Below, piece by piece: positions 1 through 51,586 of a stretch of DNA of 51,586 nucleotides. How positions within the stretch are numbered: the first letter of the stretch is position 1; every line of letters starts with the position of its first letter. The notes under the pieces are model-generated. The model saw only the letters and a program-made list of their open reading frames with translations. It was not told the origin of the DNA and did not search any database. The stretch lies in the NCBI GenBank assembly GCA_028293375.1, contig JAQGOY010000228.1:1-51586 (forward strand), in the 5' to 3' direction. The DNA is from Verrucomicrobiales bacterium (GTDB taxonomy: Bacteria; Verrucomicrobiota; Verrucomicrobiia; Limisphaerales; JAQGOY01). The translations under genes and the position numbers were made by a program.

Positions 1-674
1 CTCAGTATGGTTTAACCGCATCGAGTATTAAGAACAGTTTGTTCTATTCCAGTTTGAGCGCCACGGTGGACCTGGTTCTCGGGGTCATTATTGCGTGGCT
101 GTTGACCCGTAGGAAAATTCCGTTTGCCTGGCTCCTGGACGCCCTTGCCATGCTGCCTCTTGCCTTGCCTGGCCTTGTTCTGGCCTTCGGCTACGTGGCT
201 GGTTTCGATACCCAGGGATGGGCTAAAAATTTCCTGAACCCACGCTACAATCCGACCTTGCTACTGGTCATCAGTTACTCGGTACGCCGATTGCCTTATA
301 TCGTTCGGGCAGCCTATGCCGGGTTTCAGCAAACTTCCATTACGTTGGAGGAAGCGTCCGCCAATCTGGGCGCTTCACCGCTGCGCACTTTGATCAAGAT
401 CACCCTCCCGCTCGTCGCCGGAAATCTAATTGCTGGCACTATCCTCACCTTTTCCTTCGCCATGCTTGAAGTGAGCGACGGCCTCATTCTTGCGATGAAG
501 GAAACGTATTATCCCATCACCAAAGCCATCTACCAAATCATAGGCCGGGTAGATCCGACAGCGCCCAGTCTGGCTTCTGCTCTGGGAGTCGTGGGAATGC
601 TGATTTTGACAGCCAGCCTCCTGATCGCTGGAAGGATTCTGGGTAAAAAGATGGGTCAGCTCTTCCGGGCATAA
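1..674 (+). CDS. ABC transporter permease, Fe(III)/thiamine type (3' part)
   Basis: The frame is open from base 3, so this is the C-terminal part (about 223 residues) of a gene that starts before the window. The protein is an inner-membrane permease with several hydrophobic helices. Near the C-terminus it has a well-kept ATPase-docking EAA loop (EEASANLGA, then IKITLPL), as in the second half of FbpB/ThiP-type permeases. It would move a substrate such as ferric iron, delivered by a periplasmic binding protein, using a cytoplasmic ATPase; neither partner is visible here. It ends at TAA 672-674, converging on the PLD-family gene with about 40 nt between stops. The substrate is inferred from family resemblance only. 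Confidence 0.85.
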   Translation, partial: QYGLTASSIKNSLFYSSLSATVDLVLGVIIAWLLTRRKIPFAWLLDALAMLPLALPGLVLAFGYVAGFDTQGWAKNFLNPRYNPTLLLVISYSVRRLPYIVRAAYAGFQQTSITLEEASANLGASPLRTLIKITLPLVAGNLIAGTILTFSFAMLEVSDGLILAMKETYYPITKAIYQIIGRVDPTAPSLASALGVVGMLILTASLLIAGRILGKKMGQLFRA

Positions 675-714
675 TGAGTTACCATCGACTGTTTGTAGTT
701 GAGCGTATCAGGAT

Positions 715-1845
715 TCAAGTCAGTAACTTGAGCTGTTGGCGAGTGAGAAAGGGATCAAGCTTCGCGAGGACCAGAAAGGCCCACTTGCCCATCAGTTTCG
801 AAAAAAAAGTTCTCGACTGTTTCCATTCCGCGAGATCAATCGCTTTCGAATGTCCCAGGATTTCTGCGAAGAGTGATTCACCTTCGGAAATAAAACCGGG
901 TTCGTTTATTCTGACCAGCAACTCATAATTACTATGAAAGCTGCGAACATCCAGATTCGAAGACCCCACGTAGGCTGCCTGGGGCATCAGGATCATTTTG
1001 GCGTGCAGAATTTGCGGCTGGTACTCGTAAATTTCTATTCCGGTCATGAGCAGCCTCCTGTAAAGGCTGCGCGTGGCCATTTGTGAAAAAGGAACGTCCG
1101 AGATGGCTGGCAGCACCAATTGAACCCGCCCGCCGCGCTTGCGTATGCGAAGGATTTCCCTTCTCAATCGCCGGGTTGGAAGGAAATAAGCGCTCACTAT
1201 CTTCACGTGGTCGGCCCGCGCCAGGTCGTGATAAAGTGCGTTCTTCATCAGGTTAAAACTAAAACCTGGGCTGCTTAAAAGCAGTTTTGACTTTTCGGTG
1301 ACCACCGATACTTGATGACGCGCCTTGCGAATTTTCGTAAACCGGCGCGGTTTGAAATCCGCCAATTCGAACATCATGTCGAAAGCCTTGCTCAAGTCCG
1401 TGGCTAACTCCGAGCGAATGACCATTCCCAGGTCGCGCCAACCTTTGGTGACCCCGTCACCTTCATATTCCGGGGCGATGTTGAATCCGCCGATGAAGGC
1501 AATTTCGTCATCGCAAACCAGAATCTTGCGGTGGTCCCTCAACCCAAGACGATTAAATTGAAGGCGATTGAACCATTTGAATTGACCTCCGGCTTTCCTG
1601 AAGCTCTCCCAAAAGTCGTAGGGAAGCGTGACGGACCCGAGGGCATCGATCAAAACCCGTACGTCGAGTCCCCGACGAGCAGCCGAGACCAGTTCATCCC
1701 GAAAAAGATCCCCAATTGTCGATGCCTCATAGATGTACATCTCCAGCCGAACAGAGGTTTTTGCCGCACGAATAGCAGAAAGCATCGCCGCAAAGGCTTC
1801 ATCGCCAGTGTGAAGCCAATCGTAAAGTTGCAGCCTGCCTGTCAT
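715..1845 (-). CDS. Phospholipase D / cardiolipin synthase-like protein
   Basis: A 376-residue PLD-superfamily protein with two HKD-type motifs. The first, HRKILVCDDE (H105, K107, D112), is complete. The second, HAKMILMPQ followed by GSSNLDVRSF (H281, K283), has Pro288 where the Asp normally sits. Spacing and the GSSNLD segment match ClsB-like cardiolipin synthases, which join phosphatidyl groups at the inner membrane. There is no clear N-terminal transmembrane segment, which also fits ClsB-like rather than ClsA-like enzymes. The ATG at 1845 is followed at once by the family-like YDWLHTGDEAF start. It lies 134 nt downstream of the glycan operon and may be its last gene or stand alone. It could act on another phosphodiester. 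Confidence 0.85.
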   Translation of the reverse strand: MTGRLQLYDWLHTGDEAFAAMLSAIRAAKTSVRLEMYIYEASTIGDLFRDELVSAARRGLDVRVLIDALGSVTLPYDFWESFRKAGGQFKWFNRLQFNRLGLRDHRKILVCDDEIAFIGGFNIAPEYEGDGVTKGWRDLGMVIRSELATDLSKAFDMMFELADFKPRRFTKIRKARHQVSVVTEKSKLLLSSPGFSFNLMKNALYHDLARADHVKIVSAYFLPTRRLRREILRIRKRGGRVQLVLPAISDVPFSQMATRSLYRRLLMTGIEIYEYQPQILHAKMILMPQAAYVGSSNLDVRSFHSNYELLVRINEPGFISEGESLFAEILGHSKAIDLAEWKQSRTFFSKLMGKWAFLVLAKLDPFLTRQQLKLLT

Positions 1846-1979
1846 TGGTTCAAAGATTACTTGAACCGGACGAAATTGGGAACTATGCGATTAGAGTCAG
1901 AAACCATCGGCAAAACCAAATCGTTGCCGTTCATGCCGCAAATTACATCGGGCACTGGGGCAATCCAGTCGGTGTCTGG

Positions 1980-3233
1980 TTACCGGAAAAGTGCCTGCGG
2001 GGGAGGGGTGATGGGGTTTGCGTTCCTGGATTTGAATTTTCTGTCGTAGAGCTCAGCAAGCCGTTTTCCGATGGTTCTCCACGAGAGTCTTTGTGAAGCG
2101 GTTTCTATGGCGGCTATGGAGAGTCGTTTTCGTAGCGATTCGTCTTTTAGGGCTTCGACCGTTTCGGTGATGAAGGCTTCAGGAGTGTCGGCGAGGAGGA
2201 TATCCTGTTTGTGAATCAGGTCCAAGCCTTGTGCGCCGATGGTGGTGGAAATGACAGGCGTTCCCAGGGCCATCGATTCAACTATTTTTAACCGGGTTCC
2301 ACCACCGATGCGGAGCGGGACGATTTGTAGCCAGGCCTGCCCGTAGTAAGGTCGAACATCGGGGACGCCTCCGGTAACGTGGACGCCCGGTTTGTCACCG
2401 TAAGCTTTGACTTCGGGTATTGGACTTTTACCGACGATGAGGACCTGCAGATTCGGTATCTGTTTCCGGATGCCTTCGTGGATGGCTTCGAAATACCAGC
2501 GAAGAGCGTCGACGTTGGGGTTGTAATCCATCGCGCCGCAGAAAATAAGGCTCGGGTTTTCGGCACGGGCTGTCGGGATTGGAGACTCCCGGAAGTAATC
2601 CAGATCCACACCGTTCACCACCACTTCGATTGGAACTGTTTTGCTGATGTACTTTTGAATGAAGACTTTGTCATCTGGCCCGCAGACGACCTCCATCGCG
2701 GCGCGGGCCGCGACCTTTTTTTCAAACGCAAGAAGCTTGGCATACCCTTCGTAACGCAAAAATCTGGTCTTGAGAGAGAAATTCATGCGCGAATGTTCCG
2801 CCAACTGAAATTGGAGATCGACCCGGCTGCGATCAACGATCATGGGGATGGATGCACGTTTCTTGTTGGTAAAATATTGAGCAAGGACAATATCGCAGAC
2901 ATGAACGGCGTCGTATTTCCCTGCAGTCAGGAGCCGGTCGAGGACAGGTTCCACCTGAGGAAGTGTCCAGTGAGCGACGTTTGGTGGCAAAGGATTCAGG
3001 AGTCGATCCGGAAACATTTTTTGCCAGTCGGGATGTTTGAAGGAGATGGTTTCGACTCTGTTACAAAATTCAGCGAAGACGTGTTTGTGCTCTTCACCTT
3101 CCCCGTTTTCAGTGAGGGCCAGGAGGTCAACTTCATGGACGCCGGCCAATTCCTTCAGAAGATTGAAAGTGCGATGGTAAGTGCCGCGGTCCAGCGGGTA
3201 GGGAAGGTAAGGATAAAAAACGAGAAGTTTCAT
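1980..3233 (-). CDS. Glycosyltransferase family 4 (GT-B), TIGR03087-like sugar transferase
   Basis: A GT-B fold retaining glycosyltransferase of about 417 residues. The N-terminus MKLLVFYPYLPYPLDRG resembles sugar transferases of exopolysaccharide loci. The C-terminal donor-binding half has NPSLIFCGAMDYNPN, then VPLRIGGGTRLKIVESMALGTPVIST with the usual E-x7-E type acceptor/donor motif. It should add a sugar to a lipid-linked glycan on the cytoplasmic face. I prefer the ATG at 3233 over an upstream in-frame codon at 3287, because it gives a canonical N-terminus and lies 4 nt after the stop of the preceding gene, implying co-translation. Donor and acceptor cannot be told from sequence. Confidence 0.9.
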   Translation of the reverse strand: MKLLVFYPYLPYPLDRGTYHRTFNLLKELAGVHEVDLLALTENGEGEEHKHVFAEFCNRVETISFKHPDWQKMFPDRLLNPLPPNVAHWTLPQVEPVLDRLLTAGKYDAVHVCDIVLAQYFTNKKRASIPMIVDRSRVDLQFQLAEHSRMNFSLKTRFLRYEGYAKLLAFEKKVAARAAMEVVCGPDDKVFIQKYISKTVPIEVVVNGVDLDYFRESPIPTARAENPSLIFCGAMDYNPNVDALRWYFEAIHEGIRKQIPNLQVLIVGKSPIPEVKAYGDKPGVHVTGGVPDVRPYYGQAWLQIVPLRIGGGTRLKIVESMALGTPVISTTIGAQGLDLIHKQDILLADTPEAFITETVEALKDESLRKRLSIAAIETASQRLSWRTIGKRLAELYDRKFKSRNANPITPPPQALFR

Positions 3234-3237
3234 ATCG

Positions 3238-4377
3238 TTAATTATAGTGGCTCCAGAGTTGGCGATAGGCATGAACCAGCTCGGCATGGCTGGTGGCGAT
3301 GGTGTTTAATTCCGATTGGATAAAGCGAAGCAATGCCGGGTCATTGATCGATTCAGGTTTCCACAGCAACAACGGCAGGGTGTTTAGGAGCCGTTCCCGG
3401 GGATAGCGTGAGGATTTGTCACTTAACAATGATTTAGGACCAAATTTCCGAAGATTGATCAAACGATTTTTGGTGTCGGCCGTGTCGGGACATTTGTTGA
3501 TGGGAGACAATGCGTATTGTTCGACGTCGGCAAAATGTTGTTCCAGACGAAGATTTTCCAGCCAAAGCCAGACTTGCTGAGACACAGTTTTGAGCTCGGT
3601 TTGTGTTTGTTGAAAATCGCACGCTGCTCCCTCACGCCGGGTTGGATGAAGTTTAAAGTCCACTCCATCGAAGTGAAACGCCTTCACTGATTTCATCCAG
3701 GGAAGTGTGTCCTCCATGGCTTGAAGATATTGGGCCCGAGTGACGCTGCTCCAGTGGTAACGCTGATTGACAGTCAGGACGACATCCCCGAACGCGAGCT
3801 TGGCCTTGCATTGATTGCGACCGACGAAATCCGCATCCTCAGGACTGAAATCTTTTTTCGCCAGGGCCACCTCGGAAAACAAGAGGCCGGAGCAGCGATT
3901 CATCAGGAGACGAATGGCTTCAGCGAGTTTGATGTTCGCGGCAACACGGTGAACATTGGTGCTTTTGAGGATGGTAGGGCTCCCCAACAAAACCTTGTGG
4001 CCCATGACCAGGTCATAAAAGAACATGGTGGTGGGGCCGGTGATAATTTTTTCCAGCGGCAGGATCTTGAACTCCACCTCGATACCGGCTTTTTCCGTGC
4101 AACGATGAGCGATGTCCTGAAGCTGTCTGCCATAACGTTTCTCGTTGAGAAAAGCAGGACCAGCGATGCAGACATAAAATTCCATGTCGTTATAAGGAAG
4201 ATCGCTCGAAGGGGATTTAAGAACACCCCCTTCGCCCCGCCCATAACCTCCACCCAGAATGATGGCTTGCAGGCGAGATCCCGGCACGACAGCGGTGATG
4301 CCTTCGACCACCGCCTCAGAGACCGAGCTGAGGTGAGATTCCAGTTCGTCAGTACCGTCGAGGGTGAATCGATCCAT
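3238..4377 (-). CDS. Hypothetical protein with nucleotidyltransferase-like N-terminal motif
   Basis: 379 residues from the preferred ATG at 4377, which overlaps the previous stop as TAATG, a typical coupling junction; a longer start at 4413 would overlap by 37 nt. I do not recognise a named family. The N-terminal part has IILGGGYGRGEGG followed after about 15 residues by NDMEFYV. This looks like the GG/GS...D-x-E metal-binding pattern of the polymerase-beta nucleotidyltransferase superfamily. The remainder is mixed helical and has no transmembrane segment. It sits between two glycosyltransferase genes, so a nucleotidyl or phospho-transfer role on a glycan precursor is possible but unproven. 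A degenerate or substrate-sensing domain is the alternative. Confidence 0.7.
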   Translation of the reverse strand: MDRFTLDGTDELESHLSSVSEAVVEGITAVVPGSRLQAIILGGGYGRGEGGVLKSPSSDLPYNDMEFYVCIAGPAFLNEKRYGRQLQDIAHRCTEKAGIEVEFKILPLEKIITGPTTMFFYDLVMGHKVLLGSPTILKSTNVHRVAANIKLAEAIRLLMNRCSGLLFSEVALAKKDFSPEDADFVGRNQCKAKLAFGDVVLTVNQRYHWSSVTRAQYLQAMEDTLPWMKSVKAFHFDGVDFKLHPTRREGAACDFQQTQTELKTVSQQVWLWLENLRLEQHFADVEQYALSPINKCPDTADTKNRLINLRKFGPKSLLSDKSSRYPRERLLNTLPLLLWKPESINDPALLRFIQSELNTIATSHAELVHAYRQLWSHYN

Positions 4378-5645
4378 TACCGGTTGTACGGTTGTAGTGG
4401 CACTGGCGCCCATGATTTGAAACTTTCCTTGAGGAAATGATCGGCCTGGTCGAGATAAGCTTTTTCGTTGTAACGGGCATGCACCTCGGTTCGTCCGGTG
4501 TTGGCGATTTGGAATCGAAGTTCAGGATTTTTGTCCAACCGCAGAATTTGACGAGCCAGTTGTTCGGAGCTGCCGGCATTGTAAGTCAAAGCATTCTGAC
4601 CTTCGCGAAATAACTCTTTGCTACCGCCGGTCATCGTCCCAATTACAGGCAACCCGCTAGCCATGGCCTCCAGGGGAGTGATGGCGAATGGCTCCTCCCA
4701 CTCCGAAGTGAAAAGAAGAGCGTCGTGTTCTCGATACAGTGCTGGCATGGCGTCGGGTGAACTGACCGAGGTGAACTTGATGGGCAATTTTCGAGAAGCG
4801 GCGTAGTCGCGCACTTCCTTCTCGTAATCGGCCTCGCCTTTGCCGCAGACGGTTAGTTCACCGGCGAACTTGTCGCGCACCAATTCCATGGCCTTGATGG
4901 CTGTCATGGTGCCTTTATCCTGGGTGATGCGGCCCACAACCAAAAGTCGTTGAAGTGGTTTATCCACCGGTTTCACGGGAGCGTTGAAGCGTTCGATATT
5001 TACCGGGCAATAAGTGATGATCCCTTGAGAGACAGGAAAACCCGCTTCCGCGGTAAAGGTCCGAAGGAACTCACTGCAAAACTGCACATTTCTAAAAACA
5101 AGGTGCTTCACCGGATTGGTTGGTGTGACTTTTTGGCAACGACCCCGAAAACCGCTGACTGTTCTCAGGTTGCGAAGAATCCGTTGCTTGAAACTTGGAT
5201 TGTTGCAATTCCACCAGCGAAGCCATACATCCGCTTTTTCGCATCGAGCGATCCAATGATCGGAGACGTAAAAAGCGGTGGGAATACCCAGTTCCTGGAG
5301 TGTGAGTAGCATCGACTTGGAAAGCCCGCCCATGTTCCAGATATAAACCAGGTCCGGCGACACCTTTTCCAGGACCGAACGCAGGGTGCGATTATTGTAT
5401 TTCTCCAGGCTTTGAAGTTGGTGAATTCCCAGCCATGGGTTTCCATACATCCCGTGAATTTTCAACAAACGGTAGACCGTTTTCTCATTTTCGGGGATGG
5501 GCGACTTGTCCAGCCCGTAATCCGAAGTCAGGACATGCATTTCGTGGCCACGGCCCCGCAGGCCTTCCACCGTATTATGGCAGTTCAGCTCATAGCCACC
5601 GATGAAGAAGGGGGGATAAAGATTACTGAGCGTAAGAATTCTCAT
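4377..5645 (-). CDS. Glycosyltransferase family 4 (GT-B)
   Basis: A 422-residue GT-B glycosyltransferase. It opens with MRILTLSNLYPPFFIGGYE, the glycine-rich loop typical of GT4 enzymes that take nucleotide-sugar donors, and HEMHVLTSDYG follows. The C-terminal donor half has LLVVGRITQDKGT and SEWEEPFAITPLEAMASGLPV, containing the conserved E-x7-E. It is predicted to be cytosolic or peripheral at the inner membrane, extending a lipid-linked oligosaccharide. Its 5' end overlaps the upstream GT2 gene by 23 nt and its stop shares bases with the next start (TAATG). Sugar specificity is not visible. Confidence 0.93.
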   Translation of the reverse strand: MRILTLSNLYPPFFIGGYELNCHNTVEGLRGRGHEMHVLTSDYGLDKSPIPENEKTVYRLLKIHGMYGNPWLGIHQLQSLEKYNNRTLRSVLEKVSPDLVYIWNMGGLSKSMLLTLQELGIPTAFYVSDHWIARCEKADVWLRWWNCNNPSFKQRILRNLRTVSGFRGRCQKVTPTNPVKHLVFRNVQFCSEFLRTFTAEAGFPVSQGIITYCPVNIERFNAPVKPVDKPLQRLLVVGRITQDKGTMTAIKAMELVRDKFAGELTVCGKGEADYEKEVRDYAASRKLPIKFTSVSSPDAMPALYREHDALLFTSEWEEPFAITPLEAMASGLPVIGTMTGGSKELFREGQNALTYNAGSSEQLARQILRLDKNPELRFQIANTGRTEVHARYNEKAYLDQADHFLKESFKSWAPVPLQPYNR

Positions 5646-6516
5646 GATTTAACCCTCGATAATGTTTCCAACCTTCTCGGAATCCCTCGAGTTTTCCCTT
5701 TCGCTGATGCCAGCGTATGCGCGCGGCGTGCGGCATCTCGGCCAGTCGTTTCTCCCGGAGACAGTATTGCAAGTCGTGACGAAGATCGCTGATTACGCCG
5801 AGCGCCACGGTCCGGCCAAAGTTGAAATAGTTGGGGTTTTTCTTCCAGGAAGCAGCAAGGGCTCGGGCGTCGCCAAAGCTTCGTTTGTAGGATTGCTGGG
5901 GCGTGTAATTGTGGGAATGCATGACGACCGATTCCGGCACGTAGACCACGTCATAACCTTGCTGGCGGGCCCAGCGGGTGTATTCATCATCCTCGGCGTA
6001 CTGAAGCTTTTCCAGAAACCCGCGCTTGCTCCAGATATCCTTCCGAAGACCACTGCTGACCATGCTGAAGAAATGATCCCACTTGGTCGAGATGCGGTTT
6101 GGGCCGAAGCATCGATCATAGTCGCAGGCAAATACCGCCTGGCAGTCCGGCCTTGGAATTTGTTGTCCGAAAACGGCAGCGGTGTTCGGGTTAAATAGTT
6201 TTTCCGCCAGGGGACGCAACCAGTTCTTGCCCTGCGGCGTCGCGTCGGCATTCACGAAAATGCCATATTCCGAAGAGGCGACTTCCATGCCCCAATTCAT
6301 CACGCGGCTGGGATTGTATTCCGGCGGAGTTATCTGTTTGAAATGCCGGGGTTTAAAATTCTTGATGAGGTCCACAGAACCATCGGTGGAACCGGAGTCG
6401 ATGACGATCAATTCCCAATTGCTATACTCCTGGTTTTGCAAAGCAGGAAGCGTATCGCGCAATGCCCAGGCTTCATTATAGGAACGCAATATTATGCTGA
6501 GTAATGGATCGCTCAT
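5623..6516 (-). CDS. Glycosyltransferase family 2 (GT-A)
   Basis: 297 residues with a GT-A fold. The N-terminus has LSIILRSYNEAWALRDTL and then ELIVIDSGSTDGS, the nucleotide-binding region of GT2 enzymes. A metal-binding DxD-like element appears as VNADATPQG. The YAEDDEYTRWARQQGYDVVYVP segment matches the usual catalytic ED acidic motif. No transmembrane helices are apparent, so it probably works on the cytoplasmic face on a membrane-linked acceptor. It overlaps the flippase gene by 4 nt (ATGA) and the following GT4 gene by 23 nt. It resembles rhamnosyl/glucosyl transferases in general form, but the sugar is undetermined. Confidence 0.93.
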   Translation of the reverse strand: MSDPLLSIILRSYNEAWALRDTLPALQNQEYSNWELIVIDSGSTDGSVDLIKNFKPRHFKQITPPEYNPSRVMNWGMEVASSEYGIFVNADATPQGKNWLRPLAEKLFNPNTAAVFGQQIPRPDCQAVFACDYDRCFGPNRISTKWDHFFSMVSSGLRKDIWSKRGFLEKLQYAEDDEYTRWARQQGYDVVYVPESVVMHSHNYTPQQSYKRSFGDARALAASWKKNPNYFNFGRTVALGVISDLRHDLQYCLREKRLAEMPHAARIRWHQRKGKLEGFREGWKHYRGLNHENSYAQ

Positions 6517-8123
6517 GCTGTTTTCCCGGCTTTAAAAATTCTGGGAAATTTACGCGCAACTTGAAATCGGTCGGATGTCGTCATGGCATAATTCCAGAGG
6601 CCGATGAAACCAATGAACATGCCGAGAACGCATTGGCCAATCATAATGATCGAACTTTTTCGGTAATCGAGCCATGGGGAATAAAAAGTAAGAAGTAAGT
6701 AAGCCACCAAAGGTAAACAGCCTCGAAGTGTGGGGAACAGGACCTTCCGCAGCATCCCCATCAAGGAAAGCTCTGCCTCTTTTGCCGCCCATGGAAGAAT
6801 GTATCCAAAGCCAAAGACCATGGTGGCGATGAGTGAGCCTAGGGCCACACCAATGACATTGTGAAATTTGACGATCAAAGAAACGCTGAGCACCAGGTTA
6901 AGGAGCGCTTCACCAAGACCCATCCACATCAACTTCCGTTCATGACCGCACATCATAAAAATGCGCTTGGTGACACTCTGGGTAAGTAGAGTTACAAATT
7001 GCCAGGTGAGAAGAATTTCCCCAACCCAGAACGTTTCAAAATAAAAAGTCCTGTCGCGTGATAGGAAGGCAATCATTCCCTGCATGTAAAAAAGACCAAT
7101 CAGAAAAGCAGGAGTGGCGATCATGACGCTGAAACGGGTGCCATCCAGGAGCAGCCTGCGCAATACTTCCTTTTCGCCTTTGGCATGAAGATGAGCGGCA
7201 GCCGGACTAAATGTGTCGGGGAGTTGATTGGTAAAGGTTCCAAATACTTCGCCGACCTTCGCGCCAGTCTCGTAAAGTGCGACCGAAGATACTGCCTGGA
7301 CAATACCGATCACGAGGCGATCAGTCTTGCCGAGAATCATGTTGCTCAAAGTGCTGATGTAAGTGAACACCGAGAAACGAAGCGTTTCCACGATCATCTT
7401 TGGCGAAAAATATTTAGGCAACAACTTGACGTGAGGAAGTTTTTTCAAGGCACAGGCCCCGCAAAGGGCACTGGGAACAATCGCGCTCGCGAGTGAAATG
7501 ATGACGATGGTTCTTAGACCCAGGTGTTGACGAATCGCCACCGTAATAAAAACAAAATTCAAAACGCCAGTTACCGAAAAAATCATGTTCGCCAGGAAGA
7601 TACGCTGCTGACCGATCAGAATCTCCGGAAAAATACCGAGAGGAAAACCGATACCGATGCCGCAGAAGAAAAGCACCATGATTTGCCGAAAGATTTCGCG
7701 GTTTGGCGGGCTGATGTTGAACATGCCAATCAAGGCGTGTGAAAAGCCAAAGGCGATTCCAACGATGATCAGCGCGATGACAACATAGAGATAAAAAATG
7801 GTGCTTAATACCTGGCTAAGTTCCGTCCAGTTTTGGTGAACGGAGAGTTCCGCAACTTTCTTGACCGCAGTAAAACCAAATCCGAAATCGAGAAGAATTC
7901 CGAATCCGAACACACTCCAGAGAAGAGTCCAAAAACCGAATTCCTCAGTGTGAAGGCCTTGCTTCAGGACCCCGAACATAACGACGCCGAGAGCCATGCG
8001 AAGCCCCATGGCGAGGTAGTTGGAGATGGAATTCCTCCACATGTGCCTGGCCATCTCCTCATGGGGAGACTCCATAGGCGACTTATGTACGTCCGGAGCT
8101 GCTGGAGCGGCTGTAACTGGCAT
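6513..8123 (-). CDS. Polysaccharide flippase (Wzx/MATE-like, MOP superfamily)
   Basis: 536 residues with about 12-14 hydrophobic helices. A hydrophilic N-terminal tail of about 30 residues precedes MWRNSISNYLAMGLRM, as in oligosaccharide flippases of the MOP superfamily. The expected role is moving an undecaprenyl-linked repeat unit across the inner membrane. The ATG at 8123 lies 2 nt after the NRPS stop; an alternative start at 8150 would overlap the NRPS gene. The stop overlaps the GT2 start by 4 nt. No recognisable Wzy polymerase gene is seen nearby, so either polymerisation is encoded elsewhere or the product is not a Wzy-type polymer. Confidence 0.88.
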   Translation of the reverse strand: MPVTAAPAAPDVHKSPMESPHEEMARHMWRNSISNYLAMGLRMALGVVMFGVLKQGLHTEEFGFWTLLWSVFGFGILLDFGFGFTAVKKVAELSVHQNWTELSQVLSTIFYLYVVIALIIVGIAFGFSHALIGMFNISPPNREIFRQIMVLFFCGIGIGFPLGIFPEILIGQQRIFLANMIFSVTGVLNFVFITVAIRQHLGLRTIVIISLASAIVPSALCGACALKKLPHVKLLPKYFSPKMIVETLRFSVFTYISTLSNMILGKTDRLVIGIVQAVSSVALYETGAKVGEVFGTFTNQLPDTFSPAAAHLHAKGEKEVLRRLLLDGTRFSVMIATPAFLIGLFYMQGMIAFLSRDRTFYFETFWVGEILLTWQFVTLLTQSVTKRIFMMCGHERKLMWMGLGEALLNLVLSVSLIVKFHNVIGVALGSLIATMVFGFGYILPWAAKEAELSLMGMLRKVLFPTLRGCLPLVAYLLLTFYSPWLDYRKSSIIMIGQCVLGMFIGFIGLWNYAMTTSDRFQVARKFPRIFKAGKTA

Positions 8124-8125
8124 TT

Positions 8126-11100
8126 TTATTTTCCGGCCTCTTCGAGGCACCGTTCAAGTTGTTTTGCCAGCAACTTTACATTTGGCTCCATCAGGATGGT
8201 ATCGTGATCTCCCGGAACGATATGTCGTTCAATTTGCTTAACCAGCGATTTCCACCCGTAATTGGGATCAGGTATAACGGCAGGATCCTGGATGGCAGCA
8301 TTGAAGAGAATAATCTTCCCTGCATACTTGTGGGACTCGTAACCGTCCAGAGCATTAAGGTTGGTGTGATAAATGTGCTCCAGGTTATCGAGAAATTTAT
8401 TTCTTTCAGCCACTTTGACCGGATCTTCGATTTCTTCGAGACTGGCGCGTTTGAATCGCATTTCGTCGGCGAGCCGAACACCTCGATAATAATTCACCTT
8501 GGCCACGACGTATCGTTTCCATTGCAGGGGAGACATACTGAACAGACATTGGAAGCGGCGCAGGGCGTAACGAATATTGGAATAGCCTGGCGAGGGGGCG
8601 GGAGTTTCAATCAGCGCCAGCAGTGCTGTTTTTTCACCCATCCTGGCCAGTTGCTGCGCCATTTCCACCGCGAGGATTCCGCCGTAACACCAGCCGCCCA
8701 GAAAATAGGGGCCATGCGGCTGGACGGTTTGGATTTGTTGAATATAATAACGCGCCATTTCCGGCACGTTGGTGTGAGCCAGGGAACTGTCCTTAAACCC
8801 AAGAGATTGCAAACCGTAACAGGGTTGTTCGGTGCCCAGATGATATACCAGGTTGCCATATCCGAGCACGTCACCCGGAGTGGTATGAATGAGAAATAAT
8901 GGTTTCTTAGTACCAAGGGTTTGCAATGGAACCAGCGACGACCATTCCTCGGGTCTGCTGACCTCTTCAATTTTTCGCGAAATAGCCTCGATGGTGGACG
9001 CCTGATAAAGAATTCCCATAGGCAATTTCTTGCCGCTAACCCTTTCTATTTCGACGATCAGCTTCATGGCCTGAAGCGAATCACCGCCGAGTTCAAAAAA
9101 GCTAATGTCGGTTCCAATCGGGCGCCGGTTCAGAAAACGCTCGAACACCAGTTGAATCTGCATTTCCAGTGGTGTTTGAGGAAGCTTGATACTCTGGTCG
9201 TGCTCTTCCACTACCGGTTTCGGCTCGGGAAGCGCTTTGCGGTCCACCTTACCGTTTGGAGTTAACGGAAGTTTCTCCAGTTTGACAAAGGCCGCTGGCA
9301 CGCAATAGACAGGGAGCTTTGTTTTCAGGTAATCGCGCAGCTCAGGGATGGTGTAAGTTTTTCCATTTTGGGTTACGATGTAAGCTACCAATTGTTTTTC
9401 CCCGCCGGTGACCACGCGAGCCACCACCACCGATTCGCGAACCGCAGGATGTTTGCTGAGGACGGCCTCGATCTCGCCGAGTTCCACACGGTAACCTCGA
9501 ATCTTTACCTGGTGATCGATACGCCCCAGGAACTCCAGATTGCCATTGGGTAAAAAGCGGGCCAGGTCGCCGGCCTTATACATTTTCGCACCGGGTTTCG
9601 AACTGAATGGATCGGGTATAAAGCGCTCATCGGTCAAATCCTGGCGATTGAGATACCCGCGAGCCAGGCAATCTCCCCCAATGAATAATTCCCCGGGCAT
9701 TCCGATCGGAACGAAATCTTTTTGCTCATTGAGAATGTAAATTTTCGCATTGGCTATCGGTTTCCCGATGGAGGGAAGAGGAGGCCAATAGAGTGCGCTG
9801 CCTTTCAAATCGTGGGCGGTCACCACATGGGTTTCAGAAGGCCCATATTGATTGTGCAAGGTGCATTCTTTCAGTTTGGTAAAAAATTGCACAATTTGGG
9901 GTGTGACCTGGAGCTGTTCCCCCGCAGTAATAACTTCGGCGAGCTGATTCGGGTAAATTGAATTCCGTTCAGCCGCTTCTGCCAGGTGCTTTAATGCAAC
10001 AAAGGGCAGAAAGATGCGCTGGATCGATTGTTCGGCAATGAACTGGATCAAGAGATTTGAATCGCGGCGATTGTTCTCGGGAATCATGACCAGCGTGCCG
10101 CCTGAGCAGGTGGTGGAAAATATTTCCTGGAACGAAACATCGAAATTCAGTGACGAAAACTGAAGCGTGCGCGCCGGGAGGGTGTAGCCCCAATTATCGA
10201 ATTGCCAGAAGAGCAGATTGACGAGCGGCCCCTGGCGCATGGCCACCCCTTTGGGCTTGCCCGTGGATCCGGAAGTATAAATGAGATAAGCGAGATGATC
10301 TTCAGACGTCCTGCACACCGGATTGGTATTGGGAGCGTCTGCAAATTGGGCCGCGTCGCGATCCAGGCAGAGGAGTCGGGTTTCAGTATCAGGAATTTCT
10401 TCGATTAGACTTTCCTGGGTCAGAAGCAGCGGAGCACATGTGTCTTCGAGCATGAAGGTCAGTCGATCCTTCGGATAACTGGGGTCGAAGGGAACGTAAG
10501 CGCCGCCCGCCTTGATGATGGCGAGAACAGCGATGGCGAGTTCGACCGAACGTTCCAGGCAGACTCCGACAACAACGTCTTCCCTTACACCGCTTTTTTG
10601 CAGGAAATGAGCGAGCTGATTGGCTCTTTCGTTGAGTTCATAGTAAGTCAGAGATTTTAATGGACTGTTTCCCAGGGGGGCGCAGACAGCAATGGTGGAA
10701 GGGGTCTTTTCGACTTGAGCCTCGAACAACGTTTTTAGATTTTTTACCGGTGGGTAATTGGTGTTCGTCTTGTTGAAAAGCCCAAGGATCTGAGTCCTTT
10801 GCGCTGGGGGGACCATATCCAGATCCTTGAGATTCTTCTCGGGGTGCTCCACCATTTGGCGCAACACCCAGGCGTATTGCTGAAGGAGCGCCTCCACGGC
10901 TGCTTTATCGAGGGCTGACCCTGAAAACTCAAGGTTCAAACCTCCGCTGGCTCCATTGACTGTAACCTTGATGCCCTGGGGATTTCCGGCAACGAATCCT
11001 CGATCGCCATTTGGACCGAATTCAACCAGACTTTCAATAATCGGCTGGTTATTGGGGATTTCGCACCACTGACGGAGATCCTTCGCTGAGGCGGCATCCT

Positions 11101-11581
11101 GAGACTGATAGGAAGAGAGCTCCACGTCCAATTCCATGAGCCAGGCCGATACCGATAGGCTGCTTTTTACATCGAGTATCAGGGGCCAAAATAAATCGCT
11201 CGCTGGAATCCCTTCAAACCGGGTGCCGAAAACCACCCGTTCTTCAGTACTGTAAGCGCCCAGCAAAAGAGCCCATGCCCCTAGGTAAACGGTTTCCGGG
11301 CAAACATTGGCTTTGGAAGTGAACTGAAGAAGCAACGACTGAAACTGGGCGTCAGTGCTGGAATAGCGAGTGACGTAGTGGTGATCTTCCCTGGGAGCCT
11401 TCACCGGCCGGACCAGATTGAAAGAAGTTGGCGCGCTAAAATAAGAAAGTTTGGTTTTCCAGAACTCGCGATCGCTGCCAGGATTTTTAGCGGCAGCAAT
11501 TCTGGCAGTTTTCCCAACTTTCAAACGATCGGTTTGAACTGAGGTGGCCATATGACGTCTCTTTAGTTTTCTTGGCCTCAC
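8126..11581 (-). CDS. Single-module non-ribosomal peptide synthetase (partial C - A - PCP - TE)
   Basis: 1151 residues. Residues about 35-250 look like only the C-terminal half of a condensation domain; the HHxxxDG catalytic motif is absent. The adenylation domain (about 280-785) has YTSGSTGKPKG (A3), NQYGPSE (A5), YKAGDLARF (A7), VKIRGYRVELGEIE (A8) and NGKVDRKALP (A10). The carrier domain has LGGDSLQ with pantetheine-accepting Ser835. The thioesterase (about 890-1145) has GGWCYGG, so the nucleophile is Cys965, not Ser, with a late PGDHD as the probable His region. By hand alignment to PheA the pocket reads D-V-Q-F-I-A-Q-V-V, close to the proline-type code. The GTG at 11581 overlaps the previous stop (GTGA); an ATG at 11551 is an alternative. 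The product probably decorates the locus glycan or lipid. Confidence 0.92.
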   Translation of the reverse strand: MRPRKLKRRHMATSVQTDRLKVGKTARIAAAKNPGSDREFWKTKLSYFSAPTSFNLVRPVKAPREDHHYVTRYSSTDAQFQSLLLQFTSKANVCPETVYLGAWALLLGAYSTEERVVFGTRFEGIPASDLFWPLILDVKSSLSVSAWLMELDVELSSYQSQDAASAKDLRQWCEIPNNQPIIESLVEFGPNGDRGFVAGNPQGIKVTVNGASGGLNLEFSGSALDKAAVEALLQQYAWVLRQMVEHPEKNLKDLDMVPPAQRTQILGLFNKTNTNYPPVKNLKTLFEAQVEKTPSTIAVCAPLGNSPLKSLTYYELNERANQLAHFLQKSGVREDVVVGVCLERSVELAIAVLAIIKAGGAYVPFDPSYPKDRLTFMLEDTCAPLLLTQESLIEEIPDTETRLLCLDRDAAQFADAPNTNPVCRTSEDHLAYLIYTSGSTGKPKGVAMRQGPLVNLLFWQFDNWGYTLPARTLQFSSLNFDVSFQEIFSTTCSGGTLVMIPENNRRDSNLLIQFIAEQSIQRIFLPFVALKHLAEAAERNSIYPNQLAEVITAGEQLQVTPQIVQFFTKLKECTLHNQYGPSETHVVTAHDLKGSALYWPPLPSIGKPIANAKIYILNEQKDFVPIGMPGELFIGGDCLARGYLNRQDLTDERFIPDPFSSKPGAKMYKAGDLARFLPNGNLEFLGRIDHQVKIRGYRVELGEIEAVLSKHPAVRESVVVARVVTGGEKQLVAYIVTQNGKTYTIPELRDYLKTKLPVYCVPAAFVKLEKLPLTPNGKVDRKALPEPKPVVEEHDQSIKLPQTPLEMQIQLVFERFLNRRPIGTDISFFELGGDSLQAMKLIVEIERVSGKKLPMGILYQASTIEAISRKIEEVSRPEEWSSLVPLQTLGTKKPLFLIHTTPGDVLGYGNLVYHLGTEQPCYGLQSLGFKDSSLAHTNVPEMARYYIQQIQTVQPHGPYFLGGWCYGGILAVEMAQQLARMGEKTALLALIETPAPSPGYSNIRYALRRFQCLFSMSPLQWKRYVVAKVNYYRGVRLADEMRFKRASLEEIEDPVKVAERNKFLDNLEHIYHTNLNALDGYESHKYAGKIILFNAAIQDPAVIPDPNYGWKSLVKQIERHIVPGDHDTILMEPNVKLLAKQLERCLEEAGK

Positions 11582-12348
11582 GAAACTTTTCTATCGGGGC
11601 TTTTACGAAGGAACGCAAAGGTATCTCCCTCTTCCCGGGCCACTTTGAAGCCAGCGTGGATGAGGGTGGATACGATATCGTAGGTGGCGGCCTGGCCGAG
11701 CACCCCTGGGTGCAGCTCGATGATGATCTTGTCGATGCTGTTCGGAAGCATGCTGAAGTCGATAAACTTTTCGGCTCCTTCAATGTCGATGATTAAAACA
11801 TTCGGAGGACGAGCGGCAAGCTGGAGCAGGGTGGGCAACGGCACGCTCTTGACCTTGATGGTTTTGCTGCGGTCGGCCGAAGCGGCCATGACAACAGAAT
11901 TTTCCCAGAAATCATTGCCTATATCGAGGTCTATCGTGCCTTCCTCCTGGCCAAGGGCGACATTGAGGACATTGGGTGTGACGTGGTTGAGCGCGTAATT
12001 CTTTTTAAGAATATTTACCGTTGCCGGGTTTGCTTCAACGGTGAGATAGTTCTTGATCCCAAGACGCTTCTGGCAATAAAGCCCGATGAAGCCGATGGCC
12101 CCGCCTACTTCAACGACCGAATCTTCGCTGGTCAGGAAATCACGGCACATCTGCTTTTCATGTTCTTCATATCCGACATTTAGAATCCGGTTTCGAATTT
12201 TCAATGGCAGCTCGGTCAGGTCGAGAACGATGCCTTCCAGGGAAGTCTTGTGGACCTTGGGAAGAACATATTTAAAGTAATATTTGATCCAGAAGTCCTG
12301 GTACTTTTGGAACAGGCTTTGTGAAACCGGAAAGGATAGTTTGGTCAT
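11578..12348 (-). CDS. FkbM-family SAM-dependent methyltransferase
   Basis: 256 residues. SAM-binding motif I is seen as VVEVGGAIGFIGLYCQ, followed by LTVEANPATVNILKKN, the conserved FkbM acidic ribose-binding segment. LIIDIEGAEKFIDF matches the FkbM post-motif block. FkbM enzymes usually O-methylate sugars or polyketide hydroxyls, and their presence in glycan operons fits terminal sugar methylation. No membrane segment is seen. It starts 24 nt after the phosphodiesterase stop, one of the few real gaps in this operon, and its own stop overlaps the NRPS start (GTGA). The substrate could be a sugar of the glycan or the NRPS-derived group. Confidence 0.92.
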   Translation of the reverse strand: MTKLSFPVSQSLFQKYQDFWIKYYFKYVLPKVHKTSLEGIVLDLTELPLKIRNRILNVGYEEHEKQMCRDFLTSEDSVVEVGGAIGFIGLYCQKRLGIKNYLTVEANPATVNILKKNYALNHVTPNVLNVALGQEEGTIDLDIGNDFWENSVVMAASADRSKTIKVKSVPLPTLLQLAARPPNVLIIDIEGAEKFIDFSMLPNSIDKIIIELHPGVLGQAATYDIVSTLIHAGFKVAREEGDTFAFLRKSPDRKVS

Positions 12349-12372
12349 AAGTCTTGTTGCGTAAGCTCGGGT

Positions 12373-13569
12373 TTAGGCGCCTGCGGGAGTCAAAACGGTT
12401 TGCTGCTGGCGATTCGAATCTTTCGCCTGGGTGGCTGCCGCTTTCATCAAGTTGCAAATATGAGGAATGTCGGTGATCTCCCCGGGTATCTCCGGTTGAT
12501 TGGTGAACAACGCGGCATAACTTTGGGGATCGTCTGGATGATAGCCGTGCATGGCCGTGATGGGACGCTCGCCCATGTGGCTCGGGACAATCAAAACACC
12601 TTCCTTCATCAGGAAAATGGTCTCACCAAAATACTTGTCATCGAAGTAAGCCTTGAGTTCCTTAAGTTCTTCATCGGGGAGAATTCGACCTTCCGGCACG
12701 CCCTGCAGGACATCGTGAATTTGGACGCGAGCCTCGGAAGTAAAAAACCAGAAGCGCGCCATGGTGGAGTCATAAACCACGGAATAGTCTTTACCCATTT
12801 TCACCGGCAGCTTTTCTATTTTTGATTTGAGGTCGATGTGGACATCGCAATTCGCCATGCCATGGTCGCTGAAAACATAGAGCACCACTTTACGGTAATG
12901 GCCTTGTGCGGCCTTAAGCACTTTGTCGATCCATTCCTCATACATGGCCAGGCGTTCATGGACCAGGGGGGAACGGTTTCCCACATTGTGCAGGAGCCCG
13001 TCCAAACCGGGCCAGTAGGAGAACGAAAAATCTATTTTTTCGGACTGGATTTCGTTGATCAGGTTATCGCGGTTCTGCTCCTCAGTCAGGGCAGGATCGC
13101 TCACGAAATAGGGAATATTGGAACTGACTAGAAAATCAAAAATGTTGTCCCCGCGATTCATGCCCTTCGGTTTCAGCGGGCTTTTTTTCTCGGTGAAATT
13201 GTAGTTCGAGATGTGCTGGAACGGAATGTTATAGAGGTCGAAATACCCTTCAAAATCCAGCGTTTTACGCACCAGTTTCGTCAGAGCGCGGCGGACAATT
13301 CTGCGGCTGGTCAGCGCCTTGGGCAGAAATCGTAAAACGCGGAGATTGCGGAAAGGTGAATTCTCCGGATCATGGACGAAGTAGCACCAATTGCGGTGAT
13401 CCTGTGGCCAGCGCCCGGAAAGGATGGAGGGCACGCAGGTCGAAGAGTAGCCAAACACCGAGCGAAGCTTCTTGCGCTTCGGTGCGGCTTTCTTGAGGAA
13501 ATCGGTATTCTTGATGATTTCCCACCCGCAGGCGTCGATCATGATGCAAAGCGGCAATACATTTTTCAT
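12373..13569 (-). CDS. Alkaline phosphatase superfamily protein (type I phosphodiesterase/nucleotide pyrophosphatase-like)
   Basis: 398 residues with the metal-binding layout of the alkaline phosphatase superfamily. Asp12 lies in CIMIDACGWE. The likely nucleophile is Thr44 in YSSTCVPSILSG, followed by the usual W/H region. Further metal ligands appear as DGLLHNVG, SDHGMANCD and AMHGYHPDD. Relatives cleave phosphodiesters or transfer phospho-groups, and some act as sulfatases. There is no signal peptide, so it is probably cytoplasmic. Its ATG overlaps the stop of the pyrophosphatase gene (ATGA). In this setting it could trim a phosphorylated or nucleotide-linked intermediate; the substrate is not deducible. 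Confidence 0.85.
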   Translation of the reverse strand: MKNVLPLCIMIDACGWEIIKNTDFLKKAAPKRKKLRSVFGYSSTCVPSILSGRWPQDHRNWCYFVHDPENSPFRNLRVLRFLPKALTSRRIVRRALTKLVRKTLDFEGYFDLYNIPFQHISNYNFTEKKSPLKPKGMNRGDNIFDFLVSSNIPYFVSDPALTEEQNRDNLINEIQSEKIDFSFSYWPGLDGLLHNVGNRSPLVHERLAMYEEWIDKVLKAAQGHYRKVVLYVFSDHGMANCDVHIDLKSKIEKLPVKMGKDYSVVYDSTMARFWFFTSEARVQIHDVLQGVPEGRILPDEELKELKAYFDDKYFGETIFLMKEGVLIVPSHMGERPITAMHGYHPDDPQSYAALFTNQPEIPGEITDIPHICNLMKAAATQAKDSNRQQQTVLTPAGA

Positions 13570-15200
13570 GTCTGTGATCTTTCCAACTTATTTAAAATAA
13601 TAGGCAGAAGTTGTTTTTTGCGGGATACGCACCCCTCCCATAGCACTGCCTGGCCGTCCTCACCGAGGATATGGCGCCGTCGGTGTTGTTGGGAGTCGTC
13701 CAGCAGGACAAGGCTTTCCCCTCGAAGGGAGTCGGTAATCATCAAGGCCACAAAATCCCAGTCCGTTTGCTGCCGTTTTAATTTCAGCGCACAGGCAAAT
13801 TCGTTTATTTTCTCCGGAAGGAGCCGGGTGCGGTCCACCGTTTCCACCTGCGCCACACCAAATCGAATTTTGCCGGAACTGAATTCTTTTAAATCCTTGT
13901 TAACCAGCTCGAGAGCTGTTTTGGACAGCGTTTCGTCATTGCGCAACAGCACTTCCAGTCCAAATTCCTGCAACTCCACTTCGGCTTTGGCCGCGAGGAT
14001 TTTTGCCAGTTTGCGATCAATATCGGTCGTCGTCGGAGAAGTCAGGAGTAGAGTATCTGCGAGCATCGCGCCAAGCAGAAGAATGGCCTGGCCTTTGGTG
14101 ACTCGGACTTTGCTTTCCTGGAATTTACAGGCGATGATTGTCGCTGTGCTTCCAAGCGGACGGCAATCCACGCGAATGGGGTCTACGGTCTCCAGGCTGC
14201 CCACGCGGTGATGATCCACGATTTCGAGTATTTGAGCTTCTTCGATTCCACGTGCGGCATGGTTCTGCTCGAAATGATCCACGAGAATAATCTTTTGCTT
14301 TGGCGCATTGATTAATTCCGTCCGCGAAAGTACGCCAACCAGTTCGCCGCCAGGTCCCACCACCGGCAGAGCGTAGGGTTTGTGTGAAACCAGATCCTTG
14401 ACCTCGGCGAGGCTTTGTTCAGGGCTCAATTGCGGAAATTCCCGCGCCATCAGATTCCTGACGGGAATGGCGAGCGAGAGTTTTGAAGTAAGCGAGAGCA
14501 GGGAACCCCGGAACTGGTAAATTCCCATGCCGGAATCTTTTTGATATTCGGCAAAGGAGCACTTCACGCGTTTCGGGGAGCAAATGATCACCGCCGCAGC
14601 ATTGTGTTCGCGGGCCTGGGTGATCGATTCAATATCATCAGTGCAAAGCAGGATATCGCCACCCCGGATATTCTCGGGGGTTAACGAAAGACATCCATCT
14701 GCCGGACGGGCAGCGGGCTTCCAGCATTTTAATCCAAGGCCCCGAACCAGATCGTCCAGCTGGAAGAGAACTCCGAGAAAATTCTCCAGGTTAAAATGAT
14801 AAAAATAGTGACCCATCGGAAGTCGATCGCTTAGAATGCCTTCCAATTTCCCCGAACCGCTCACTACCGGAACAAGGCTCAACTGGAATTCGGTAATCAG
14901 CCGAATGGCGTCACCGAGAGGCGCCTCGATGGGGACGGTTTGGATGGCGCGGCGTGCCACGTCGCCCACTTTGATATTGAGGTCAGGAACAATTGGGGGA
15001 AGCTGGATGCCCGCTTTTTCGAAGAGCCACTCCGTTTGAGGGGAAAAATCGCCAAGGGAAACGCTTTGGTATTTGGTTTTGCGGTCCAAAGATTGCAGTA
15101 GCTGAGCGTATACCACGGCCGATACCACGGAGTCCGTGTCGGGACGCCGGTGGCCGGCAACCAGAACAGGTCGTTCGTGAGTAAAACTGCGTTTCTTCAT
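13566..15200 (-). CDS. ppaC: Family II inorganic pyrophosphatase with CBS and DRTGG insert
   Basis: 544 residues. The Mn/Co-binding motif GHRRPDTDS (H17, D21, D23) opens a DHH domain. The domain is interrupted by an insert of about 240 residues with two CBS repeats (roughly 66-130 and 250-305) flanking a DRTGG domain. The DHH part resumes with LVDHFEQNH, EIVDHHRVG and CRPLGSTATI, and ends in a DHHA2 domain (LADTLLLTSPTTTDID). This is the long, nucleotide-regulated form of family II pyrophosphatase: PPi to two phosphates, with AMP/ADP inhibiting and ATP or Ap4A activating in characterised relatives. It overlaps both neighbours by 4 nt. In this operon it would remove PPi made by the NRPS adenylation domain and by nucleotide-sugar synthesis. 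Confidence 0.93.
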   Translation of the reverse strand: MKKRSFTHERPVLVAGHRRPDTDSVVSAVVYAQLLQSLDRKTKYQSVSLGDFSPQTEWLFEKAGIQLPPIVPDLNIKVGDVARRAIQTVPIEAPLGDAIRLITEFQLSLVPVVSGSGKLEGILSDRLPMGHYFYHFNLENFLGVLFQLDDLVRGLGLKCWKPAARPADGCLSLTPENIRGGDILLCTDDIESITQAREHNAAAVIICSPKRVKCSFAEYQKDSGMGIYQFRGSLLSLTSKLSLAIPVRNLMAREFPQLSPEQSLAEVKDLVSHKPYALPVVGPGGELVGVLSRTELINAPKQKIILVDHFEQNHAARGIEEAQILEIVDHHRVGSLETVDPIRVDCRPLGSTATIIACKFQESKVRVTKGQAILLLGAMLADTLLLTSPTTTDIDRKLAKILAAKAEVELQEFGLEVLLRNDETLSKTALELVNKDLKEFSSGKIRFGVAQVETVDRTRLLPEKINEFACALKLKRQQTDWDFVALMITDSLRGESLVLLDDSQQHRRRHILGEDGQAVLWEGCVSRKKQLLPIILNKLERSQT

Positions 15201-15553
15201 ATCGAGGCTGGCATAAGGCGCCTGACTTCTGAGACGAGTTGAGTCGGACTAAATGGCTTGGTGAGGACAATTTCGTTCTCATTTGACCGCGGCAGCAGCA
15301 TGCCGGGAGGAATCTCTGACATGCGGATCACGGGTATGTGTTTTTGGGTCATGCGAAGAAGTGCAATCACCGGATCGAACAACTCGCGGCTGGAATCATC
15401 CAAAAGCACCATGCTGAACTGATTCAGCTGCACCGCCCTTAAGGCGTCTTCGCCGTTCCGGGCCTGCACCATTTCATACCCGGCTCGCTCCAAATGATGT
15501 TGCAGCAGCCTTAGCATGAACAATTTTGTGTCTAGTACCAGAATTTTGTTCAT
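15197..15553 (-). CDS. Stand-alone response-regulator receiver domain
   Basis: 118 residues, a single CheY-like receiver with no output domain. The phosphoacceptor is Asp52 in MVLLDDSS and the conserved Lys is K99 in VLTKPFSPTQLV. The acidic pocket is reduced: the usual DD pair near the N-terminus reads LDTK with only Asp8. It may still be phosphorylated, or may act as a protein-binding module. It lies between the SpoIIE-type phosphatase gene (4-nt overlap) and the pyrophosphatase gene (4-nt overlap), so it is probably part of the same regulatory switch. No cognate kinase gene is adjacent; the giant hybrid kinase at 24 kb is the nearest. Confidence 0.88.
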   Translation of the reverse strand: MNKILVLDTKLFMLRLLQHHLERAGYEMVQARNGEDALRAVQLNQFSMVLLDDSSRELFDPVIALLRMTQKHIPVIRMSEIPPGMLLPRSNENEIVLTKPFSPTQLVSEVRRLMPASI

Positions 15554-17346
15554 AACTTCTTGTTTTCGTCCATCAATACAATGAATGTTTGATCATCGTA
15601 AAGTGTTCCACCATCTTGAAATTTGTTAAGCTCGAGAACGAGGGATTCCTTTAACTCCTCCGCAGAATTAAAGGACAAGGCGTTTTTTTCCATCCAGTTA
15701 AAGAGTCGGTTTTGTCCAAAGAAATCGTTGGTCGCGTTTTGGGCATCGGTGACACCGTCGGTGTAAAGCAGGACGCGGGAACCCGCAGGGAAGGGCAGGG
15801 TCGCCTCTTCAAAAGTTGTATTGGGAAGTATCCCCAGCGGCAAACCGTCCGGTGCCACCGTTGTCAGGCTGGTCTGGCCGGGGCTCATGATCAGAACCGG
15901 GCAATGGCCTGCCGTGGCTGCGCTCAAGGTCCGCTCAGTCATATTGATTTTCAATACTTCTGCCGTGATGAACATGCCCACGTCCGAAAGCTCATCGAAA
16001 AGCATGGTGTTGATTCGAGTCATGATCGCGCGAGGACTGTTGAGCTCGGTAGTGGCCCGCAACGCGCTTCGAAAGATCGCTGCAAACATCGCTGCCGGAA
16101 TTCCTTTGCCCATCACATCCGCGATGATGGCCAGGACGCAGTTTCCATCCTGGTGGATAACCGTGTAGAAATCGCCCCCCACCTGCCTGGCGCTTTCGCA
16201 ATGGGCGGCCAAACCAAGCCCTGGCAATACGGGCAGTTGTTTCGGCAACAGTGCCCGCTGAATATTCTTTGCGATTTCCAGTTCGTGCGAAGTCAGCCGG
16301 TGACTCATCTGTTCTTCACGGAACCTTGCGTTCACGATTTGAATGGCGAGAAAATCGGCAAAGGTATGGATGACGTTGGCGTGCGCGGCAGTGAAGGACG
16401 AACGGCCCATTTCCTTTCCAACAGTCAAGGTTCCCACCAGCTTACCTCCAAAATAAAAGGGATGCACCAGGCCGATCGAACTTGGTTTGATTTCCTGCCA
16501 GGCCCCCTGATTGGTTTTGGAAAGTTTGGGATCAAACCAAACATCCTGTCGCGACAGGGCAGCGCTGACTTCGGCATGTGATCCTTGCTCCGGAACATTT
16601 TCCAGGGAAAGGGAATCCAGTTTCAGCGAAGGTTCAGAAGCTGTAAAAACAATGAGTCGTTCTTCTTCCTTGGGCACAACTCGCAAAACGAACCAGTCCG
16701 AAGAAGTAATCTGGAGCAGATCAGAGCACAGGCAGCGGGCAAATTCGGCAAGGTCATCGGTTTTTCCAAGGTCTGTGCCGCAACGAAAAATGGCCGAGAG
16801 ACTTTCGTAACACGAACTTAACTCCTCCGTCATGTCATGAATGATTTGCTCATTCTCGGCGAGACGATCCTTGTAGGCCTCGAGCGTCGGTTCGGAGGAA
16901 TAATTGTCCGGAAGCACCGCTCCGCTTCCGTACTTTTTGAGAATGAGTGTGTTGCCTGCGGCCGCTTTTTCGTAGCTCACATCGTCCATGATCGAACGCA
17001 TCAGGAAAATTCCGCGACCGCTTTCGCTTTCGTGTTCCGGCAGTCGAGATTGCAGCGGAAGGGTGAAACCGGGTGTGTGATCCTCAATTCTCAGTTCCAG
17101 CGTATTGTCGTCCGTAATGGCGTGCATGACGATGGGTTTGGAACGCCCTGCCTCTTCGCAATAGAGAACGGCGTTGTTGCAACCCTCTACCATGGCCAGT
17201 TCGCAGGCCATGATGTCCTCTTCCGTCGTGCCGTTTTGTTTGAGAAAACGGCAAAGCTGCGAGACTGCATCTCGAACCATTTCCAGTTGGCAGGGCAGGG
17301 TTACCGAGAAACGTCTTGAAACCGTGGTTGCGGCTGACAAAAGCAT
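15550..17346 (-). CDS. RsbW-like HATPase - GAF - SpoIIE/RsbU phosphatase fusion
   Basis: 598 residues in three parts. Residues about 10-140 are an anti-sigma-type HATPase (ELAMVEGCNNAVLYC as N-box, RIEDHTPGF as G1, ESGRGIFLMRSIMDDVSYE as G2). Residues about 190-350 are a GAF-like domain. Residues about 365-595 are a PP2C-type SpoIIE phosphatase with metal-binding VGGDFY, IADVMGKGIPAAM, LLYTDGVTDAQN and DDQTFIVL. Kinase and phosphatase of a partner switch are thus in one polypeptide, opposing each other on a STAS-domain antagonist such as the product of the gene just upstream. The start overlaps that gene's stop (TAATG). The GAF ligand is unknown and no sigma-factor gene is in view, so the final target is open. 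Confidence 0.93.
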   Translation of the reverse strand: MLLSAATTVSRRFSVTLPCQLEMVRDAVSQLCRFLKQNGTTEEDIMACELAMVEGCNNAVLYCEEAGRSKPIVMHAITDDNTLELRIEDHTPGFTLPLQSRLPEHESESGRGIFLMRSIMDDVSYEKAAAGNTLILKKYGSGAVLPDNYSSEPTLEAYKDRLAENEQIIHDMTEELSSCYESLSAIFRCGTDLGKTDDLAEFARCLCSDLLQITSSDWFVLRVVPKEEERLIVFTASEPSLKLDSLSLENVPEQGSHAEVSAALSRQDVWFDPKLSKTNQGAWQEIKPSSIGLVHPFYFGGKLVGTLTVGKEMGRSSFTAAHANVIHTFADFLAIQIVNARFREEQMSHRLTSHELEIAKNIQRALLPKQLPVLPGLGLAAHCESARQVGGDFYTVIHQDGNCVLAIIADVMGKGIPAAMFAAIFRSALRATTELNSPRAIMTRINTMLFDELSDVGMFITAEVLKINMTERTLSAATAGHCPVLIMSPGQTSLTTVAPDGLPLGILPNTTFEEATLPFPAGSRVLLYTDGVTDAQNATNDFFGQNRLFNWMEKNALSFNSAEELKESLVLELNKFQDGGTLYDDQTFIVLMDENKKL

Positions 17347-17648
17347 TAGCGTTTAACAATTTCGAATATCCGATGCATGCGAGTGAGTTCCAGGATCTGT
17401 TGGACAGGGGGGGTTGGATTGACAAGCCGCACCATGCCGTTGCGGCTGCAGGTGGTTTTGTGAAGGCTGATCAGGGCGCCAAGGCCACAACTGTCGACGA
17501 ACATGGTTTGAGAAAGGTCTATCTCTATGATTTTGTGAGCCTCGGATAGGGAGGCCCTTACCTGATCCCGAAAGGAATTGGAGTTTGCTGCCGCTAATTC
17601 CTTGATGCCTGTGATGCTAAGGGTTTCACCGTTGGTTTGAGCTTTCAT
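17346..17648 (-). CDS. STAS-domain anti-sigma factor antagonist (RsbV/SpoIIAA-like)
   Basis: 100 residues forming one STAS domain. The motif MFVDSCGLGALISLHK carries the phosphorylatable Ser53 after Asp52, as in SpoIIAA/RsbV. It should be phosphorylated by an RsbW-type kinase and dephosphorylated by a SpoIIE/RsbU phosphatase; both activities appear to be in the next gene product. It is the first gene of the long operon, about 60 nt after a candidate promoter, so the switch is probably made together with the glycan/NRPS enzymes. Confidence 0.93.
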   Translation of the reverse strand: MKAQTNGETLSITGIKELAAANSNSFRDQVRASLSEAHKIIEIDLSQTMFVDSCGLGALISLHKTTCSRNGMVRLVNPTPPVQQILELTRMHRIFEIVKR

Positions 17649-17716
17649 AAATAATCGAGTATTTGGGAGTTGGCTTGGCGTGGCGCCTGCCCGATTCCAA
17701 TTTTTTACTGGATTGA

Positions 17717-17745
17717 CTATAGAAAATTGGCGCGATCATTCACAA
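17717..17745 (-). promoter_or_regulatory. Candidate sigma-70-like promoter for the STAS-led operon
   Basis: Read on the minus strand, TTGTGA (17745-17740) and TATAGT (17722-17717) are separated by exactly 17 nt. They match 4/6 and 5/6 positions of the TTGACA/TATAAT consensus. The predicted start point lies about 60 nt before the STAS gene ATG at 17648. It is downstream of the terminator that closes the previous unit, so a promoter is expected here. It is a hand-read prediction only. Confidence 0.45.
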
Positions 17746-17842
17746 TCAGGGGGCGGCATCTTTCCCCCTACGGGTCGTTGCCCCTATACGGAGTGAGCCA
17801 TTCCCCGGTGCGCGGTCAAACCGCTGCTAACACCCACAAATG

Positions 17843-17873
17843 AAAGGGGTTTTGCCAGCAGCAAAACCCCTTT
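17843..17873 (-). terminator. Hairpin terminator after the 21887-17897 unit
   Basis: A perfect 13-bp inverted repeat (17843-17855 with 17861-17873) encloses a 5-nt loop, 24 nt past the stop of the minus-strand gene ending at 17897. The stem ends in AAA/TTT, so on the minus strand the descending arm runs into TTT CATTT. This is a short U-rich tail, so rho-independent termination is likely, though perhaps incomplete. Confidence 0.7.
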
Positions 17874-17896
17874 AAAACAGGCCAAAACCCAATGTC

Positions 17897-19192
17897 TCAG
17901 TTCGGCGCAGTCCTGCCGAAATGGAGAATTTTTTTGACCAGGGTTGCTTCCCGGCCACTGGTTTCCTTTTTCGAAAGAAAGAATCTTTTGATGCAGGCGA
18001 CAATGATTTTCAAGTCCAGTTTCCAATCCGCCTGCACGGAATAAAAACTCGAATGTGCTTTGGCCTCTTCACAAAATGGCTCAATGCATCCCTGAGCTTC
18101 GGATAATGACATGAACCCCAGCGGAACGGAGAGCCAAAGCTTCTCAAAATCGTTCTCCAATTTTCTTGCCTCGTTGGGCGTCAAAGGCCGGTTTCCAACC
18201 CAAACGAACTCCCCCTTGACAATATTCCACATTTGCGGCCATCGGCGAAGTCCGCCTTGAAAGAACGGAAACTCAAAATAAATAATCGGCTTGGCCTGTG
18301 GATAGCCTTGTGGAGGTGTCGCCCGGCGGGGACGAACTATCCGTTGTCCCATCAGTAGCATCCACCCCGCAGCAAGGCCCACGATCGGGCTCGTAACTAC
18401 CATCAACCCGGCCGCCACCGCTCGTCCGCATAATCGTTGCAGATACTGCGAGTTTTCCAACGGCCGCAGGGAGCAGAGGAGAAAAGCGTCCACGATCTTC
18501 GTATGGGAACCGGTATTCCAGTTCATTAACTGAGCTCCCGAGGCAATCGATTGATTGAGAGTAATGGCCGAACCTACGAATGTCTGGGAACCGATTAGGC
18601 TTTCTCGGATTTCTGCGCCTTCCTCGACAACCACTTCGTTTTCCAGGATGACGCACGGGCCCACCACCGCCTTGTTACCGATTTTTGCGCGATCACCAAT
18701 CCAACAGGGGGCAGTTAGCACTGCGGTGCTGGAGATGTTGGCCTGTCGACCAACCCAGATGCCCGGGCGTATTTCTTTTACTCCGACCCGGTTGGACATG
18801 TCTGGATGGTCCAGGTTTTGTGAAACTACACGAAAGAGATCGCCAAGGCTGGAAAAAAGTTTCTGGTCAGGTTTCCATGGAAAGGAGTCTGCCACATGGC
18901 ACTCGATCCCGGCACCCGCCTTGTCAGCGGCCTCAGCAAGCGAAAGCTCGCGCGCCGTTGGCTGGACTAACAGTTTAACACCCCACCTTTCGCCTTCCCC
19001 GAGCGTTTCACGGATTTTCTCCGGCCTGTCACTGGCGAATAGGGTGATTTCCTTGCAGCCGCGCAAAACCAAATGCTCTATCCAGTATTCCAATAATGGT
19101 TTACCGAGCAGGGTAAATAGGCCCAGGGGGGCATTTTCGGCGAGGGATGCTACGGATTCTCTCTGGTGTGGGCAGATGAGACATGCATTCAT
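17897..19192 (-). CDS. Nucleotidyltransferase - left-handed beta-helix - degenerate phosphoglycosyl transferase fusion
   Basis: 431 residues. The first 110 resemble a sugar-nucleotidyltransferase domain (LGLFTLLGKPLLEYWIEHL, then KEITLFASDRPE), but the G-x-G-T-R-hallmark loop is not evident. Residues about 145-225 are hexapeptide-like repeats (ISSTAVLTAPCWIGDRAKIG, NKAVVGPCVILENEVVVEEG). Residues about 245-400 resemble a monotopic phosphoglycosyl transferase: a membrane re-entrant helix (AVAAGLMVVTSPIVGLAAGW), then RRWPQMWNIVKGEF and VGNRPLTPNEA. The catalytic Asp-Glu of that family (LDE before PQ..N in the neighbour) is Arg-Arg here, so this part is probably inactive and may bind membrane or partner. 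It starts 4 nt after the active PGT gene. Function is inferred as sugar activation or a scaffold. Confidence 0.8.
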   Translation of the reverse strand: MNACLICPHQRESVASLAENAPLGLFTLLGKPLLEYWIEHLVLRGCKEITLFASDRPEKIRETLGEGERWGVKLLVQPTARELSLAEAADKAGAGIECHVADSFPWKPDQKLFSSLGDLFRVVSQNLDHPDMSNRVGVKEIRPGIWVGRQANISSTAVLTAPCWIGDRAKIGNKAVVGPCVILENEVVVEEGAEIRESLIGSQTFVGSAITLNQSIASGAQLMNWNTGSHTKIVDAFLLCSLRPLENSQYLQRLCGRAVAAGLMVVTSPIVGLAAGWMLLMGQRIVRPRRATPPQGYPQAKPIIYFEFPFFQGGLRRWPQMWNIVKGEFVWVGNRPLTPNEARKLENDFEKLWLSVPLGFMSLSEAQGCIEPFCEEAKAHSSFYSVQADWKLDLKIIVACIKRFFLSKKETSGREATLVKKILHFGRTAPN

Positions 19193-19196
19193 TTTG

Positions 19197-19922
19197 TTAA
19201 TAAGCTCCTTTACTAAACAGAACCGCAGGCACTGTCTTCAACAGGATGCGCACATCGCCCAAAAACGATTGGCTTTCGATATACTGCACATCCAATAGAA
19301 CCTGTCCTGGAAAATCGATTTCGCTTCTTCCGCCGATCTGCCAAAGACAGGTGATTCCTGGCTTCGCAAGCAATCTGCGTCTGTCTTGCAAAGTATACAA
19401 TGCGACTTCACGAGGTACTGGGGGTCGGGGACCCACTAATGACATATCCCCTTTTAACACGTTGAAGAATTGAGGAAATTCATCAAGCGACAATTTTCTC
19501 AGCCATTTCCCCACTTTAGTGATGCGGGGATCGTCCTTCATTTTAAAGGTGATGCCCTCGGTGTGTTGATTTTTGGCAAGCAATTCTTTCATTTTAGCTT
19601 CGGCATCCACGCACATGGAACGGAACTTAAACATTTTAAATTCTTTCCCATCCTTGCCCACGCGGCGTTGCGCAAAGATCACCGGCCCGCCGTCCTCCAG
19701 TTTCACCAGTAGCGCCAGAAGGATAAAAATCGGCGAAAAAACGAGGATAAACATCAAGCTGGCCAGCACGTCAAAAAACCGTTTCACCGCAAGCGTCGCT
19801 GCCAGCATCCACTGCCAGGAATGGCGCTTCCAGGCGGAATAAGCTCTCAGGCGCATTCGCCCTGTCTTGGTTCGCATTAACTCCAGTCTTTCCACTGTCG
19901 GCGCTGTTGAATGGTTCACCAT
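19197..19922 (-). CDS. Monotopic phosphoglycosyl transferase (initiating sugar transferase)
   Basis: 241 residues. A hydrophobic re-entrant segment (VKRFFDVLASLMFILVFSP, IFILLALLVKLED) is followed by GGPVIFAQRRVGKDG, KMFKFRSM and LSLDEFPQFFNVLKGDM with VGPRPPVP. The Asp-Glu in LSLDEFPQ is the catalytic dyad of the PglC/WcaJ-type family. It would transfer a sugar-1-phosphate from a UDP-sugar to undecaprenyl phosphate, the first membrane step of glycan assembly. There is only one membrane segment, so it is the small form rather than the five-helix WbaP type. It lies 7 nt after the uridine-kinase-like gene and 4 nt before the fusion gene, within one operon. Confidence 0.93.
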   Translation of the reverse strand: MVNHSTAPTVERLELMRTKTGRMRLRAYSAWKRHSWQWMLAATLAVKRFFDVLASLMFILVFSPIFILLALLVKLEDGGPVIFAQRRVGKDGKEFKMFKFRSMCVDAEAKMKELLAKNQHTEGITFKMKDDPRITKVGKWLRKLSLDEFPQFFNVLKGDMSLVGPRPPVPREVALYTLQDRRRLLAKPGITCLWQIGGRSEIDFPGQVLLDVQYIESQSFLGDVRILLKTVPAVLFSKGAY

Positions 19923-19929
19923 ACATCTA

Positions 19930-20538
19930 TTAATTTGCTAAGGACTTCTTTATTTCCATTGCCAACTCGGTCACGGTAGCCTCGTCCAGCGGATGATCGA
20001 GAACCCGGGTCGCCCATCGTTTTTGGCTCTCCACATAGCGCTCGTGCATCGGACGTACTGTCCCATGAAGCTGTTCCCGAATGGATTCTTCACTTCGCCC
20101 CCTTTCTGCCAGATCCCGATTGATTCTTCGGGAGAATCTCACATCTTCAGGGCAATTGAGGAAATAGCGATGTTTAAAGTGCTTTCTTACCGAAGGTTTG
20201 CGCAATAACCAGAGTCCTTCGAAGATTACGAAGGAAGTTTTGGGCAGGTCCTGAAACGTCTCTCTCCTCGTGTGGGAGCTAAAATCGTAGGAGGGAATTT
20301 CACAAGCATGGCCGTTTCTACAATTTTCCAAAACTTTCACTAAACTTCCCCAGTCAATCGTCCTGGGATGGTCGAAATTAACCATGCTTCTTCGTTTTGG
20401 AGACAAATGAGATTGGTCGCGATAGAAATTATCAAGCGAGCACACACCCGCTTCAACTAGTCTTTTTTGCAGCATTTCTGCCAACCACGTTTTTCCGGAA
20501 CCGCTGCCGCCTGTTATTGCTATTAAATGTGAACTCAT
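19930..20538 (-). CDS. Uridine kinase-like P-loop phosphotransferase
   Basis: 202 residues with Walker A GGSGSGKT (G10-T17) at the extreme N-terminus. The uridine kinase/phosphoribulokinase features SLDNFYRD, FDHPRTIDW and VIFEGLWLL follow, with a lid region FSRRINRDLAERGRS. It should phosphorylate uridine or a related nucleoside or small alcohol. In the operon it could supply UMP for UDP-sugars. It is slightly shorter than typical Udk (about 210-215). It lies about 134 nt after the GT4 gene, so an internal promoter is possible. Substrate other than uridine cannot be excluded. Confidence 0.85.
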   Translation of the reverse strand: MSSHLIAITGGSGSGKTWLAEMLQKRLVEAGVCSLDNFYRDQSHLSPKRRSMVNFDHPRTIDWGSLVKVLENCRNGHACEIPSYDFSSHTRRETFQDLPKTSFVIFEGLWLLRKPSVRKHFKHRYFLNCPEDVRFSRRINRDLAERGRSEESIREQLHGTVRPMHERYVESQKRWATRVLDHPLDEATVTELAMEIKKSLAN

Positions 20539-20672
20539 CGCTCGTACATATGGCAGGTAATTCTCCTGCCAGAATCGTTATAACCGATCCTGGTAGATGG
20601 GTTCAATCAGGAGTCAGGAGCGAAAATTTCCAAGGGTTTTCCCCTGTTGCTTCAGGGATTACATCAGCCGTG

Positions 20673-21887
20673 CTACGCGCTTTGTCCCGTTTTCACTGCT
20701 TTGGAAGAGTTCTCGAGCACAATTTTGGCGAACATCGCCTCCAGGCTGGAGATATAGGTATCGAACTGGTATTTCTCAGTGACTAACTCAAGGCCGTTAA
20801 GCCCCAGCTGTTTGGCGAGTGCTTTGTCTGAAAGAAGTGAATCCAATTTTTCCGCGTAGGTTTTGATATCCATCCACGGCACCAGGTATCCATTGTAACC
20901 ATTGGTAAGCCAGTCTTTGATCCCGCCGGCATCAAACGCTACCACAGGCAAGCCGTATCGCATCACTTCCAACCCAATTGTCGCGAACGGTTCGGGCCAT
21001 ACCGAACTGATGGCTACCACCGAGCATTCCTTGTAGTAATTGACCAAATCCTCCTGCGGAATGAACCCAAGAAATTTTACCTTGTCGGCCAGACCCAGTT
21101 TTAAGGCCAGTTTTTCGCAGTAGGCTTTATGACTTCCTTCTCCCAGAATAATGCATTGAAAGTCATTCTTGAGCAGTTTTAGGCTCCGGATCAGGATATC
21201 CACACCTTTCCCGCGGATAATCTGGCCGGCATAAATGATCAGGTTGCGCTCGCCAAAGTTGCTGCGGATATTTGGATCTCCCATCCTCGGCACAGGTGCA
21301 TGAATCTCGATCCTTCGTGAATCGAATCCGTTGTTGAGCAATTCCTCCTTCATGTATTGGGTCACGACAACCATGCGATCAAACTGCCTGTTCAGCGCTA
21401 TTTCACGCTGTTTGGCCCGCAGGCTGATCAGTTTCAACGGGAACCCGGGCCCATGGTTCCGGGCGATGGATGCGCCGCAGGGAAATAGGCAGCCAAAGCC
21501 GGCGCTCTTCGTGCAAATTTTCCTTGATAAGTAATGATATTTATAACTGCGCATGCAATAGATGTCGTGGTCATGAACCATTCTGACCAGCGGCAACCCT
21601 GAAGAAACCAGGGCTTCAATCACTTTCAGGTCCGCCATTTTGTGCACATAAACCAGGTCTGGCTTAAACTCCTGGATGGCCTGCTCTATCTGGTTGGAAG
21701 TGTCGGAGTTGAGGTATTTACGATAAGTGAAGGTCGCTTCCCATCCTTTTTGGTTTTTTCCGGTATGAGGCCCGTGGGCGATGCCTGTCTCGTGACCTTT
21801 TTTCTTCAACTCGGTCGCGGTAATGAACGCGTTGGCCTCGGCCCCCGCCAATGCTCCGAAGCGTTCATGCACAAAAAGAAATCTCAT
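20673..21887 (-). CDS. Glycosyltransferase family 4 (GT-B)
   Basis: About 404 residues from the preferred ATG at 21887, which gives MRFLFVHERFGALAGAEANA, the glycine/alanine-rich donor loop start typical of GT4 enzymes. In-frame starts at 21899 (ATG) and 21923 (TTG) are alternatives. The C-terminal half has LIIYAGQIIRGKGVDILI and SSVWPEPFATIGLEVMRYGLPV with the E-x7-E motif. A Cys-rich stretch (CTKSAGFGCLFPCG), also seen in several GT4 proteins, could bind metal. It is the first gene of the upstream glycan unit, diverging from the DUF883 gene across about 160 nt. Confidence 0.92.
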   Translation of the reverse strand: MRFLFVHERFGALAGAEANAFITATELKKKGHETGIAHGPHTGKNQKGWEATFTYRKYLNSDTSNQIEQAIQEFKPDLVYVHKMADLKVIEALVSSGLPLVRMVHDHDIYCMRSYKYHYLSRKICTKSAGFGCLFPCGASIARNHGPGFPLKLISLRAKQREIALNRQFDRMVVVTQYMKEELLNNGFDSRRIEIHAPVPRMGDPNIRSNFGERNLIIYAGQIIRGKGVDILIRSLKLLKNDFQCIILGEGSHKAYCEKLALKLGLADKVKFLGFIPQEDLVNYYKECSVVAISSVWPEPFATIGLEVMRYGLPVVAFDAGGIKDWLTNGYNGYLVPWMDIKTYAEKLDSLLSDKALAKQLGLNGLELVTEKYQFDTYISSLEAMFAKIVLENSSKAVKTGQSA

Positions 21888-22050
21888 CCTGAACAGCATG
21901 GAGGCAATGGACTTCTCAGCCAAACGTGGAATGCCTTATAATGAGGTAGACACAAAGCTGAGAAATCGTGGCGATAGTTGCCCGATTGCTGAGCAACATC
22001 CGTGTTTCTAACCTGCCTTCAAGGTCATGGCACCTTCATGGGATTATAAT

Positions 22051-22365
22051 ATGGAAACATCAAATGGCACCACGGAACTCTCGGAATCGACTCAAAAACT
22101 CACGGAAGATTTGTCCAACATGGCGAAGCATACCCGCGAATTGATGGAAAGCGGCATGGAAAACCTGGACGAAAATACTGCGGAGCTCAGAACCCGGCTG
22201 CGGCAGGCCCTCGATGTGGCGAAAGATACTTGCGAAAAATTGGAAGCCAAAGCCGTGCAGGGAGCCAAAGCCACCGACAGGGCCATTCGTTCCAACCCGT
22301 ATCAGTCGATTGGTATCGCGCTGGTGGCAGGATTTGTAATTGGGACACTTATCAAACGGAGATAA
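22051..22365 (+). CDS. DUF883 family protein (YqjD/ElaB-like)
   Basis: 104 residues from ATG 22051; an in-frame ATG at 22027 would add 8. A long amphipathic helical region (TQKLTEDLSNMAKHTREL, ENTAELRTRLRQALD) is followed by the conserved AIRSNPYQSIGIALVAGFVIG and a C-terminal RR. This is the pattern of YqjD/ElaB, which are inner-membrane tail-anchored proteins; the E. coli members bind stationary-phase ribosomes. GGGA about 7 nt before ATG 22051 could serve as ribosome-binding site. It is the first of a three-gene cassette ending at a terminator at 23.1 kb. The role is inferred from family and context. Confidence 0.88.
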   Translation: METSNGTTELSESTQKLTEDLSNMAKHTRELMESGMENLDENTAELRTRLRQALDVAKDTCEKLEAKAVQGAKATDRAIRSNPYQSIGIALVAGFVIGTLIKRR

Positions 22366-22366
22366 C

Positions 22367-22753
22367 ATGTTACAAGCAATATTGAATTCCAGTGGGGTCG
22401 TTGGCTCCGTTCGCCGAATGACCGATACTGTCCTGGCTGTCATCCACAACAGGCTGGAGCTGGCTTCTCTTGAGTTGAAGGAAGAAAAAGGCCGCGTCAT
22501 TGGCCTGTTGATTTGGGCCGTCGCTGCCATTTTCTTTGGTTTGATGTCCGTGGTTGCTCTCATGTTGCTGTTGCTGTTCGTATTTTGGGACAACAAGGTC
22601 GCCGTCGCCATTGGATTGAGCGGGTTTTTCCTTGTCGCCACTCTGGCCGCTTTCTTCGCCTTGAAAAGCAAATTGAAAAATCCTCCAATCCCTTTCGCCG
22701 AAACGATTAATCAGCTCAAAAAGGACCGGGCATGGCTAAAATCTCAAGTGTAA
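22367..22753 (+). CDS. YqjE-like / DUF1469 phage holin-family membrane protein
   Basis: 128 residues. An N-terminal amphipathic region (SVRRMTDTVLAVIHNRLEL, then LKEEKGRVIG) precedes two transmembrane helices (LLIWAVAAIFFGLMSVVAL and VAVAIGLSGFFLVATLAAFF). This is the DUF1469/YqjE layout found next to YqjD in many bacteria. The ATG at 22367 follows the previous stop by 1 nt and has a GGAG site (cggagataac) just upstream. Its end overlaps the next gene by 22 nt. It is an inner-membrane stress-associated protein of unknown mechanism; 'holin' in the family name does not imply lysis here. Confidence 0.88.
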   Translation: MLQAILNSSGVVGSVRRMTDTVLAVIHNRLELASLELKEEKGRVIGLLIWAVAAIFFGLMSVVALMLLLLFVFWDNKVAVAIGLSGFFLVATLAAFFALKSKLKNPPIPFAETINQLKKDRAWLKSQV

Positions 22754-23052
22754 ATAGGGATGTTGCGCGCAAGCACGAGTTGATTACAGCGAATGAGGTG
22801 TTGCGCGAGGATCTTTCCCTCGACTGCGCCAATGTTCGCCAGTTCGAACAGGGCATTTTCAAGGGCCTGACTGTCTATCAATCGTTTGTCGCCATCAAAA
22901 ACGATTCCGGTTTACGCGACCTGGCTCGCTTTTCAAAGGCGTCCGCCTTGGGCCGCGCCTGGATTATAACTCGGTTGTTTCTCCGTGTGAAAACTTTCTT
23001 GAACAACCGCGGCAAACTGGAATTGCATCTCCCTCTTGCGAAAGAGTATTGA
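22732..23052 (+). CDS. Small hypothetical protein of the YqjD-YqjE cassette
   Basis: 106 residues, with ATG at 22732 inside the end of the YqjE-like gene (22-nt overlap). The sequence is basic and has no clear transmembrane helix. A central hydrophobic patch (IFKGLTVYQSFVAI) and a late one (AWIITRLFLRVKTFL) are seen. I do not recognise the family. Its position matches YqjK in enterobacterial yqjDEK operons, where the third gene is also small and variable, but there is no obvious sequence match. A strong hairpin terminator follows 20 nt after the stop. Confidence 0.7.
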   Translation: MAKISSVNRDVARKHELITANEVLREDLSLDCANVRQFEQGIFKGLTVYQSFVAIKNDSGLRDLARFSKASALGRAWIITRLFLRVKTFLNNRGKLELHLPLAKEY

Positions 23053-23072
23053 GTTATATTGACCGCTTGCAA

Positions 23073-23099
23073 AGCCTTCCAGTGGAAGGCTCTTTTTTT
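23073..23099 (+). terminator. Rho-independent terminator after the YqjD-YqjE cassette
   Basis: An 8-bp perfect stem AGCCTTCC/GGAAGGCT (23073-23080 with 23084-23091) with a 3-nt loop is followed by C and seven T. This is a classical intrinsic terminator 20 nt after the last gene of the cassette. Confidence 0.85.
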
Positions 23100-23242
23100 G
23101 ACCGGACACTACAGGGCGCACTATCGGCCATCATCAAAAACCTCTACCAGCCTGCTGGGGTGCTGTGGGTTGATGACATAGAAAGACCACCGATTGTCGC
23201 GCTACAAGAGGAGTGGTTTAGTCCTTCAAGGATTTTATATTT

Positions 23243-23785
23243 ATGGCTAAAGCCGTTTTTTGTATCGCACGAAGTGAATTTCAAGCTGAGAGCATCGTCA
23301 ACGAGCTCAAAGTCGCGGGTTTTTCCGATAATGACATTTCCGTGTTGTTCCCGGATAAAACGGGAACCAAGGATTTTGCCCATGAGCATCACACCAAGGC
23401 GCCGGAAGGCGCCACCGCAGGTGCCGGAACCGGCGGGGTGCTCGGGGGGGCGCTCGGGTGGCTTGCTGGTATTGGAGCGCTAGCCATACCGGGAGCCGGA
23501 CCTTTCATCGCGGCAGGACCTATCATGGCCGCTCTTGGCGGGGCGGCAGTCGGTGCCGCCGTGGGAGGTATTACCGGCGCTTTGATCGGAATGGGAATCC
23601 CGGAATACGAGGCAAAACGGTACGAGGGTAAAATTAAGGCGGGCAATATCCTCATCTCCGTTCACACCGAGAATTCCCAGGAAGCCAAGCGTAGCAAGGA
23701 CATTTTCGAGGAACTCGGTGCACATGATATTTCGACCACTACTGAGGCCGAAGTGAAGGATGTTCGAAGGAGCGGTCAAAGTTGA
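23243..23785 (+). CDS. YflT-like general stress protein with glycine-zipper domain
   Basis: 180 residues. The N-terminal 60 form an alpha/beta domain (AVFCIARSEFQAESIVNELK, then SDNDISVLFPD) as in the heat-induced YflT family. Residues about 58-120 are a Gly/Ala-rich zipper (AGTGGVLGGALGWLAGIGAL, GGAAVGAAVGGITGALIGMG) likely to insert in or pack against a membrane. The C-terminal part again has an alpha/beta strand (AGNILISVHTENSQEAKRS). Similar proteins occur widely in soil bacteria as stress proteins of unknown mechanism. AAGGA lies about 11 nt before the ATG. The next, very small membrane gene follows 20 nt later. Confidence 0.82.
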   Translation: MAKAVFCIARSEFQAESIVNELKVAGFSDNDISVLFPDKTGTKDFAHEHHTKAPEGATAGAGTGGVLGGALGWLAGIGALAIPGAGPFIAAGPIMAALGGAAVGAAVGGITGALIGMGIPEYEAKRYEGKIKAGNILISVHTENSQEAKRSKDIFEELGAHDISTTTEAEVKDVRRSGQS

Positions 23786-23805
23786 TTCATCAAAAGGAGG
23801 TAGTT

Positions 23806-23955
23806 ATGTTGTGGACAATTTGTGCAATTCTTATCGCCTTATGGCTCTTGGGACTCGTGACCTCATTCACTATGGGAGGTATGATTCACCTGCTTTTAAT
23901 AGCGGCTATAGTCGTCCTCATGGTCCGAATCTTAAGTGGCAATCGGACCATTTAG
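23806..23955 (+). CDS. lmo0937-family small membrane protein (49 aa)
   Basis: An open reading frame of 49 codons from ATG 23806 to TAG 23955, with an excellent ribosome-binding site AAAGGAGG at 23793-23800. The peptide is almost entirely two hydrophobic helices, starting MLWTICAILIALWLLGLVTS and then MIHLLLIAAIVVLMVRIL, separated by FTMGG. Size, the MLWTI start and the G-rich turn match the lmo0937 family of small membrane proteins. That family is often carried beside general-stress genes. It was almost certainly co-transcribed with the YflT-like gene. Function is unknown. Confidence 0.85.
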   Translation: MLWTICAILIALWLLGLVTSFTMGGMIHLLLIAAIVVLMVRILSGNRTI

Positions 23956-24075
23956 CCGTGCGGCTCAGATTGTATCCGGAAATCCCCTACCACTATCTAG
24001 GGCCAATTCCCTAATACTTTCCGAGACTTAGCCCTGATTGTGAGCTCGGGGGAGTGTGTTTATATAGGGCTTTCC

Positions 24076-27000
24076 ATGGAAGCCCAGAATAAAACCGAGA
24101 CCGGAACAGCGGCTGTAAGTAGAGTTGTGGCCGCCAAAAAACCTTCCCCTAAACCCACCGCGCGCAAGTCAAAACTCAGGCGCCAGGTCACTGGCAGCAG
24201 GAACACTCCAACGCCTGCGGTTATTTCCGTCTCGGCCACTTCCAGTTTGGAAAAAAAGGATTTACTGGCCGCTTTAGTCGCCCTGAGAAAGGGCGATTTC
24301 AATGTACGGCTGCCAGTTGATTATGTGGGGGTCGACGGAAAACTCGCGGACACTTTCAACGATATCATTGAGTTTAACCAGCGATTGAGCCGGGAACTCG
24401 AACGTATCAGCCGTGTCGTCGGTAAAGAAGGGAAGATATCTCAGCGCGTGGAGGTCGGGGAAGTCACCGGGCTTTGGAACACCGCCGTTAACTCTGTCAA
24501 CAATCTCATTGGTGATTTGGCCTACCCTATTAATGAGTTGGCGCGCGTGATCGGTGCCGTCGCCAAAGGCGATCTGGCCCAAAGCGTCGCCTTGGAAACC
24601 GATGGCAAACCGCTTCAGGGTGAATTTCTAAGAACCGCCAAAACCGTGAATACCATGGTGACGCAGCTCGCTTCCTTCGCTTCTGAAGTAACGCGCGTGG
24701 CACGCGAAGTTGGAACGGAAGGAAAGCTGGGCGGTCAGGCCAAGGTTCGCGGTGTCGCCGGTACCTGGAAAGACCTTACCGATAACGTAAACCTGATGGC
24801 CAGTAACCTGACCAGCCAGGTTCGAAATATTGCTACCGTGACCACCGCTGTCGCCAACGGCGACCTTGCCAAGAAGATTACGGTGGACGTGAAAGGCGAA
24901 TTCCTCGAGCTCAAAAATACCATTAATACCATGGTGGACCAGTTGCGCTCTTTCGCCTCTGAAGTGACACGTGTTGCCCGCGAAGTGGGAACCGAAGGCA
25001 AACTCGGCGGCCAGGCCCGGGTGGAAGGTGTGTCTGGAACCTGGAAAGACCTTACCGATAACGTCAATTCCATGGCCCGTAACCTGACAGCCCAGGTGCG
25101 TAACATTGCCGCCGTAACTACCGCGGTGGCCAATGGAGACCTTTCCAAAAAAATCACTGTCAATGTCCGTGGCGAAATTCTTGAACTCAAGGACACCATC
25201 AACACCATGGTGGATCAACTTTCATCCTTCGCTTCTGAAGTGACTCGTGTGGCCCGCGAAGTGGGAACCGAAGGCAAACTCGGTGGCCAGGCCCAGGTTA
25301 AAGGCGTTGCTGGAACCTGGAAGGATCTGACCGATTCCGTCAACCTTATGGCTGCGAATCTTACCGGCCAGGTGCGTAACATTGCTGATGTCACCAAGGC
25401 AGTCGCAAAAGGCGACCTCTCCAAGAAAATCACGGTCGATGTGAAAGGCGAAATCCTCGAACTGAAGAACACCGTCAATACCATGGTGGATCAGCTTTCA
25501 TCGTTCGCTGCTGAAGTAACCCGTGTGGCTCGCGAAGTCGGTTCTGAAGGCAAACTTGGTGTGCAAGCCGAAGTTAAAGGCGTGGCTGGAACTTGGAAAG
25601 ATCTGACGGACAACGTCAACGTCATGGCCAGTAACCTGACAGTGCAGCTACGTGACGTCTCCAAGGTCGCAACGGCCATTGCTACAGGCGACCTCAGCCA
25701 AAAAATCACGGTGAACGTCAAAGGTGAAATTCTGCAAATCAAGGACACCATTAATACCATGGTGGATCAGCTCTCCTCCTTCGCCTCGGAAGTGACTCGT
25801 GTGGCGCGCGAAGTTGGTTCTGAAGGGAAATTGGGCGTCCAGGCTGAAGTGCGCGGTGTCGCTGGTACCTGGAAGGATCTTACGGACAACGTGAATGTCA
25901 TGGCCAGCAACCTCACGGTCCAGCTTCGTGACGTCTCCAAAGTGGCAACTGCTATTGCCACCGGCGACCTGGGGCAAAAAATAACGGTTAATGTAAAAGG
26001 TGAAATTTTACAAATTAAAAACACCATTAATACGATGGTGGATCAGCTTTCCTCGTTCGCGGCGGAAGTGACCCGCGTGGCGCGCGAAGTGGGAACCGAA
26101 GGAAAACTGGGTGGCCAGGCGGAAGTGAAAGGCGTGGCCGGAACCTGGAAGGACTTGACCGACTCGGTGAACTTCATGGCGCGCAACCTGACGGACCAGG
26201 TGCGTAATATTGCGGATGTGACCAAGGCCGTCGCGGCGGGCGACCTCTCCAAGAAGATCACCGTCGATGTCAAAGGCGAAATTCTCGAACTCAAAAACAC
26301 CATCAACACCATGGTGGATCAGCTCTCTTCGTTCGCCTCTGAAGTAACCCGCGTGGCGCGCGAAGTGGGAACGGAAGGAAAACTGGGTGGCCAGGCGGAA
26401 GTGAAAGGTGTAGCCGGAACGTGGAAGGATCTCACCGATTCCGTGAATTTCATGGCCGGCAATTTGACCGGGCAGGTTCGTAACATCGCGGACGTGACCA
26501 AAGCTGTCGCCGCAGGCGACCTTTCCAAGAAAATTACAGTTAACGTTCGCGGTGAAATCGCGGAGCTTAAAGACACCATCAATACTATGGTGGATCAGCT
26601 CCGGTCATTTGCTTCTGAAGTAACTCGCGTGGCTCGCGAAGTGGGAACGGAAGGAAAATTGGGCGGCCAGGCGGAAGTGAAAGGTGTGGCCGGAACCTGG
26701 AAGGACCTTACGGATTCCGTGAATTTCATGGCCGGTAACCTCACCGGGCAAGTGCGTAACATCGCGGATGTGACCAAGGCTGTCGCCGCAGGTGACCTTT
26801 CCAAGAAGATCACCGTGGACGTCAAAGGCGAAATTCTCGAGCTCAAAAACACCATCAACACCATGGTGGACCAGCTCTCCTCATTCGCCTCTGAAGTAAC
26901 TCGCGTGGCGCGCGAAGTTGGAACTGAAGGCAAACTCGGCGGTCAGGCTGAAGTGAAAGGTGTGGCCGGTACTTGGAAGGACCTTACTGACTCGGTGAAT

Positions 27001-30000
27001 TTCATGGCGCGCAACCTGACAGACCAGGTGCGTAACATTGCGGATGTGACCAAGGCTGTCGCTGCAGGTGACCTTTCCAAGAAGATCACGGTGGACGTCA
27101 AAGGCGAAATTCTGGAACTCAAAAACACCATCAACACCATGGTGGACCAGCTCTCTTCATTCGCTTCTGAAGTAACTCGCGTGGCCCGCGAAGTCGGAAC
27201 CGAAGGCAAACTGGGTGGCCAGGCCGATGTGCGCGGCGTCGCCGGAACGTGGAAAGATTTGACCGACAACGTCAACTTCATGGCCAACAACCTCACGGAT
27301 CAGGTGCGTAATATCGCCGACGTGACCAAAGCGGTGGCAGCCGGGGATCTCTCCAAAAAAATCACCGTGAATGTGCGCGGCGAAATTTTGGAATTGAAAG
27401 ACACCATCAACACCATGGTGGATCAACTCCGCTCGTTCGCTTCGGAAGTAACCCGCGTGGCCCGCGAAGTCGGAACCGAAGGCAAACTGGGTGGCCAGGC
27501 AGACGTCAAAGGCGTCGCAGGAACATGGAAGGATTTGACCGACAACGTCAACTTCATGGCCAACAACCTCACGGATCAGGTGCGTAATATCGCAGACGTC
27601 ACCAAGGCGGTGGCGAACGGTGACCTTTCGAAAAAGATTACGGTCAATGTGCGTGGTGAAATTTTGGAATTGAAAGACACCATCAACACCATGGTGGACC
27701 AACTCCGCTCCTTCGCTTCTGAAGTGACCCGTGTGGCCCGCGAAGTTGGAACCGAAGGAAAATTGGGTGGCCAGGCCGACGTCAAAGGAATCTCAGGAAC
27801 CTGGAAAGATCTGACCGACTCGGTGAACTTCATGGCGCGCAACCTGACAGACCAGGTGCGTAACATCGCCGACGTCACGAAGGCCGTGGCGGCAGGGGAC
27901 CTTTCCAAAAAAATCACGGTCGACGTCAAAGGTGAAATTCTGGAATTGAAGAACACCGTCAACACCATGGTGGACCAGCTTTCTTCTTTTGCTTCTGAAG
28001 TAACCCGCGTGGCCCGCGAAGTCGGAACCGAAGGCAAACTCGGCGGTCAGGCCGAAGTGAAAGGTGTGGCCGGAACCTGGAAGGACTTGACCGATTCCGT
28101 GAATTTCATGGCAGGTAACCTCACCGGTCAGGTCCGTAATATTGCTGCCGTGACCACCGCCGTGGCCAATGGTGACCTTTCCAAAAAGATCACGGTGGAC
28201 GTGAAAGGTGAAATCCTTGAACTCAAGGACACCATTAACACCATGGTGGATCAACTCCGGTCCTTCGCCTCTGAAGTGACCCGTGTCGCCCGCGAAGTCG
28301 GAACCGAAGGAAAACTCGGCGGCCAGGCGGATGTGAAGGGCGTAGCCGGAACCTGGAAGGATTTGACGGACAACGTTAATTTCATGGCCTCCAACCTCAC
28401 CGCGCAAGTTCGTAACATTGCCGACGTGACCAAGGCAGTCGCTGCGGGTGACCTTTCCAAAAAGATTACAGTCGATGTTAAAGGTGAAATTCTCGACCTC
28501 AAAAACACTGTTAACACCATGGTGGACCAGCTCCGTGCGTTCGCTGCGGAAGTAACCCGTGTCGCTCGCGAAGTGGGAACGGAAGGAAAACTTGGCGGCC
28601 AGGCGGAAGTGCAGGGTGTGTCGGGAACGTGGAAGGATTTGACCGACAACGTGAACTTCATGGCCGGTAACCTGACCAACCAGGTCCGCGGTATTGCGAA
28701 AGTTGTGACCGCTGTGGCCAATGGCGACTTGAAACGGAAGCTGACGGTGGAGGCCAAAGGCGAAATCGCCGAACTGGCAGATACCATCAACGGCATGACT
28801 GATACACTGGCTATCTTTGCTGATCAGGTGACAACCGTCGCCCGCGAAGTCGGTGTTGAAGGAAAACTCGGCGGTCAAGCCAGTGTCCCCGGGGCTGCGG
28901 GAACTTGGCGCGATTTGACGGATAATGTCAATCAGTTGGCTGCTAACCTGACTACTCAGGTGCGCGCGATTGCGGAAGTGGCCACTGCCGTCACCAAAGG
29001 CGACCTCACTCGTGCTATTCAGGTCGAAGCTCAGGGCGAAGTCGCTGTGCTCAAGGATACGATCAATGAAATGATTCGTAACTTGAAAGACACCACTCTC
29101 AAGAACTCGGAACAGGACTGGCTCAAGACCAACCTCGCCAAGTTCACCCGTATGTTGCAGGGTCAAAAAGACCTTATCACGGTCGGTCGCCTGATTCTAT
29201 CCGAACTCGCTCCCGTGGTCTCCGCTCAGCATGGCGTCTTCTATATGATGGACAATGCTCGCGATGACCATCACTTGAAATTGTTGGCCAGCTATGCTTA
29301 TCGCGAAAGAAAGACCGTTCAGAATCGTTTCGTCATGGGCGAAAGCCTTGTGGGTCAGTGCGCATTGGAAAAAGAAAAAATCCTGCTGACCAATGTCCCT
29401 GCGAACTATATTCAGATCTCTTCGGGATTAGGTGAGGCTAAACCGTTGAACCTCATTGTCCTGCCCGTGCTCTTCGAAGGTCAGGTTAAGGCGGTGATTG
29501 AATTGGCCTCGTTTGATCGATTCAGCCCCACCCACCAAACCTTCCTGGATCAGCTCACGGAAAGTATTGGTATCGTCTTGAATACGATTGAAGCCAACTC
29601 CCGAACCGAAGATCTTCTCAAGCAATCTCAGTCTCTTGCCAAAGAACTTCAAAGCCAGCAGGAAGAACTGCAGCAGACCAACGCCGAGCTCGAAGACAAA
29701 GCAAAGCTCCTGGCCATGCAGAATGACGAAGTCGAACGCAAAAATCGTGAAGTCGAGCAAGCTCGTCAGGCACTGGAAGAAAAAGCTTCCCAGCTCGCCC
29801 TGACTTCGAAATACAAATCCGAATTCCTCGCGAACATGTCGCACGAACTCCGGACACCGCTAAATAGCTTGCTGCTTCTGGCTCGCCAATTGGTCGATAA
29901 CCCGGAAAAGAATCTTACTGGGAAACAGGTGGAATTCGCTAAAATTATCCATGGGTCTGGAAATGACCTGCTGGCCTTGATTAACGATATTCTCGATCTC

Positions 30001-31875
30001 TCCAAGATTGAATCCGGAACTGTCTCGGTTGATGTCGGCGATCTTCGGTTCAACAACATGCAGGATTATGTCGAGAGGACGTTCCGTCACGTTGCGGATT
30101 CCAAAGGACTCGAATTCCACATCAACATGCATCCCAACCTGCCTCGTTCGATTCAGACGGACGTTAAACGGTTGCAGCAGATCATCAAGAACCTCCTGTC
30201 CAACGCGTTCAAATTTACCGAAAAAGGGCATGTCGTCATGGAAGTCCAGATGGTCCGCACAGGCTGGACTTCGGACCAGGTCACCCTCAACCAGACTGGG
30301 GCGGCAATCGCCTTCTCAGTTTCAGATACCGGTATCGGCATCGCTCCCGAGAAACAGGCCATCATCTTTGAGGCCTTCCAGCAGGCGGACGGAAGCACCA
30401 GCCGCAAATACGGAGGCACAGGCCTTGGTCTTGCCATCAGTCGCGAAATTGCGCGTTTGCTCGGCGGTGAAATTCAAATTGCAAGTAAGGTCGGCGAAGG
30501 CAGTGTGTTCACTCTCTATTTGCCGCAAAACTTCATGATCGTTCGGCCCAGCCGCCAGGGACAGGATACGGAATCCTCCCTTGCTTCGCTGCCGACCCAC
30601 AATCCAAGCAGCTTCCCTTCCGCTGCCACTGTTGCGAAGGCCCTTCCATTGCCCGCTCCTGTGGAGAGGGAAATTGAGGATGACAGGTCGAAGCTGGACA
30701 ACGGAGATAGGGTGGTCCTGATCGTTGAAGACGATTACGACTTCGCTAATTTCCTTTTCAATCTCGCTCACGAACAGGGAATGAAGGCCATTGTCGAAAC
30801 CCGCGGGCTTAAAACATTCGAGTTGGTGAAGGAATACCAACCCCATTCGATTACCCTCGACCTCAGTCTTCCAGATATTGACGGCTGGAAAATTCTGGAG
30901 CGCTTGAAGGACGACTCCAACACACGTCATATTCCCATCTACATCATCTCTGGTGACGACGATCGCGAACGCGGGTTACGGCAGGGCGCCATGGATTTCC
31001 TGACCAAGCCGGTGACCAAAGAAGCCTTGGAAGGGGCCTTCGACCGGATGCGATCCTTTATCGATCGGTCGGTGAAAAATCTTCTGGTGGTGGAAGACGA
31101 TCAGATTCAAAGACAACATATCGTCGATCTCATCGGTGACGGTGATGTTCAGACGACCGCCGTTTCAACAGGTGTCGAGGCGTTGGAAGCCATCAAGTCC
31201 AATCACTTTGATTGCCTGGTGCTGGATCTTGGATTGCCAGACATGAATGGTTTCGCGTTCATCGAGGAAATGCGCAAGACAACTGGGAAAGATATCCCAA
31301 TCATCGTTTACACCGCCCGTGAACTCACCCGCAAGGAACAAAGCAAGCTCCAGAAACTCGCTCAGAGCATCATCATCAAAGATGTGCGCTCTCCAGAGCG
31401 GTTGCTCGATGAAACGTCGCTTTTCCTCCACCGAAACGCGGCTCAACTTCCTGAGCCGAAACGGCAGATGCTCGAAAAATTGCACCAGGCCGACGCTGTG
31501 CTCGCCGGCAAAAAGGTTCTCATTGTCGATGACGATATTCGAAACATCTTTGCCCTTACCAGTATCCTCGAACGATACAATCTTCAGCTCTCGTCCGCCG
31601 AAAATGGCCATGACGCGATCGAAAACCTGGACAAAAATCCCGACATGGATGTTGTCCTGATGGATATCATGATGCCTGAAATGGATGGCTACGACACGAT
31701 CAAGCACATTCGGAAAAATCCTAAGTTCAAGTCACTGCCAATTATCGCTGTCACCGCCAAAGCGATGAAGGGAGACCGTGCGAAATGCATTGAGGCGGGC
31801 GCGTCGGATTATCTGTCTAAACCTGTCGATCCCGAGCAATTGTTATCTACGCTGCGGGCTTGGTTGTATCGGTAA
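24076..31875 (+). CDS. Giant poly-HAMP hybrid histidine kinase (Nik1-like), 16 tandem HAMP units, GAF, HisKA, HATPase, 3 receivers
   Basis: 2599 residues from ATG 24076 (a GTG at 24040 is possible). The N-terminal 60 are basic and low-complexity. A diverged HAMP-like stretch (about 65-189) is followed by sixteen 92-residue units (190-1661) rich in [19 protein letters not shown] and [11 protein letters not shown]. The units match the HAMP plus HAMP-like linker repeats of fungal group III kinases such as Nik1. Next come a GAF domain (about 1680-1835), a coiled coil, HisKA with His1923 in [11 protein letters not shown], and HATPase ([29 protein letters not shown]). Three receivers follow with Asp2262, Asp2384 and Asp2530; the middle one lacks a clear T/K-P ending. 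There is no transmembrane segment and no Hpt, so sensing is cytoplasmic. Two response-regulator genes follow. Confidence 0.95.
24643..29058 (+). repeat. Sixteen head-to-tail 276-bp coding repeats
   Basis: Units start at 24643 and recur every 276 bp without any indel to 29058 (16 x 276 = 4416). This was checked from the ACCATGGTGGAC-type landmark (ATG at 24655, 24931, 25207) and the last unit start at 28783. Each codes for 92 residues of HAMP plus linker. Units 1-15 are very alike; unit 16 is diverged ([19 protein letters not shown]). Units 4 and 5 form a distinct pair with [10 protein letters not shown] and [12 protein letters not shown]. Perfect phasing points to repeated duplication with selection for helical register. 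Confidence 0.97.
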
Positions 31876-31883
31876 AAACTGTG

Positions 31884-31912
31884 GTCCCGGGCCGGATATC
31901 CGGCATCGGGAC
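31884..31912 (+). other. Palindromic hairpin between kinase and response-regulator gene
   Basis: The 82-nt gap holds GCCGGATATCCGGC (31891-31904), a perfect 14-bp palindrome, flanked by GTCCCG (31884-31889) and CGGGAC (31907-31912). Together they can form a stem of about 11-12 bp with an internal bulge. There is no T-tract after it, so it is probably not a simple intrinsic terminator. It could stabilise or attenuate the transcript, or be a protein-binding site. Confidence 0.5.
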
Positions 31913-31957
31913 TTGTATCGGTTGTAAAACTCATTGTATTAAATTAATCAACAAGTT

Positions 31958-32614
31958 ATGTCCGCAAAAAAACCAAAGTGCAAAATCCTCATCGTGGATG
32001 ACCATCCGATCATGAGGGAGGGAATCGTGCAGCTCATTAACCACGAGAAGGACTTGATGATATGTGGCCAATATGAAGATGCGGGCGAAGCGTTCAAAGG
32101 CGTAGAGGATCATCGTCCGGACCTTGCCGTCATCGACATCTCTCTTAAGGGCAGCAGTGGCATTGAACTTCTCAAGAACATCAAATGCAACTTTCCCAAT
32201 GTGCTCGTACTGATGCTCTCCATGCATGATGAATCGCTTTATGCCGAACGGGTGCTCCGCGCTGGCGCTGCTGGATATATCATGAAACAAGAGGCCACCG
32301 AGCGGATTTTGATTGCCATCCGCAAAGTCCTGAATGGAGAGGTCTATCTGAGTGAAAGAATGTCCACCAAACTGATGCATCAGTTGGTCGGAGGCCGCGC
32401 GGCTTCGGGCGGTTCACTTATGGAAAGGCTGAGTGATCGCGAACTCGAAGTTTTTGGTTTGATCGGTCAGGGGAAAGGCACTCGTCAGATTGCTGAACAA
32501 CTTCACTTAAGCGTCAAGACCATTGAATCTCACCGCGCACACATTAAAGAAAAGCTGAATCTGAAGAATGCCACTGAATTGGTCCACCGTGCCATTCAGC
32601 TCCGAGGTGAATAG
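31958..32614 (+). CDS. NarL/LuxR-family response regulator (copy 1)
   Basis: 218 residues. The receiver domain (about 9-125) has LIVDDHPIMREG, the phosphoacceptor Asp60 in LAVIDISLKGSSG, VLMLSMHDES and the Lys in YIMKQEAT. The LuxR-type helix-turn-helix (about 150-215) has LSDRELEVFGLIGQGKGTR and LHLSVKTIESHRAHIKEKL. It is a DNA-binding transcription regulator, placed 82 nt after the giant hybrid kinase, and is a likely direct or phosphorelay partner. It is followed by an intrinsic terminator and then a close paralogue. Target genes cannot be seen from here. Confidence 0.94.
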   Translation: MSAKKPKCKILIVDDHPIMREGIVQLINHEKDLMICGQYEDAGEAFKGVEDHRPDLAVIDISLKGSSGIELLKNIKCNFPNVLVLMLSMHDESLYAERVLRAGAAGYIMKQEATERILIAIRKVLNGEVYLSERMSTKLMHQLVGGRAASGGSLMERLSDRELEVFGLIGQGKGTRQIAEQLHLSVKTIESHRAHIKEKLNLKNATELVHRAIQLRGE

Positions 32615-32632
32615 GTCCATCTGATATTATCC

Positions 32633-32660
32633 AGGCGCTCATAAAACTTGAGCGCCTTTT
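32633..32660 (+). terminator. Rho-independent terminator between the two response-regulator genes
   Basis: An AGGCGCTC/GAGCGCCT stem (32633-32640 with 32650-32657) with a 9-nt loop runs into TTTT. It lies 19 nt after the first regulator's stop, so the second regulator probably has its own promoter or depends on read-through. Confidence 0.75.
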
Positions 32661-32790
32661 GCTGGGCCTAGGGGATGCCCCGAAGCTGTTATCCCCTGCT
32701 TCCGCCTTTCCGGACTCCTGAGCCTCCCCGATTGCGATCTTTTCTGATTCCTCATCAAATGGCTTTGTTGACGGAGCTCTGCTTCTTACT

Positions 32791-33468
32791 ATGAAGGCCA
32801 ATGGAACAAAAGTAGCACAAAAAAGAATCTTATTAGTCGATGATCATCCCTTACTGCGGCAGGGGATTGCCCAACTCATCAATCAACAGGCCGATCTGAT
32901 GGTGTGCGGCGAAGCCGATGATGCGCAAAAAGCTGTTACAGCTATTGAGACAACCAAGCCTGACTTGGTCGTGCTCGATATTTCTCTAAAAGGCAGTAGC
33001 GGAATCGAATTGTTGAAAAACGTCAAAGTCCGGTTTCCTCAGTTATCCATCCTGATGCTTTCTATGCATGACGAAACGGTTTTCGCTCAACGTGCCCTTC
33101 GCGCTGGAGCTTCCGGCTACATCATGAAGCAGGAGTCCACGGACAAGATTCTCGGGGCGCTTCGGAAAGTCATCAATGGAGAAGTTTACGTGAGCGACAG
33201 GCTCGGAGCTCGCATGCTGACCCAATTGGTCGGCGGCAAGGTTATGGCTCCATCCTCTCCCATTGAAGAACTCAGCGACCGCGAGCTCGAAGTATTTAGC
33301 TTGATAGGGCAGGGCCATGGAACGCGGCCAATTGCAGAGAAATTGCACTTGAGTGTAAAGACCGTCGAGTCGCACCGTGCTCATATCAAAGAGAAACTCC
33401 ATCTCAACAGTGCCGCCGAACTGGTCCATCACGCTATTCAGTGGGTGCAAAGTGAAAGCATTGGATAG
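32791..33468 (+). CDS. NarL/LuxR-family response regulator (copy 2)
   Basis: 225 residues, closely related to the preceding regulator along its whole length (for example DISLKGSSGIELLKN and LHLSVKTVESHRAHIKEKL). The receiver has LLVDDHPLLRQG, the phosphoacceptor Asp63 in VVLDISLKGSSG and Lys in YIMKQEST. The HTH is LSDRELEVFSLIGQGHGTR. The tandem pair looks like a local duplication. It has its own upstream gap of 176 nt holding a terminator, so regulation may be separate from copy 1. No clear ribosome-binding site precedes the ATG. Confidence 0.94.
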   Translation: MKANGTKVAQKRILLVDDHPLLRQGIAQLINQQADLMVCGEADDAQKAVTAIETTKPDLVVLDISLKGSSGIELLKNVKVRFPQLSILMLSMHDETVFAQRALRAGASGYIMKQESTDKILGALRKVINGEVYVSDRLGARMLTQLVGGKVMAPSSPIEELSDRELEVFSLIGQGHGTRPIAEKLHLSVKTVESHRAHIKEKLHLNSAAELVHHAIQWVQSESIG

Positions 33469-33486
33469 CAACCAGTTCCATCAAGG

Positions 33487-33522
33487 TTATACCTGAGCCC
33501 TTTCGCGCGGCCTCAGGTATAA
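33487..33522 (+). terminator. Hairpin after second response regulator
   Basis: An 11-bp stem TTATACCTGAG/CTCAGGTATAA (33487-33497 with 33512-33522) encloses a 14-nt GC-rich loop, 19 nt past the stop codon. The following bases are only partly T-rich (gctgaatttcttc). It is probably a terminator or 3'-end stabiliser. Confidence 0.6.
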
Positions 33523-33609
33523 GCTGAATTTCTTCTACTTCTCCTTGTCCATGGGTTCGGCGGGTGGCTGCCTCATTGTGACCCGTTTGCCTCAGACCTA
33601 CCTTTGGCT

Positions 33610-34626
33610 ATGAAAACAAACAATCATTTCCGAAGAATTATGCTCGCAGCTTCTGCGGGAGCTCTTTTAACAGGCTCTTCCGCTTTTGCTAATCATGAGG
33701 TTTATGTGGATTCCTCCGAGACCAGGATGGCCCATCCGAGCGCTGAACTGCGCACTGACACCCGCTCCTCAATCTATGACCCCTCTGGCTCCGAAATTCA
33801 GGTCTATCATCGCGATTCCAACAGCAGCGGACTCTCGGCAGGGTTCAATTCGGATTTATCGATGAATGCCGACATCGACGCCCAGGCTGATCGCATCCTC
33901 CGCATGTATCAAAAAGGCAAAATGCCTGCGGAAATCACCGACCGCGAATTTCATCAGGTCAACGGACAAACTCTTTTTCCAAGGTTTCAAGCTTCTCGCG
34001 GAGACTATGACAACATCCGTACCGAGCGGTATCATCATTCTTCCGTGCGTTCGGATTCCATGATGGAACCTGCCGGCGCATCAGCAACAGTTTCCACCTC
34101 GTCTGATCATGATTTGATTCGTGATACCAGTTCCACCATCACGGTGGCGCCATCAGTGACTTCCAGTTCCACGAATGATTGGCAAAAAGGATATTATAAT
34201 AGTCAATCCAACCGTGGCGCGGAAATCAAGGATCCTGCTGGCGCCGATATCTCCGTCCGTGCCACCCAGAGCCCTGACTTGGCTCCATCGGCGGAGATTA
34301 GTTCCTCTGCGACTAGTCCCAGCAACACCTCCGACGTAATTGTTAGCAATCCTTCTGTAACCGTCTTTCAGGACAATTCACTCTCCAGCACTAACTCGCA
34401 GTTGGGCGGTATCAATAATCAGAACAAGGATGGAATCCGACTTGGGGATAAGAATGCCTCCAATCGCGTGAACGAAAATTCGAGCTCCTTGAACTCAAGC
34501 ACCAGTTCCGATTCGGAAATAAAATCCGATTCCGACAGTCCAGCAAACGGTGGTATCAACAACCAGACCAAGGATTCTCAAAAATCCAGTGGCAACGATT
34601 CCACCATCCACAACGAATCCAAGTAA
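33610..34626 (+). CDS. Secreted Ser/Asn-rich low-complexity protein
   Basis: 338 residues from ATG 33610; an in-frame TTG at 33604 is the alternative. A signal peptide is clear: basic MKTNNHFRR, hydrophobic IMLAASAGALLTGSSAFA, with cleavage probably after AFA. The mature part is rich in Ser, Asn, Asp and Thr. Related short blocks recur: YDPSGSEIQVY, MEPAGASATVS and KDPAGADISVR. Later GGINNQNKDG and GGINNQTKDS repeat, about 120 nt apart. I recognise no family or catalytic motif. It is likely a periplasmic or cell-surface structural or matrix protein. It lies after the two regulators and before a 39-aa membrane protein gene. Confidence 0.75.
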   Translation: MKTNNHFRRIMLAASAGALLTGSSAFANHEVYVDSSETRMAHPSAELRTDTRSSIYDPSGSEIQVYHRDSNSSGLSAGFNSDLSMNADIDAQADRILRMYQKGKMPAEITDREFHQVNGQTLFPRFQASRGDYDNIRTERYHHSSVRSDSMMEPAGASATVSTSSDHDLIRDTSSTITVAPSVTSSSTNDWQKGYYNSQSNRGAEIKDPAGADISVRATQSPDLAPSAEISSSATSPSNTSDVIVSNPSVTVFQDNSLSSTNSQLGGINNQNKDGIRLGDKNASNRVNENSSSLNSSTSSDSEIKSDSDSPANGGINNQTKDSQKSSGNDSTIHNESK

Positions 34627-34685
34627 GTCTTGATAACGGGATGACAGGGGAGGCTTGACTCCCTCAACAATCAGAAAGGCCTAAA

Positions 34686-34805
34686 ATGAAAGTAATGGTT
34701 AAAAGAAAATACGAAGAAGGCAAGGTCGGCTGGTTCATTCTTTGGCTCATGGGAGTGCCAGTGTCGGTTCTTTTCGTGCTCTTCCTCTTGAGAGGTTGCA
34801 CTTAA
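34686..34805 (+). CDS. Small single-helix membrane protein (39 aa)
   Basis: 39 codons from ATG 34686 to TAA 34805, with AGAAAGG about 7 nt upstream as ribosome-binding site. The peptide has a charged start (MKVMVKRKYEEGKVG) and one hydrophobic helix (WFILWLMGVPVSVLFVLFLL) ending RGCT. It is immediately followed by a strong intrinsic terminator, which supports it as the last translated gene of a transcript. A C-terminal Cys lies next to the helix. No family is recognised and the function is unknown. Confidence 0.6.
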   Translation: MKVMVKRKYEEGKVGWFILWLMGVPVSVLFVLFLLRGCT

Positions 34806-34824
34806 AATGTAAGTCTCATAATCA

Positions 34825-34852
34825 GGCGCGACTCTCCAGTCGCGCCTTTTTT
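34825..34852 (+). terminator. Strong rho-independent terminator
   Basis: A nine-bp perfect stem GGCGCGACT/AGTCGCGCC (34825-34833 with 34838-34846) with a 4-nt loop is followed by six T. It closes the transcript containing the secreted protein and the 39-aa membrane protein. Confidence 0.9.
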
Positions 34853-34891
34853 GTTCATTAAAGTGCTTGGCCTATCCCGGCATTGAAGTGT

Positions 34892-34905
34892 AGAAAACGT
34901 TTACA
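34892..34905 (+). promoter_or_regulatory. LacI/CcpA-type operator-like site before the MFS gene
   Basis: AGAAAACGTTTACA at 34892-34905 matches 13 of 14 positions of the cre-like consensus TGWAARCGYTWNCW, which is typical of LacI/GalR-family operators with a central CG. It sits 5 nt before the ATG, where a bound repressor would block initiation. No LacI-family gene is present in this window, so the regulator would be elsewhere. A chance match is possible. Confidence 0.35.
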
Positions 34906-34910
34906 CATTT

Positions 34911-36284
34911 ATGCCGTCAGGTAATTTCGCAACTGCTTCTCCCATACCACTTCCAAAGTTAACCCGGGACCAATGGTTCATCTTCACCATGGCAGCGCTG
35001 GCCTGGATGTTCGATTGCCTGGATCAACAACTTTTTACTCTGGCTCGCAACTCCGCCATGAAGGCCCTCTTGCATGGGCATGGAGATACGAAGGTTTTTG
35101 GCGCTTACGCCACCTCCATATTCGTCGCTGGATGGGCCACCGGTGGCCTGATCTTTGGTGCTGTGGGAGACCGAATCGGACGCGCCAAAACCCTCACTAT
35201 CACCGTCCTTCTTTACTCTCTGAGCACAGGTCTTTCCGCTTTTGCCACAGGTTGGGCGGATTTTGCTTTCTATAGATTTCTGACAGGCCTTGGGGTCGGT
35301 GGGGTCTTCGGCTTGGCCGTAGCCCTGGTCGCTGATAGTTTTCCAGATGAACGAAGGGCCAACGCCCTTGGCAATCTCCAGGCGCTTTCCGCTCTCGGCA
35401 ATATCATGGCGGGTTTGATAAGTATGTTCCTTGGCAACCTGGAGGGGAAGGGAGTCATTAACACTGGCGAATCCTGGAAATACATGTTTCTTATTGGAGC
35501 GCTGCCGGCATTTCTCTGTGTCTTTCTCGCCGTGCGCTTGAAGGAGCCTGAGAAATGGGTGAAGGCGCGCGAAGCGGGCCGGTTAACAGGAGTGCGCTTT
35601 GGCTCTTATGTTTCGCTGTTCGGAGAAGCCCGGTGGCGGAAACCCGCTCTTCTCGGCATGGTGCTTTGCGTGTCCGGTGTTGTTGGGCTTTGGGGAATTG
35701 GATTTTTTGCGCCGGAACTCGTTGGCGATGTTTTGGAGCGTTCTCTTCGCGCACAGGGGCTGGGCGTTCAGGAAATTGCCAGTAAAAAGACCTTTTGGAT
35801 CGGCGCCAATTCAATCATTCAAAACGTCGGCGCATTTTTTGGTATGTTGACTTTGAGCAAAATGGCACAGCGTTTTGGCCGCAAAAAGGCCTTCATCGTT
35901 GGATTTTCCGCTGCCCTCTTCGTCACTGTCGGTTATTTCGCTTTATTTAACGGCATCAAGGATATGTGGATGAGCGCAGTCATGGGATTCTGCCAACTCG
36001 GTTTGTTCGCTGGCTTTGCTATCTACCTTCCCGAATTGTTCCCCACCCGGCTTCGCAGCACCGGCACCAGCTTTTGTTATAATGTCGGCAGGTTTATCGC
36101 CGCCAGCGGACCATTTACCCTTGGCCGGCTCCAGGTCACTCTGGCAAACGGTGCCACTACACCGGATGCAAAACTTCAGGCCTTCCGTTCGGCCTGTTGC
36201 TGGATGAGTCTTGTCTTCCTGGTCGGCATCGTGGCGGTTTTATTTTTGCCAGAGACCAAAGGCCGCCCCATGCCTGAGGATTGA
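34911..36284 (+). CDS. Major facilitator superfamily transporter (sugar/organic-acid type)
   Basis: 457 residues with about 12 transmembrane helices. The cytoplasmic loop 2-3 motif is GAVGDRIGRAKTL, and its second-half counterpart is MAQRFGRKKAF. PTRLRSTGTSFCYNVGR near helix 10 is typical of sugar-porter and aromatic-acid:H+ symporter branches. An extracellular stretch (LLHGHGDTKV) follows helix 1. It should be a proton- or ion-coupled symporter in the inner membrane; the substrate is not readable. No good ribosome-binding site precedes ATG 34911, and a LacI-like operator overlaps the region. Its TGA directly abuts the stop of the convergent PQQ-like gene (TGATCA). Confidence 0.9.
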   Translation: MPSGNFATASPIPLPKLTRDQWFIFTMAALAWMFDCLDQQLFTLARNSAMKALLHGHGDTKVFGAYATSIFVAGWATGGLIFGAVGDRIGRAKTLTITVLLYSLSTGLSAFATGWADFAFYRFLTGLGVGGVFGLAVALVADSFPDERRANALGNLQALSALGNIMAGLISMFLGNLEGKGVINTGESWKYMFLIGALPAFLCVFLAVRLKEPEKWVKAREAGRLTGVRFGSYVSLFGEARWRKPALLGMVLCVSGVVGLWGIGFFAPELVGDVLERSLRAQGLGVQEIASKKTFWIGANSIIQNVGAFFGMLTLSKMAQRFGRKKAFIVGFSAALFVTVGYFALFNGIKDMWMSAVMGFCQLGLFAGFAIYLPELFPTRLRSTGTSFCYNVGRFIAASGPFTLGRLQVTLANGATTPDAKLQAFRSACCWMSLVFLVGIVAVLFLPETKGRPMPED

Positions 36285-37670
36285 TCAGTCTCGCGAGAAT
36301 TTGAGGGAAACCAATTTCTTTTCGCTTCGGATATAAAGGCATTTTTCCGAGAGCGCTGGCGTTGACCAGCAGGGATGTTCCAACTGGGTAATTTGGGCGT
36401 GGCAGATTTCTTCCATTTTCCTGCTGTTTAATTTGAAAAGCCCAAGTTTCCCTCCCTCTCCAAGGGCAATCAACTTTCCGTCTGCCATTATCAACGATCC
36501 ACGCCCATAGACTGCCGGCTGTGGTGTGCTGTGCGGAGCCCAGGTTTCGTCATTGTCCCACATCAATTCACCGCTTTTGTAGTGCACACATCTCAGGCGG
36601 GCGTCCGGTTCGTTTCTTCCGCTAAATCCATACAAATATCCGTCGTAATAAATCGGTGTGCTCCAGTGCATTTCCAGGGATGTGGAACGCCACCCTTCAT
36701 GAATTTCTTTGTTGTCGGGATGTATTTTCAGAAGCACCGATCCCACGTGATAATAAGCGCCGGAAATAAAAACGTCGTTATCGACTACTATCGGGCTCAT
36801 CGCATTGACCGATTCGTCTACCCTCGCTCTGAACCAAAAACTGAAATCGCAGACTCCGGTCTTTGGCTCCAGCGCCACCAATCCCTGCCTCATGAAGCAG
36901 AACACCAACTTTTTGCCATTCACTGTTGCTATCGCGGGAGTCGAATAACTCGCTTGCTTCTCATACTTTCTCCACTCCACTTTTTTTTCGCCCGGCCATG
37001 CCGTCATTGGAATTCCGGTCCAGTTTATCTCCCCAACATTTTCCCACACCGTCTTTCCAGTTTCGGGATTAAGCGCAACAACTCCGCTGTTCGGTTGCCC
37101 TCCAATCGCGACTATCAGCAAGTTGTCTTCCAGCACCGGTGAACTTCCTACCCCGAAAAATGCCTCGGGAATTTCAAATTCTTTCGCCGTATCTCTCTGC
37201 CACAACACGGTGCCGTCTTTTAGATCAAGGCATCGAATTTTTCCTTCCGCCCCGAAAGTGAAGCATTTGTTCCCTGCCAACAACGGCTGACTTCGGGGAC
37301 CGTTATTGTAACCGTATGGATCTTGAAATTTTGAAGGATAGGCACTTTTCCAGATCTCCGCCCCGGTTTTCTTGTTCAGGCAATGAACCACTTCCTCCCC
37401 TCCGACCCTGTCAAAATAGATCAACTTTTCTCCAAGCACAGAAGGCGAACAATAACCTGTGCCGATGTCTTTTTCCCAAAGAACTTTAGGGCCTGAAGCG
37501 TCCCACTTCTCAAGAAGGTTTGTCTCAGTTGACGTTCCATTTCGTGCAGGCCCCAGGAACTGAGGCCAATCTGCCGCTCCCGCTGTGCAGGCCACCGCAA
37601 AGCCCGCGATCAGGGCCGCCAGTGCTGGTCGAGCGCCGCCCAGTCTACCTCTATTTGGAAATGACTTCAT
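36285..37670 (-). CDS. Secreted PQQ-like beta-propeller protein
   Basis: 461 residues from ATG 37670; a longer in-frame start at 37760 lies deep in the upstream gene. A signal peptide (LAALIAGFAVACTAGAA) precedes WPQFLGPARNGTSTE, the usual start of PQQ-like propellers in Verrucomicrobia and Planctomycetes. Repeated blade motifs follow, such as GEKLIYFDRVGG, GKIRCLDLKDGTVLWQRD and GVVALNPETGKTVW. It resembles BamB-like/PQQ-repeat proteins but lacks dehydrogenase features, so it is probably a binding or scaffold propeller in the periplasm. Its start overlaps the upstream paralogue's 3' end by 20 nt. Confidence 0.88.
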   Translation of the reverse strand: MKSFPNRGRLGGARPALAALIAGFAVACTAGAADWPQFLGPARNGTSTETNLLEKWDASGPKVLWEKDIGTGYCSPSVLGEKLIYFDRVGGEEVVHCLNKKTGAEIWKSAYPSKFQDPYGYNNGPRSQPLLAGNKCFTFGAEGKIRCLDLKDGTVLWQRDTAKEFEIPEAFFGVGSSPVLEDNLLIVAIGGQPNSGVVALNPETGKTVWENVGEINWTGIPMTAWPGEKKVEWRKYEKQASYSTPAIATVNGKKLVFCFMRQGLVALEPKTGVCDFSFWFRARVDESVNAMSPIVVDNDVFISGAYYHVGSVLLKIHPDNKEIHEGWRSTSLEMHWSTPIYYDGYLYGFSGRNEPDARLRCVHYKSGELMWDNDETWAPHSTPQPAVYGRGSLIMADGKLIALGEGGKLGLFKLNSRKMEEICHAQITQLEHPCWSTPALSEKCLYIRSEKKLVSLKFSRD

Positions 37671-39072
37671 TCTTAAAACAATACAGTGTTTTCTCGCCGC
37701 GCAGGTAGATGCTTCTGCCCGCAATTGCCGGCGTGGCCATGGTTTGTTCATGGAAATCATGGCTGCCCAGGATGGATAATTCGGGCGTGTTCCTGACGAT
37801 GGTCATTTTTCCCTGCTGCGATAAAAAGTAAAGGTTGTCTCCGGCCGCAACCGGCGAAGCATAGTAGTCTCCAGGCGCGCCCAATCGTTCCGCCTCCACC
37901 AGCGCTTTCCCTGTCAGCAGGTCGTAACAGGAAAGCATTCCCCCATTTTTCACCGACCAGATTCGGCCCTGGTAGAGCAGGGGCGAGCTGACATAGGACA
38001 GATGCTTTGTTTGCTTCCAAATCATGTGAGTGGCAGTAATGTCTCCCGTTCCACCGGCTCGGATGGAGAAAATGCTGTTCTCCGCCTTCTGAAACATTTC
38101 CGCCATTTTCGTCCATTCCTCACCAGTGACTGATCCGTCCTTGTTAAAATCCATCTGCGTAAATCGGTCTTTGATCACGCCAGAAGGCAACTCATCAAAC
38201 TGGAGTTTGCCATCGCCGTTCTTGTCGTTTGTCTTTAGGAACTCCCCAAATTCAGGCATACTGACCCGGCTGTCCGAATCTCCACCTACATTCCAGGAAC
38301 AATAAACCAGTAAATTGCTCGTGCAACTCGGCGTGCTCGTTGCCACTCGTGAAGTCCCCGCCACCCGCCATCGTTCTTTTCCGGTTTCGGGGTCGTAACC
38401 CGTTAACCAGATCGATCCCGGAACCACCAGGTCCGTCCGGTTCGATTGAGCCCATATGATGGGACTGGCGAAACCGCGCCGAAATTCCGGCCTGTTCACT
38501 CTCCACTTCTGGTTCCCTGTCTTTTTATCCAATGCTAATAAGTAGGAGTCCTGATCCTGATCCACAATCAGGAAAAGCGTATCATTCCATAATAAGGGAG
38601 ATGTGCCCGTGCCAAACTCCACCATCGGCGTCGGCAGTCGATGTTCCCATTTCGCTTTGCCTTCCATGTCGTAGGCAACAACTCCAAAGGACCCGAAATA
38701 GGAATAAACCATGGCGCCATCGGTTGCAGGTGTGGGGGTCGCTGGATTCCCAAGTCGATGTGTTTTTTCCAATGCCGTCGCTGTCACCTTTTGCGACCAC
38801 TTCATTTCGCCTGTTTTCGTGTCGTAACAAAGGGTGATCAGATCATTGGAAACCATGCCTGTAATAAACAACTGGTCTTCCCAGATGATCGGGGATGAAT
38901 TCCCCGCAGGGATTGTGATTTTCCATGAGGGAGGAACCTCAAAGCGGACGGGTGCGTCATGGCCGCTAACCGCCTGCAATGTTCCGCCCCGAAATTGCGT
39001 CCAATTTTCCGCCATCGCAGCCCCCTGCATGGCGAATGCAATCAGCAAACCAACAATTCTTCTTAAGGGCAT
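37651..39072 (-). CDS. Secreted PQQ-like beta-propeller protein with two EF-hands
   Basis: 473 residues. A signal peptide (RIVGLLIAFAMQGAAMAE) is followed by NWTQFRGGTLQAV and propeller blades (DTKTGEMKWSQKV, LDKKTGNQKWRVN, YDPETGKERWRVA). Between blades, about residues 275-325, sit two canonical calcium-binding loops: DKNGDGKLQFDE and DFNKDGSVTGEE. Blades resume with QGRIWSVKNGGML, and the end is SIYLRGEKTLYCF. The protein is probably periplasmic and Ca-responsive or Ca-stabilised. Ligand and partners are unknown. It lies 33 nt downstream of the SMP-30-type gene and overlaps the next propeller gene, so the three form an operon. Confidence 0.9.
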   Translation of the reverse strand: MPLRRIVGLLIAFAMQGAAMAENWTQFRGGTLQAVSGHDAPVRFEVPPSWKITIPAGNSSPIIWEDQLFITGMVSNDLITLCYDTKTGEMKWSQKVTATALEKTHRLGNPATPTPATDGAMVYSYFGSFGVVAYDMEGKAKWEHRLPTPMVEFGTGTSPLLWNDTLFLIVDQDQDSYLLALDKKTGNQKWRVNRPEFRRGFASPIIWAQSNRTDLVVPGSIWLTGYDPETGKERWRVAGTSRVATSTPSCTSNLLVYCSWNVGGDSDSRVSMPEFGEFLKTNDKNGDGKLQFDELPSGVIKDRFTQMDFNKDGSVTGEEWTKMAEMFQKAENSIFSIRAGGTGDITATHMIWKQTKHLSYVSSPLLYQGRIWSVKNGGMLSCYDLLTGKALVEAERLGAPGDYYASPVAAGDNLYFLSQQGKMTIVRNTPELSILGSHDFHEQTMATPAIAGRSIYLRGEKTLYCFKNEVISK

Positions 39073-39105
39073 GCTTGTCCGGTCGGTGTTCAGTTTTTCA
39101 CCTGG

Positions 39106-40167
39106 CTATTTTCCCGGCATGACCCCGTGGGTGGTGGTTGATATCCTTAGCAGATCATGGTTGGAGGTAATATACAGAACAGAACCGTCTTCACCCCACG
39201 CGCAATTCGCAGTGGGTTGGCCGGTATACAAGGTTCCTAAATGTTCTCCCTGGGGTGAAACAACGAGCAAACCGCCCGGTCCCGTCACGAAAAGGTTTCC
39301 ATGCACATCCACTTTCAATCCATCCGGTCCCCCGGGCCCATCTTTCACCAGGGGTTTGGCATCAAAGAAAACTCTACCGTTTTGGATCGTTCCATCCGGC
39401 TGCACGTCGTATATCATCACCACCGGCTTGTTTCCGTCGGATACCGCAACATAGAGCTTTTTCTCATCAGGTGAAAAAGCGATTCCATTGGGGAACGTCA
39501 CCTCTTTCGTCAGTAGCTCCAATTCCCCGGTTTTTTTGATTCGATAAACCCCATTAAAGTTCAATTCACGATTTTTGCTGGTCATGCCCCCTTCCAGGCC
39601 ATACGAGGGATCGGTGAAATAAATGTCTCCATTCGATTTGTAAACCAAATCATTGGGGCTGTTAAGCTGTTTCCCCTGGAAAAGATGAGCGAGTGTTGTC
39701 TTCGTTCCGTTTTTTTCGAGCCTGGCAATTCTCCGGTCCCCATGCTCGCATGACGTTAACCTTCCCTCCTTGTCCAATGTAAGACCGTTGGAACCTGGTT
39801 CCCCGCCGCGCGGCGTCGAACCGGTGTATCCGCTGGGTTGAAGATATTTGGAAATACCTTCTCCCTCTTTCCATTTATATATCGTGTTGCCGATGACATC
39901 CGAAAAAACAACGCAATGGTCCTTTGGCAACCAGACAGGTCCTTCAGACCATTGGAATCCTGACGCCAATTTTTCGATCGAAGTTCCCGGTGCTATGAGT
40001 GAATCCAACTTTGGGCTTTTGCGGCGGACTTCGCCGTATGCGGGATATTGCACCCTTTTCGCCGCAGGCGGGGTCACCGACGATTGTTTCGAAGTCGACT
40101 CGCAGCCAGTGACAATCGAAAGCGAAAGGATGGATGCCAATAAAATGGTTTGGTTGGAAGCATTCAT
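39106..40167 (-). CDS. SMP-30/gluconolactonase-family lipoprotein
   Basis: 353 residues from ATG 40167; the longer start at 40218 is less likely because it delays the signal sequence. The N-terminus MNASNQTILLASILSLSIVT ends in lipobox VTGC, so it is a lipoprotein. The propeller has the SMP-30 pattern: FQWSEGPVWLP, NGLTLDKEGRLTSCEHGDRR, NSPNDLVYKSNGDIYFTDPS and FPNGIAFSPDEKKLYVAVSD. Family members hydrolyse sugar lactones with a bound divalent metal. The Glu in SEGP, Asn in NSPND and Asp in PDEKKL fit the metal site. It is the first gene of a minus-strand operon diverging from the MoxR operon. Confidence 0.9.
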   Translation of the reverse strand: MNASNQTILLASILSLSIVTGCESTSKQSSVTPPAAKRVQYPAYGEVRRKSPKLDSLIAPGTSIEKLASGFQWSEGPVWLPKDHCVVFSDVIGNTIYKWKEGEGISKYLQPSGYTGSTPRGGEPGSNGLTLDKEGRLTSCEHGDRRIARLEKNGTKTTLAHLFQGKQLNSPNDLVYKSNGDIYFTDPSYGLEGGMTSKNRELNFNGVYRIKKTGELELLTKEVTFPNGIAFSPDEKKLYVAVSDGNKPVVMIYDVQPDGTIQNGRVFFDAKPLVKDGPGGPDGLKVDVHGNLFVTGPGGLLVVSPQGEHLGTLYTGQPTANCAWGEDGSVLYITSNHDLLRISTTTHGVMPGK

Positions 40168-40296
40168 GGTTTTAACTATCATTCTCCTACTGTTGGGCTG
40201 TGCAAGCGAAAACCACAAATATATAAAGGTTCCGCTGCCACTTGGTTTTTCTTTTGGCGCATTTCTTAAATTCTCTGGTTTTTCTCATTAGCTTTT

Positions 40297-40302
40297 TATA
40301 AT
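40297..40302 (+). promoter_or_regulatory. Candidate -10 element of the MoxR operon
   Basis: A perfect TATAAT lies 70 nt before the MoxR start within the 204-nt divergent gap. No convincing -35 TTGACA is found 16-18 nt upstream, so this is only a likely -10 box. The following 5' leader would be about 60 nt. Confidence 0.3.
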
Positions 40303-40371
40303 TTCATCTGAACGCCCGGATGTGTTTATTAGTCGATACTCCAAAACTGATTCCTAACTCTGGAAATTTAC

Positions 40372-41373
40372 ATGACCATCGAAGAACAAATCTCTCTTTT
40401 CCGATCCAGCTATTCACGGCTTCGCACCGAAATTGGCAAAGTGATCGTCGGCCATGAAAAAATAGTGGAGGGGACGTTATTTGCCATCCTCAGTGGGGGA
40501 CATGTTTTGCTGGAGGGAGTGCCCGGCCTCGGTAAAACGTTGCTCGTTCGTACTCTGAGCGAAGTCCTGGATCTTTCTTTTAATCGCATTCAATTCACCC
40601 CTGATCTGATGCCGGCTGACATCATCGGCACAAACCTGGTCATGGAAACTCCGGATGGCAAAAGAATCTTCCAGTATCAAAAAGGACCCATTTTCGCCCA
40701 CCTCGTCCTCGCCGATGAAATCAATCGCGCCACTCCAAAAACCCAATCTGCCATGCTGGAAGCCATGCAGGAAAAGAGCGTTACCGCAGGTGGTGAAATT
40801 CGCCGTCTTGATCCTCCCTTCTTCGTCCTGGCAACCCAGAATCCTATTGACCAGGAAGGTACCTATCCACTTCCCGAAGCACAGTTGGACCGTTTTTTCT
40901 TCAAACTCGTGGTCGGTTATCCCAGCGCTGCGGAACTGAATGAGGTTCTCTCCCGAACTACCGGTGGAACCACCGCCCAGGTCGAAAAAGTTTTATCGAA
41001 GGAAGAATTGATGGGCCTGCAAAAGCTCGTGAAGGATGTTCCAGTGGCCAACCATGTCCGGGACTTCGCCGTCCGCATTGTTTTGGCTACCCACCCGAAA
41101 ACCGAAACCGCATTGCCCGTTACCAATCAGTTCCTGCGGTTCGGCAGCAGTCCTCGCGGCGGTCAAACTCTCCTGCTCGCGGGCAAAGTCCGCGCACTGG
41201 CTGAAGGCCGATTTAATGTCTCCTTTGATGATATCATTGCCGTCGCTCCCCATGCTCTCAGGCATCGCTTGATTCTTAATTTCGAAGCCGAAGCAGAAGG
41301 AATTACGACAGATCACGTGATCGACCAGATCCTCGCGACGGTTCCAAAGGACAATGCGCTGCTCTCCAGGTAG
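40372..41373 (+). CDS. MoxR-type AAA+ ATPase
   Basis: 333 residues. Walker A GVPGLGKT (49-56), Walker B LVLADEINRA and sensor 1 FFVLATQNPIDQEGTYPLPE, with the AQLDRF arginine-finger region, are all intact. MoxR proteins act as chaperones, usually for the product of an adjacent VWA gene and together with a DUF58 protein. Here DUF58, VWA and further VWA genes follow within one operon. The DUF58 start comes 5 nt after the stop. It is cytoplasmic. The ATG at 40372 is the first start after the divergent gap. Confidence 0.96.
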   Translation: MTIEEQISLFRSSYSRLRTEIGKVIVGHEKIVEGTLFAILSGGHVLLEGVPGLGKTLLVRTLSEVLDLSFNRIQFTPDLMPADIIGTNLVMETPDGKRIFQYQKGPIFAHLVLADEINRATPKTQSAMLEAMQEKSVTAGGEIRRLDPPFFVLATQNPIDQEGTYPLPEAQLDRFFFKLVVGYPSAAELNEVLSRTTGGTTAQVEKVLSKEELMGLQKLVKDVPVANHVRDFAVRIVLATHPKTETALPVTNQFLRFGSSPRGGQTLLLAGKVRALAEGRFNVSFDDIIAVAPHALRHRLILNFEAEAEGITTDHVIDQILATVPKDNALLSR

Positions 41374-41378
41374 TCGTC

Positions 41379-42275
41379 ATGAGTCAGCCCATCCTCAGCC
41401 TCGAACTGATGCGAAAGCTGGAGCAGTTTCAACTCACTGCTTCCCGCAAGGCATTCAGCTCGTTTAAAGGAGAACGGAGAAGTCAGGCTCGCGGAATATC
41501 CGTGGAGTTCGCCGATTTTCGAAACTACGTCGCTGGCGATGACTTCCGTTATCTGGATTGGAATTTATTCGGTCGTCTCGACCGTTTGTATCTCAAACTT
41601 TACGAGGAAGAGCGGGAATTGCCGGTTCGCATCTTCCTGGATTGCAGCAAGTCCATGGACTTTGGTTCACCCGCGAAGTTTGATTTCGCCAGGCAGCTGG
41701 GGGCCGCGATCGGTTACACCACCTTGGTCGGCTTTGACCGGGTGAGTTTTATTCCCCTTCCTTCCGAAGCGGGTGCCAGCTCGGTCGTGAGTTTCCTGCG
41801 GGCGTTGCGGGGACGCAAGCAGGTGCTTCCCTTCCTCAAATCGCTTGAACTTTTGAAGGCTTCCGGGTCACTCGCCTTCGATGCCGCATTGCGAAAAGCC
41901 GCACTGGAAACCCGCCAGGTCGGATTAGCCGTGGTCATTAGTGATTTCCTGGATCCCCAGGGCTACGCCGTCGGTTTGAATGCGCTCGTAGCCCGTGGTT
42001 TCAAGATTTTGGTCATCCAGGTGCTGTCGCCGGAAGAGTTGGACCCCAGCACTTTCGGAGACCTGCGGTTGATTGATTCCGAGACCGGTTCCATGCAGGA
42101 AGTGACCTTCGGGAAATACCGCCTGGACGCTTACAAAAAAACAGTGGCTAATTATTGCCAGGTACTAAGGGAGTTTTGTGGACAGCGGGGCATTGCTCAT
42201 TTCCTCTTTCCCAGCAACGCCAGCCTGGAGCAGGTTTTGCTCAAGGATTTTCGAAAGGCAAAAATTTGGGGATGA
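41379..42275 (+). CDS. DUF58 protein with VWA-like fold
   Basis: 298 residues. FADFRNYVAGDDFRYLDWNL and YEEERELPVRIFLDCSKSM are the hallmark DUF58 segments. DCSKS gives a DxSxS metal-ion-dependent adhesion site of the VWA fold. RGKQVLPFL and VVISDFLDPQGY complete the fold. DUF58 proteins are the constant partners of MoxR ATPases, with roles in cell envelope stress or aerotolerance and metallochaperone-like complex assembly. It is cytoplasmic and starts 5 nt after MoxR. The downstream VWA reading frame overlaps its 3' end, but its likely start is 19 nt later. Confidence 0.95.
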   Translation: MSQPILSLELMRKLEQFQLTASRKAFSSFKGERRSQARGISVEFADFRNYVAGDDFRYLDWNLFGRLDRLYLKLYEEERELPVRIFLDCSKSMDFGSPAKFDFARQLGAAIGYTTLVGFDRVSFIPLPSEAGASSVVSFLRALRGRKQVLPFLKSLELLKASGSLAFDAALRKAALETRQVGLAVVISDFLDPQGYAVGLNALVARGFKILVIQVLSPEELDPSTFGDLRLIDSETGSMQEVTFGKYRLDAYKKTVANYCQVLREFCGQRGIAHFLFPSNASLEQVLLKDFRKAKIWG

Positions 42276-42294
42276 AACACCGGAGCCACAGGAA

Positions 42295-44130
42295 GTGAAG
42301 TTTTTATTGCCAGCGGCATTTTCGTTTGCAGCGACAATCCCCATTGTCGTGGTCTTTTACTTGCTCAAGCGTAAACGAACCGAAAAAATCGTTTCCAGCA
42401 CTTTGCTCTGGCAAAAATACCTCGCAGAAACTCAGGCCAGTTCTCCATTTCAAAAACTTAAAAATAATTGGCTTCTTTGGTTGCAACTTCTTTTCCTCCT
42501 TCTCCTGCTCTTTGCCACCGCTCGGCCCTATTTTTCAGGACACACTCAAAAATCGCAACTTCGCGTCATCATCCTCGACGCTTCTGCCTCCATGAAGAGC
42601 AGGGATGTCCTGCCGAACCGCTTTGAAAAGTCCAGGGCCGATGTCCTGACGTTGATCAACGGCATGTTGGACGATGACGAATCCATTTTGCTTCTGGTTT
42701 CATCCCGCCCGCAGGTTAAGGTTTCAGCTACTTCCAATAAAAGCGCGCTTCGCAAAGGCCTCGCCGATTCGGAGGCCACCGATGCCAGGACAGGGCTCAG
42801 TGAGGCGTTGAAACTTGCTGAGACATTGACCCGCGATCGTATCGGTTCTGAAATCCATCTTTTTTCGGATGGTGCAGTTAAAACCCTGGGTGAATTCGAA
42901 AATAAAGCGCTGAACGTTATTTACCACCAGGTCGGGGTGGGGAATAGGAATCTTGGAATCATCGGCCTCGATATTCGGGAGAATCCTGAAAACCGCGCCC
43001 AAAGGGCGGTTTATGTCAACGTGGCGAATTTTTCCACCAACTCCGAAACGGTCGTGCTCAAGCTTTCGCTCGATGGCAGGGAGATCAACCAGCAACCACT
43101 TTCCATAGCTGCCGGACAGACCGTGCCCAGTGTTTTTATCTCTTCTCAGGAAAAAGATGGGGTTTTTACCGTGTCGATTGATGCCGCGGACGATCTCGCC
43201 ACAGACAACAAGGCATCCATACCCAGCCTGATTTCGCGTCCCGTTAAGACTCTGCTCGTTACCAGGGGTAATCGCTTTTTGGAAAAGGCTTTGCGCGCCG
43301 CTCCGAATGTCGAATTGCAAGTGTCGGAGGATTTTGCCGGCAACCTCGTTCCATCACCGGATCTGGTCGTACTGGATAACGTGGTTCCAAAGGTATGGCC
43401 TGGGATCAACACTCTGGCTTTTCACGTCGATAATACAAATTGGTTTAATGTAATGGGGGTGACTCCGAACCCCGCGCTTGTCGATTGGAAAATGGCTCAT
43501 CCCGTCCTGCGCTACGCCAGCATGGATAATGTTCAAGTCGCCGAGACCATGACCATCAAGACCCCCGCCTGGGCCGAGGTCCTTGCCGAGTCGCAGCAGA
43601 CCCCCCTCATTCTTGCCGGTGAGGTGGACCGTCACAAAGCCATCTGGGTCGGCTTTGATAACCTGCAAAGCACCTGGCCACTTCGCATTTCTTTTCCCAT
43701 CTTCATTGCTAATTCTGTGAAATGGCTTTCTCCAAACAGCCTCGGCGCTGACTTGATGGTGAATGCCGGCGACCCATTCAGGCGCACTTTTTCGGAGCCC
43801 GTTGCCTCTTATGAACTTCGATTTCCAGATGGACACACCGCGAAATTTCAAAACGAAACCAATAGTTTCGAAGTGGTTGTTGGCGCCACTGACACCAGCG
43901 GCATTTATCGGTTGACCACCGGTACCAATCAACTTGATTTCACTGTCAATTTGTTAAACCCCGAGGAAAGCAACATCACCCCTGCTTCTGCACTGACTTT
44001 CGGCAAATTTACTAAAGTGGAAGCGACCCAAGCGACTCTCGGAAACAAGGAAATTTGGAAATATTTCACTCTTGCCGCGTTGTTCTTTCTTCTCTTCGAG
44101 TGGTGGTTTTATCACAGGAGGACCGCTTGA
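42295..44130 (+). CDS. BatA-like VWA membrane protein
   Basis: 611 residues from GTG 42295, with GGAG 9 nt upstream; the long open frame back to 42178 inside DUF58 adds no family-like sequence. The start VKFLLPAAFSFAATIPIVVV is the BatA-type first helix, and the second is WLLWLQLLFLLLLLFA. The VWA domain begins RVIILDASASMKSRD with intact DxSxS. A central Ig-like region and a GATase-like part (VKTLLVTRGNRFLEKAL) follow. A last helix (YFTLAALFFLLFEWWFY) anchors the C-terminus. The bulk lies in the periplasm or cytoplasm between these anchors as in Bat proteins. The SBP gene starts inside its stop codon. Confidence 0.9.
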   Translation: MKFLLPAAFSFAATIPIVVVFYLLKRKRTEKIVSSTLLWQKYLAETQASSPFQKLKNNWLLWLQLLFLLLLLFATARPYFSGHTQKSQLRVIILDASASMKSRDVLPNRFEKSRADVLTLINGMLDDDESILLLVSSRPQVKVSATSNKSALRKGLADSEATDARTGLSEALKLAETLTRDRIGSEIHLFSDGAVKTLGEFENKALNVIYHQVGVGNRNLGIIGLDIRENPENRAQRAVYVNVANFSTNSETVVLKLSLDGREINQQPLSIAAGQTVPSVFISSQEKDGVFTVSIDAADDLATDNKASIPSLISRPVKTLLVTRGNRFLEKALRAAPNVELQVSEDFAGNLVPSPDLVVLDNVVPKVWPGINTLAFHVDNTNWFNVMGVTPNPALVDWKMAHPVLRYASMDNVQVAETMTIKTPAWAEVLAESQQTPLILAGEVDRHKAIWVGFDNLQSTWPLRISFPIFIANSVKWLSPNSLGADLMVNAGDPFRRTFSEPVASYELRFPDGHTAKFQNETNSFEVVVGATDTSGIYRLTTGTNQLDFTVNLLNPEESNITPASALTFGKFTKVEATQATLGNKEIWKYFTLAALFFLLFEWWFYHRRTA

Positions 44131-45047
44131 CCGGTAATTTTAGATGGTTCATCTTTTTGCTCGCCGCCAGTTTGTTTTCGGGCTGTGGCAGGGGGTCCAA
44201 TGAGGTGATTCTTTACACTTCGCAGGACCAGGTTTTTGTCGAGCCGTTGTTGAAGAAATTTCAAGCCGATTCCGGCATCATTGTCAGGTCTGTCTTTGAC
44301 AACGAATCGGTGAAGACCGTTTCACTGGTCAATCGTCTCCACGCGGAAAAGGGTAATCCACAATGCGATTTGTTCTGGAATAACGAATCCTTCCGAAGCT
44401 TCCAACTTGCCCAGGAGGGCCTCGTCGATCCCCGTTACCCCGTTAAAACCTTTGGGTTCAGGACCAGGCGCATTGTTGTCCACGATCCCCCTCCCGCAGG
44501 TTTTGAAATTCCTTCCAGCTTCAGGGATCTGACCAACAAAAGTTATTTTGGAAAAATTGGGTTTGCTTATCCCATTTACGGAACCACCGGAACTCACTTT
44601 CTCGCCCTGCGACAGCAATGGGGAACCAACGCATGGCTGCAGTGGTGTCAGGCTCTCCAGGCCAACAAACCCTTCATTGTGGACGGTAATTCTGCCGTCG
44701 TGCGCCTTGTTGCCTCAGGAGAAATCTGGCTGGGTATGACTGATTCCGACGATATCGCTTCCGCCCGTGAGGAGCATGTTCCTGTGAAAGGGCTTCCGCT
44801 GAGCGTCGATTCTTTGCGCATTCCCAATTCCATTGCTCACATTGCAGGAGCGCGTCATGTCGAGAACGCAGAAAAGCTGGCTTTATTTCTTCAACTTCCC
44901 GAAACCATCGCTGCTCTTCAGGAAGCACACGCTTTGGAAAAGGAAGGGCAGGGGACCACCGGTTTGTCATCGCCGCCCGATTTCCAACTCATGTTGGCCG
45001 ATTTAAAAACTGCGACAGAGCAGATGCTCCAATTATTTAAAAAGTGA
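44127..45047 (+). CDS. Fe(III)-type ABC solute-binding lipoprotein
   Basis: 306 residues from TTG 44127, which shares bases with the previous stop (TTGA) and has an AGGAGG 5 nt upstream; this choice gives a clean lipoprotein signal, FRWFIFLLAASLFSGC, with lipobox FSGC. The longer open frame to 44055 would sit inside the VWA gene. The mature part begins EVILYTSQDQVFVEPLLKKF, the start of family-1 ferric-binding proteins (FbpA/FutA), and continues DLFWNNESFRS and FAYPIYGTTGTHFLALR. It is exported and tethered to a membrane, where it would hand a metal or small anion to the permease encoded next. No ATPase gene is in this operon. Confidence 0.88.
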   Translation: MTGNFRWFIFLLAASLFSGCGRGSNEVILYTSQDQVFVEPLLKKFQADSGIIVRSVFDNESVKTVSLVNRLHAEKGNPQCDLFWNNESFRSFQLAQEGLVDPRYPVKTFGFRTRRIVVHDPPPAGFEIPSSFRDLTNKSYFGKIGFAYPIYGTTGTHFLALRQQWGTNAWLQWCQALQANKPFIVDGNSAVVRLVASGEIWLGMTDSDDIASAREEHVPVKGLPLSVDSLRIPNSIAHIAGARHVENAEKLALFLQLPETIAALQEAHALEKEGQGTTGLSSPPDFQLMLADLKTATEQMLQLFKK

Positions 45048-47416
45048 CTTGGACATCCACCATCAACAGCCTGTTAGTGGCGGCCAGTTCCGCAGGAATG
45101 GCCACCCTGCTCGGTTTGATTGCTGCCATGTCTGCCGCCAGGTATCCGCGCGCGGGGAAAGCCCAACAATTTGCCTGGTGCCTTATACTTGCCTTGCCGC
45201 CCTTCTTCGTCACCAGCGGTTGGCTTTATTTCTTTGGATTTACCGGTGAGTTCAAATCTTTTCTACCTTTTAATTTATTCAGCCTTTCGGGCTTGACCTC
45301 CATTCTCGTTTTTCTCTACTGGCCCGTTGCCGCCTGGATTTTCCATCGTCGTCTTCCTGCGCTTGCGCCACCGTATTGGGAATGGGAAACTCATTGGACT
45401 CTCTTACGGTTTTGGCGCGTCGTCCTCTTGCCTTTCCTGCGTCCTGCTTTCGCTACATCATTTTTAATAATCTTTGTCTTGTCGATTACCCAGTTCAGCG
45501 TCCCTTCACTCCTCCAGGTCAAAGTCTTGCCCGAAGATGTCTGGCTCCGCATGAACGCAGATCTCAATTATAAGACCGCTGCCCTGCTCCTGTGCCCCAT
45601 GTTGATTTCCATTGCCCTGGTTCTTTACTCCATTAATAAATTTGGAATATTTAAAGGCAGTAATTTCGCCACCTCGGGCGTTGCTGCTCTCCCTCCGGGA
45701 ATGGTTCCTGGGTTGTTCCAATTCATTGCCTGGGGCGCAATTGTTGTTTCGGTATTCCTTCCTGTGGCACCCGTGGCGGGGTCCCTCCAGACCTGGCTGT
45801 CGCTTCGCTCCGCGCTCATCGCGAATATCGCGCCCCTTACCTTGTCCATTCTCACCGCCATCCTCGTTCCCCTCCTCATTTTTTGTTGTTCCCGGGTCCT
45901 CTCAGGGCGCTGGATGGTTCATCTCTCCGCGTTGCTCTTCCTCGCTCCAGGTCTCGCCATTGCCTGGGTTTTAATCGTCGTCTTTAATCGCCCCGTGCTC
46001 GGTTGGTTTTACCCCAGCCTCGGTTGTGTTTTTTTATGTCTTATCATTAAATACTCCGCACCTCTGATTTTTGGAGATTTTCTGGGAATACGCACGAATC
46101 TGAAAAGCCACCTCGCTCTCCTCGATATGGAAGGCGCTGGAAAGGTGAAGGCGAATTTGCTCCTCGCTCCGCTTGCCTTCCAGGAACTCCTCGGCCCCAT
46201 GATTGTCACCGCTTTGCTTGTCATCTGGGATGTTGAAACCGTCGTCATGATCATGCCCCCCGGTCGCGAGACTCTCTCCTTGCGCGTGTTTAATATGCTT
46301 CACTACGGCCACAATAGCCAAATCAATGCCATCGGAGTCATTTTGATGGGTGGAGCTTTGTTCACCGCTGGCATTCTTATCTGCCTGCAACTTTTTTGCC
46401 GGCGCTTTTTTCACCGGATTTTGGTCCGTTGTTTTTTGGTGGTTCTCACCCTGTTCAGTTTTTCGTGTTCCCCCAAAAATGAAACTTCTGCCGCAACGGG
46501 TTCTCCCATCCATAACAGTAAATTATTCAGTGCTGTCCAAATCATCGGTGGCAAGGGAGCCGGGGCCGGTCAATTTAATAAACCCCGATCTGTGGCCGTC
46601 GACGACAATGACAATCTCTACGTCGTCGACATGACTGGTCGCGTCCAGAAATTTGACGATCACGGGTTGTATTTGAGCAGTTGGCAAATGCCCCAGACTG
46701 ATCTCGGCAAACCCAAAGGCATGTGCATCGACCAGGCCGGGAATCTTGTCCTGGTGGAGCCGCACTATTCCCGGTTGAATTACTTCTCCAAAACGAACAG
46801 TTCACTTCTCGCCCAATGGGGTGTGCACGGAACCAATGATGGCCAACTCGCTTTCCCTCGTTCAGCCACTGTTCTTGGAGATGGCCGGACATTCGTCACA
46901 GAATACGGTCAATGCGAACGCGTCTCCTGTTTTAGTGCTTTCGGTTCCCGGTTTCTTTTTTCCTTCGGAACTCCCGGCGATGGCCCTGGCCAGTTTAATC
47001 GTGCTGAAGGCGTTTGTTCCGACTCCAGGGGCATGCTCTACATCGCAGACTCCTGCAACCATCGTGTCCAGATTTTCAATTCCGATGGCAAATTTGTTAG
47101 CGCCTTCGGCAGTCCTGGCAGGGATCCCGGCCAGATGAACTATCCCTACGATGTTCGCGTCGATGCGGAAGGCTATTGTTTTGTCTGCGAATTCGGCAAC
47201 AGCCGCATCCAGGTATTCAAGGGTTCGAATGTTCCAGTGGAAGTCATCGGGCGTGGCGGCAGTGAACCCGCTGAATTTTCCAACCCGTGGAGCATCGCCC
47301 TCGATAAGCATGGCAATTTATTTGTGGCTGACGCCATGAATCACCGGGTTCAAAAACTCTTGAGAAAACACGAAAGCGCCAGCCGGCAGGCAATGGAGAA
47401 AAAACAAGCTCTGTGA
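45044..47416 (+). CDS. ABC permease fused to six-blade NHL propeller
   Basis: 790 residues from GTG 45044 (GTGA overlap with the SBP stop). Residues 1-465 are an FbpB-like permease with about eleven helices. Both cytoplasmic EAA-type loops are degenerate: WETHWTLLRFWRVVLLPFLR and DMEGAGKVKANLLLAPLAF keep the distal part but not E-A-A. A hydrophobic segment with a lipobox-like end (LVRCFLVVLTLFSFSC, Cys475) follows. Six NHL repeats (about 495-785) end the chain, such as FNKPRSVAVDDNDNLYVVD and FSNPWSIALDKHGNLFVAD. The propeller is therefore probably periplasmic. An internal TTG at 46421 could make the propeller as a separate lipoprotein. Such a fusion is unusual. Confidence 0.82.
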   Translation: MTWTSTINSLLVAASSAGMATLLGLIAAMSAARYPRAGKAQQFAWCLILALPPFFVTSGWLYFFGFTGEFKSFLPFNLFSLSGLTSILVFLYWPVAAWIFHRRLPALAPPYWEWETHWTLLRFWRVVLLPFLRPAFATSFLIIFVLSITQFSVPSLLQVKVLPEDVWLRMNADLNYKTAALLLCPMLISIALVLYSINKFGIFKGSNFATSGVAALPPGMVPGLFQFIAWGAIVVSVFLPVAPVAGSLQTWLSLRSALIANIAPLTLSILTAILVPLLIFCCSRVLSGRWMVHLSALLFLAPGLAIAWVLIVVFNRPVLGWFYPSLGCVFLCLIIKYSAPLIFGDFLGIRTNLKSHLALLDMEGAGKVKANLLLAPLAFQELLGPMIVTALLVIWDVETVVMIMPPGRETLSLRVFNMLHYGHNSQINAIGVILMGGALFTAGILICLQLFCRRFFHRILVRCFLVVLTLFSFSCSPKNETSAATGSPIHNSKLFSAVQIIGGKGAGAGQFNKPRSVAVDDNDNLYVVDMTGRVQKFDDHGLYLSSWQMPQTDLGKPKGMCIDQAGNLVLVEPHYSRLNYFSKTNSSLLAQWGVHGTNDGQLAFPRSATVLGDGRTFVTEYGQCERVSCFSAFGSRFLFSFGTPGDGPGQFNRAEGVCSDSRGMLYIADSCNHRVQIFNSDGKFVSAFGSPGRDPGQMNYPYDVRVDAEGYCFVCEFGNSRIQVFKGSNVPVEVIGRGGSEPAEFSNPWSIALDKHGNLFVADAMNHRVQKLLRKHESASRQAMEKKQAL

Positions 47417-50274
47417 AGTTTTATTTTTCAAATCCAATTTGGTTGTGGGCGCTGATCCCTGTTTTGGGTTGGGTCTGTTGGTTTGGGCTTCGTTCGTCAC
47501 TTTCTCTTTCCCCATGGCGCAAGGCCCTTTCCATTGCGTTGCGAATCATTATTGTTCTCCTCGCCTTGTTCGCTCTTGCCGGACTTCAATTGCAAAAGCC
47601 CATCGAGGGCATGAATACTTTTTATCTCCTGGATCGCTCCCAAAGCGTCCCGTTCGCCCAGCAGGAGGCCGCCCGCCTCATGGTCATCAGGCAAATCTCT
47701 CAAAAAAAACCGAATGACAAGGTGGGTGTCGTGGTTTTCGGGGCGGATGCCGCCATTGAGAGTTCCGTCTCCCCAGTGCTTGGCCTCGATAAAATTCAAT
47801 CCGTCATCAACGCCAACGGAAGCGATATTGGCGCCGCGCTGCGTCTGGCTTCCGCCGCGTTCCCGGAAGCAGGTCAAAAGAAAATGGTGCTCTTCTCTGA
47901 CGGAAACGAAAACCTGGGGGATGCGCTTTCCGCAGTGGTTTCGGCCCGCCCCCTCGGTGCCACCCTCGACATCGTTCCACTTGGATCCGCTCGGGCTCAT
48001 GATGTTGCCGTTGAAAAAATTGCCCTGCCTCCCAATCTGAAAAAGGGCCAGACTTTTGATGTTAAGATTTTTCTGAAAAGTGATGCCGCCACCAGGGCGA
48101 ATCTGCGCTTGTTTAAAAACGAGCAGTTACTTGGAGAACAACAGGTCGACCTGAGTGAAGGAAAAAATCTCTTCACCTTTCCCCAGGAACTGGCGGATCC
48201 CGGCTTTTACCAATATTCCGTCCAGGTGGATGTAGCAGGGGACGTTGTTCCTCAAAATAACCACGCTTCCGCCTTCGCCAATGTCAAAGGTGAACCGCGA
48301 ATTTTGGTAATTTCTTCCGACCCCTCAAAGGACGCGCCCCTCGCCAAAGCTTTAATTTCTGGAAAACTCGAAGTACGCATGGGAGGAATCGAACTCTTTC
48401 CAAAATCGCTGGCGGAAATGAACAGCTACGATTCCATTTTCCTAAGCAATATTGGGGCAGGGGAAGCGAGTCGTGAATCATGGCAACTCCTGGAGAGCGC
48501 CGTCCGCGATTTCGGCGTGGGTCTTGTCTGCCTCGGCGGAGATCAAAGTTACTCTGCCGGTTCTTATCGCGGAACTCCCCTCGAGGACACTCTGCCTGTC
48601 AGCATGGACCTTAACAGTAAAAAGGTGCTTCCTTCAGGAGCACTGGTGCTGGTCGTGCATGCCACAGAATTTCCCAATGGGAATCAGTGGTCCCGCGATA
48701 TCGCCTTCGCAGCTTTGAATGGTCTGGGACCTCTCGATGAAATGGGAGTTGTCTTATGGAATGGCACCGATCAATGGCTCTTTCCCCTTCAAAAGGTCGG
48801 AGACAAGAAAAAAATGGGTCAACTGATTTCCGGGATGACGCCCGGCGATATGCCCAGTTTCAAAAACGTCATGAAAATGGCTTACACCGGCCTCAAAGAT
48901 TCGAAAGCTCACCTGAAACACATGGTCGTTTTCAGCGATGGCGATCCTGGCCGTCCCGATGACTCGGATATCCAGGACATTGTGAATGACAAAATCACTA
49001 TCAGCACCGTGATGATCGGTGGCCATACCGCTCCCGATAACATGGTCATGATGGCCAACGCAGGACACGGGCAATTCTATGATGTCCGTTCTGCGGAAGT
49101 GCTGCCTCAGATTTTTATCAAGGAATCGGCTGTCATCCTGAAGAGCGCCATCTTTGAAGAGCCTTTCATTCCCAAACTCGTCCAGGCTTCCGAACTCGTC
49201 CAGGGCATCGCCGCTGCTGAATATCCCGAACTGCAGGGATATGTTTGCGTCACTCCCAAGGGGCGCGCCGAGATTCCTCTGGTCTCCGACAAGGGCGACC
49301 CCATTCTTGCCCACTGGCAGTTTGGACTTGGCCGCTCCGTGGCCTACACTTCCGACGCCAGGGCCAAGTGGGCTCGAAACTGGCTCGATTGGGCCAAATA
49401 CCAGCAATTCTGGACTCAAGTGGCTCAATGGAGTTTGCGCAGAATTGAAAATAGTGAGTACAACACGGATATTAATATTGAAAAAGGAACCGGGAAATTG
49501 AATGTCGAAGCCCTCGATAACCAGGGTAACTTTCGTAATTTCCTCGATCTTCAAGCCCTGGTGGTCGATCCAAAGGGCCAGAAACAAACCGTCCGGCTTG
49601 AGCAAACAGGTCCTGGCCGCTACGAAGTAAATTTTCCTGGCCGCGAAGTTGGTTCCTACCTCGTAAATCTCGTCTCATTGAAGGATGGCAAGGTGCTTTC
49701 CTCACAGGCCTTGGGAGCCAGCGTGAACTATTCACCGGAATTCGCTTCCGCCGATCCCAATTTCAATCTCTTGCAAAGGCTGGCCGATGCGGGCGCCGGC
49801 AAAATCCTCCTTCCGGAGGAGAATCCCTTCCTCCTTGGCCGGAAACGAACATTTCAACCTCTGGATCTCCTCACTTTCCTCCTCAAGTGCGCCCTGGTCC
49901 TGTTCCCTCTGGATGTGGCCATACGCAGGATTCATTTGGATCGCTCCGATTGGGCGCTTTTCCTCGCTGGTTTACGCAATCGATTGTTCTGGAAAAGGGC
50001 TAAGCCTTCCGTAGCCTCGGAGGAAAACATGGGTTCGTTGCTGGCCAAAACAAAACAAACACGCGATCGCACCTCCTCGGCCCCGGCCATCGATCCCAAA
50101 CTGTTCGTCCCTAAGGCAGCCCCAAAAGATGTGCCACTCCCCTCATCTGTGCCAAAAGTTCCCCAGCAATCCTCCCCGGTGGAACTTTCCAAACCATCCA
50201 CACTGGTCCCCCCGCCTCCCTCCACCGCTTCAGCGCTTCTGGAAGCAAAGAAACGGGCTAAAAAGAAATTATAG
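47413..50274 (+). CDS. Large VWA / GATase1-like membrane protein (Bat-associated)
   Basis: 953 residues from GTG 47413 (GTGA overlap). The N-terminus has two helices (FSNPIWLWALIPVLGWV and ALRIIIVLLALFALAGL). VWA 1 begins FYLLDRSQSVPFAQ with a DxSxS site. A GATase1-like part has RILVISSDPSKDAPLAKAL and GVGLVCLGGDQSYSAGSY. VWA-like sequence continues with HMVVFSDGDPGRP. Near the C-terminus DLLTFLLKCALVLFPLDVAI is a last helix, followed by a Lys/Pro-rich cytoplasmic tail of about 125 residues. The layout is like the large VWA proteins paired with MoxR/DUF58 in Verrucomicrobia and Planctomycetes. It ends the operon. Confidence 0.9.
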   Translation: MKFYFSNPIWLWALIPVLGWVCWFGLRSSLSLSPWRKALSIALRIIIVLLALFALAGLQLQKPIEGMNTFYLLDRSQSVPFAQQEAARLMVIRQISQKKPNDKVGVVVFGADAAIESSVSPVLGLDKIQSVINANGSDIGAALRLASAAFPEAGQKKMVLFSDGNENLGDALSAVVSARPLGATLDIVPLGSARAHDVAVEKIALPPNLKKGQTFDVKIFLKSDAATRANLRLFKNEQLLGEQQVDLSEGKNLFTFPQELADPGFYQYSVQVDVAGDVVPQNNHASAFANVKGEPRILVISSDPSKDAPLAKALISGKLEVRMGGIELFPKSLAEMNSYDSIFLSNIGAGEASRESWQLLESAVRDFGVGLVCLGGDQSYSAGSYRGTPLEDTLPVSMDLNSKKVLPSGALVLVVHATEFPNGNQWSRDIAFAALNGLGPLDEMGVVLWNGTDQWLFPLQKVGDKKKMGQLISGMTPGDMPSFKNVMKMAYTGLKDSKAHLKHMVVFSDGDPGRPDDSDIQDIVNDKITISTVMIGGHTAPDNMVMMANAGHGQFYDVRSAEVLPQIFIKESAVILKSAIFEEPFIPKLVQASELVQGIAAAEYPELQGYVCVTPKGRAEIPLVSDKGDPILAHWQFGLGRSVAYTSDARAKWARNWLDWAKYQQFWTQVAQWSLRRIENSEYNTDINIEKGTGKLNVEALDNQGNFRNFLDLQALVVDPKGQKQTVRLEQTGPGRYEVNFPGREVGSYLVNLVSLKDGKVLSSQALGASVNYSPEFASADPNFNLLQRLADAGAGKILLPEENPFLLGRKRTFQPLDLLTFLLKCALVLFPLDVAIRRIHLDRSDWALFLAGLRNRLFWKRAKPSVASEENMGSLLAKTKQTRDRTSSAPAIDPKLFVPKAAPKDVPLPSSVPKVPQQSSPVELSKPSTLVPPPPSTASALLEAKKRAKKKL

Positions 50275-50441
50275 GTGTAAGGAAAAAGGCAGTTCTTTCG
50301 GGGTATCTTTACCCTAACTCCCCTCCGCGCCTTGGCTTAACCCTCAACAGGGATTTCTTAAGGCTTTCCGTACTCCTCATTGATCGGGCAAACAGCTTTT
50401 CTCCCCATTGAGAGAGGTCCTATCAGGTCTAAGTTGTTCCC

Positions 50442-50879
50442 ATGAAGACTAAACTCAAATTCACCAAGCTGGTTCTCGCCGCCTCTTTAGGCTCGCTCAT
50501 CTGGGCCGGTTGTTCTACCAACAATCATCAAGCCTTTAACTCTAATGATCACAGCATCACTGCTTATCCTCTTTCAGCGGATGTGCCCGTCCCAGTCGAT
50601 CAAACCAAACGCCGCCCCGATACCCATCCTGAGCTTCGCCGGGGTGCTTGGGACTTCACCTACAGTGGCACTCAACAGGTTGTAGAAGCTCCCAACATTC
50701 AGGATGCTCCTCCCGGAACGGTCGATTCTCCTGTTCTCCTTGGCTACGAGCCTGAATATCGTAACGCCTTCGCCGCCACTCAGGGCGATGTGATCAACGA
50801 AGCCGCCGGTGCCAACAGCGACCGGAAGTCCAAAAAGGTGATCATTCGCGAACGCCACGACGACAATCTCAATTACTAA
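50442..50879 (+). CDS. Small hypothetical lipoprotein
   Basis: 145 residues. A signal peptide with basic MKTKLKFTK, hydrophobic LVLAASLGSLIWAG and lipobox WAGC predicts a lipoprotein. The mature part is hydrophilic, with no recognised domain; it contains DQTKRRPDTHPELRRGAWDF and ends in charged RKSKKVIIRERHDDNLNY. It stands alone, with a 167-nt gap before it and a strong terminator after it. I do not recognise the family; an envelope structural or assembly role would be a guess. Confidence 0.75.
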   Translation: MKTKLKFTKLVLAASLGSLIWAGCSTNNHQAFNSNDHSITAYPLSADVPVPVDQTKRRPDTHPELRRGAWDFTYSGTQQVVEAPNIQDAPPGTVDSPVLLGYEPEYRNAFAATQGDVINEAAGANSDRKSKKVIIRERHDDNLNY

Positions 50880-50909
50880 GCTCGCGACCCATTCTTGCGG
50901 ACTACATTA

Positions 50910-50939
50910 CCCTCCAGGTCATCCTGGAGGGTTTTTTTT
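50910..50939 (+). terminator. Strong rho-independent terminator
   Basis: A nine-bp stem CCCTCCAGG/CCTGGAGGG (50910-50918 with 50923-50931) with TCAT loop is followed by eight T. It ends the small lipoprotein transcript 31 nt past its stop. Confidence 0.93.
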
Positions 50940-50965
50940 GTACATAACTTTTGTTAAAAAAATAT

Positions 50966-50994
50966 TTGACGGGGCCATACGGCCCTATTAAAGT
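50966..50994 (+). promoter_or_regulatory. Candidate promoter with palindromic spacer before the last gene
   Basis: TTGACG (50966-50971) and TAAAGT (50989-50994) are 17 nt apart. The spacer contains GGGCC-ATAC-GGCCC (50972-50976 with 50981-50985), a perfect 5-bp inverted repeat that could be an operator. The start would be about 60 nt before ATG 51063. In the leader, AGAGTG/CACTCT (51015-51020 with 51030-51035) can form a small hairpin. Confidence 0.4.
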
Positions 50995-51062
50995 CTCGTC
51001 GCCTGGACTGCTCTAGAGTGGTGTAAAATCACTCTTTCGCTTTGCTGCAATACGGTAACGTT

Positions 51063-51586
51063 ATGTCCCAAAAATTCGTTATTTTAATAAAATCAGTACT
51101 GTTCGTGTTCTTGATTGCCATCGCTTCGTTTCGCGCTGCAGCCACCGAGCTCTCTTTCTTTGCCAGCTACACCAATGTTGATTACGTCTCGGCCGGAGTC
51201 GGCGGTTTGCGTGAGACTGGCTATGGTGACATCTCGTTGACCGGGGTTAGCGGCACGATTAAAAAAGCCTATCTTTACTGGCATGGCCACGGCAAACAGG
51301 GAGATTACGATGCTTCCATCACCAACGCTTTGGTTTTCATTAATGGCAATCCCGCCCAGGGACAGGTGATCGGGACCTCCGGCCCCAATGGTTGGAACTT
51401 TCCTCCCTACAACTTTTATTTCGGCCAGGCTTTCCGCGCTGATGTGACGGATCTGATCACCGGCAACGGCACTTATACAGTGAGCGATTTCGATCCGCTT
51501 CCCTTCACCATTCAGGGCGCTTCCCTGATCGTCATCTTTGACGACGGCATCACCACCAATAACCGGGACATTACGCTCTACAATGG
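51063..51586 (+). CDS. Secreted protein of unknown function (5' part)
   Basis: The frame is open from ATG 51063 to the window end (174 codons), so only the N-terminal part is seen. A signal peptide is present: basic MSQKFVILIK, hydrophobic SVLFVFLIAIASFRAAA. The mature part has alternating hydrophobic strands with Gly turns: IKKAYLYWHGHGKQGDYDAS, NALVFINGNPAQGQVIG, YFGQAFRADVTDLITGNGTY and GASLIVIFDDGITTNNRD. This pattern recalls extracellular beta-sandwich proteins such as DUF3344-like adhesin parts, but the match is by feel only. It would be exported, possibly surface-bound if a PEP-CTERM or similar tail follows outside the window. Confidence 0.75.
   Translation, partial: MSQKFVILIKSVLFVFLIAIASFRAAATELSFFASYTNVDYVSAGVGGLRETGYGDISLTGVSGTIKKAYLYWHGHGKQGDYDASITNALVFINGNPAQGQVIGTSGPNGWNFPPYNFYFGQAFRADVTDLITGNGTYTVSDFDPLPFTIQGASLIVIFDDGITTNNRDITLYN

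Follow-up and report, generated by a model that had tools for sequence, protein, structure and literature searches.

A partner switch made of a STAS protein, a dual kinase/phosphatase and a stand-alone receiver is embedded in a conserved Verrucomicrobiota polysaccharide locus, probably of the Wzx/Wzy type, whose central part is the region described here, and we consider it rather probable, from gene content and comparison with relatives, that this switch gates polysaccharide assembly after translation. RsbV/RsbW/RsbU-type switches work by serine phosphorylation, and their output is usually a sigma factor. The annotated ORFs of the window (the whole stretch of 51,586 nucleotides that was analysed) show no sigma domain, apart from GerE-type helix-turn-helix cross-hits in two LuxR regulators, and the initial annotation was right in seeing no sigma gene. 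As a polysaccharide locus it is conserved yet unannotated, in a phylum that is abundant but poorly studied.

The switch genes and the surrounding locus

The features of the locus are listed in Table 1. The phospho-acceptor of the STAS protein is Ser53, located within VDSCGLG, which has the DS[x]G pattern of the phosphorylatable serine in RsbV-type proteins. The dual protein, for which we will use the term KinPhos, matches HATPase_c_2 (1e-21), GAF_2 (6e-6) and SpoIIE (2e-43), confirming that one polypeptide holds both the kinase-like and the phosphatase domain. The GAF domain lies between the two, and in one relative (G008) kinase and phosphatase occur as split versions. The N- and G-boxes of the RsbW-type HATPase are intact and the metal-binding Asp residues of the PP2C/SpoIIE phosphatase are present. 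The kinase residues E54, N58, D89, G93, G110 and G112 and the phosphatase residues D392, D410, D530, D584 and D585 are found in nearly all of 51 sequences. The receiver (REC), encoded by a separate gene, is a borderline member of its family, scoring 30.1 bits where the cut-off is 30.2; it retains D52 while the second acidic residue is missing in this clade, and most relatives in a 44-row alignment are canonical.

Table 1. Features of the locus in the window, with the match or observation on which each assignment is based
Feature	Position	Strand	Basis
GT4 glycosyltransferase	1980..3287	minus	PF13692
Conserved locus protein, nucleotidyltransferase-like	3238..4413	minus	motif alone (GGGYGRGE..NDMEF)
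GT4 glycosyltransferase	4377..5645	minus	PF00534
GT2 glycosyltransferase, conserved in locus	5623..6516	minus	PF00535; 65-72% identity in relatives
Wzx-type flippase	6513..8150	minus	PF13440; NF041503 weak
NRPS, partial C-A-PCP-TE, lineage-specific	8126..11581	minus	Pfam
FkbM-type methyltransferase, accessory	11578..12348	minus	PF05050
PDE, NPP-fold phosphodiesterase, candidate STAS target	12373..13569	minus	PF01663 3e-12
PPase, DHH-CBS2-DHHA2 family II (Mn-dependent) inorganic pyrophosphatase	13566..15200	minus	NF011443
REC, stand-alone receiver	15197..15553	minus	PF00072, borderline
KinPhos, RsbW-type kinase + GAF + SpoIIE/PP2C-type phosphatase	15550..17346	minus	Pfam
STAS protein, 100 aa	17346..17648	minus	PF01740 5e-17
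14-bp hairpin between LbH and STAS	17843..17873	minus	-20.4 kcal/mol, without T-run
LbH, nucleotidyltransferase-like + hexapeptide + sugar-transferase-like domain	17897..19192	minus	
Priming polyprenyl-phosphate sugar transferase	19197..19922	minus	PF02397 1e-68
UridK, uridine-kinase-like protein of conserved locus	19930..20538	minus	PF00485 5e-30
GT4a, first glycosyltransferase of conserved locus	20673..21923	minus	conserved order

All genes from STAS through the last GT4 lie on the minus strand, where the initial annotation had placed them. The 1-4-nt overlaps it described are exact from STAS to PDE (STAS/KinPhos -1, KinPhos/REC -4, REC/PPase -4 and PPase/PDE -4 nt), but past PDE the spacing is looser, from +24 to -50 nt (PDE/FkbM +24, FkbM/NRPS -4, NRPS/flippase -25, flippase/GT2 -4, GT2/GT4 -23, GT4/nucleotidyltransferase-like -37 and nucleotidyltransferase-like/GT4 -50 nt). 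Between 13.5 and 15.6 kb, where a promoter and terminator had been named beforehand as evidence against a joint operon, the minus strand carries no promoter-like site, and the terminator scan gave only two overlapping weak terminator-like stems at ~14.7 kb, within the PPase gene; the whole-region counts of these scans are at chance level, hence they are informative only on the lack of a split in this interval. Upstream, LbH and STAS are 248 nt apart in this genome, with a 14-bp hairpin in the gap, and STAS may well begin its own transcript here because of it. In many relatives the LbH/STAS junction is only a few nucleotides long or overlapping. In close relatives the gap is too diverged in the alignment to read a conserved promoter.

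A gene-neighbourhood survey of the relatives, as the initial annotation had suggested, revealed that the order GT4a-UridK-priming transferase-LbH-STAS-KinPhos-REC-(PPase)-PDE-flippase-GTs is conserved across many genera and several orders; two isolates, Rubritalea marina and Haloferula luteola, share it. The switch, previously described as leading the operon, is therefore embedded in a polysaccharide locus that starts upstream with GT4a, UridK, the priming transferase and LbH. KinPhos and PDE are found together in 48 of the 293 genomes of the order, most of the genomes compared being MAGs, and in 33 of these the two genes lie on the same strand at most 4.3 kb apart. The Wzx/Wzy-locus parts present in the window are the priming polyprenyl sugar transferase, the flippase and the glycosyltransferases; no polymerase (Wzy) gene was found in the window, and a Wzy-like gene is present in the relatives' loci. 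The priming transferase conserves D147/E148 in 34 of 34 sequences. In the sugar-transferase-like domain of LbH the catalytic DE pair is replaced by RR, and by sequence the protein is a pseudo-enzyme.

In the glycan/NRPS product proposed earlier, the NRPS is a lineage-specific addition carried by only a few relatives (L049, L052, L136/L205). For this reason it is unlikely to be what the switch acts on across the locus, and it was rejected both as the core product and as the core target. The PPase has the DHH and DHHA2 domains, the CBS insert and the conserved active-site motifs of a CBS-PPase (355 bits against a cut-off of 335 for NF011443). It is recurrent, located between REC and PDE in L117-L121, L124 and L138 and, in L343, downstream of PDE. 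Most loci lack it, however, and it was rejected as a constant partner. Pfam and NCBIfam searches with the protein at 3238-4413 gave no match.

PDE, STAS fusions and the conservation of Ser53

The candidate STAS target PDE is 60-71% identical across the order. Its predicted structure (AF2 pLDDT 85.5) gave Foldseek matches to ENPP5/6 and Xac NPP with E values of 1e-15 to 3e-13. The two-metal ligand set D12, D190, H194, D235, H236 and H341 is present in 37 of 37 orthologues. The expected nucleophile position, Thr44 if this is the correct one, is alanine in 11 of the 37, while S42, S43 and C45 are invariant. The fold and metal-ligand set are those of Xanthomonas Xac NPP (PDB 2gsn), although the two proteins share only 13% identity and PDE has no evident signal peptide, beginning directly at its first catalytic strand.

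About 20 loci without KinPhos retain STAS directly upstream of PDE. In the complete genome G414 the two genes have 4 nt in common; in place of a full-length KinPhos orthologue, this genome has only a 30%-identical SpoIIE-family protein. STAS also occurs fused, in single open frames, to PDE (L237:9683-11203, with a Ser-less STAS), to LbH (L229:5088-6623; Rubritalea marina carries LbH-STAS) and to REC (L204, L240, L209), each of these types being seen in one to three genomes. A further fusion is a WecG-type glycosyltransferase with two STAS domains, present in this genome at L161:6644-8161; this fusion and PDE co-occur in 58 genomes, out of totals of 65 and 70. Large extensions of the reading frame that precede STAS in L065, L223, L225, L231 and L235 were rejected as fusions, since they carry no homologous domain and are probably spurious frames. 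Since STAS is sometimes fused to sugar-polymer enzymes, it probably acts directly on such enzymes. STAS-KinPhos-REC cassettes are also found away from any PDE (L050, L053, L054, L059, L147-L156), and therefore some target may not be PDE.

Ser53 is retained in 79 of 79 STAS copies adjoining KinPhos, which argues that phosphorylation matters where KinPhos adjoins, and it is missing in 8 of 21 copies without adjacent KinPhos (Fisher 1e-6, with kinship only partly corrected). The replacements are Gly, Ala or Cys, plus Tyr in G414, and never Asp or Glu. In the WecG-STAS fusion both serines are intact in 24 of 26 genomes with KinPhos compared to 8 of 15 without it (p=0.006). On the PDE tree the independent events are few, with Ser53 changing 5 times and adjacency to the kinase 9 times, and a pair test on supported branches, which has low power, never contradicts the link between Ser53 and the kinase. 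An evolutionary test is at hand in Ser53, which varies solely in copies that lack the adjacent kinase.

A possible mechanism and its alternatives

In the mechanism that we favor, a sensor histidine kinase or phosphorelay would alter the state of the small REC, which would in turn tip KinPhos between its RsbW-like kinase and SpoIIE-like phosphatase activities. KinPhos would then add or remove phosphate at Ser53 of STAS and probably also at the matching serines of the STAS-tailed WecG/TagA-type glycosyltransferase, encoded elsewhere in the genome. Unphosphorylated STAS would be the active form and would bind glycan-assembly proteins of the locus, switching repeat-unit synthesis; the likeliest partners are PDE and/or the pseudo-sugar-transferase LbH, neighbour of the priming enzyme. 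We infer both the direction of this control and the substrate of PDE. A more specific version is put forward tentatively, in which the proteins of lipid-linked glycan assembly would themselves be the direct targets. STAS modules, whether free or fused, would in their unphosphorylated form bind PDE, LbH and the WecG-type second-sugar transferase, and phosphorylation of all of them by KinPhos would toggle repeat-unit synthesis without a change in transcription. The earlier suggestion that the switch may have its target in an operon enzyme, and not in a sigma factor, gains comparative support from the STAS-PDE pairing without kinase, the fusions, the loss of Ser53 where the kinase is missing and the rarity of sigma-like genes near the loci, in counts that are only partly corrected for phylogeny, while the binding and control themselves are predicted.

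It is unlikely that STAS controls a sigma factor or other regulator encoded elsewhere, with the locus as its main regulon. Canonical RsbV/W/U logic would favor such an output in trans, as would the presence in this genome of at least 39 sigma-region-2 matches and of another STAS/HATPase/SpoIIE set of canonical appearance, encoded on contig C129, and the still unknown downstream effect of SypA (PMC8256260). However, a local profile search found sigma-like ORFs in only 3 distinct loci, and a sigma factor as locus member was rejected as rare; the clear divergent case, L052/L167, is a group of opposite-strand genes that in a single genome separate LbH from STAS. In addition, STAS stays beside or fused to PDE once KinPhos is gone, which would be needless for an anti-anti-sigma factor without RsbW. 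Several lineages retain STAS although both KinPhos and Ser53 are missing, and the STAS-PDE fusion of L237 likewise lacks the serine. These cases could instead point to STAS as a structural subunit or scaffold of a glycan complex, with phosphorylation by KinPhos a minor trim dropped by many lineages. The absolute conservation of Ser53 beside KinPhos makes this decidedly improbable.

Control of a diguanylate cyclase, with c-di-GMP then acting on polysaccharide synthesis, is known for HsbA-HsbD, BgrV-BgrR and SiaC-SiaD, and direct binding has been shown for SiaC (PMC8457831). In the present case such an output is very improbable, as the annotated ORFs of the window contain no GGDEF domain and no cyclase is among the conserved partners, which are PDE, LbH and WecG. 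The favored mechanism shares with SiaABCD and HsbA/BgrV a STAS or STAS-like protein whose target is an enzyme and not a sigma factor, but the enzymes in those systems are diguanylate cyclases, whereas the candidates here are glycan-assembly proteins (PMC8457831).

Comparison with known polysaccharide-linked switches

A partner switch without a sigma factor is not as unusual as first supposed, since such switches are already known in polysaccharide loci, namely Vibrio SypA/SypE and Nostoc HmpUVW; the targets of SypA and of HmpV are unknown (PMC8256260, PMC10120452). What is new here are named candidate targets and natural fusions for a polysaccharide-locus STAS, and the cultured carriers Rubritalea marina DSM 17716 and Haloferula luteola make the target question directly testable. 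A literature search found nothing linking the STAS domain with polysaccharide in Verrucomicrobia, or CpsF with the STAS domain.

The syp locus of Vibrio fischeri resembles the present one in combining a STAS protein with a dual RsbW-type kinase/PP2C phosphatase in a polysaccharide locus, with receiver input and no sigma factor shown as output, and unphosphorylated SypA (S56A) is the active form (PMC4517449, PMC10120452). In SypE the receiver is located mid-protein, whereas here it is encoded separately and the domain between kinase and phosphatase is a GAF. The Verrucomicrobiota locus, from a different phylum, adds PDE, the pseudo-transferase LbH, the WecG-STAS fusion and natural STAS fusions. 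HmpU/HmpV/HmpW of Nostoc punctiforme, as cited in PMC8256260, is likewise a polysaccharide-linked partner switch in which the target of unphosphorylated HmpV is unknown, and its kinase and phosphatase are separate proteins, while here they form one protein except in the split versions of G008. Also cited there is Anabaena all4160, a STAS fused to a glycosyltransferase needed for envelope polysaccharide, which is similar to WecG-STAS; its STAS is N-terminal (PMC8256260), whereas here there are two STAS domains, both C-terminal, and the enzyme that carries them is of WecG/TagA type and has a link to a kinase/phosphatase.

Gene order and conservation of the locus

The minus strand of the window carries twelve genes from 17648 to 1980. 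The initial annotation described the switch genes as joined to the biosynthetic genes by 1–4-nt overlaps. These hold from the STAS gene to the phosphodiesterase gene PDE (1, 4, 4, and 4 nt) but not at the later junctions, where neighbouring genes overlap by as much as 50 nt or leave 24 nt between them. A scan of 15.6–13.5 kb for a promoter and terminator splitting the regulators from the enzymes found none. In the source genome (4.1 Mb, 281 contigs, 75.6% complete), LbH (a nucleotidyltransferase-like, hexapeptide, and sugar-transferase-like protein) and STAS are separated by 248 nt containing a 14-bp hairpin, so here the switch genes may be transcribed from a start of their own.

Features of the window; genes 1–12 lie within 17648-1980
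Feature	Coordinates	Strand	Assignment	Source
1	17346-17648	-	STAS	Pfam
2		-	KinPhos, HATPase_c_2-GAF-SpoIIE	Pfam
3		-	receiver REC	Pfam
4		-	pyrophosphatase (PPase), DHH-CBS-DHHA2	Pfam
5	12373-13569	-	PDE, type I phosphodiesterase/nucleotide pyrophosphatase	Pfam
6		-	FkbM	Pfam
7		-	NRPS	Pfam
8		-	flippase	Pfam
9		-	GT2	Pfam
10		-	GT4	Pfam
11		-	nucleotidyltransferase-like, unannotated
12		-	GT4	Pfam
Upstream genes	21923-17897	-	GT4a, UridK, priming sugar transferase, LbH (17897-19192)	common conserved locus
Hybrid histidine kinase	24040-31875	+	2611 aa; ~16 HAMP repeats, GAF, HisKA/HATPase, three receivers
Response regulators	31958-32614, 32791-33468		LuxR-type
Cluster	40372-50274	+	MoxR-DUF58-VWA-type

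Among 293 genomes of the order, the kinase/phosphatase protein KinPhos (E<=1e-60) is present in 73, PDE (E<=1e-40) in 65, and both in 48. Most genomes in the whole comparison are MAGs. In 33 of these 48 the two genes share a strand and are no more than 4.3 kb apart, and in 14 they are on separate contigs. The genes are typically arranged as sensor histidine kinase, GT4a (the first glycosyltransferase), UridK (uridine-kinase-like), priming transferase, LbH, STAS, KinPhos, REC, (PPase), PDE, flippase, GT2, GT4, NTase-like, and GT4, and a WecG-type gene often comes next; the NRPS is restricted to a few close relatives. A PDE-profile scan of genome contigs yielded 127 relatives. The best 80 carry Verrucomicrobiota-type titles, except for three labelled simply 'bacterium'; among these 80 are the isolates Rubritalea marina DSM 17716 and Haloferula luteola.

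Other classes of Verrucomicrobiota hold more distant PDE homologues (~40–46% identity; L306, L314, L316, L318, L323), which are directly followed by a response-regulator-like gene (220–235 aa). In the window, the hybrid histidine kinase, divergent from the glycan locus and followed by the two LuxR-type regulators, is a possible sensor for that locus. The MoxR-DUF58-VWA-type cluster is ordinary for Verrucomicrobiota.

STAS and the glycan proteins

In ~20 loci without KinPhos, STAS directly precedes PDE. The complete genome G414 has overlapping LbH-STAS-PDE genes, and its closest KinPhos match is a SpoIIE-family protein of 30% identity without the kinase half; in G171 and G128, STAS is beside PDE and KinPhos is encoded elsewhere. 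Single open frames fuse STAS(3-92)-PDE(107-494) in L237, LbH(4-406)-STAS(413-510) in Rubritalea marina (L229), and STAS-REC in L204, L240, and L209, each type occurring in one to three genomes. More widespread is a WecG/TagA-family glycosyltransferase ending in two STAS domains, which the source genome also encodes (L161:6644-8161, minus strand, contig C228). In several relatives it lies in the PDE locus or right after STAS-KinPhos-REC: L147, L148, L150, L151, L168, L183, L186, L190, and L191. In counts uncorrected for phylogeny, WecG-STAS (70 genomes) co-occurs with PDE (65) in 58 genomes and with KinPhos in 53. The adjacency to PDE without KinPhos, the natural fusions, and WecG-STAS argue that STAS belongs with glycan proteins. 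The neighbours of the source-genome WecG-STAS gene are a GT4, a methyltransferase, and one further ORF.

The PDE model has the NPP fold (AlphaFold2 mean pLDDT 85.5, 18-row alignment), with ENPP6, ENPP5, and a Xanthomonas NPP as top Foldseek matches. PDE is likely cytoplasmic, since the protein begins directly at the first catalytic strand. Its metal ligands are invariant (37/37 orthologues), yet Thr44, a candidate nucleophile, is Ala in 11 of the 37. The adjoining priming transferase keeps its catalytic DE pair (34/34), while nearly all LbH orthologues have RR instead in their sugar-transferase-like domain, which makes LbH a likely pseudo-enzyme partner.

Predicted acceptor serine and kinase

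Almost all of 51 KinPhos proteins retain kinase residues E54, N58, D89, G93, G110, and G112 and phosphatase residues D392, D410, D530, D584, and D585. In G008 (L048; C121:47278-47673) the halves are separate genes for a 147-aa HATPase and a 285-aa SpoIIE protein, which supports a functional split. REC is canonical in most relatives, and its acidic pocket is partly lost in the clade of the source genome.

Ser53, the predicted phospho-acceptor of STAS, is conserved in 79/79 non-redundant copies adjoining KinPhos and absent in 8 of 21 copies with no KinPhos beside them (Fisher 1e-6); omitting one truncated WecG fusion with Ser kept from the 21 leaves the picture unchanged. The lost serine is replaced by Gly, Ala, or Cys and in no case by Asp or Glu, and the G414 STAS has Tyr. 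On the PDE tree, kinase adjacency changes at least 9 times and Ser53 at least 5 times; independent pairs drawn from supported branches do not contradict the link in any instance but are too few to reach significance. Both WecG-fusion serines are present in 24/26 genomes with KinPhos versus 8/15 without (p=0.006, uncorrected for phylogeny), and three KinPhos-less genomes have lost the STAS tail wholly. Read plainly, this means that KinPhos probably acts on Ser53 and the WecG-fusion serines, and that unphosphorylated STAS would be the form still useful without KinPhos.

Proposed output of the switch and related systems

The best reading of these sequences is a partner switch gating polysaccharide assembly post-translationally. 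A sensor kinase would signal to REC, which would set the KinPhos kinase/phosphatase balance and thereby the phosphorylation state of Ser53; this state would govern binding of PDE and/or LbH, the WecG fusion being a second, covalent output. The gene anatomy, its conservation, the fusions, and the kinase-serine link come from the sequence comparison itself, and from these we infer the binding, the direction of control, the PDE substrate, and the REC-KinPhos step. Alternatively, a sigma factor encoded in trans may be the output; none is present in the window, as initially annotated. A sigma profile derived from 20 genes in the compared genomes and run on 143 locus records, some duplicated, found sigma-like ORFs in only 3 distinct loci (4 records). 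The nearest (L052/L167) sits between LbH and STAS and is encoded on the opposite strand. This scarcity speaks against a sigma output. In one genome (G062), four opposite-strand genes, one sigma-like, occupy L052:5732-8509 between LbH and STAS.

Partner switches of this general kind are already known. The nearest is SypA/SypE of Vibrio fischeri, which likewise places STAS and a dual kinase/phosphatase in a polysaccharide locus; SypA is active when unphosphorylated and its target is unknown (PMC8256260, PMC10120452, PMC4517449). HmpUVW of Nostoc is also similar to the Verrucomicrobiota switch, and all4160 of Anabaena is a STAS-glycosyltransferase (PMC8256260). SiaC, HsbA, and BgrV are STAS-like proteins acting on enzymes, namely diguanylate cyclases (PMC8457831). 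What is new is the locus in Verrucomicrobiota with its domain layout, together with the evidence linking STAS to particular glycan proteins.

STAS-KinPhos(-REC) cassettes have also been found away from any PDE locus (L147-L156, L050, L053, L054, L056, L059); a WecG-STAS gene is next in four, and the neighbours of the rest are varied. A second STAS copy stands in tandem before KinPhos in L061, L064, L067, L117, L120, L121, L135, L149, and L155, mostly with DSE/DSD instead of DS[S/C], and represents a second STAS type.

Follow-up and report, generated by a model that had tools for sequence, protein, structure and literature searches.

Organisation of the glycan operon

The window (the whole stretch of 51,586 nucleotides that was analysed) carries a glycan operon on its minus strand, which includes a single-module NRPS gene (Table 1). 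The source assembly comprises 281 contigs and is 76% complete. The operon starts with an initiating sugar-phosphate transferase and a nucleotidyltransferase/hexapeptide protein, followed by STAS, SpoIIE-type and receiver regulators. Next come a DHH pyrophosphatase-like protein, a phosphodiesterase-fold protein, an FkbM-family methyltransferase, the NRPS and a Wzx-type flippase, and the operon ends with two glycosyltransferases (GT2 and GT4), a 391-aa protein and a glycosyltransferase resembling TIGR03087. The NRPS gene is coupled by overlaps to both of its neighbours, FkbM and Wzx. No further small-molecule genes were recognised in the operon by profile scans.

Using the phosphodiesterase-fold gene as a marker, related loci were found in 67 of the 313 genomes sampled in the order, and 62 such stretches were examined. 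The block Wzx-GT2-(GT4)-391-aa-type protein recurs in many of them; the slot before Wzx is variable and frequently holds a glycosyltransferase of about 430 aa, and the NRPS is missing from most. No family was assigned to any of 23 relatives of the 391-aa protein scanned against Pfam, and its predicted structure (pLDDT 37) was too low in confidence for use. Since relatives of this protein are also present in loci without an NRPS, it is not NRPS-specific.

Table 1. Features of the NRPS and of the surrounding operon (positions in the window)
Feature	Position	Strand	Basis
Glycosyltransferase resembling TIGR03087 (PEP-CTERM/XrtA type), below the model cut-off	1980..3287	minus	Profile match
391-aa protein, no Pfam match, conserved in the locus	3238..4413	minus	Nucleotidyltransferase-like motif GGGYGRGEGG...YNDMEFYV
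GT4 glycosyltransferase	4377..5645	minus	Pfam
GT2 glycosyltransferase	5623..6516	minus	Conserved in syntenic loci
Wzx-type polysaccharide flippase	6513..8150	minus	Pfam and a further profile match; 25-base overlap with NRPS end
Single-module NRPS, 1151 aa: half-C, A, PCP, TE	8126..11581	minus	ORF and Pfam
Thioesterase (TE) domain, residues 884-1148, motifs HTTPGDVLGYGN and GGWCYGG	8138..8932	minus	Pfam, alignment
His1126 codon, putative triad histidine	8204..8206	minus	Alignment
Glu992 codon, putative triad acid at position I	8606..8608	minus	Alignment with AB3403
Cys965 codon, nucleophile	8687..8689	minus	Motif GGWCYGG
Peptidyl carrier protein (PCP), residues 800-872, Ser835 in GGDSL	8966..9184	minus	Pfam
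Adenylation (A) domain, residues 286-785, pocket DVQFIAQVVK, predicted L-proline	9227..10726	minus	Pfam, code comparison
Relic C-terminal half of condensation (C) domain, residues 28-215	10937..11500	minus	Pfam, alignment, predicted fold
FkbM-family methyltransferase	11578..12348	minus	Pfam; 4-base overlap with NRPS start
Type I phosphodiesterase-fold protein, locus marker gene	12373..13569	minus	Pfam
SpoIIE-type phosphatase/kinase and STAS regulators of the locus	15550..17648	minus	Pfam, synteny
Hexapeptide/nucleotidyltransferase-like protein and initiating sugar-phosphate transferase (Bac_transf)	17897..19922	minus	Pfam, synteny

Domain composition of the NRPS

The NRPS reading frame opens with a GTG codon and runs from 11581 to 8126; an ATG at residue 11 is an alternative start. 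Pfam matches were obtained for AMP-binding (residues 286-644), AMP-binding_C (703-778), PP-binding (812-869) and Thioesterase (894-1136). The A domain matches both AMP-binding and TIGR01733 above the cut-off, contains the motifs YTSGSTGKPKG and GKVDRKALP and has a readable specificity pocket, and the PCP carries the serine for pantetheine attachment. A search of the same genome found a phosphopantetheinyl transferase. The Pfam domains and core motifs bear out the view of an earlier note on this DNA that A, PCP and TE are intact.

The same note had described the N-terminus as only the C-terminal half of a C domain lacking HHxxxDG, and this is what was found. The Pfam Condensation match is confined to residues 28-124, equivalent to model positions 185-280 of 456, at a score barely over the cut-off (35.1 versus 30.6 bits). 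HHxxxDG is absent because the half of the domain that carries it is absent, and in this the enzyme departs from a canonical C-A-PCP-TE termination module. Even the retained half is without the GxExMVGxFINT block and the YPLT strand, with 27 well-occupied alignment columns deleted. The ratio of half-C to A-domain identity was 0.37, the lowest among 50 modules when those without a C domain before the A domain were excluded; most intact modules lie at 0.55-0.9, and an orthologue in genome G145, which is fused to a GNAT domain, at 0.46. The half-C domains of the window and G145 proteins are only 21-26% identical. The AlphaFold model of NRPS residues 1-300 has a confident C-lobe core, with blocks at pLDDT 85-96, and its best structural match is McyB C1-A1 (8hlk). 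As the half-C is folded by AlphaFold as the C-lobe of a C domain, we regard it as a folded relic and not as random sequence.

A profile of the N-terminal half of a C domain, run against the six-frame translation of the entire window, gave no match, and a search of the organism's own complete assembly revealed no further C-domain fragment on this contig. Given the null result in six frames and the overlap of the FkbM gene with the NRPS start, the missing half does not lie upstream in another frame. A hidden 5' portion with HHxxxDG, the finding that the earlier note held would overturn its reading, is excluded at the locus by these results and by orthologues that have no C domain at all (see below).

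The thioesterase domain

Motif and alignment point to Cys965, Glu992 and His1126 as the putative catalytic triad of the TE, with the nucleophile, as proposed earlier, at Cys965 in GGWCYGG. Among 75 distinct TEs, 31 had Cys and 34 Ser as nucleophile and 10 were unassigned, a sample gathered by searches with the window protein and biased toward its relatives; a Cys nucleophile such as Cys965 is thus nothing exceptional. The nearest solved TE is that of the C-A-PCP-TE enzyme AB3403 of Acinetobacter baumannii (4zxh; motif GGWCFGG), which has a Cys nucleophile and keeps the acid at its customary site (PMC11298585). Alignment to 4zxh places Glu992 opposite the AB3403 Asp at position I, and an acid is kept there in 9/9 clade members (Glu, or Asp in genome G307). 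The window TE therefore shares with AB3403 both the Cys nucleophile and the acid at position I, but it differs in having Glu in place of Asp, and AB3403, whose product is uncharacterised, has a complete C domain.

The glycan-locus TEs have the common motifs H[ST]TPGD[VI]LGYG[NS] and GWCYGG, and those of a sister clade HT[SAC]PGDVLGYMKL and GWCFGG. Conventional multi-module assembly lines also contain TEs of this wider family, and one remote member of the phylum encodes a C-less A-PCP-TE enzyme with a related TE and no visible glycan genes nearby. The TE type was for these reasons dropped as proof of a glycan acceptor, and the argument for a glycan is carried by the genomic context.

Orthologues of the NRPS in related genomes

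Four other genomes of the order (G005, G100, G145 and G125) have an orthologue of the NRPS in the corresponding slot, two of the copies being cut by contig ends. With the window included, the slot beside or between FkbM and Wzx is thereby shared by five genomes from four families. In G005, which belongs to a different family (f6), the whole operon is syntenic, its proteins being 40-82% identical one by one, and the 903-aa NRPS between FkbM and Wzx is 60% identical to that of the window and has no C domain. In G100, of the same family as G005, the NRPS follows FkbM, begins directly at the A domain and is cut by the contig end. The slot between FkbM and Wzx in G145 holds a 1390-aa protein composed of GNAT, half-C, A, PCP and TE. 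In G125 a contig opens with the carrier-TE part, which is 58% identical; behind it lie Wzx, GT2, GT4, the counterpart of the 391-aa protein and the glycosyltransferase. HHxxxDG was present in none of the slot copies readable at that end, the C domain being half or absent. Because the f6 copies have no C domain and the G145 copy has a GNAT and a half-C, a catalytic C domain appears dispensable for this enzyme type; the simplest reading is that no condensing domain is needed.

Two further loci carry related enzymes in other positions. G307 has a C-A-PCP-TE at the far end of the locus, on the opposite strand and adjoining a polysaccharide pyruvyl transferase, and in G131 a C-less A-PCP-TE, its TE belonging to the sister clade, is found at a distance of 4 bases from a sugar-phosphate transferase that is 69% identical to that of the window. 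A scan of genome contigs with the window protein alone found no relative; a second contig scan, with a two-row alignment as query, returned mostly other NRPS modules, which were used as controls only.

Predicted substrate and possible exchange of A domains

The pocket codes of G145 (DAEDIGAITK) and G307 (DAEDVGTIVK) differ from that of the window and could at most weakly be read as codes for basic amino acids. The window and G005 share the code DVQFIAQVVK, and the codes DVQFVAQVVK and DVQFVSQVMK have been assigned to proline (PMC9113097); from its pocket, the window A domain is predicted to load proline.

The domains of these enzymes give different trees. In the PCP-TE tree, where the glycan-locus enzymes hold together at bootstraps of 98-100, the window, G005 and G145 form one clade (100/86), within which G125 also falls, and G307 joins it (98/92) on a long branch. 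The tree of A domains groups the window and G005 with other proline-type domains and places G145 elsewhere; a single A-domain clade for the window, G005 and G145 was rejected by the AU test on a quick tree (p-AU 0.00013). The window and G145 proteins are 44% identical in the A domain, 62% in the PCP and 47-52% in the TE. Foreign proline-type A domains are 50-55% identical to that of the window, with TEs near 30%. This pattern is consistent with A domains that can be swapped in front of a conserved TE, which would hand a single amino acid to an acceptor that is likewise conserved; the glycan of the operon is the simplest candidate.

Proposed role of the enzyme

Taking the gene arrangement and the domain analysis together, we lean, with some reservation, towards the view that NRPS parts have here been combined into an aminoacyltransferase that handles one amino acid and has a cell-surface glycan as its dedicated target. 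The earlier note had suggested that an enzyme loaded with one amino acid could acylate the glycan of the locus, and the suggestion gains support, at the level of sequence, from the coupling to FkbM and Wzx, the synteny in another family and the same slot in four genomes. Transfer to another molecule is the more sensible outcome, as hydrolysis of one unmodified amino acid would be wasted ATP. In the proposed mechanism, the A domain would adenylate L-proline and load the prolyl group onto the PCP at Ser835; the TE would then take it over as a covalent acyl-enzyme on Cys965, assisted by His1126 and Glu992, and pass it to a sugar hydroxyl or amine of the lipid-linked repeat unit, or of a nucleotide-sugar precursor. 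The transfer would occur in the cytoplasm, before the repeat unit is flipped by Wzx. The half-C would merely keep the C-A platform, with no catalytic role. In G145, a different A domain would select the amino acid, which the N-terminal GNAT may acetylate; with these two differences, the decoration would vary between strains.

Amino-acid decorations on bacterial surface polymers are known. In Dlt D-alanylation, an amino acid is attached to a surface polymer by means of an A-domain enzyme and a carrier protein. The Dlt system differs in having separate DltA and DltC proteins, the membrane O-acyltransferase DltB and no TE, whereas the window operon encodes a fused A-PCP-TE and no MBOAT was found among its Pfam-scanned proteins. 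CouN7, CmaE and SyrC act as (amino)acyl transferases that pass carrier-bound acyl groups to another acceptor (PMC8748450), and in the clorobiocin and coumermycin pathways a proline-derived acyl group is placed on a sugar hydroxyl (PMC8748450, PMC11218499); these transferases are, however, stand-alone enzymes of natural-product pathways, and their A and PCP partners are separate proteins as well. The fungal enzymes AneB and ThmA resemble the window NRPS in that one module handles one amino acid (L-proline for AneB) and forms an ester with an outside alcohol (PMC10720950). They do so through a C-terminal catalytic C domain (A-T-C) and on terpene acceptors, whereas the window NRPS ends in a TE. 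An N-terminal C-domain relic before the A domain is also seen in C* initiation modules such as ThdA, where the truncated domain is thought to be inactive and possibly to modulate the A domain (PMC7253712); ThdA, however, starts a multi-module assembly line, whereas the window module carries a TE itself and is followed by no further module.

Alternative explanations

Against a glycan role stands that most loci of this type lack the NRPS, and the position in the operon could also serve a co-regulated small molecule. The TE, together with a small nucleophile, might release an amino acid amide, ester or dipeptide whose production is merely co-regulated with the glycan operon, in line with the C-less enzymes outside glycan loci and the TE relatives that terminate ordinary assembly lines. 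Retention of one slot beside or between FkbM and Wzx across four families speaks against such a product, as does the lack of further recognisable small-molecule genes in the operon, and we consider it unlikely. Still less probable, in our judgement, is that the module is a loading station whose PCP hands the prolyl group to a partner transferase, the TE itself not being the transferase. There is a precedent in PacP (A-T-TE0), which passes its amino acid to PacH (PMC8748450), and the operon offers a candidate partner in the conserved, function-unassigned protein at 3238-4413. That protein, however, also occurs in loci without an NRPS, the putative triad is retained in full (Cys, Glu, His), and between the window and G145 conservation is higher in the PCP-TE than in the A domain.

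The enzyme might also be a broken NRPS, through an assembly error or as a decaying pseudogene without its front half. The loss of half the C domain and the erosion of the remainder would fit, but the frame is continuous over 1151 aa with intact A, PCP and TE motifs, the neighbouring genes overlap it, no N-terminal C half was found in six frames and the G005 orthologue, at 60% identity, has no C domain; we give this explanation very little weight. Hardly any weight at all is given to an ObiF-like TE forming a beta-lactone or another strained ring, the analogy drawn in the earlier note. The comparison with ObiF-type TEs that the note had called for was made. ObiF1 and the beta-lactam-forming SulM share the Cys nucleophile, and Asp1099 lies near the ObiF-type acid position II in four glycan-locus copies, being absent in G307 and the sister clade; in those four it is a second candidate for the triad acid. 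ObiF1, however, has Gly at position I, its catalytic Asp being on another strand (PMC6668435), and as the conserved Glu992 stands at the acid position of AB3403, the beta-lactone comparison fails. In addition, Cys TEs are common in the sample, the predicted substrate proline has no beta-hydroxyl, and the window enzyme has no N-acylating C domain, whereas ObiF1 and SulM act on acylated or peptidyl substrates.

Implications

Aminoacylation of the operon glycan, our preferred reading, may extend to a swappable NRPS cassette that diversifies a surface glycan, a possibility to which we give somewhat less than even weight. In such a cassette, the PCP-TE would be kept for recognition of the acceptor, and A domains (once together with an N-acetyltransferase) would be exchanged, so that related strains would place different amino acids on the same sugar backbone. 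No report of NRPS modules in glycan loci or dedicated to polymer decoration was found in the open-licence literature. If the cassette exists, no earlier case of an NRPS thioesterase shown to transfer amino acids to a polysaccharide precursor is known to us. The proposal yields a predicted substrate, proline, and a defined candidate catalytic residue. If true, it would provide a compact enzyme for attaching chosen amino acids to sugars, and would link assembly-line enzymes to the diversification of polysaccharides.

NRPS genes inside and outside related glycan loci

Coordinates of the features described (L loci are from other genomes, each with its own numbering; C, condensation; A, adenylation; PCP, carrier; TE, thioesterase)
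Feature	Location	Strand	Remark
GNAT + half-C-A-PCP-TE NRPS	L143:5510-9682		same operon slot as window NRPS
C-A-PCP-TE NRPS	L167:1924-5838		same glycan locus as in window
C-less A-PCP-TE, 964 aa	L246:3839-7433		beside sugar-phosphate transferase
C-less A-PCP-TE, 869 aa	L256:8091-10700		distant member of phylum
391-aa protein	window 3238-4413	-	conserved in glycan operon loci
Phosphodiesterase-fold protein	window 12373-13569	-	locus marker
Hybrid sensor kinase, 2611 aa	window 24040-31875	+

In the L143 NRPS the GNAT domain is fused N-terminal to the half-C domain, and the product might be an N-acetyl aminoacyl decoration. The C domain of the L167 enzyme, whose gene adjoins a polysaccharide pyruvyl transferase gene, is near-complete yet lacks the HHxxxD motif. 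L246 represents a second type of NRPS-glycan pairing; 4 bases lie between its A-PCP-TE (pocket code DAFWLGGTFK) and a sugar-phosphate transferase that shares 69% identity with the one in the window. The L256 protein contains the motif HTTPGDILGY, and no glycan genes were recognised nearby.

Other proteins of the window

The 391-aa protein, without a match in Pfam and NCBIfam, was 34-51% conserved in 22 further loci of this glycan operon; its GGYGRG...YND motif is invariant and resembles a nucleotidyltransferase (Pol-beta) signature. Elsewhere, the sensor kinase comprises about 17 consecutive HAMP domains with GAF, HisKA, HATPase and three receiver domains. The phosphodiesterase-fold protein, showing 60-71% identity over most of 67 genomes in the order, is a marker for an order-wide glycan locus, which carries STAS/SpoIIE-type partner-switch regulators.

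Follow-up and report, generated by a model that had tools for sequence, protein, structure and literature searches.

The window, by which is meant the whole 51,586-nucleotide stretch analysed here (contig JAQGOY010000228.1 of a Verrucomicrobiales bacterium, assembly GCA_028293375.1, in which a viral contig scan found no viral signal), carries on its forward strand an operon with the gene order MoxR-DUF58-BatA-SBP-[permease-NHL]-VWA, SBP being a substrate-binding lipoprotein. The genes and the parts of the fused gene are given below, the fractions for the neighbours being counts over 140 homologous loci, many of which are cut by contig ends.

40372..41373, + strand: MoxR AAA+ ATPase (AAA_3, 206 bits; found at 55/140 loci)
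41379..42275, + strand: DUF58 protein (Pfam; 87/140 loci)
42178..44130, + strand: BatA/VWA membrane protein, true start probably inside the listed ORF (Pfam; 111/140 loci)
44055..45047, + strand: substrate-binding lipoprotein (SBP_bac_11), true start may lie inside (PF13531, 47 bits; 119/140 loci)
45044..46420, + strand: FbpB-type permease part, residues 1-459, two six-helix halves (AlphaFold2 model of residues 1-445, match to 9j4r)
45380..45433, + strand: EAA-type loop 1, residues 113-130, two residues short (comparison of Glu-to-Pro spans)
46115..46171, + strand: EAA-type loop 2, residues 358-376, in the window without the usual D/E-A-A and one residue short (alignment of relatives)
46421..46468, + strand: 13th hydrophobic segment, up to the internal lipobox Cys475 (codon 46466-46468; alignment, hydrophobicity)
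46487..47413, + strand: six-bladed NHL propeller (PF01436, model strands)
47413..50274, + strand: VWA plus GATase1-like protein, the usual downstream neighbour (Pfam; 125/140 loci)

Architecture of the fused gene and its operon

The ORF at 45044-47416 (+ strand; 790 codons, GTG start, no internal stop) overlaps the SBP stop codon at its 5' end and the start of the VWA gene at its 3' end, in each case through the sequence GTGA, and encodes an FbpB-fold 12-helix ABC-importer permease followed in frame by an internal lipobox (Cys475) and a six-bladed NHL propeller. A first-pass annotation of the same DNA had proposed an in-frame joining of a permease to exactly six NHL repeats, and both points were confirmed: all 790 codons are open, PF01436 (NHL repeats) matched at 93.1 bits against a cut-off of 20, and six four-stranded blades were counted from the strand list of an AlphaFold2 model of the whole 790-aa protein (51-row alignment, pLDDT 87.7, pTM 0.85), in which the first propeller strand (495-504) closes the last blade.

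Searches of residues 1-459 of the window protein against Pfam yielded no permease family, PF00528 included, at E <= 0.1; PF00528 scored under its cut-off in two relatives (L038 and L065), and NCBIfam offered weak similarity to PotC only. A separate AlphaFold2 model of the permease (residues 1-445, 33-row alignment, pLDDT 90.9) matched FbpB, the single-chain ferric permease of Thermus thermophilus (9j4r), with a TM-score of 0.84 (E 5.8e-11), and a second structural comparison aligned 430 residues of the same two proteins (Z 34.0, rmsd 3.1), far ahead of the next match (Z 18.0 over 201 residues), thereby placing the fold of two six-helix halves in the window protein. FbpB was also the top PDB match by sequence profile (E 3e-26), and the permease descends from the FbpB/PhnU2 group. 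With FbpB (of the FbpBC system) and the PhnU2-type permeases it shares the single-chain two-half fold and an SBP gene next door, but it differs from them in having no ATPase gene, a shorter loop 1 and a C-terminal lipobox with propeller, the permease helices being followed by a further hydrophobic segment at residues 459-477.

Across the homologous loci the SBP, permease, NHL and VWA components keep stable company, with MoxR, DUF58 and BatA upstream; VWA2 was detected at E <= 1e-60 in 5/5 permease-positive genomes tested as against 3/15 permease-negative ones. The SBP at 44055-45047 gave a weak NCBIfam match to 2-aminoethylphosphonate SBPs. MoxR-vWA beta-propeller ternary systems have been reported in Verrucomicrobia, the eLife 2020 paper (PMC7159879) describing a propeller C-terminal in the vWA protein and a MoxR P-loop variant, GXXXTAKS, that is frequent rather than universal. 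MoxR, vWA and propeller components are shared with those systems, but the window has its propeller as an NHL lipoprotein fused to a permease. No propeller family was found at E <= 0.1 in 42178-44130 or 47413-50274; the ternary-system (bpMoxR) label was rejected on this result. The window MoxR has the P-loop GVPGLGKT, not the GXXXTAKS variant, and matched PF20030 at 46.8 bits (cut-off 27) as against 206 bits for AAA_3.

Distribution of the fusion and relatives outside the order

The permease was sought in 116 genomes of one verrucomicrobial order (Pedosphaera/Limisphaerales-type) and found in 63, the window's own included. Flanks were fetched for 60 of the other 62 permease-bearing genomes (G043 and G054 were left out, and L032 stands for G038), and permease and NHL propeller shared a single frame in 51/60 homologues. 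Among the exceptions, two loci (L074 and L094) run off contig ends, L032 has no NHL within ~1 kb following the permease, and L041 (G099) shows a frame change just after the lipobox that may be an assembly error, for which reason it was left out of the count of separate genes. In L046 (G079) and L037 (G026) the NHL protein has a gene of its own, and in L065-L067 (G001, G093 and G060) the operon ends after the permease, G001 and G093 carrying a separate NHL gene on another contig, where it precedes VWA. In G079 a gene for a pilin-like DUF1559 (SBP_bac_10) protein (L046:4353-5486) stands between the permease gene and the separate NHL gene.

All of 80 further named loci (the best 80 of 256) were likewise fused, albeit as a set retrieved with propeller patterns, biased to fused cases, in part repeating the same genomes and overlapping with the 60; they are assigned to Pedosphaera, Limisphaerales and Verrucomicrobia subdivision 3. 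Hosts of the fused family are soil and freshwater bacteria. Because the same single frame recurs in 51/60 homologues and the lipobox Cys is invariant, the fusion is not a sequencing accident, and an artefact of frameshift or missing stop codon was rejected on the recurrence of that frame across the order. The fusion is real and order-wide, and both it and the loss of the ATPase gene are well supported.

By way of contrast, permease and NHL are separate genes not just in G079, G026, G001 and G093 but also outside the order, in G119 and G331, a comparison that the first-pass annotation had recommended. The permease profile matched 30/387 genomes in the outside-order search (again counting the window's own), and the 29 outgroup loci, taken with 1.5-kb flanks, yielded 15 ATPase-like ORFs of 200-460 aa. 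Three genomes carry an NHL relative together with an ATPase. In G119 a permease cut by the contig start is followed by an ABC ATPase (PF00005, 109.6 bits), NHL and VWA as separate genes. The order in G331 is SBP, a 543-aa ORF at the permease's place that has no Pfam match, ATPase, NHL, VWA, MoxR, DUF58 and BatA, and in G350 SBP and a 449-aa ORF, again where the permease would be expected, precede a 627-aa frame that combines ATPase and NHL. Neither the 543-aa nor the 449-aa ORF matches the permease profile, and a permease role for them is inferred from place and hydrophobic look. These SBP-permease-ATPase-NHL(-VWA) sets share component families and order with the window operon, and in G119 and G331 NHL adjoins VWA as it does in the window; they differ in that the ATPase is present and the NHL protein is either separate (G119, G331) or in the ATPase frame (G350).

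The first-pass annotation had named homologues with normal docking loops and an adjoining ATPase as evidence against its idea. Such homologues occur outside the order (L153 and L154 for both loops, and G119, in which loop 2 alone was read), and since they represent the likely starting point of the fused permease they do not refute it. In the tree the split cases L046 and L037 fall inside the fused group, and G119 sits on a long branch at a base that the tree leaves unsettled. Because the parts occur separately and with an ATPase outside the order (G119, G331), the most likely history is that of an importer accompanied by a separate propeller lipoprotein, in which the ATPase gene disappeared and the fusion arose; with G119 left unplaced at the base, the relative order of these two events is a matter of inference. 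Verrucomicrobiota thus offer natural intermediates, namely separate genes with ATPase, fused genes without it, and genes split again.

Two minor observations concern these relatives. In G350 (L199:8370-10250) a lipobox and an ATG lie between ATPase and NHL, a second in-frame joining of this propeller to an importer part. SBP-permease pairs with no detected adjoining ATPase were recorded at L178:4865-6301, L179:6254-7948 and L180:1574-3232, a beta-helix protein lying near the L178 pair and an RHS-repeat protein near that of L180; SBP-permease pairs that the permease profile matched in G321 and G210 had no ATPase, MoxR or NHL neighbours in the stretches inspected.

The lipobox and the fate of the chain

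The lipoprotein signal that had been proposed to end at Cys475 was borne out by the alignment of fused proteins, in which this Cys is invariant (51/51) and is shortly preceded by Lys or Arg in every case (51/51); Gly directly precedes it in 47 rows of the 60-relative alignment, rows without the region being counted. A loose PROSITE-type lipobox pattern fits the Cys475 position in 42/51 fused proteins, the window's among them, and misses 9/51, as against 33/305 fits at other Cys residues of the permease part. The window's own FSFSC is weaker than the family's LAGC. All 8 inspected NHL genes outside the permease frame (L046, L037, L181, L197, L199, L198, L354 and L355) have a lipobox-like end, including L199, where NHL is in one frame with the ATPase.

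The suggestion that a start at TTG 46421 could yield a free propeller was not supported: no SD-like site is visible there, and an internal start combining ATG with an SD-like word was found in 0/81 scored distinct fused frames, any start codon with an SD-like word in 6/81, and no start codon at all in 9/81. The scored frames were 81 of 100 distinct fused frames, the other 19 being missed by the lipobox pattern used; 17 of these show Gly-Cys or Ala-Cys at the lipobox place, and alignment rows show the lipobox Cys in the remaining two (L058 and L068).

Since the lipobox is conserved in fused and separate NHL proteins alike and no internal start is conserved, selection seems to act on the propeller as a lipoprotein, with its own gene or without. 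Judged from the sequences, the simplest reading of the fused gene is a polyprotein, probably cut at the predicted lipobox, the conservation of which suggests that one chain is divided into a permease and a lipidated propeller. Permease and propeller would accordingly be made as one chain, with helix 13 as a lipoprotein signal in its interior; the chain would be lipidated and probably cleaved at Cys475, delivering permease and periplasmic propeller in equal numbers. If this is true, an internal lipobox lets one frame yield both a polytopic membrane protein and a lipoprotein. An uncut chain, which would hold the propeller over the periplasmic opening of the permease as a lid or SBP dock, would suit the single frame of most members and the want of a conserved internal start, but it is improbable given that the invariant lipobox Cys argues for lipidation and a function apart from the permease, and that several relatives have separate lipoprotein genes.

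Docking loops, ATPases and possible function

Each loop was measured between its conserved Glu and Pro. The span of loop 1 is 17 in every one of the 61 ingroup proteins, counting that of the window; among 28 outgroup permeases it is 19 (25 proteins) or 18 (3 proteins). For loop 2 the span is 19 in 59/60 ingroup and 29/29 outgroup rows, only the window protein having 18, and this loop is near-canonical in most of the 60 relatives (Asp/Glu in 50, Ala at its two positions in 36 and 44, G364 in 53 and P376 in 59) but degraded in the window protein. The earlier statement that both docking loops are degraded is therefore correct for the window protein and not for the family, where only loop 1 is shortened; the intact EAA loop (EEASANLGASPLRTLIKITLP) ascribed to the partial permease at 3-674 of the window was confirmed. 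A strict EAA spacing pattern matched 0 first-half and 3 second-half loops in 61 ingroup rows and 13 and 21, respectively, in 29 outgroup rows, the ingroup being undercounted because the pattern demands an acidic residue two places before Ala.

As had been noted at first reading, the window operon contains no ABC ATPase gene detectable by Pfam or by an ABC ATPase HMM derived from 18 outgroup ABC sequences. Applied to the fetched flanks of the 140 homologous loci, many cut by contig ends, this HMM gave a single match, a PhnT2/CysA-like ATPase in G115, followed in the same orientation by a 672-aa ORF (the two at L234:131-3299) and then by MoxR. The permease family departs from an ordinary importer in two respects, its loop 1 and the want of an adjacent ATPase. 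Elsewhere in the genomes, a TOBE_2-type ATPase was absent from 5/15 operon genomes tested, single-contig G097 included. Since TOBE_2 by itself says too little about ATPases that might act in trans, a wider profile was also run; it found MalK/CysA-family ATPases in 36/36 operon genomes searched (36 of the 63 permease-bearing), a result that went against the claim that these genomes have no ATPase. One such ATPase, in G071, has no adjoining permease gene. The G097 protein that best fits the importer-type ATPase model is encoded next to permeases and an SBP-like protein; we read this ATPase as CysA-like and the permeases as CysTW-like.

These data bear on whether the permease is still part of an importer, at which a shared CysA/MalK-type ATPase would dock in trans with loop 1 adapted to it. 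That something may still dock there is suggested by the near-canonical loop 2 of most relatives, and there is a precedent in the importer operons without their own ATPase gene that are served by MsmX/MsmK, where orphan ATPases serve several sugar importers (PMC7658222); these are sugar importers, and the parts of that paper drawn on here describe no propeller. Because of the wider profile result, the G071 orphan and this precedent, a trans-acting ATPase is retained as a minority possibility. Against it stand the missing adjoining ATPase throughout the order, the loop 1 two residues short in 61/61, the alteration of both loops in the window protein, the 5/15 genomes (G097 among them) without a TOBE_2-type ATPase, and the position of the CysA-like ATPase of G097 beside its own CysTW-like permeases.

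The explanation preferred here, to which a probability of about 0.45 is attached and which is thus tentative, is that the membrane part of an FbpB/2-aminoethylphosphonate-type importer entered a MoxR-DUF58-VWA operon, shed its ATPase gene and became fused to a once separate propeller lipoprotein, the chain being cut as outlined above. Its observed basis consists of homology, fold, operon, fusion, conserved lipobox, short loop 1 and the relatives with an ATPase and separate NHL. The higher frequency of VWA2 in permease-positive genomes and the stronger conservation of the propeller relative to the permease also speak for it. The permease would then no longer be a pump with a dedicated ABC ATPase, and would serve instead as a docking and gating platform for the SBP; the propeller would pass the state of the SBP to its constant neighbour, the VWA protein, with MoxR supplying ATP-driven remodelling. 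These last two steps, platform and relay, are the least certain, and the shift from pump to sensor proposed in the first-pass annotation is plausible but unproven. The near-canonical loop 2, the MalK/CysA-family ATPases in 36/36 genomes, the G071 orphan, the upstream ATPase in G115, the weak FSFSC and the unsettled branching of G119 all count against this explanation. Its more ambitious form is rather doubtful: that the permease has exchanged its coupling to ABC ATPases for one to the MoxR/vWA AAA+ machine, SBP ligand being sensed via the permease and handed to a propeller cut at the lipobox, so as to make a trans-envelope device with a different motor.

Least likely of the readings considered is that the permease is a passive leftover that mainly provides an export signal for the propeller. 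It is less well conserved than the propeller (mean pairwise identity 43% as against 61%), and in the window protein the loops are degraded and the lipobox is weak; yet complete open permease frames of ~450 residues and 16 invariant columns in the 33-row permease alignment imply selection on the permease, and the SBP gene is kept beside it.

Should the preferred explanation hold, the core of an ABC importer can dispense with an ATPase of its own and work for another kind of motor, and the fused permease is a candidate ligand input for the poorly understood MoxR-DUF58-Bat operons of Verrucomicrobiota. Searches of open-licence PMC papers listed no description of the permease-NHL fusion or of the operon, and this variant of the ABC importer permease is apparently undescribed so far. 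Elsewhere in the window, positions 24040-31875 hold an open frame of 2611 aa.
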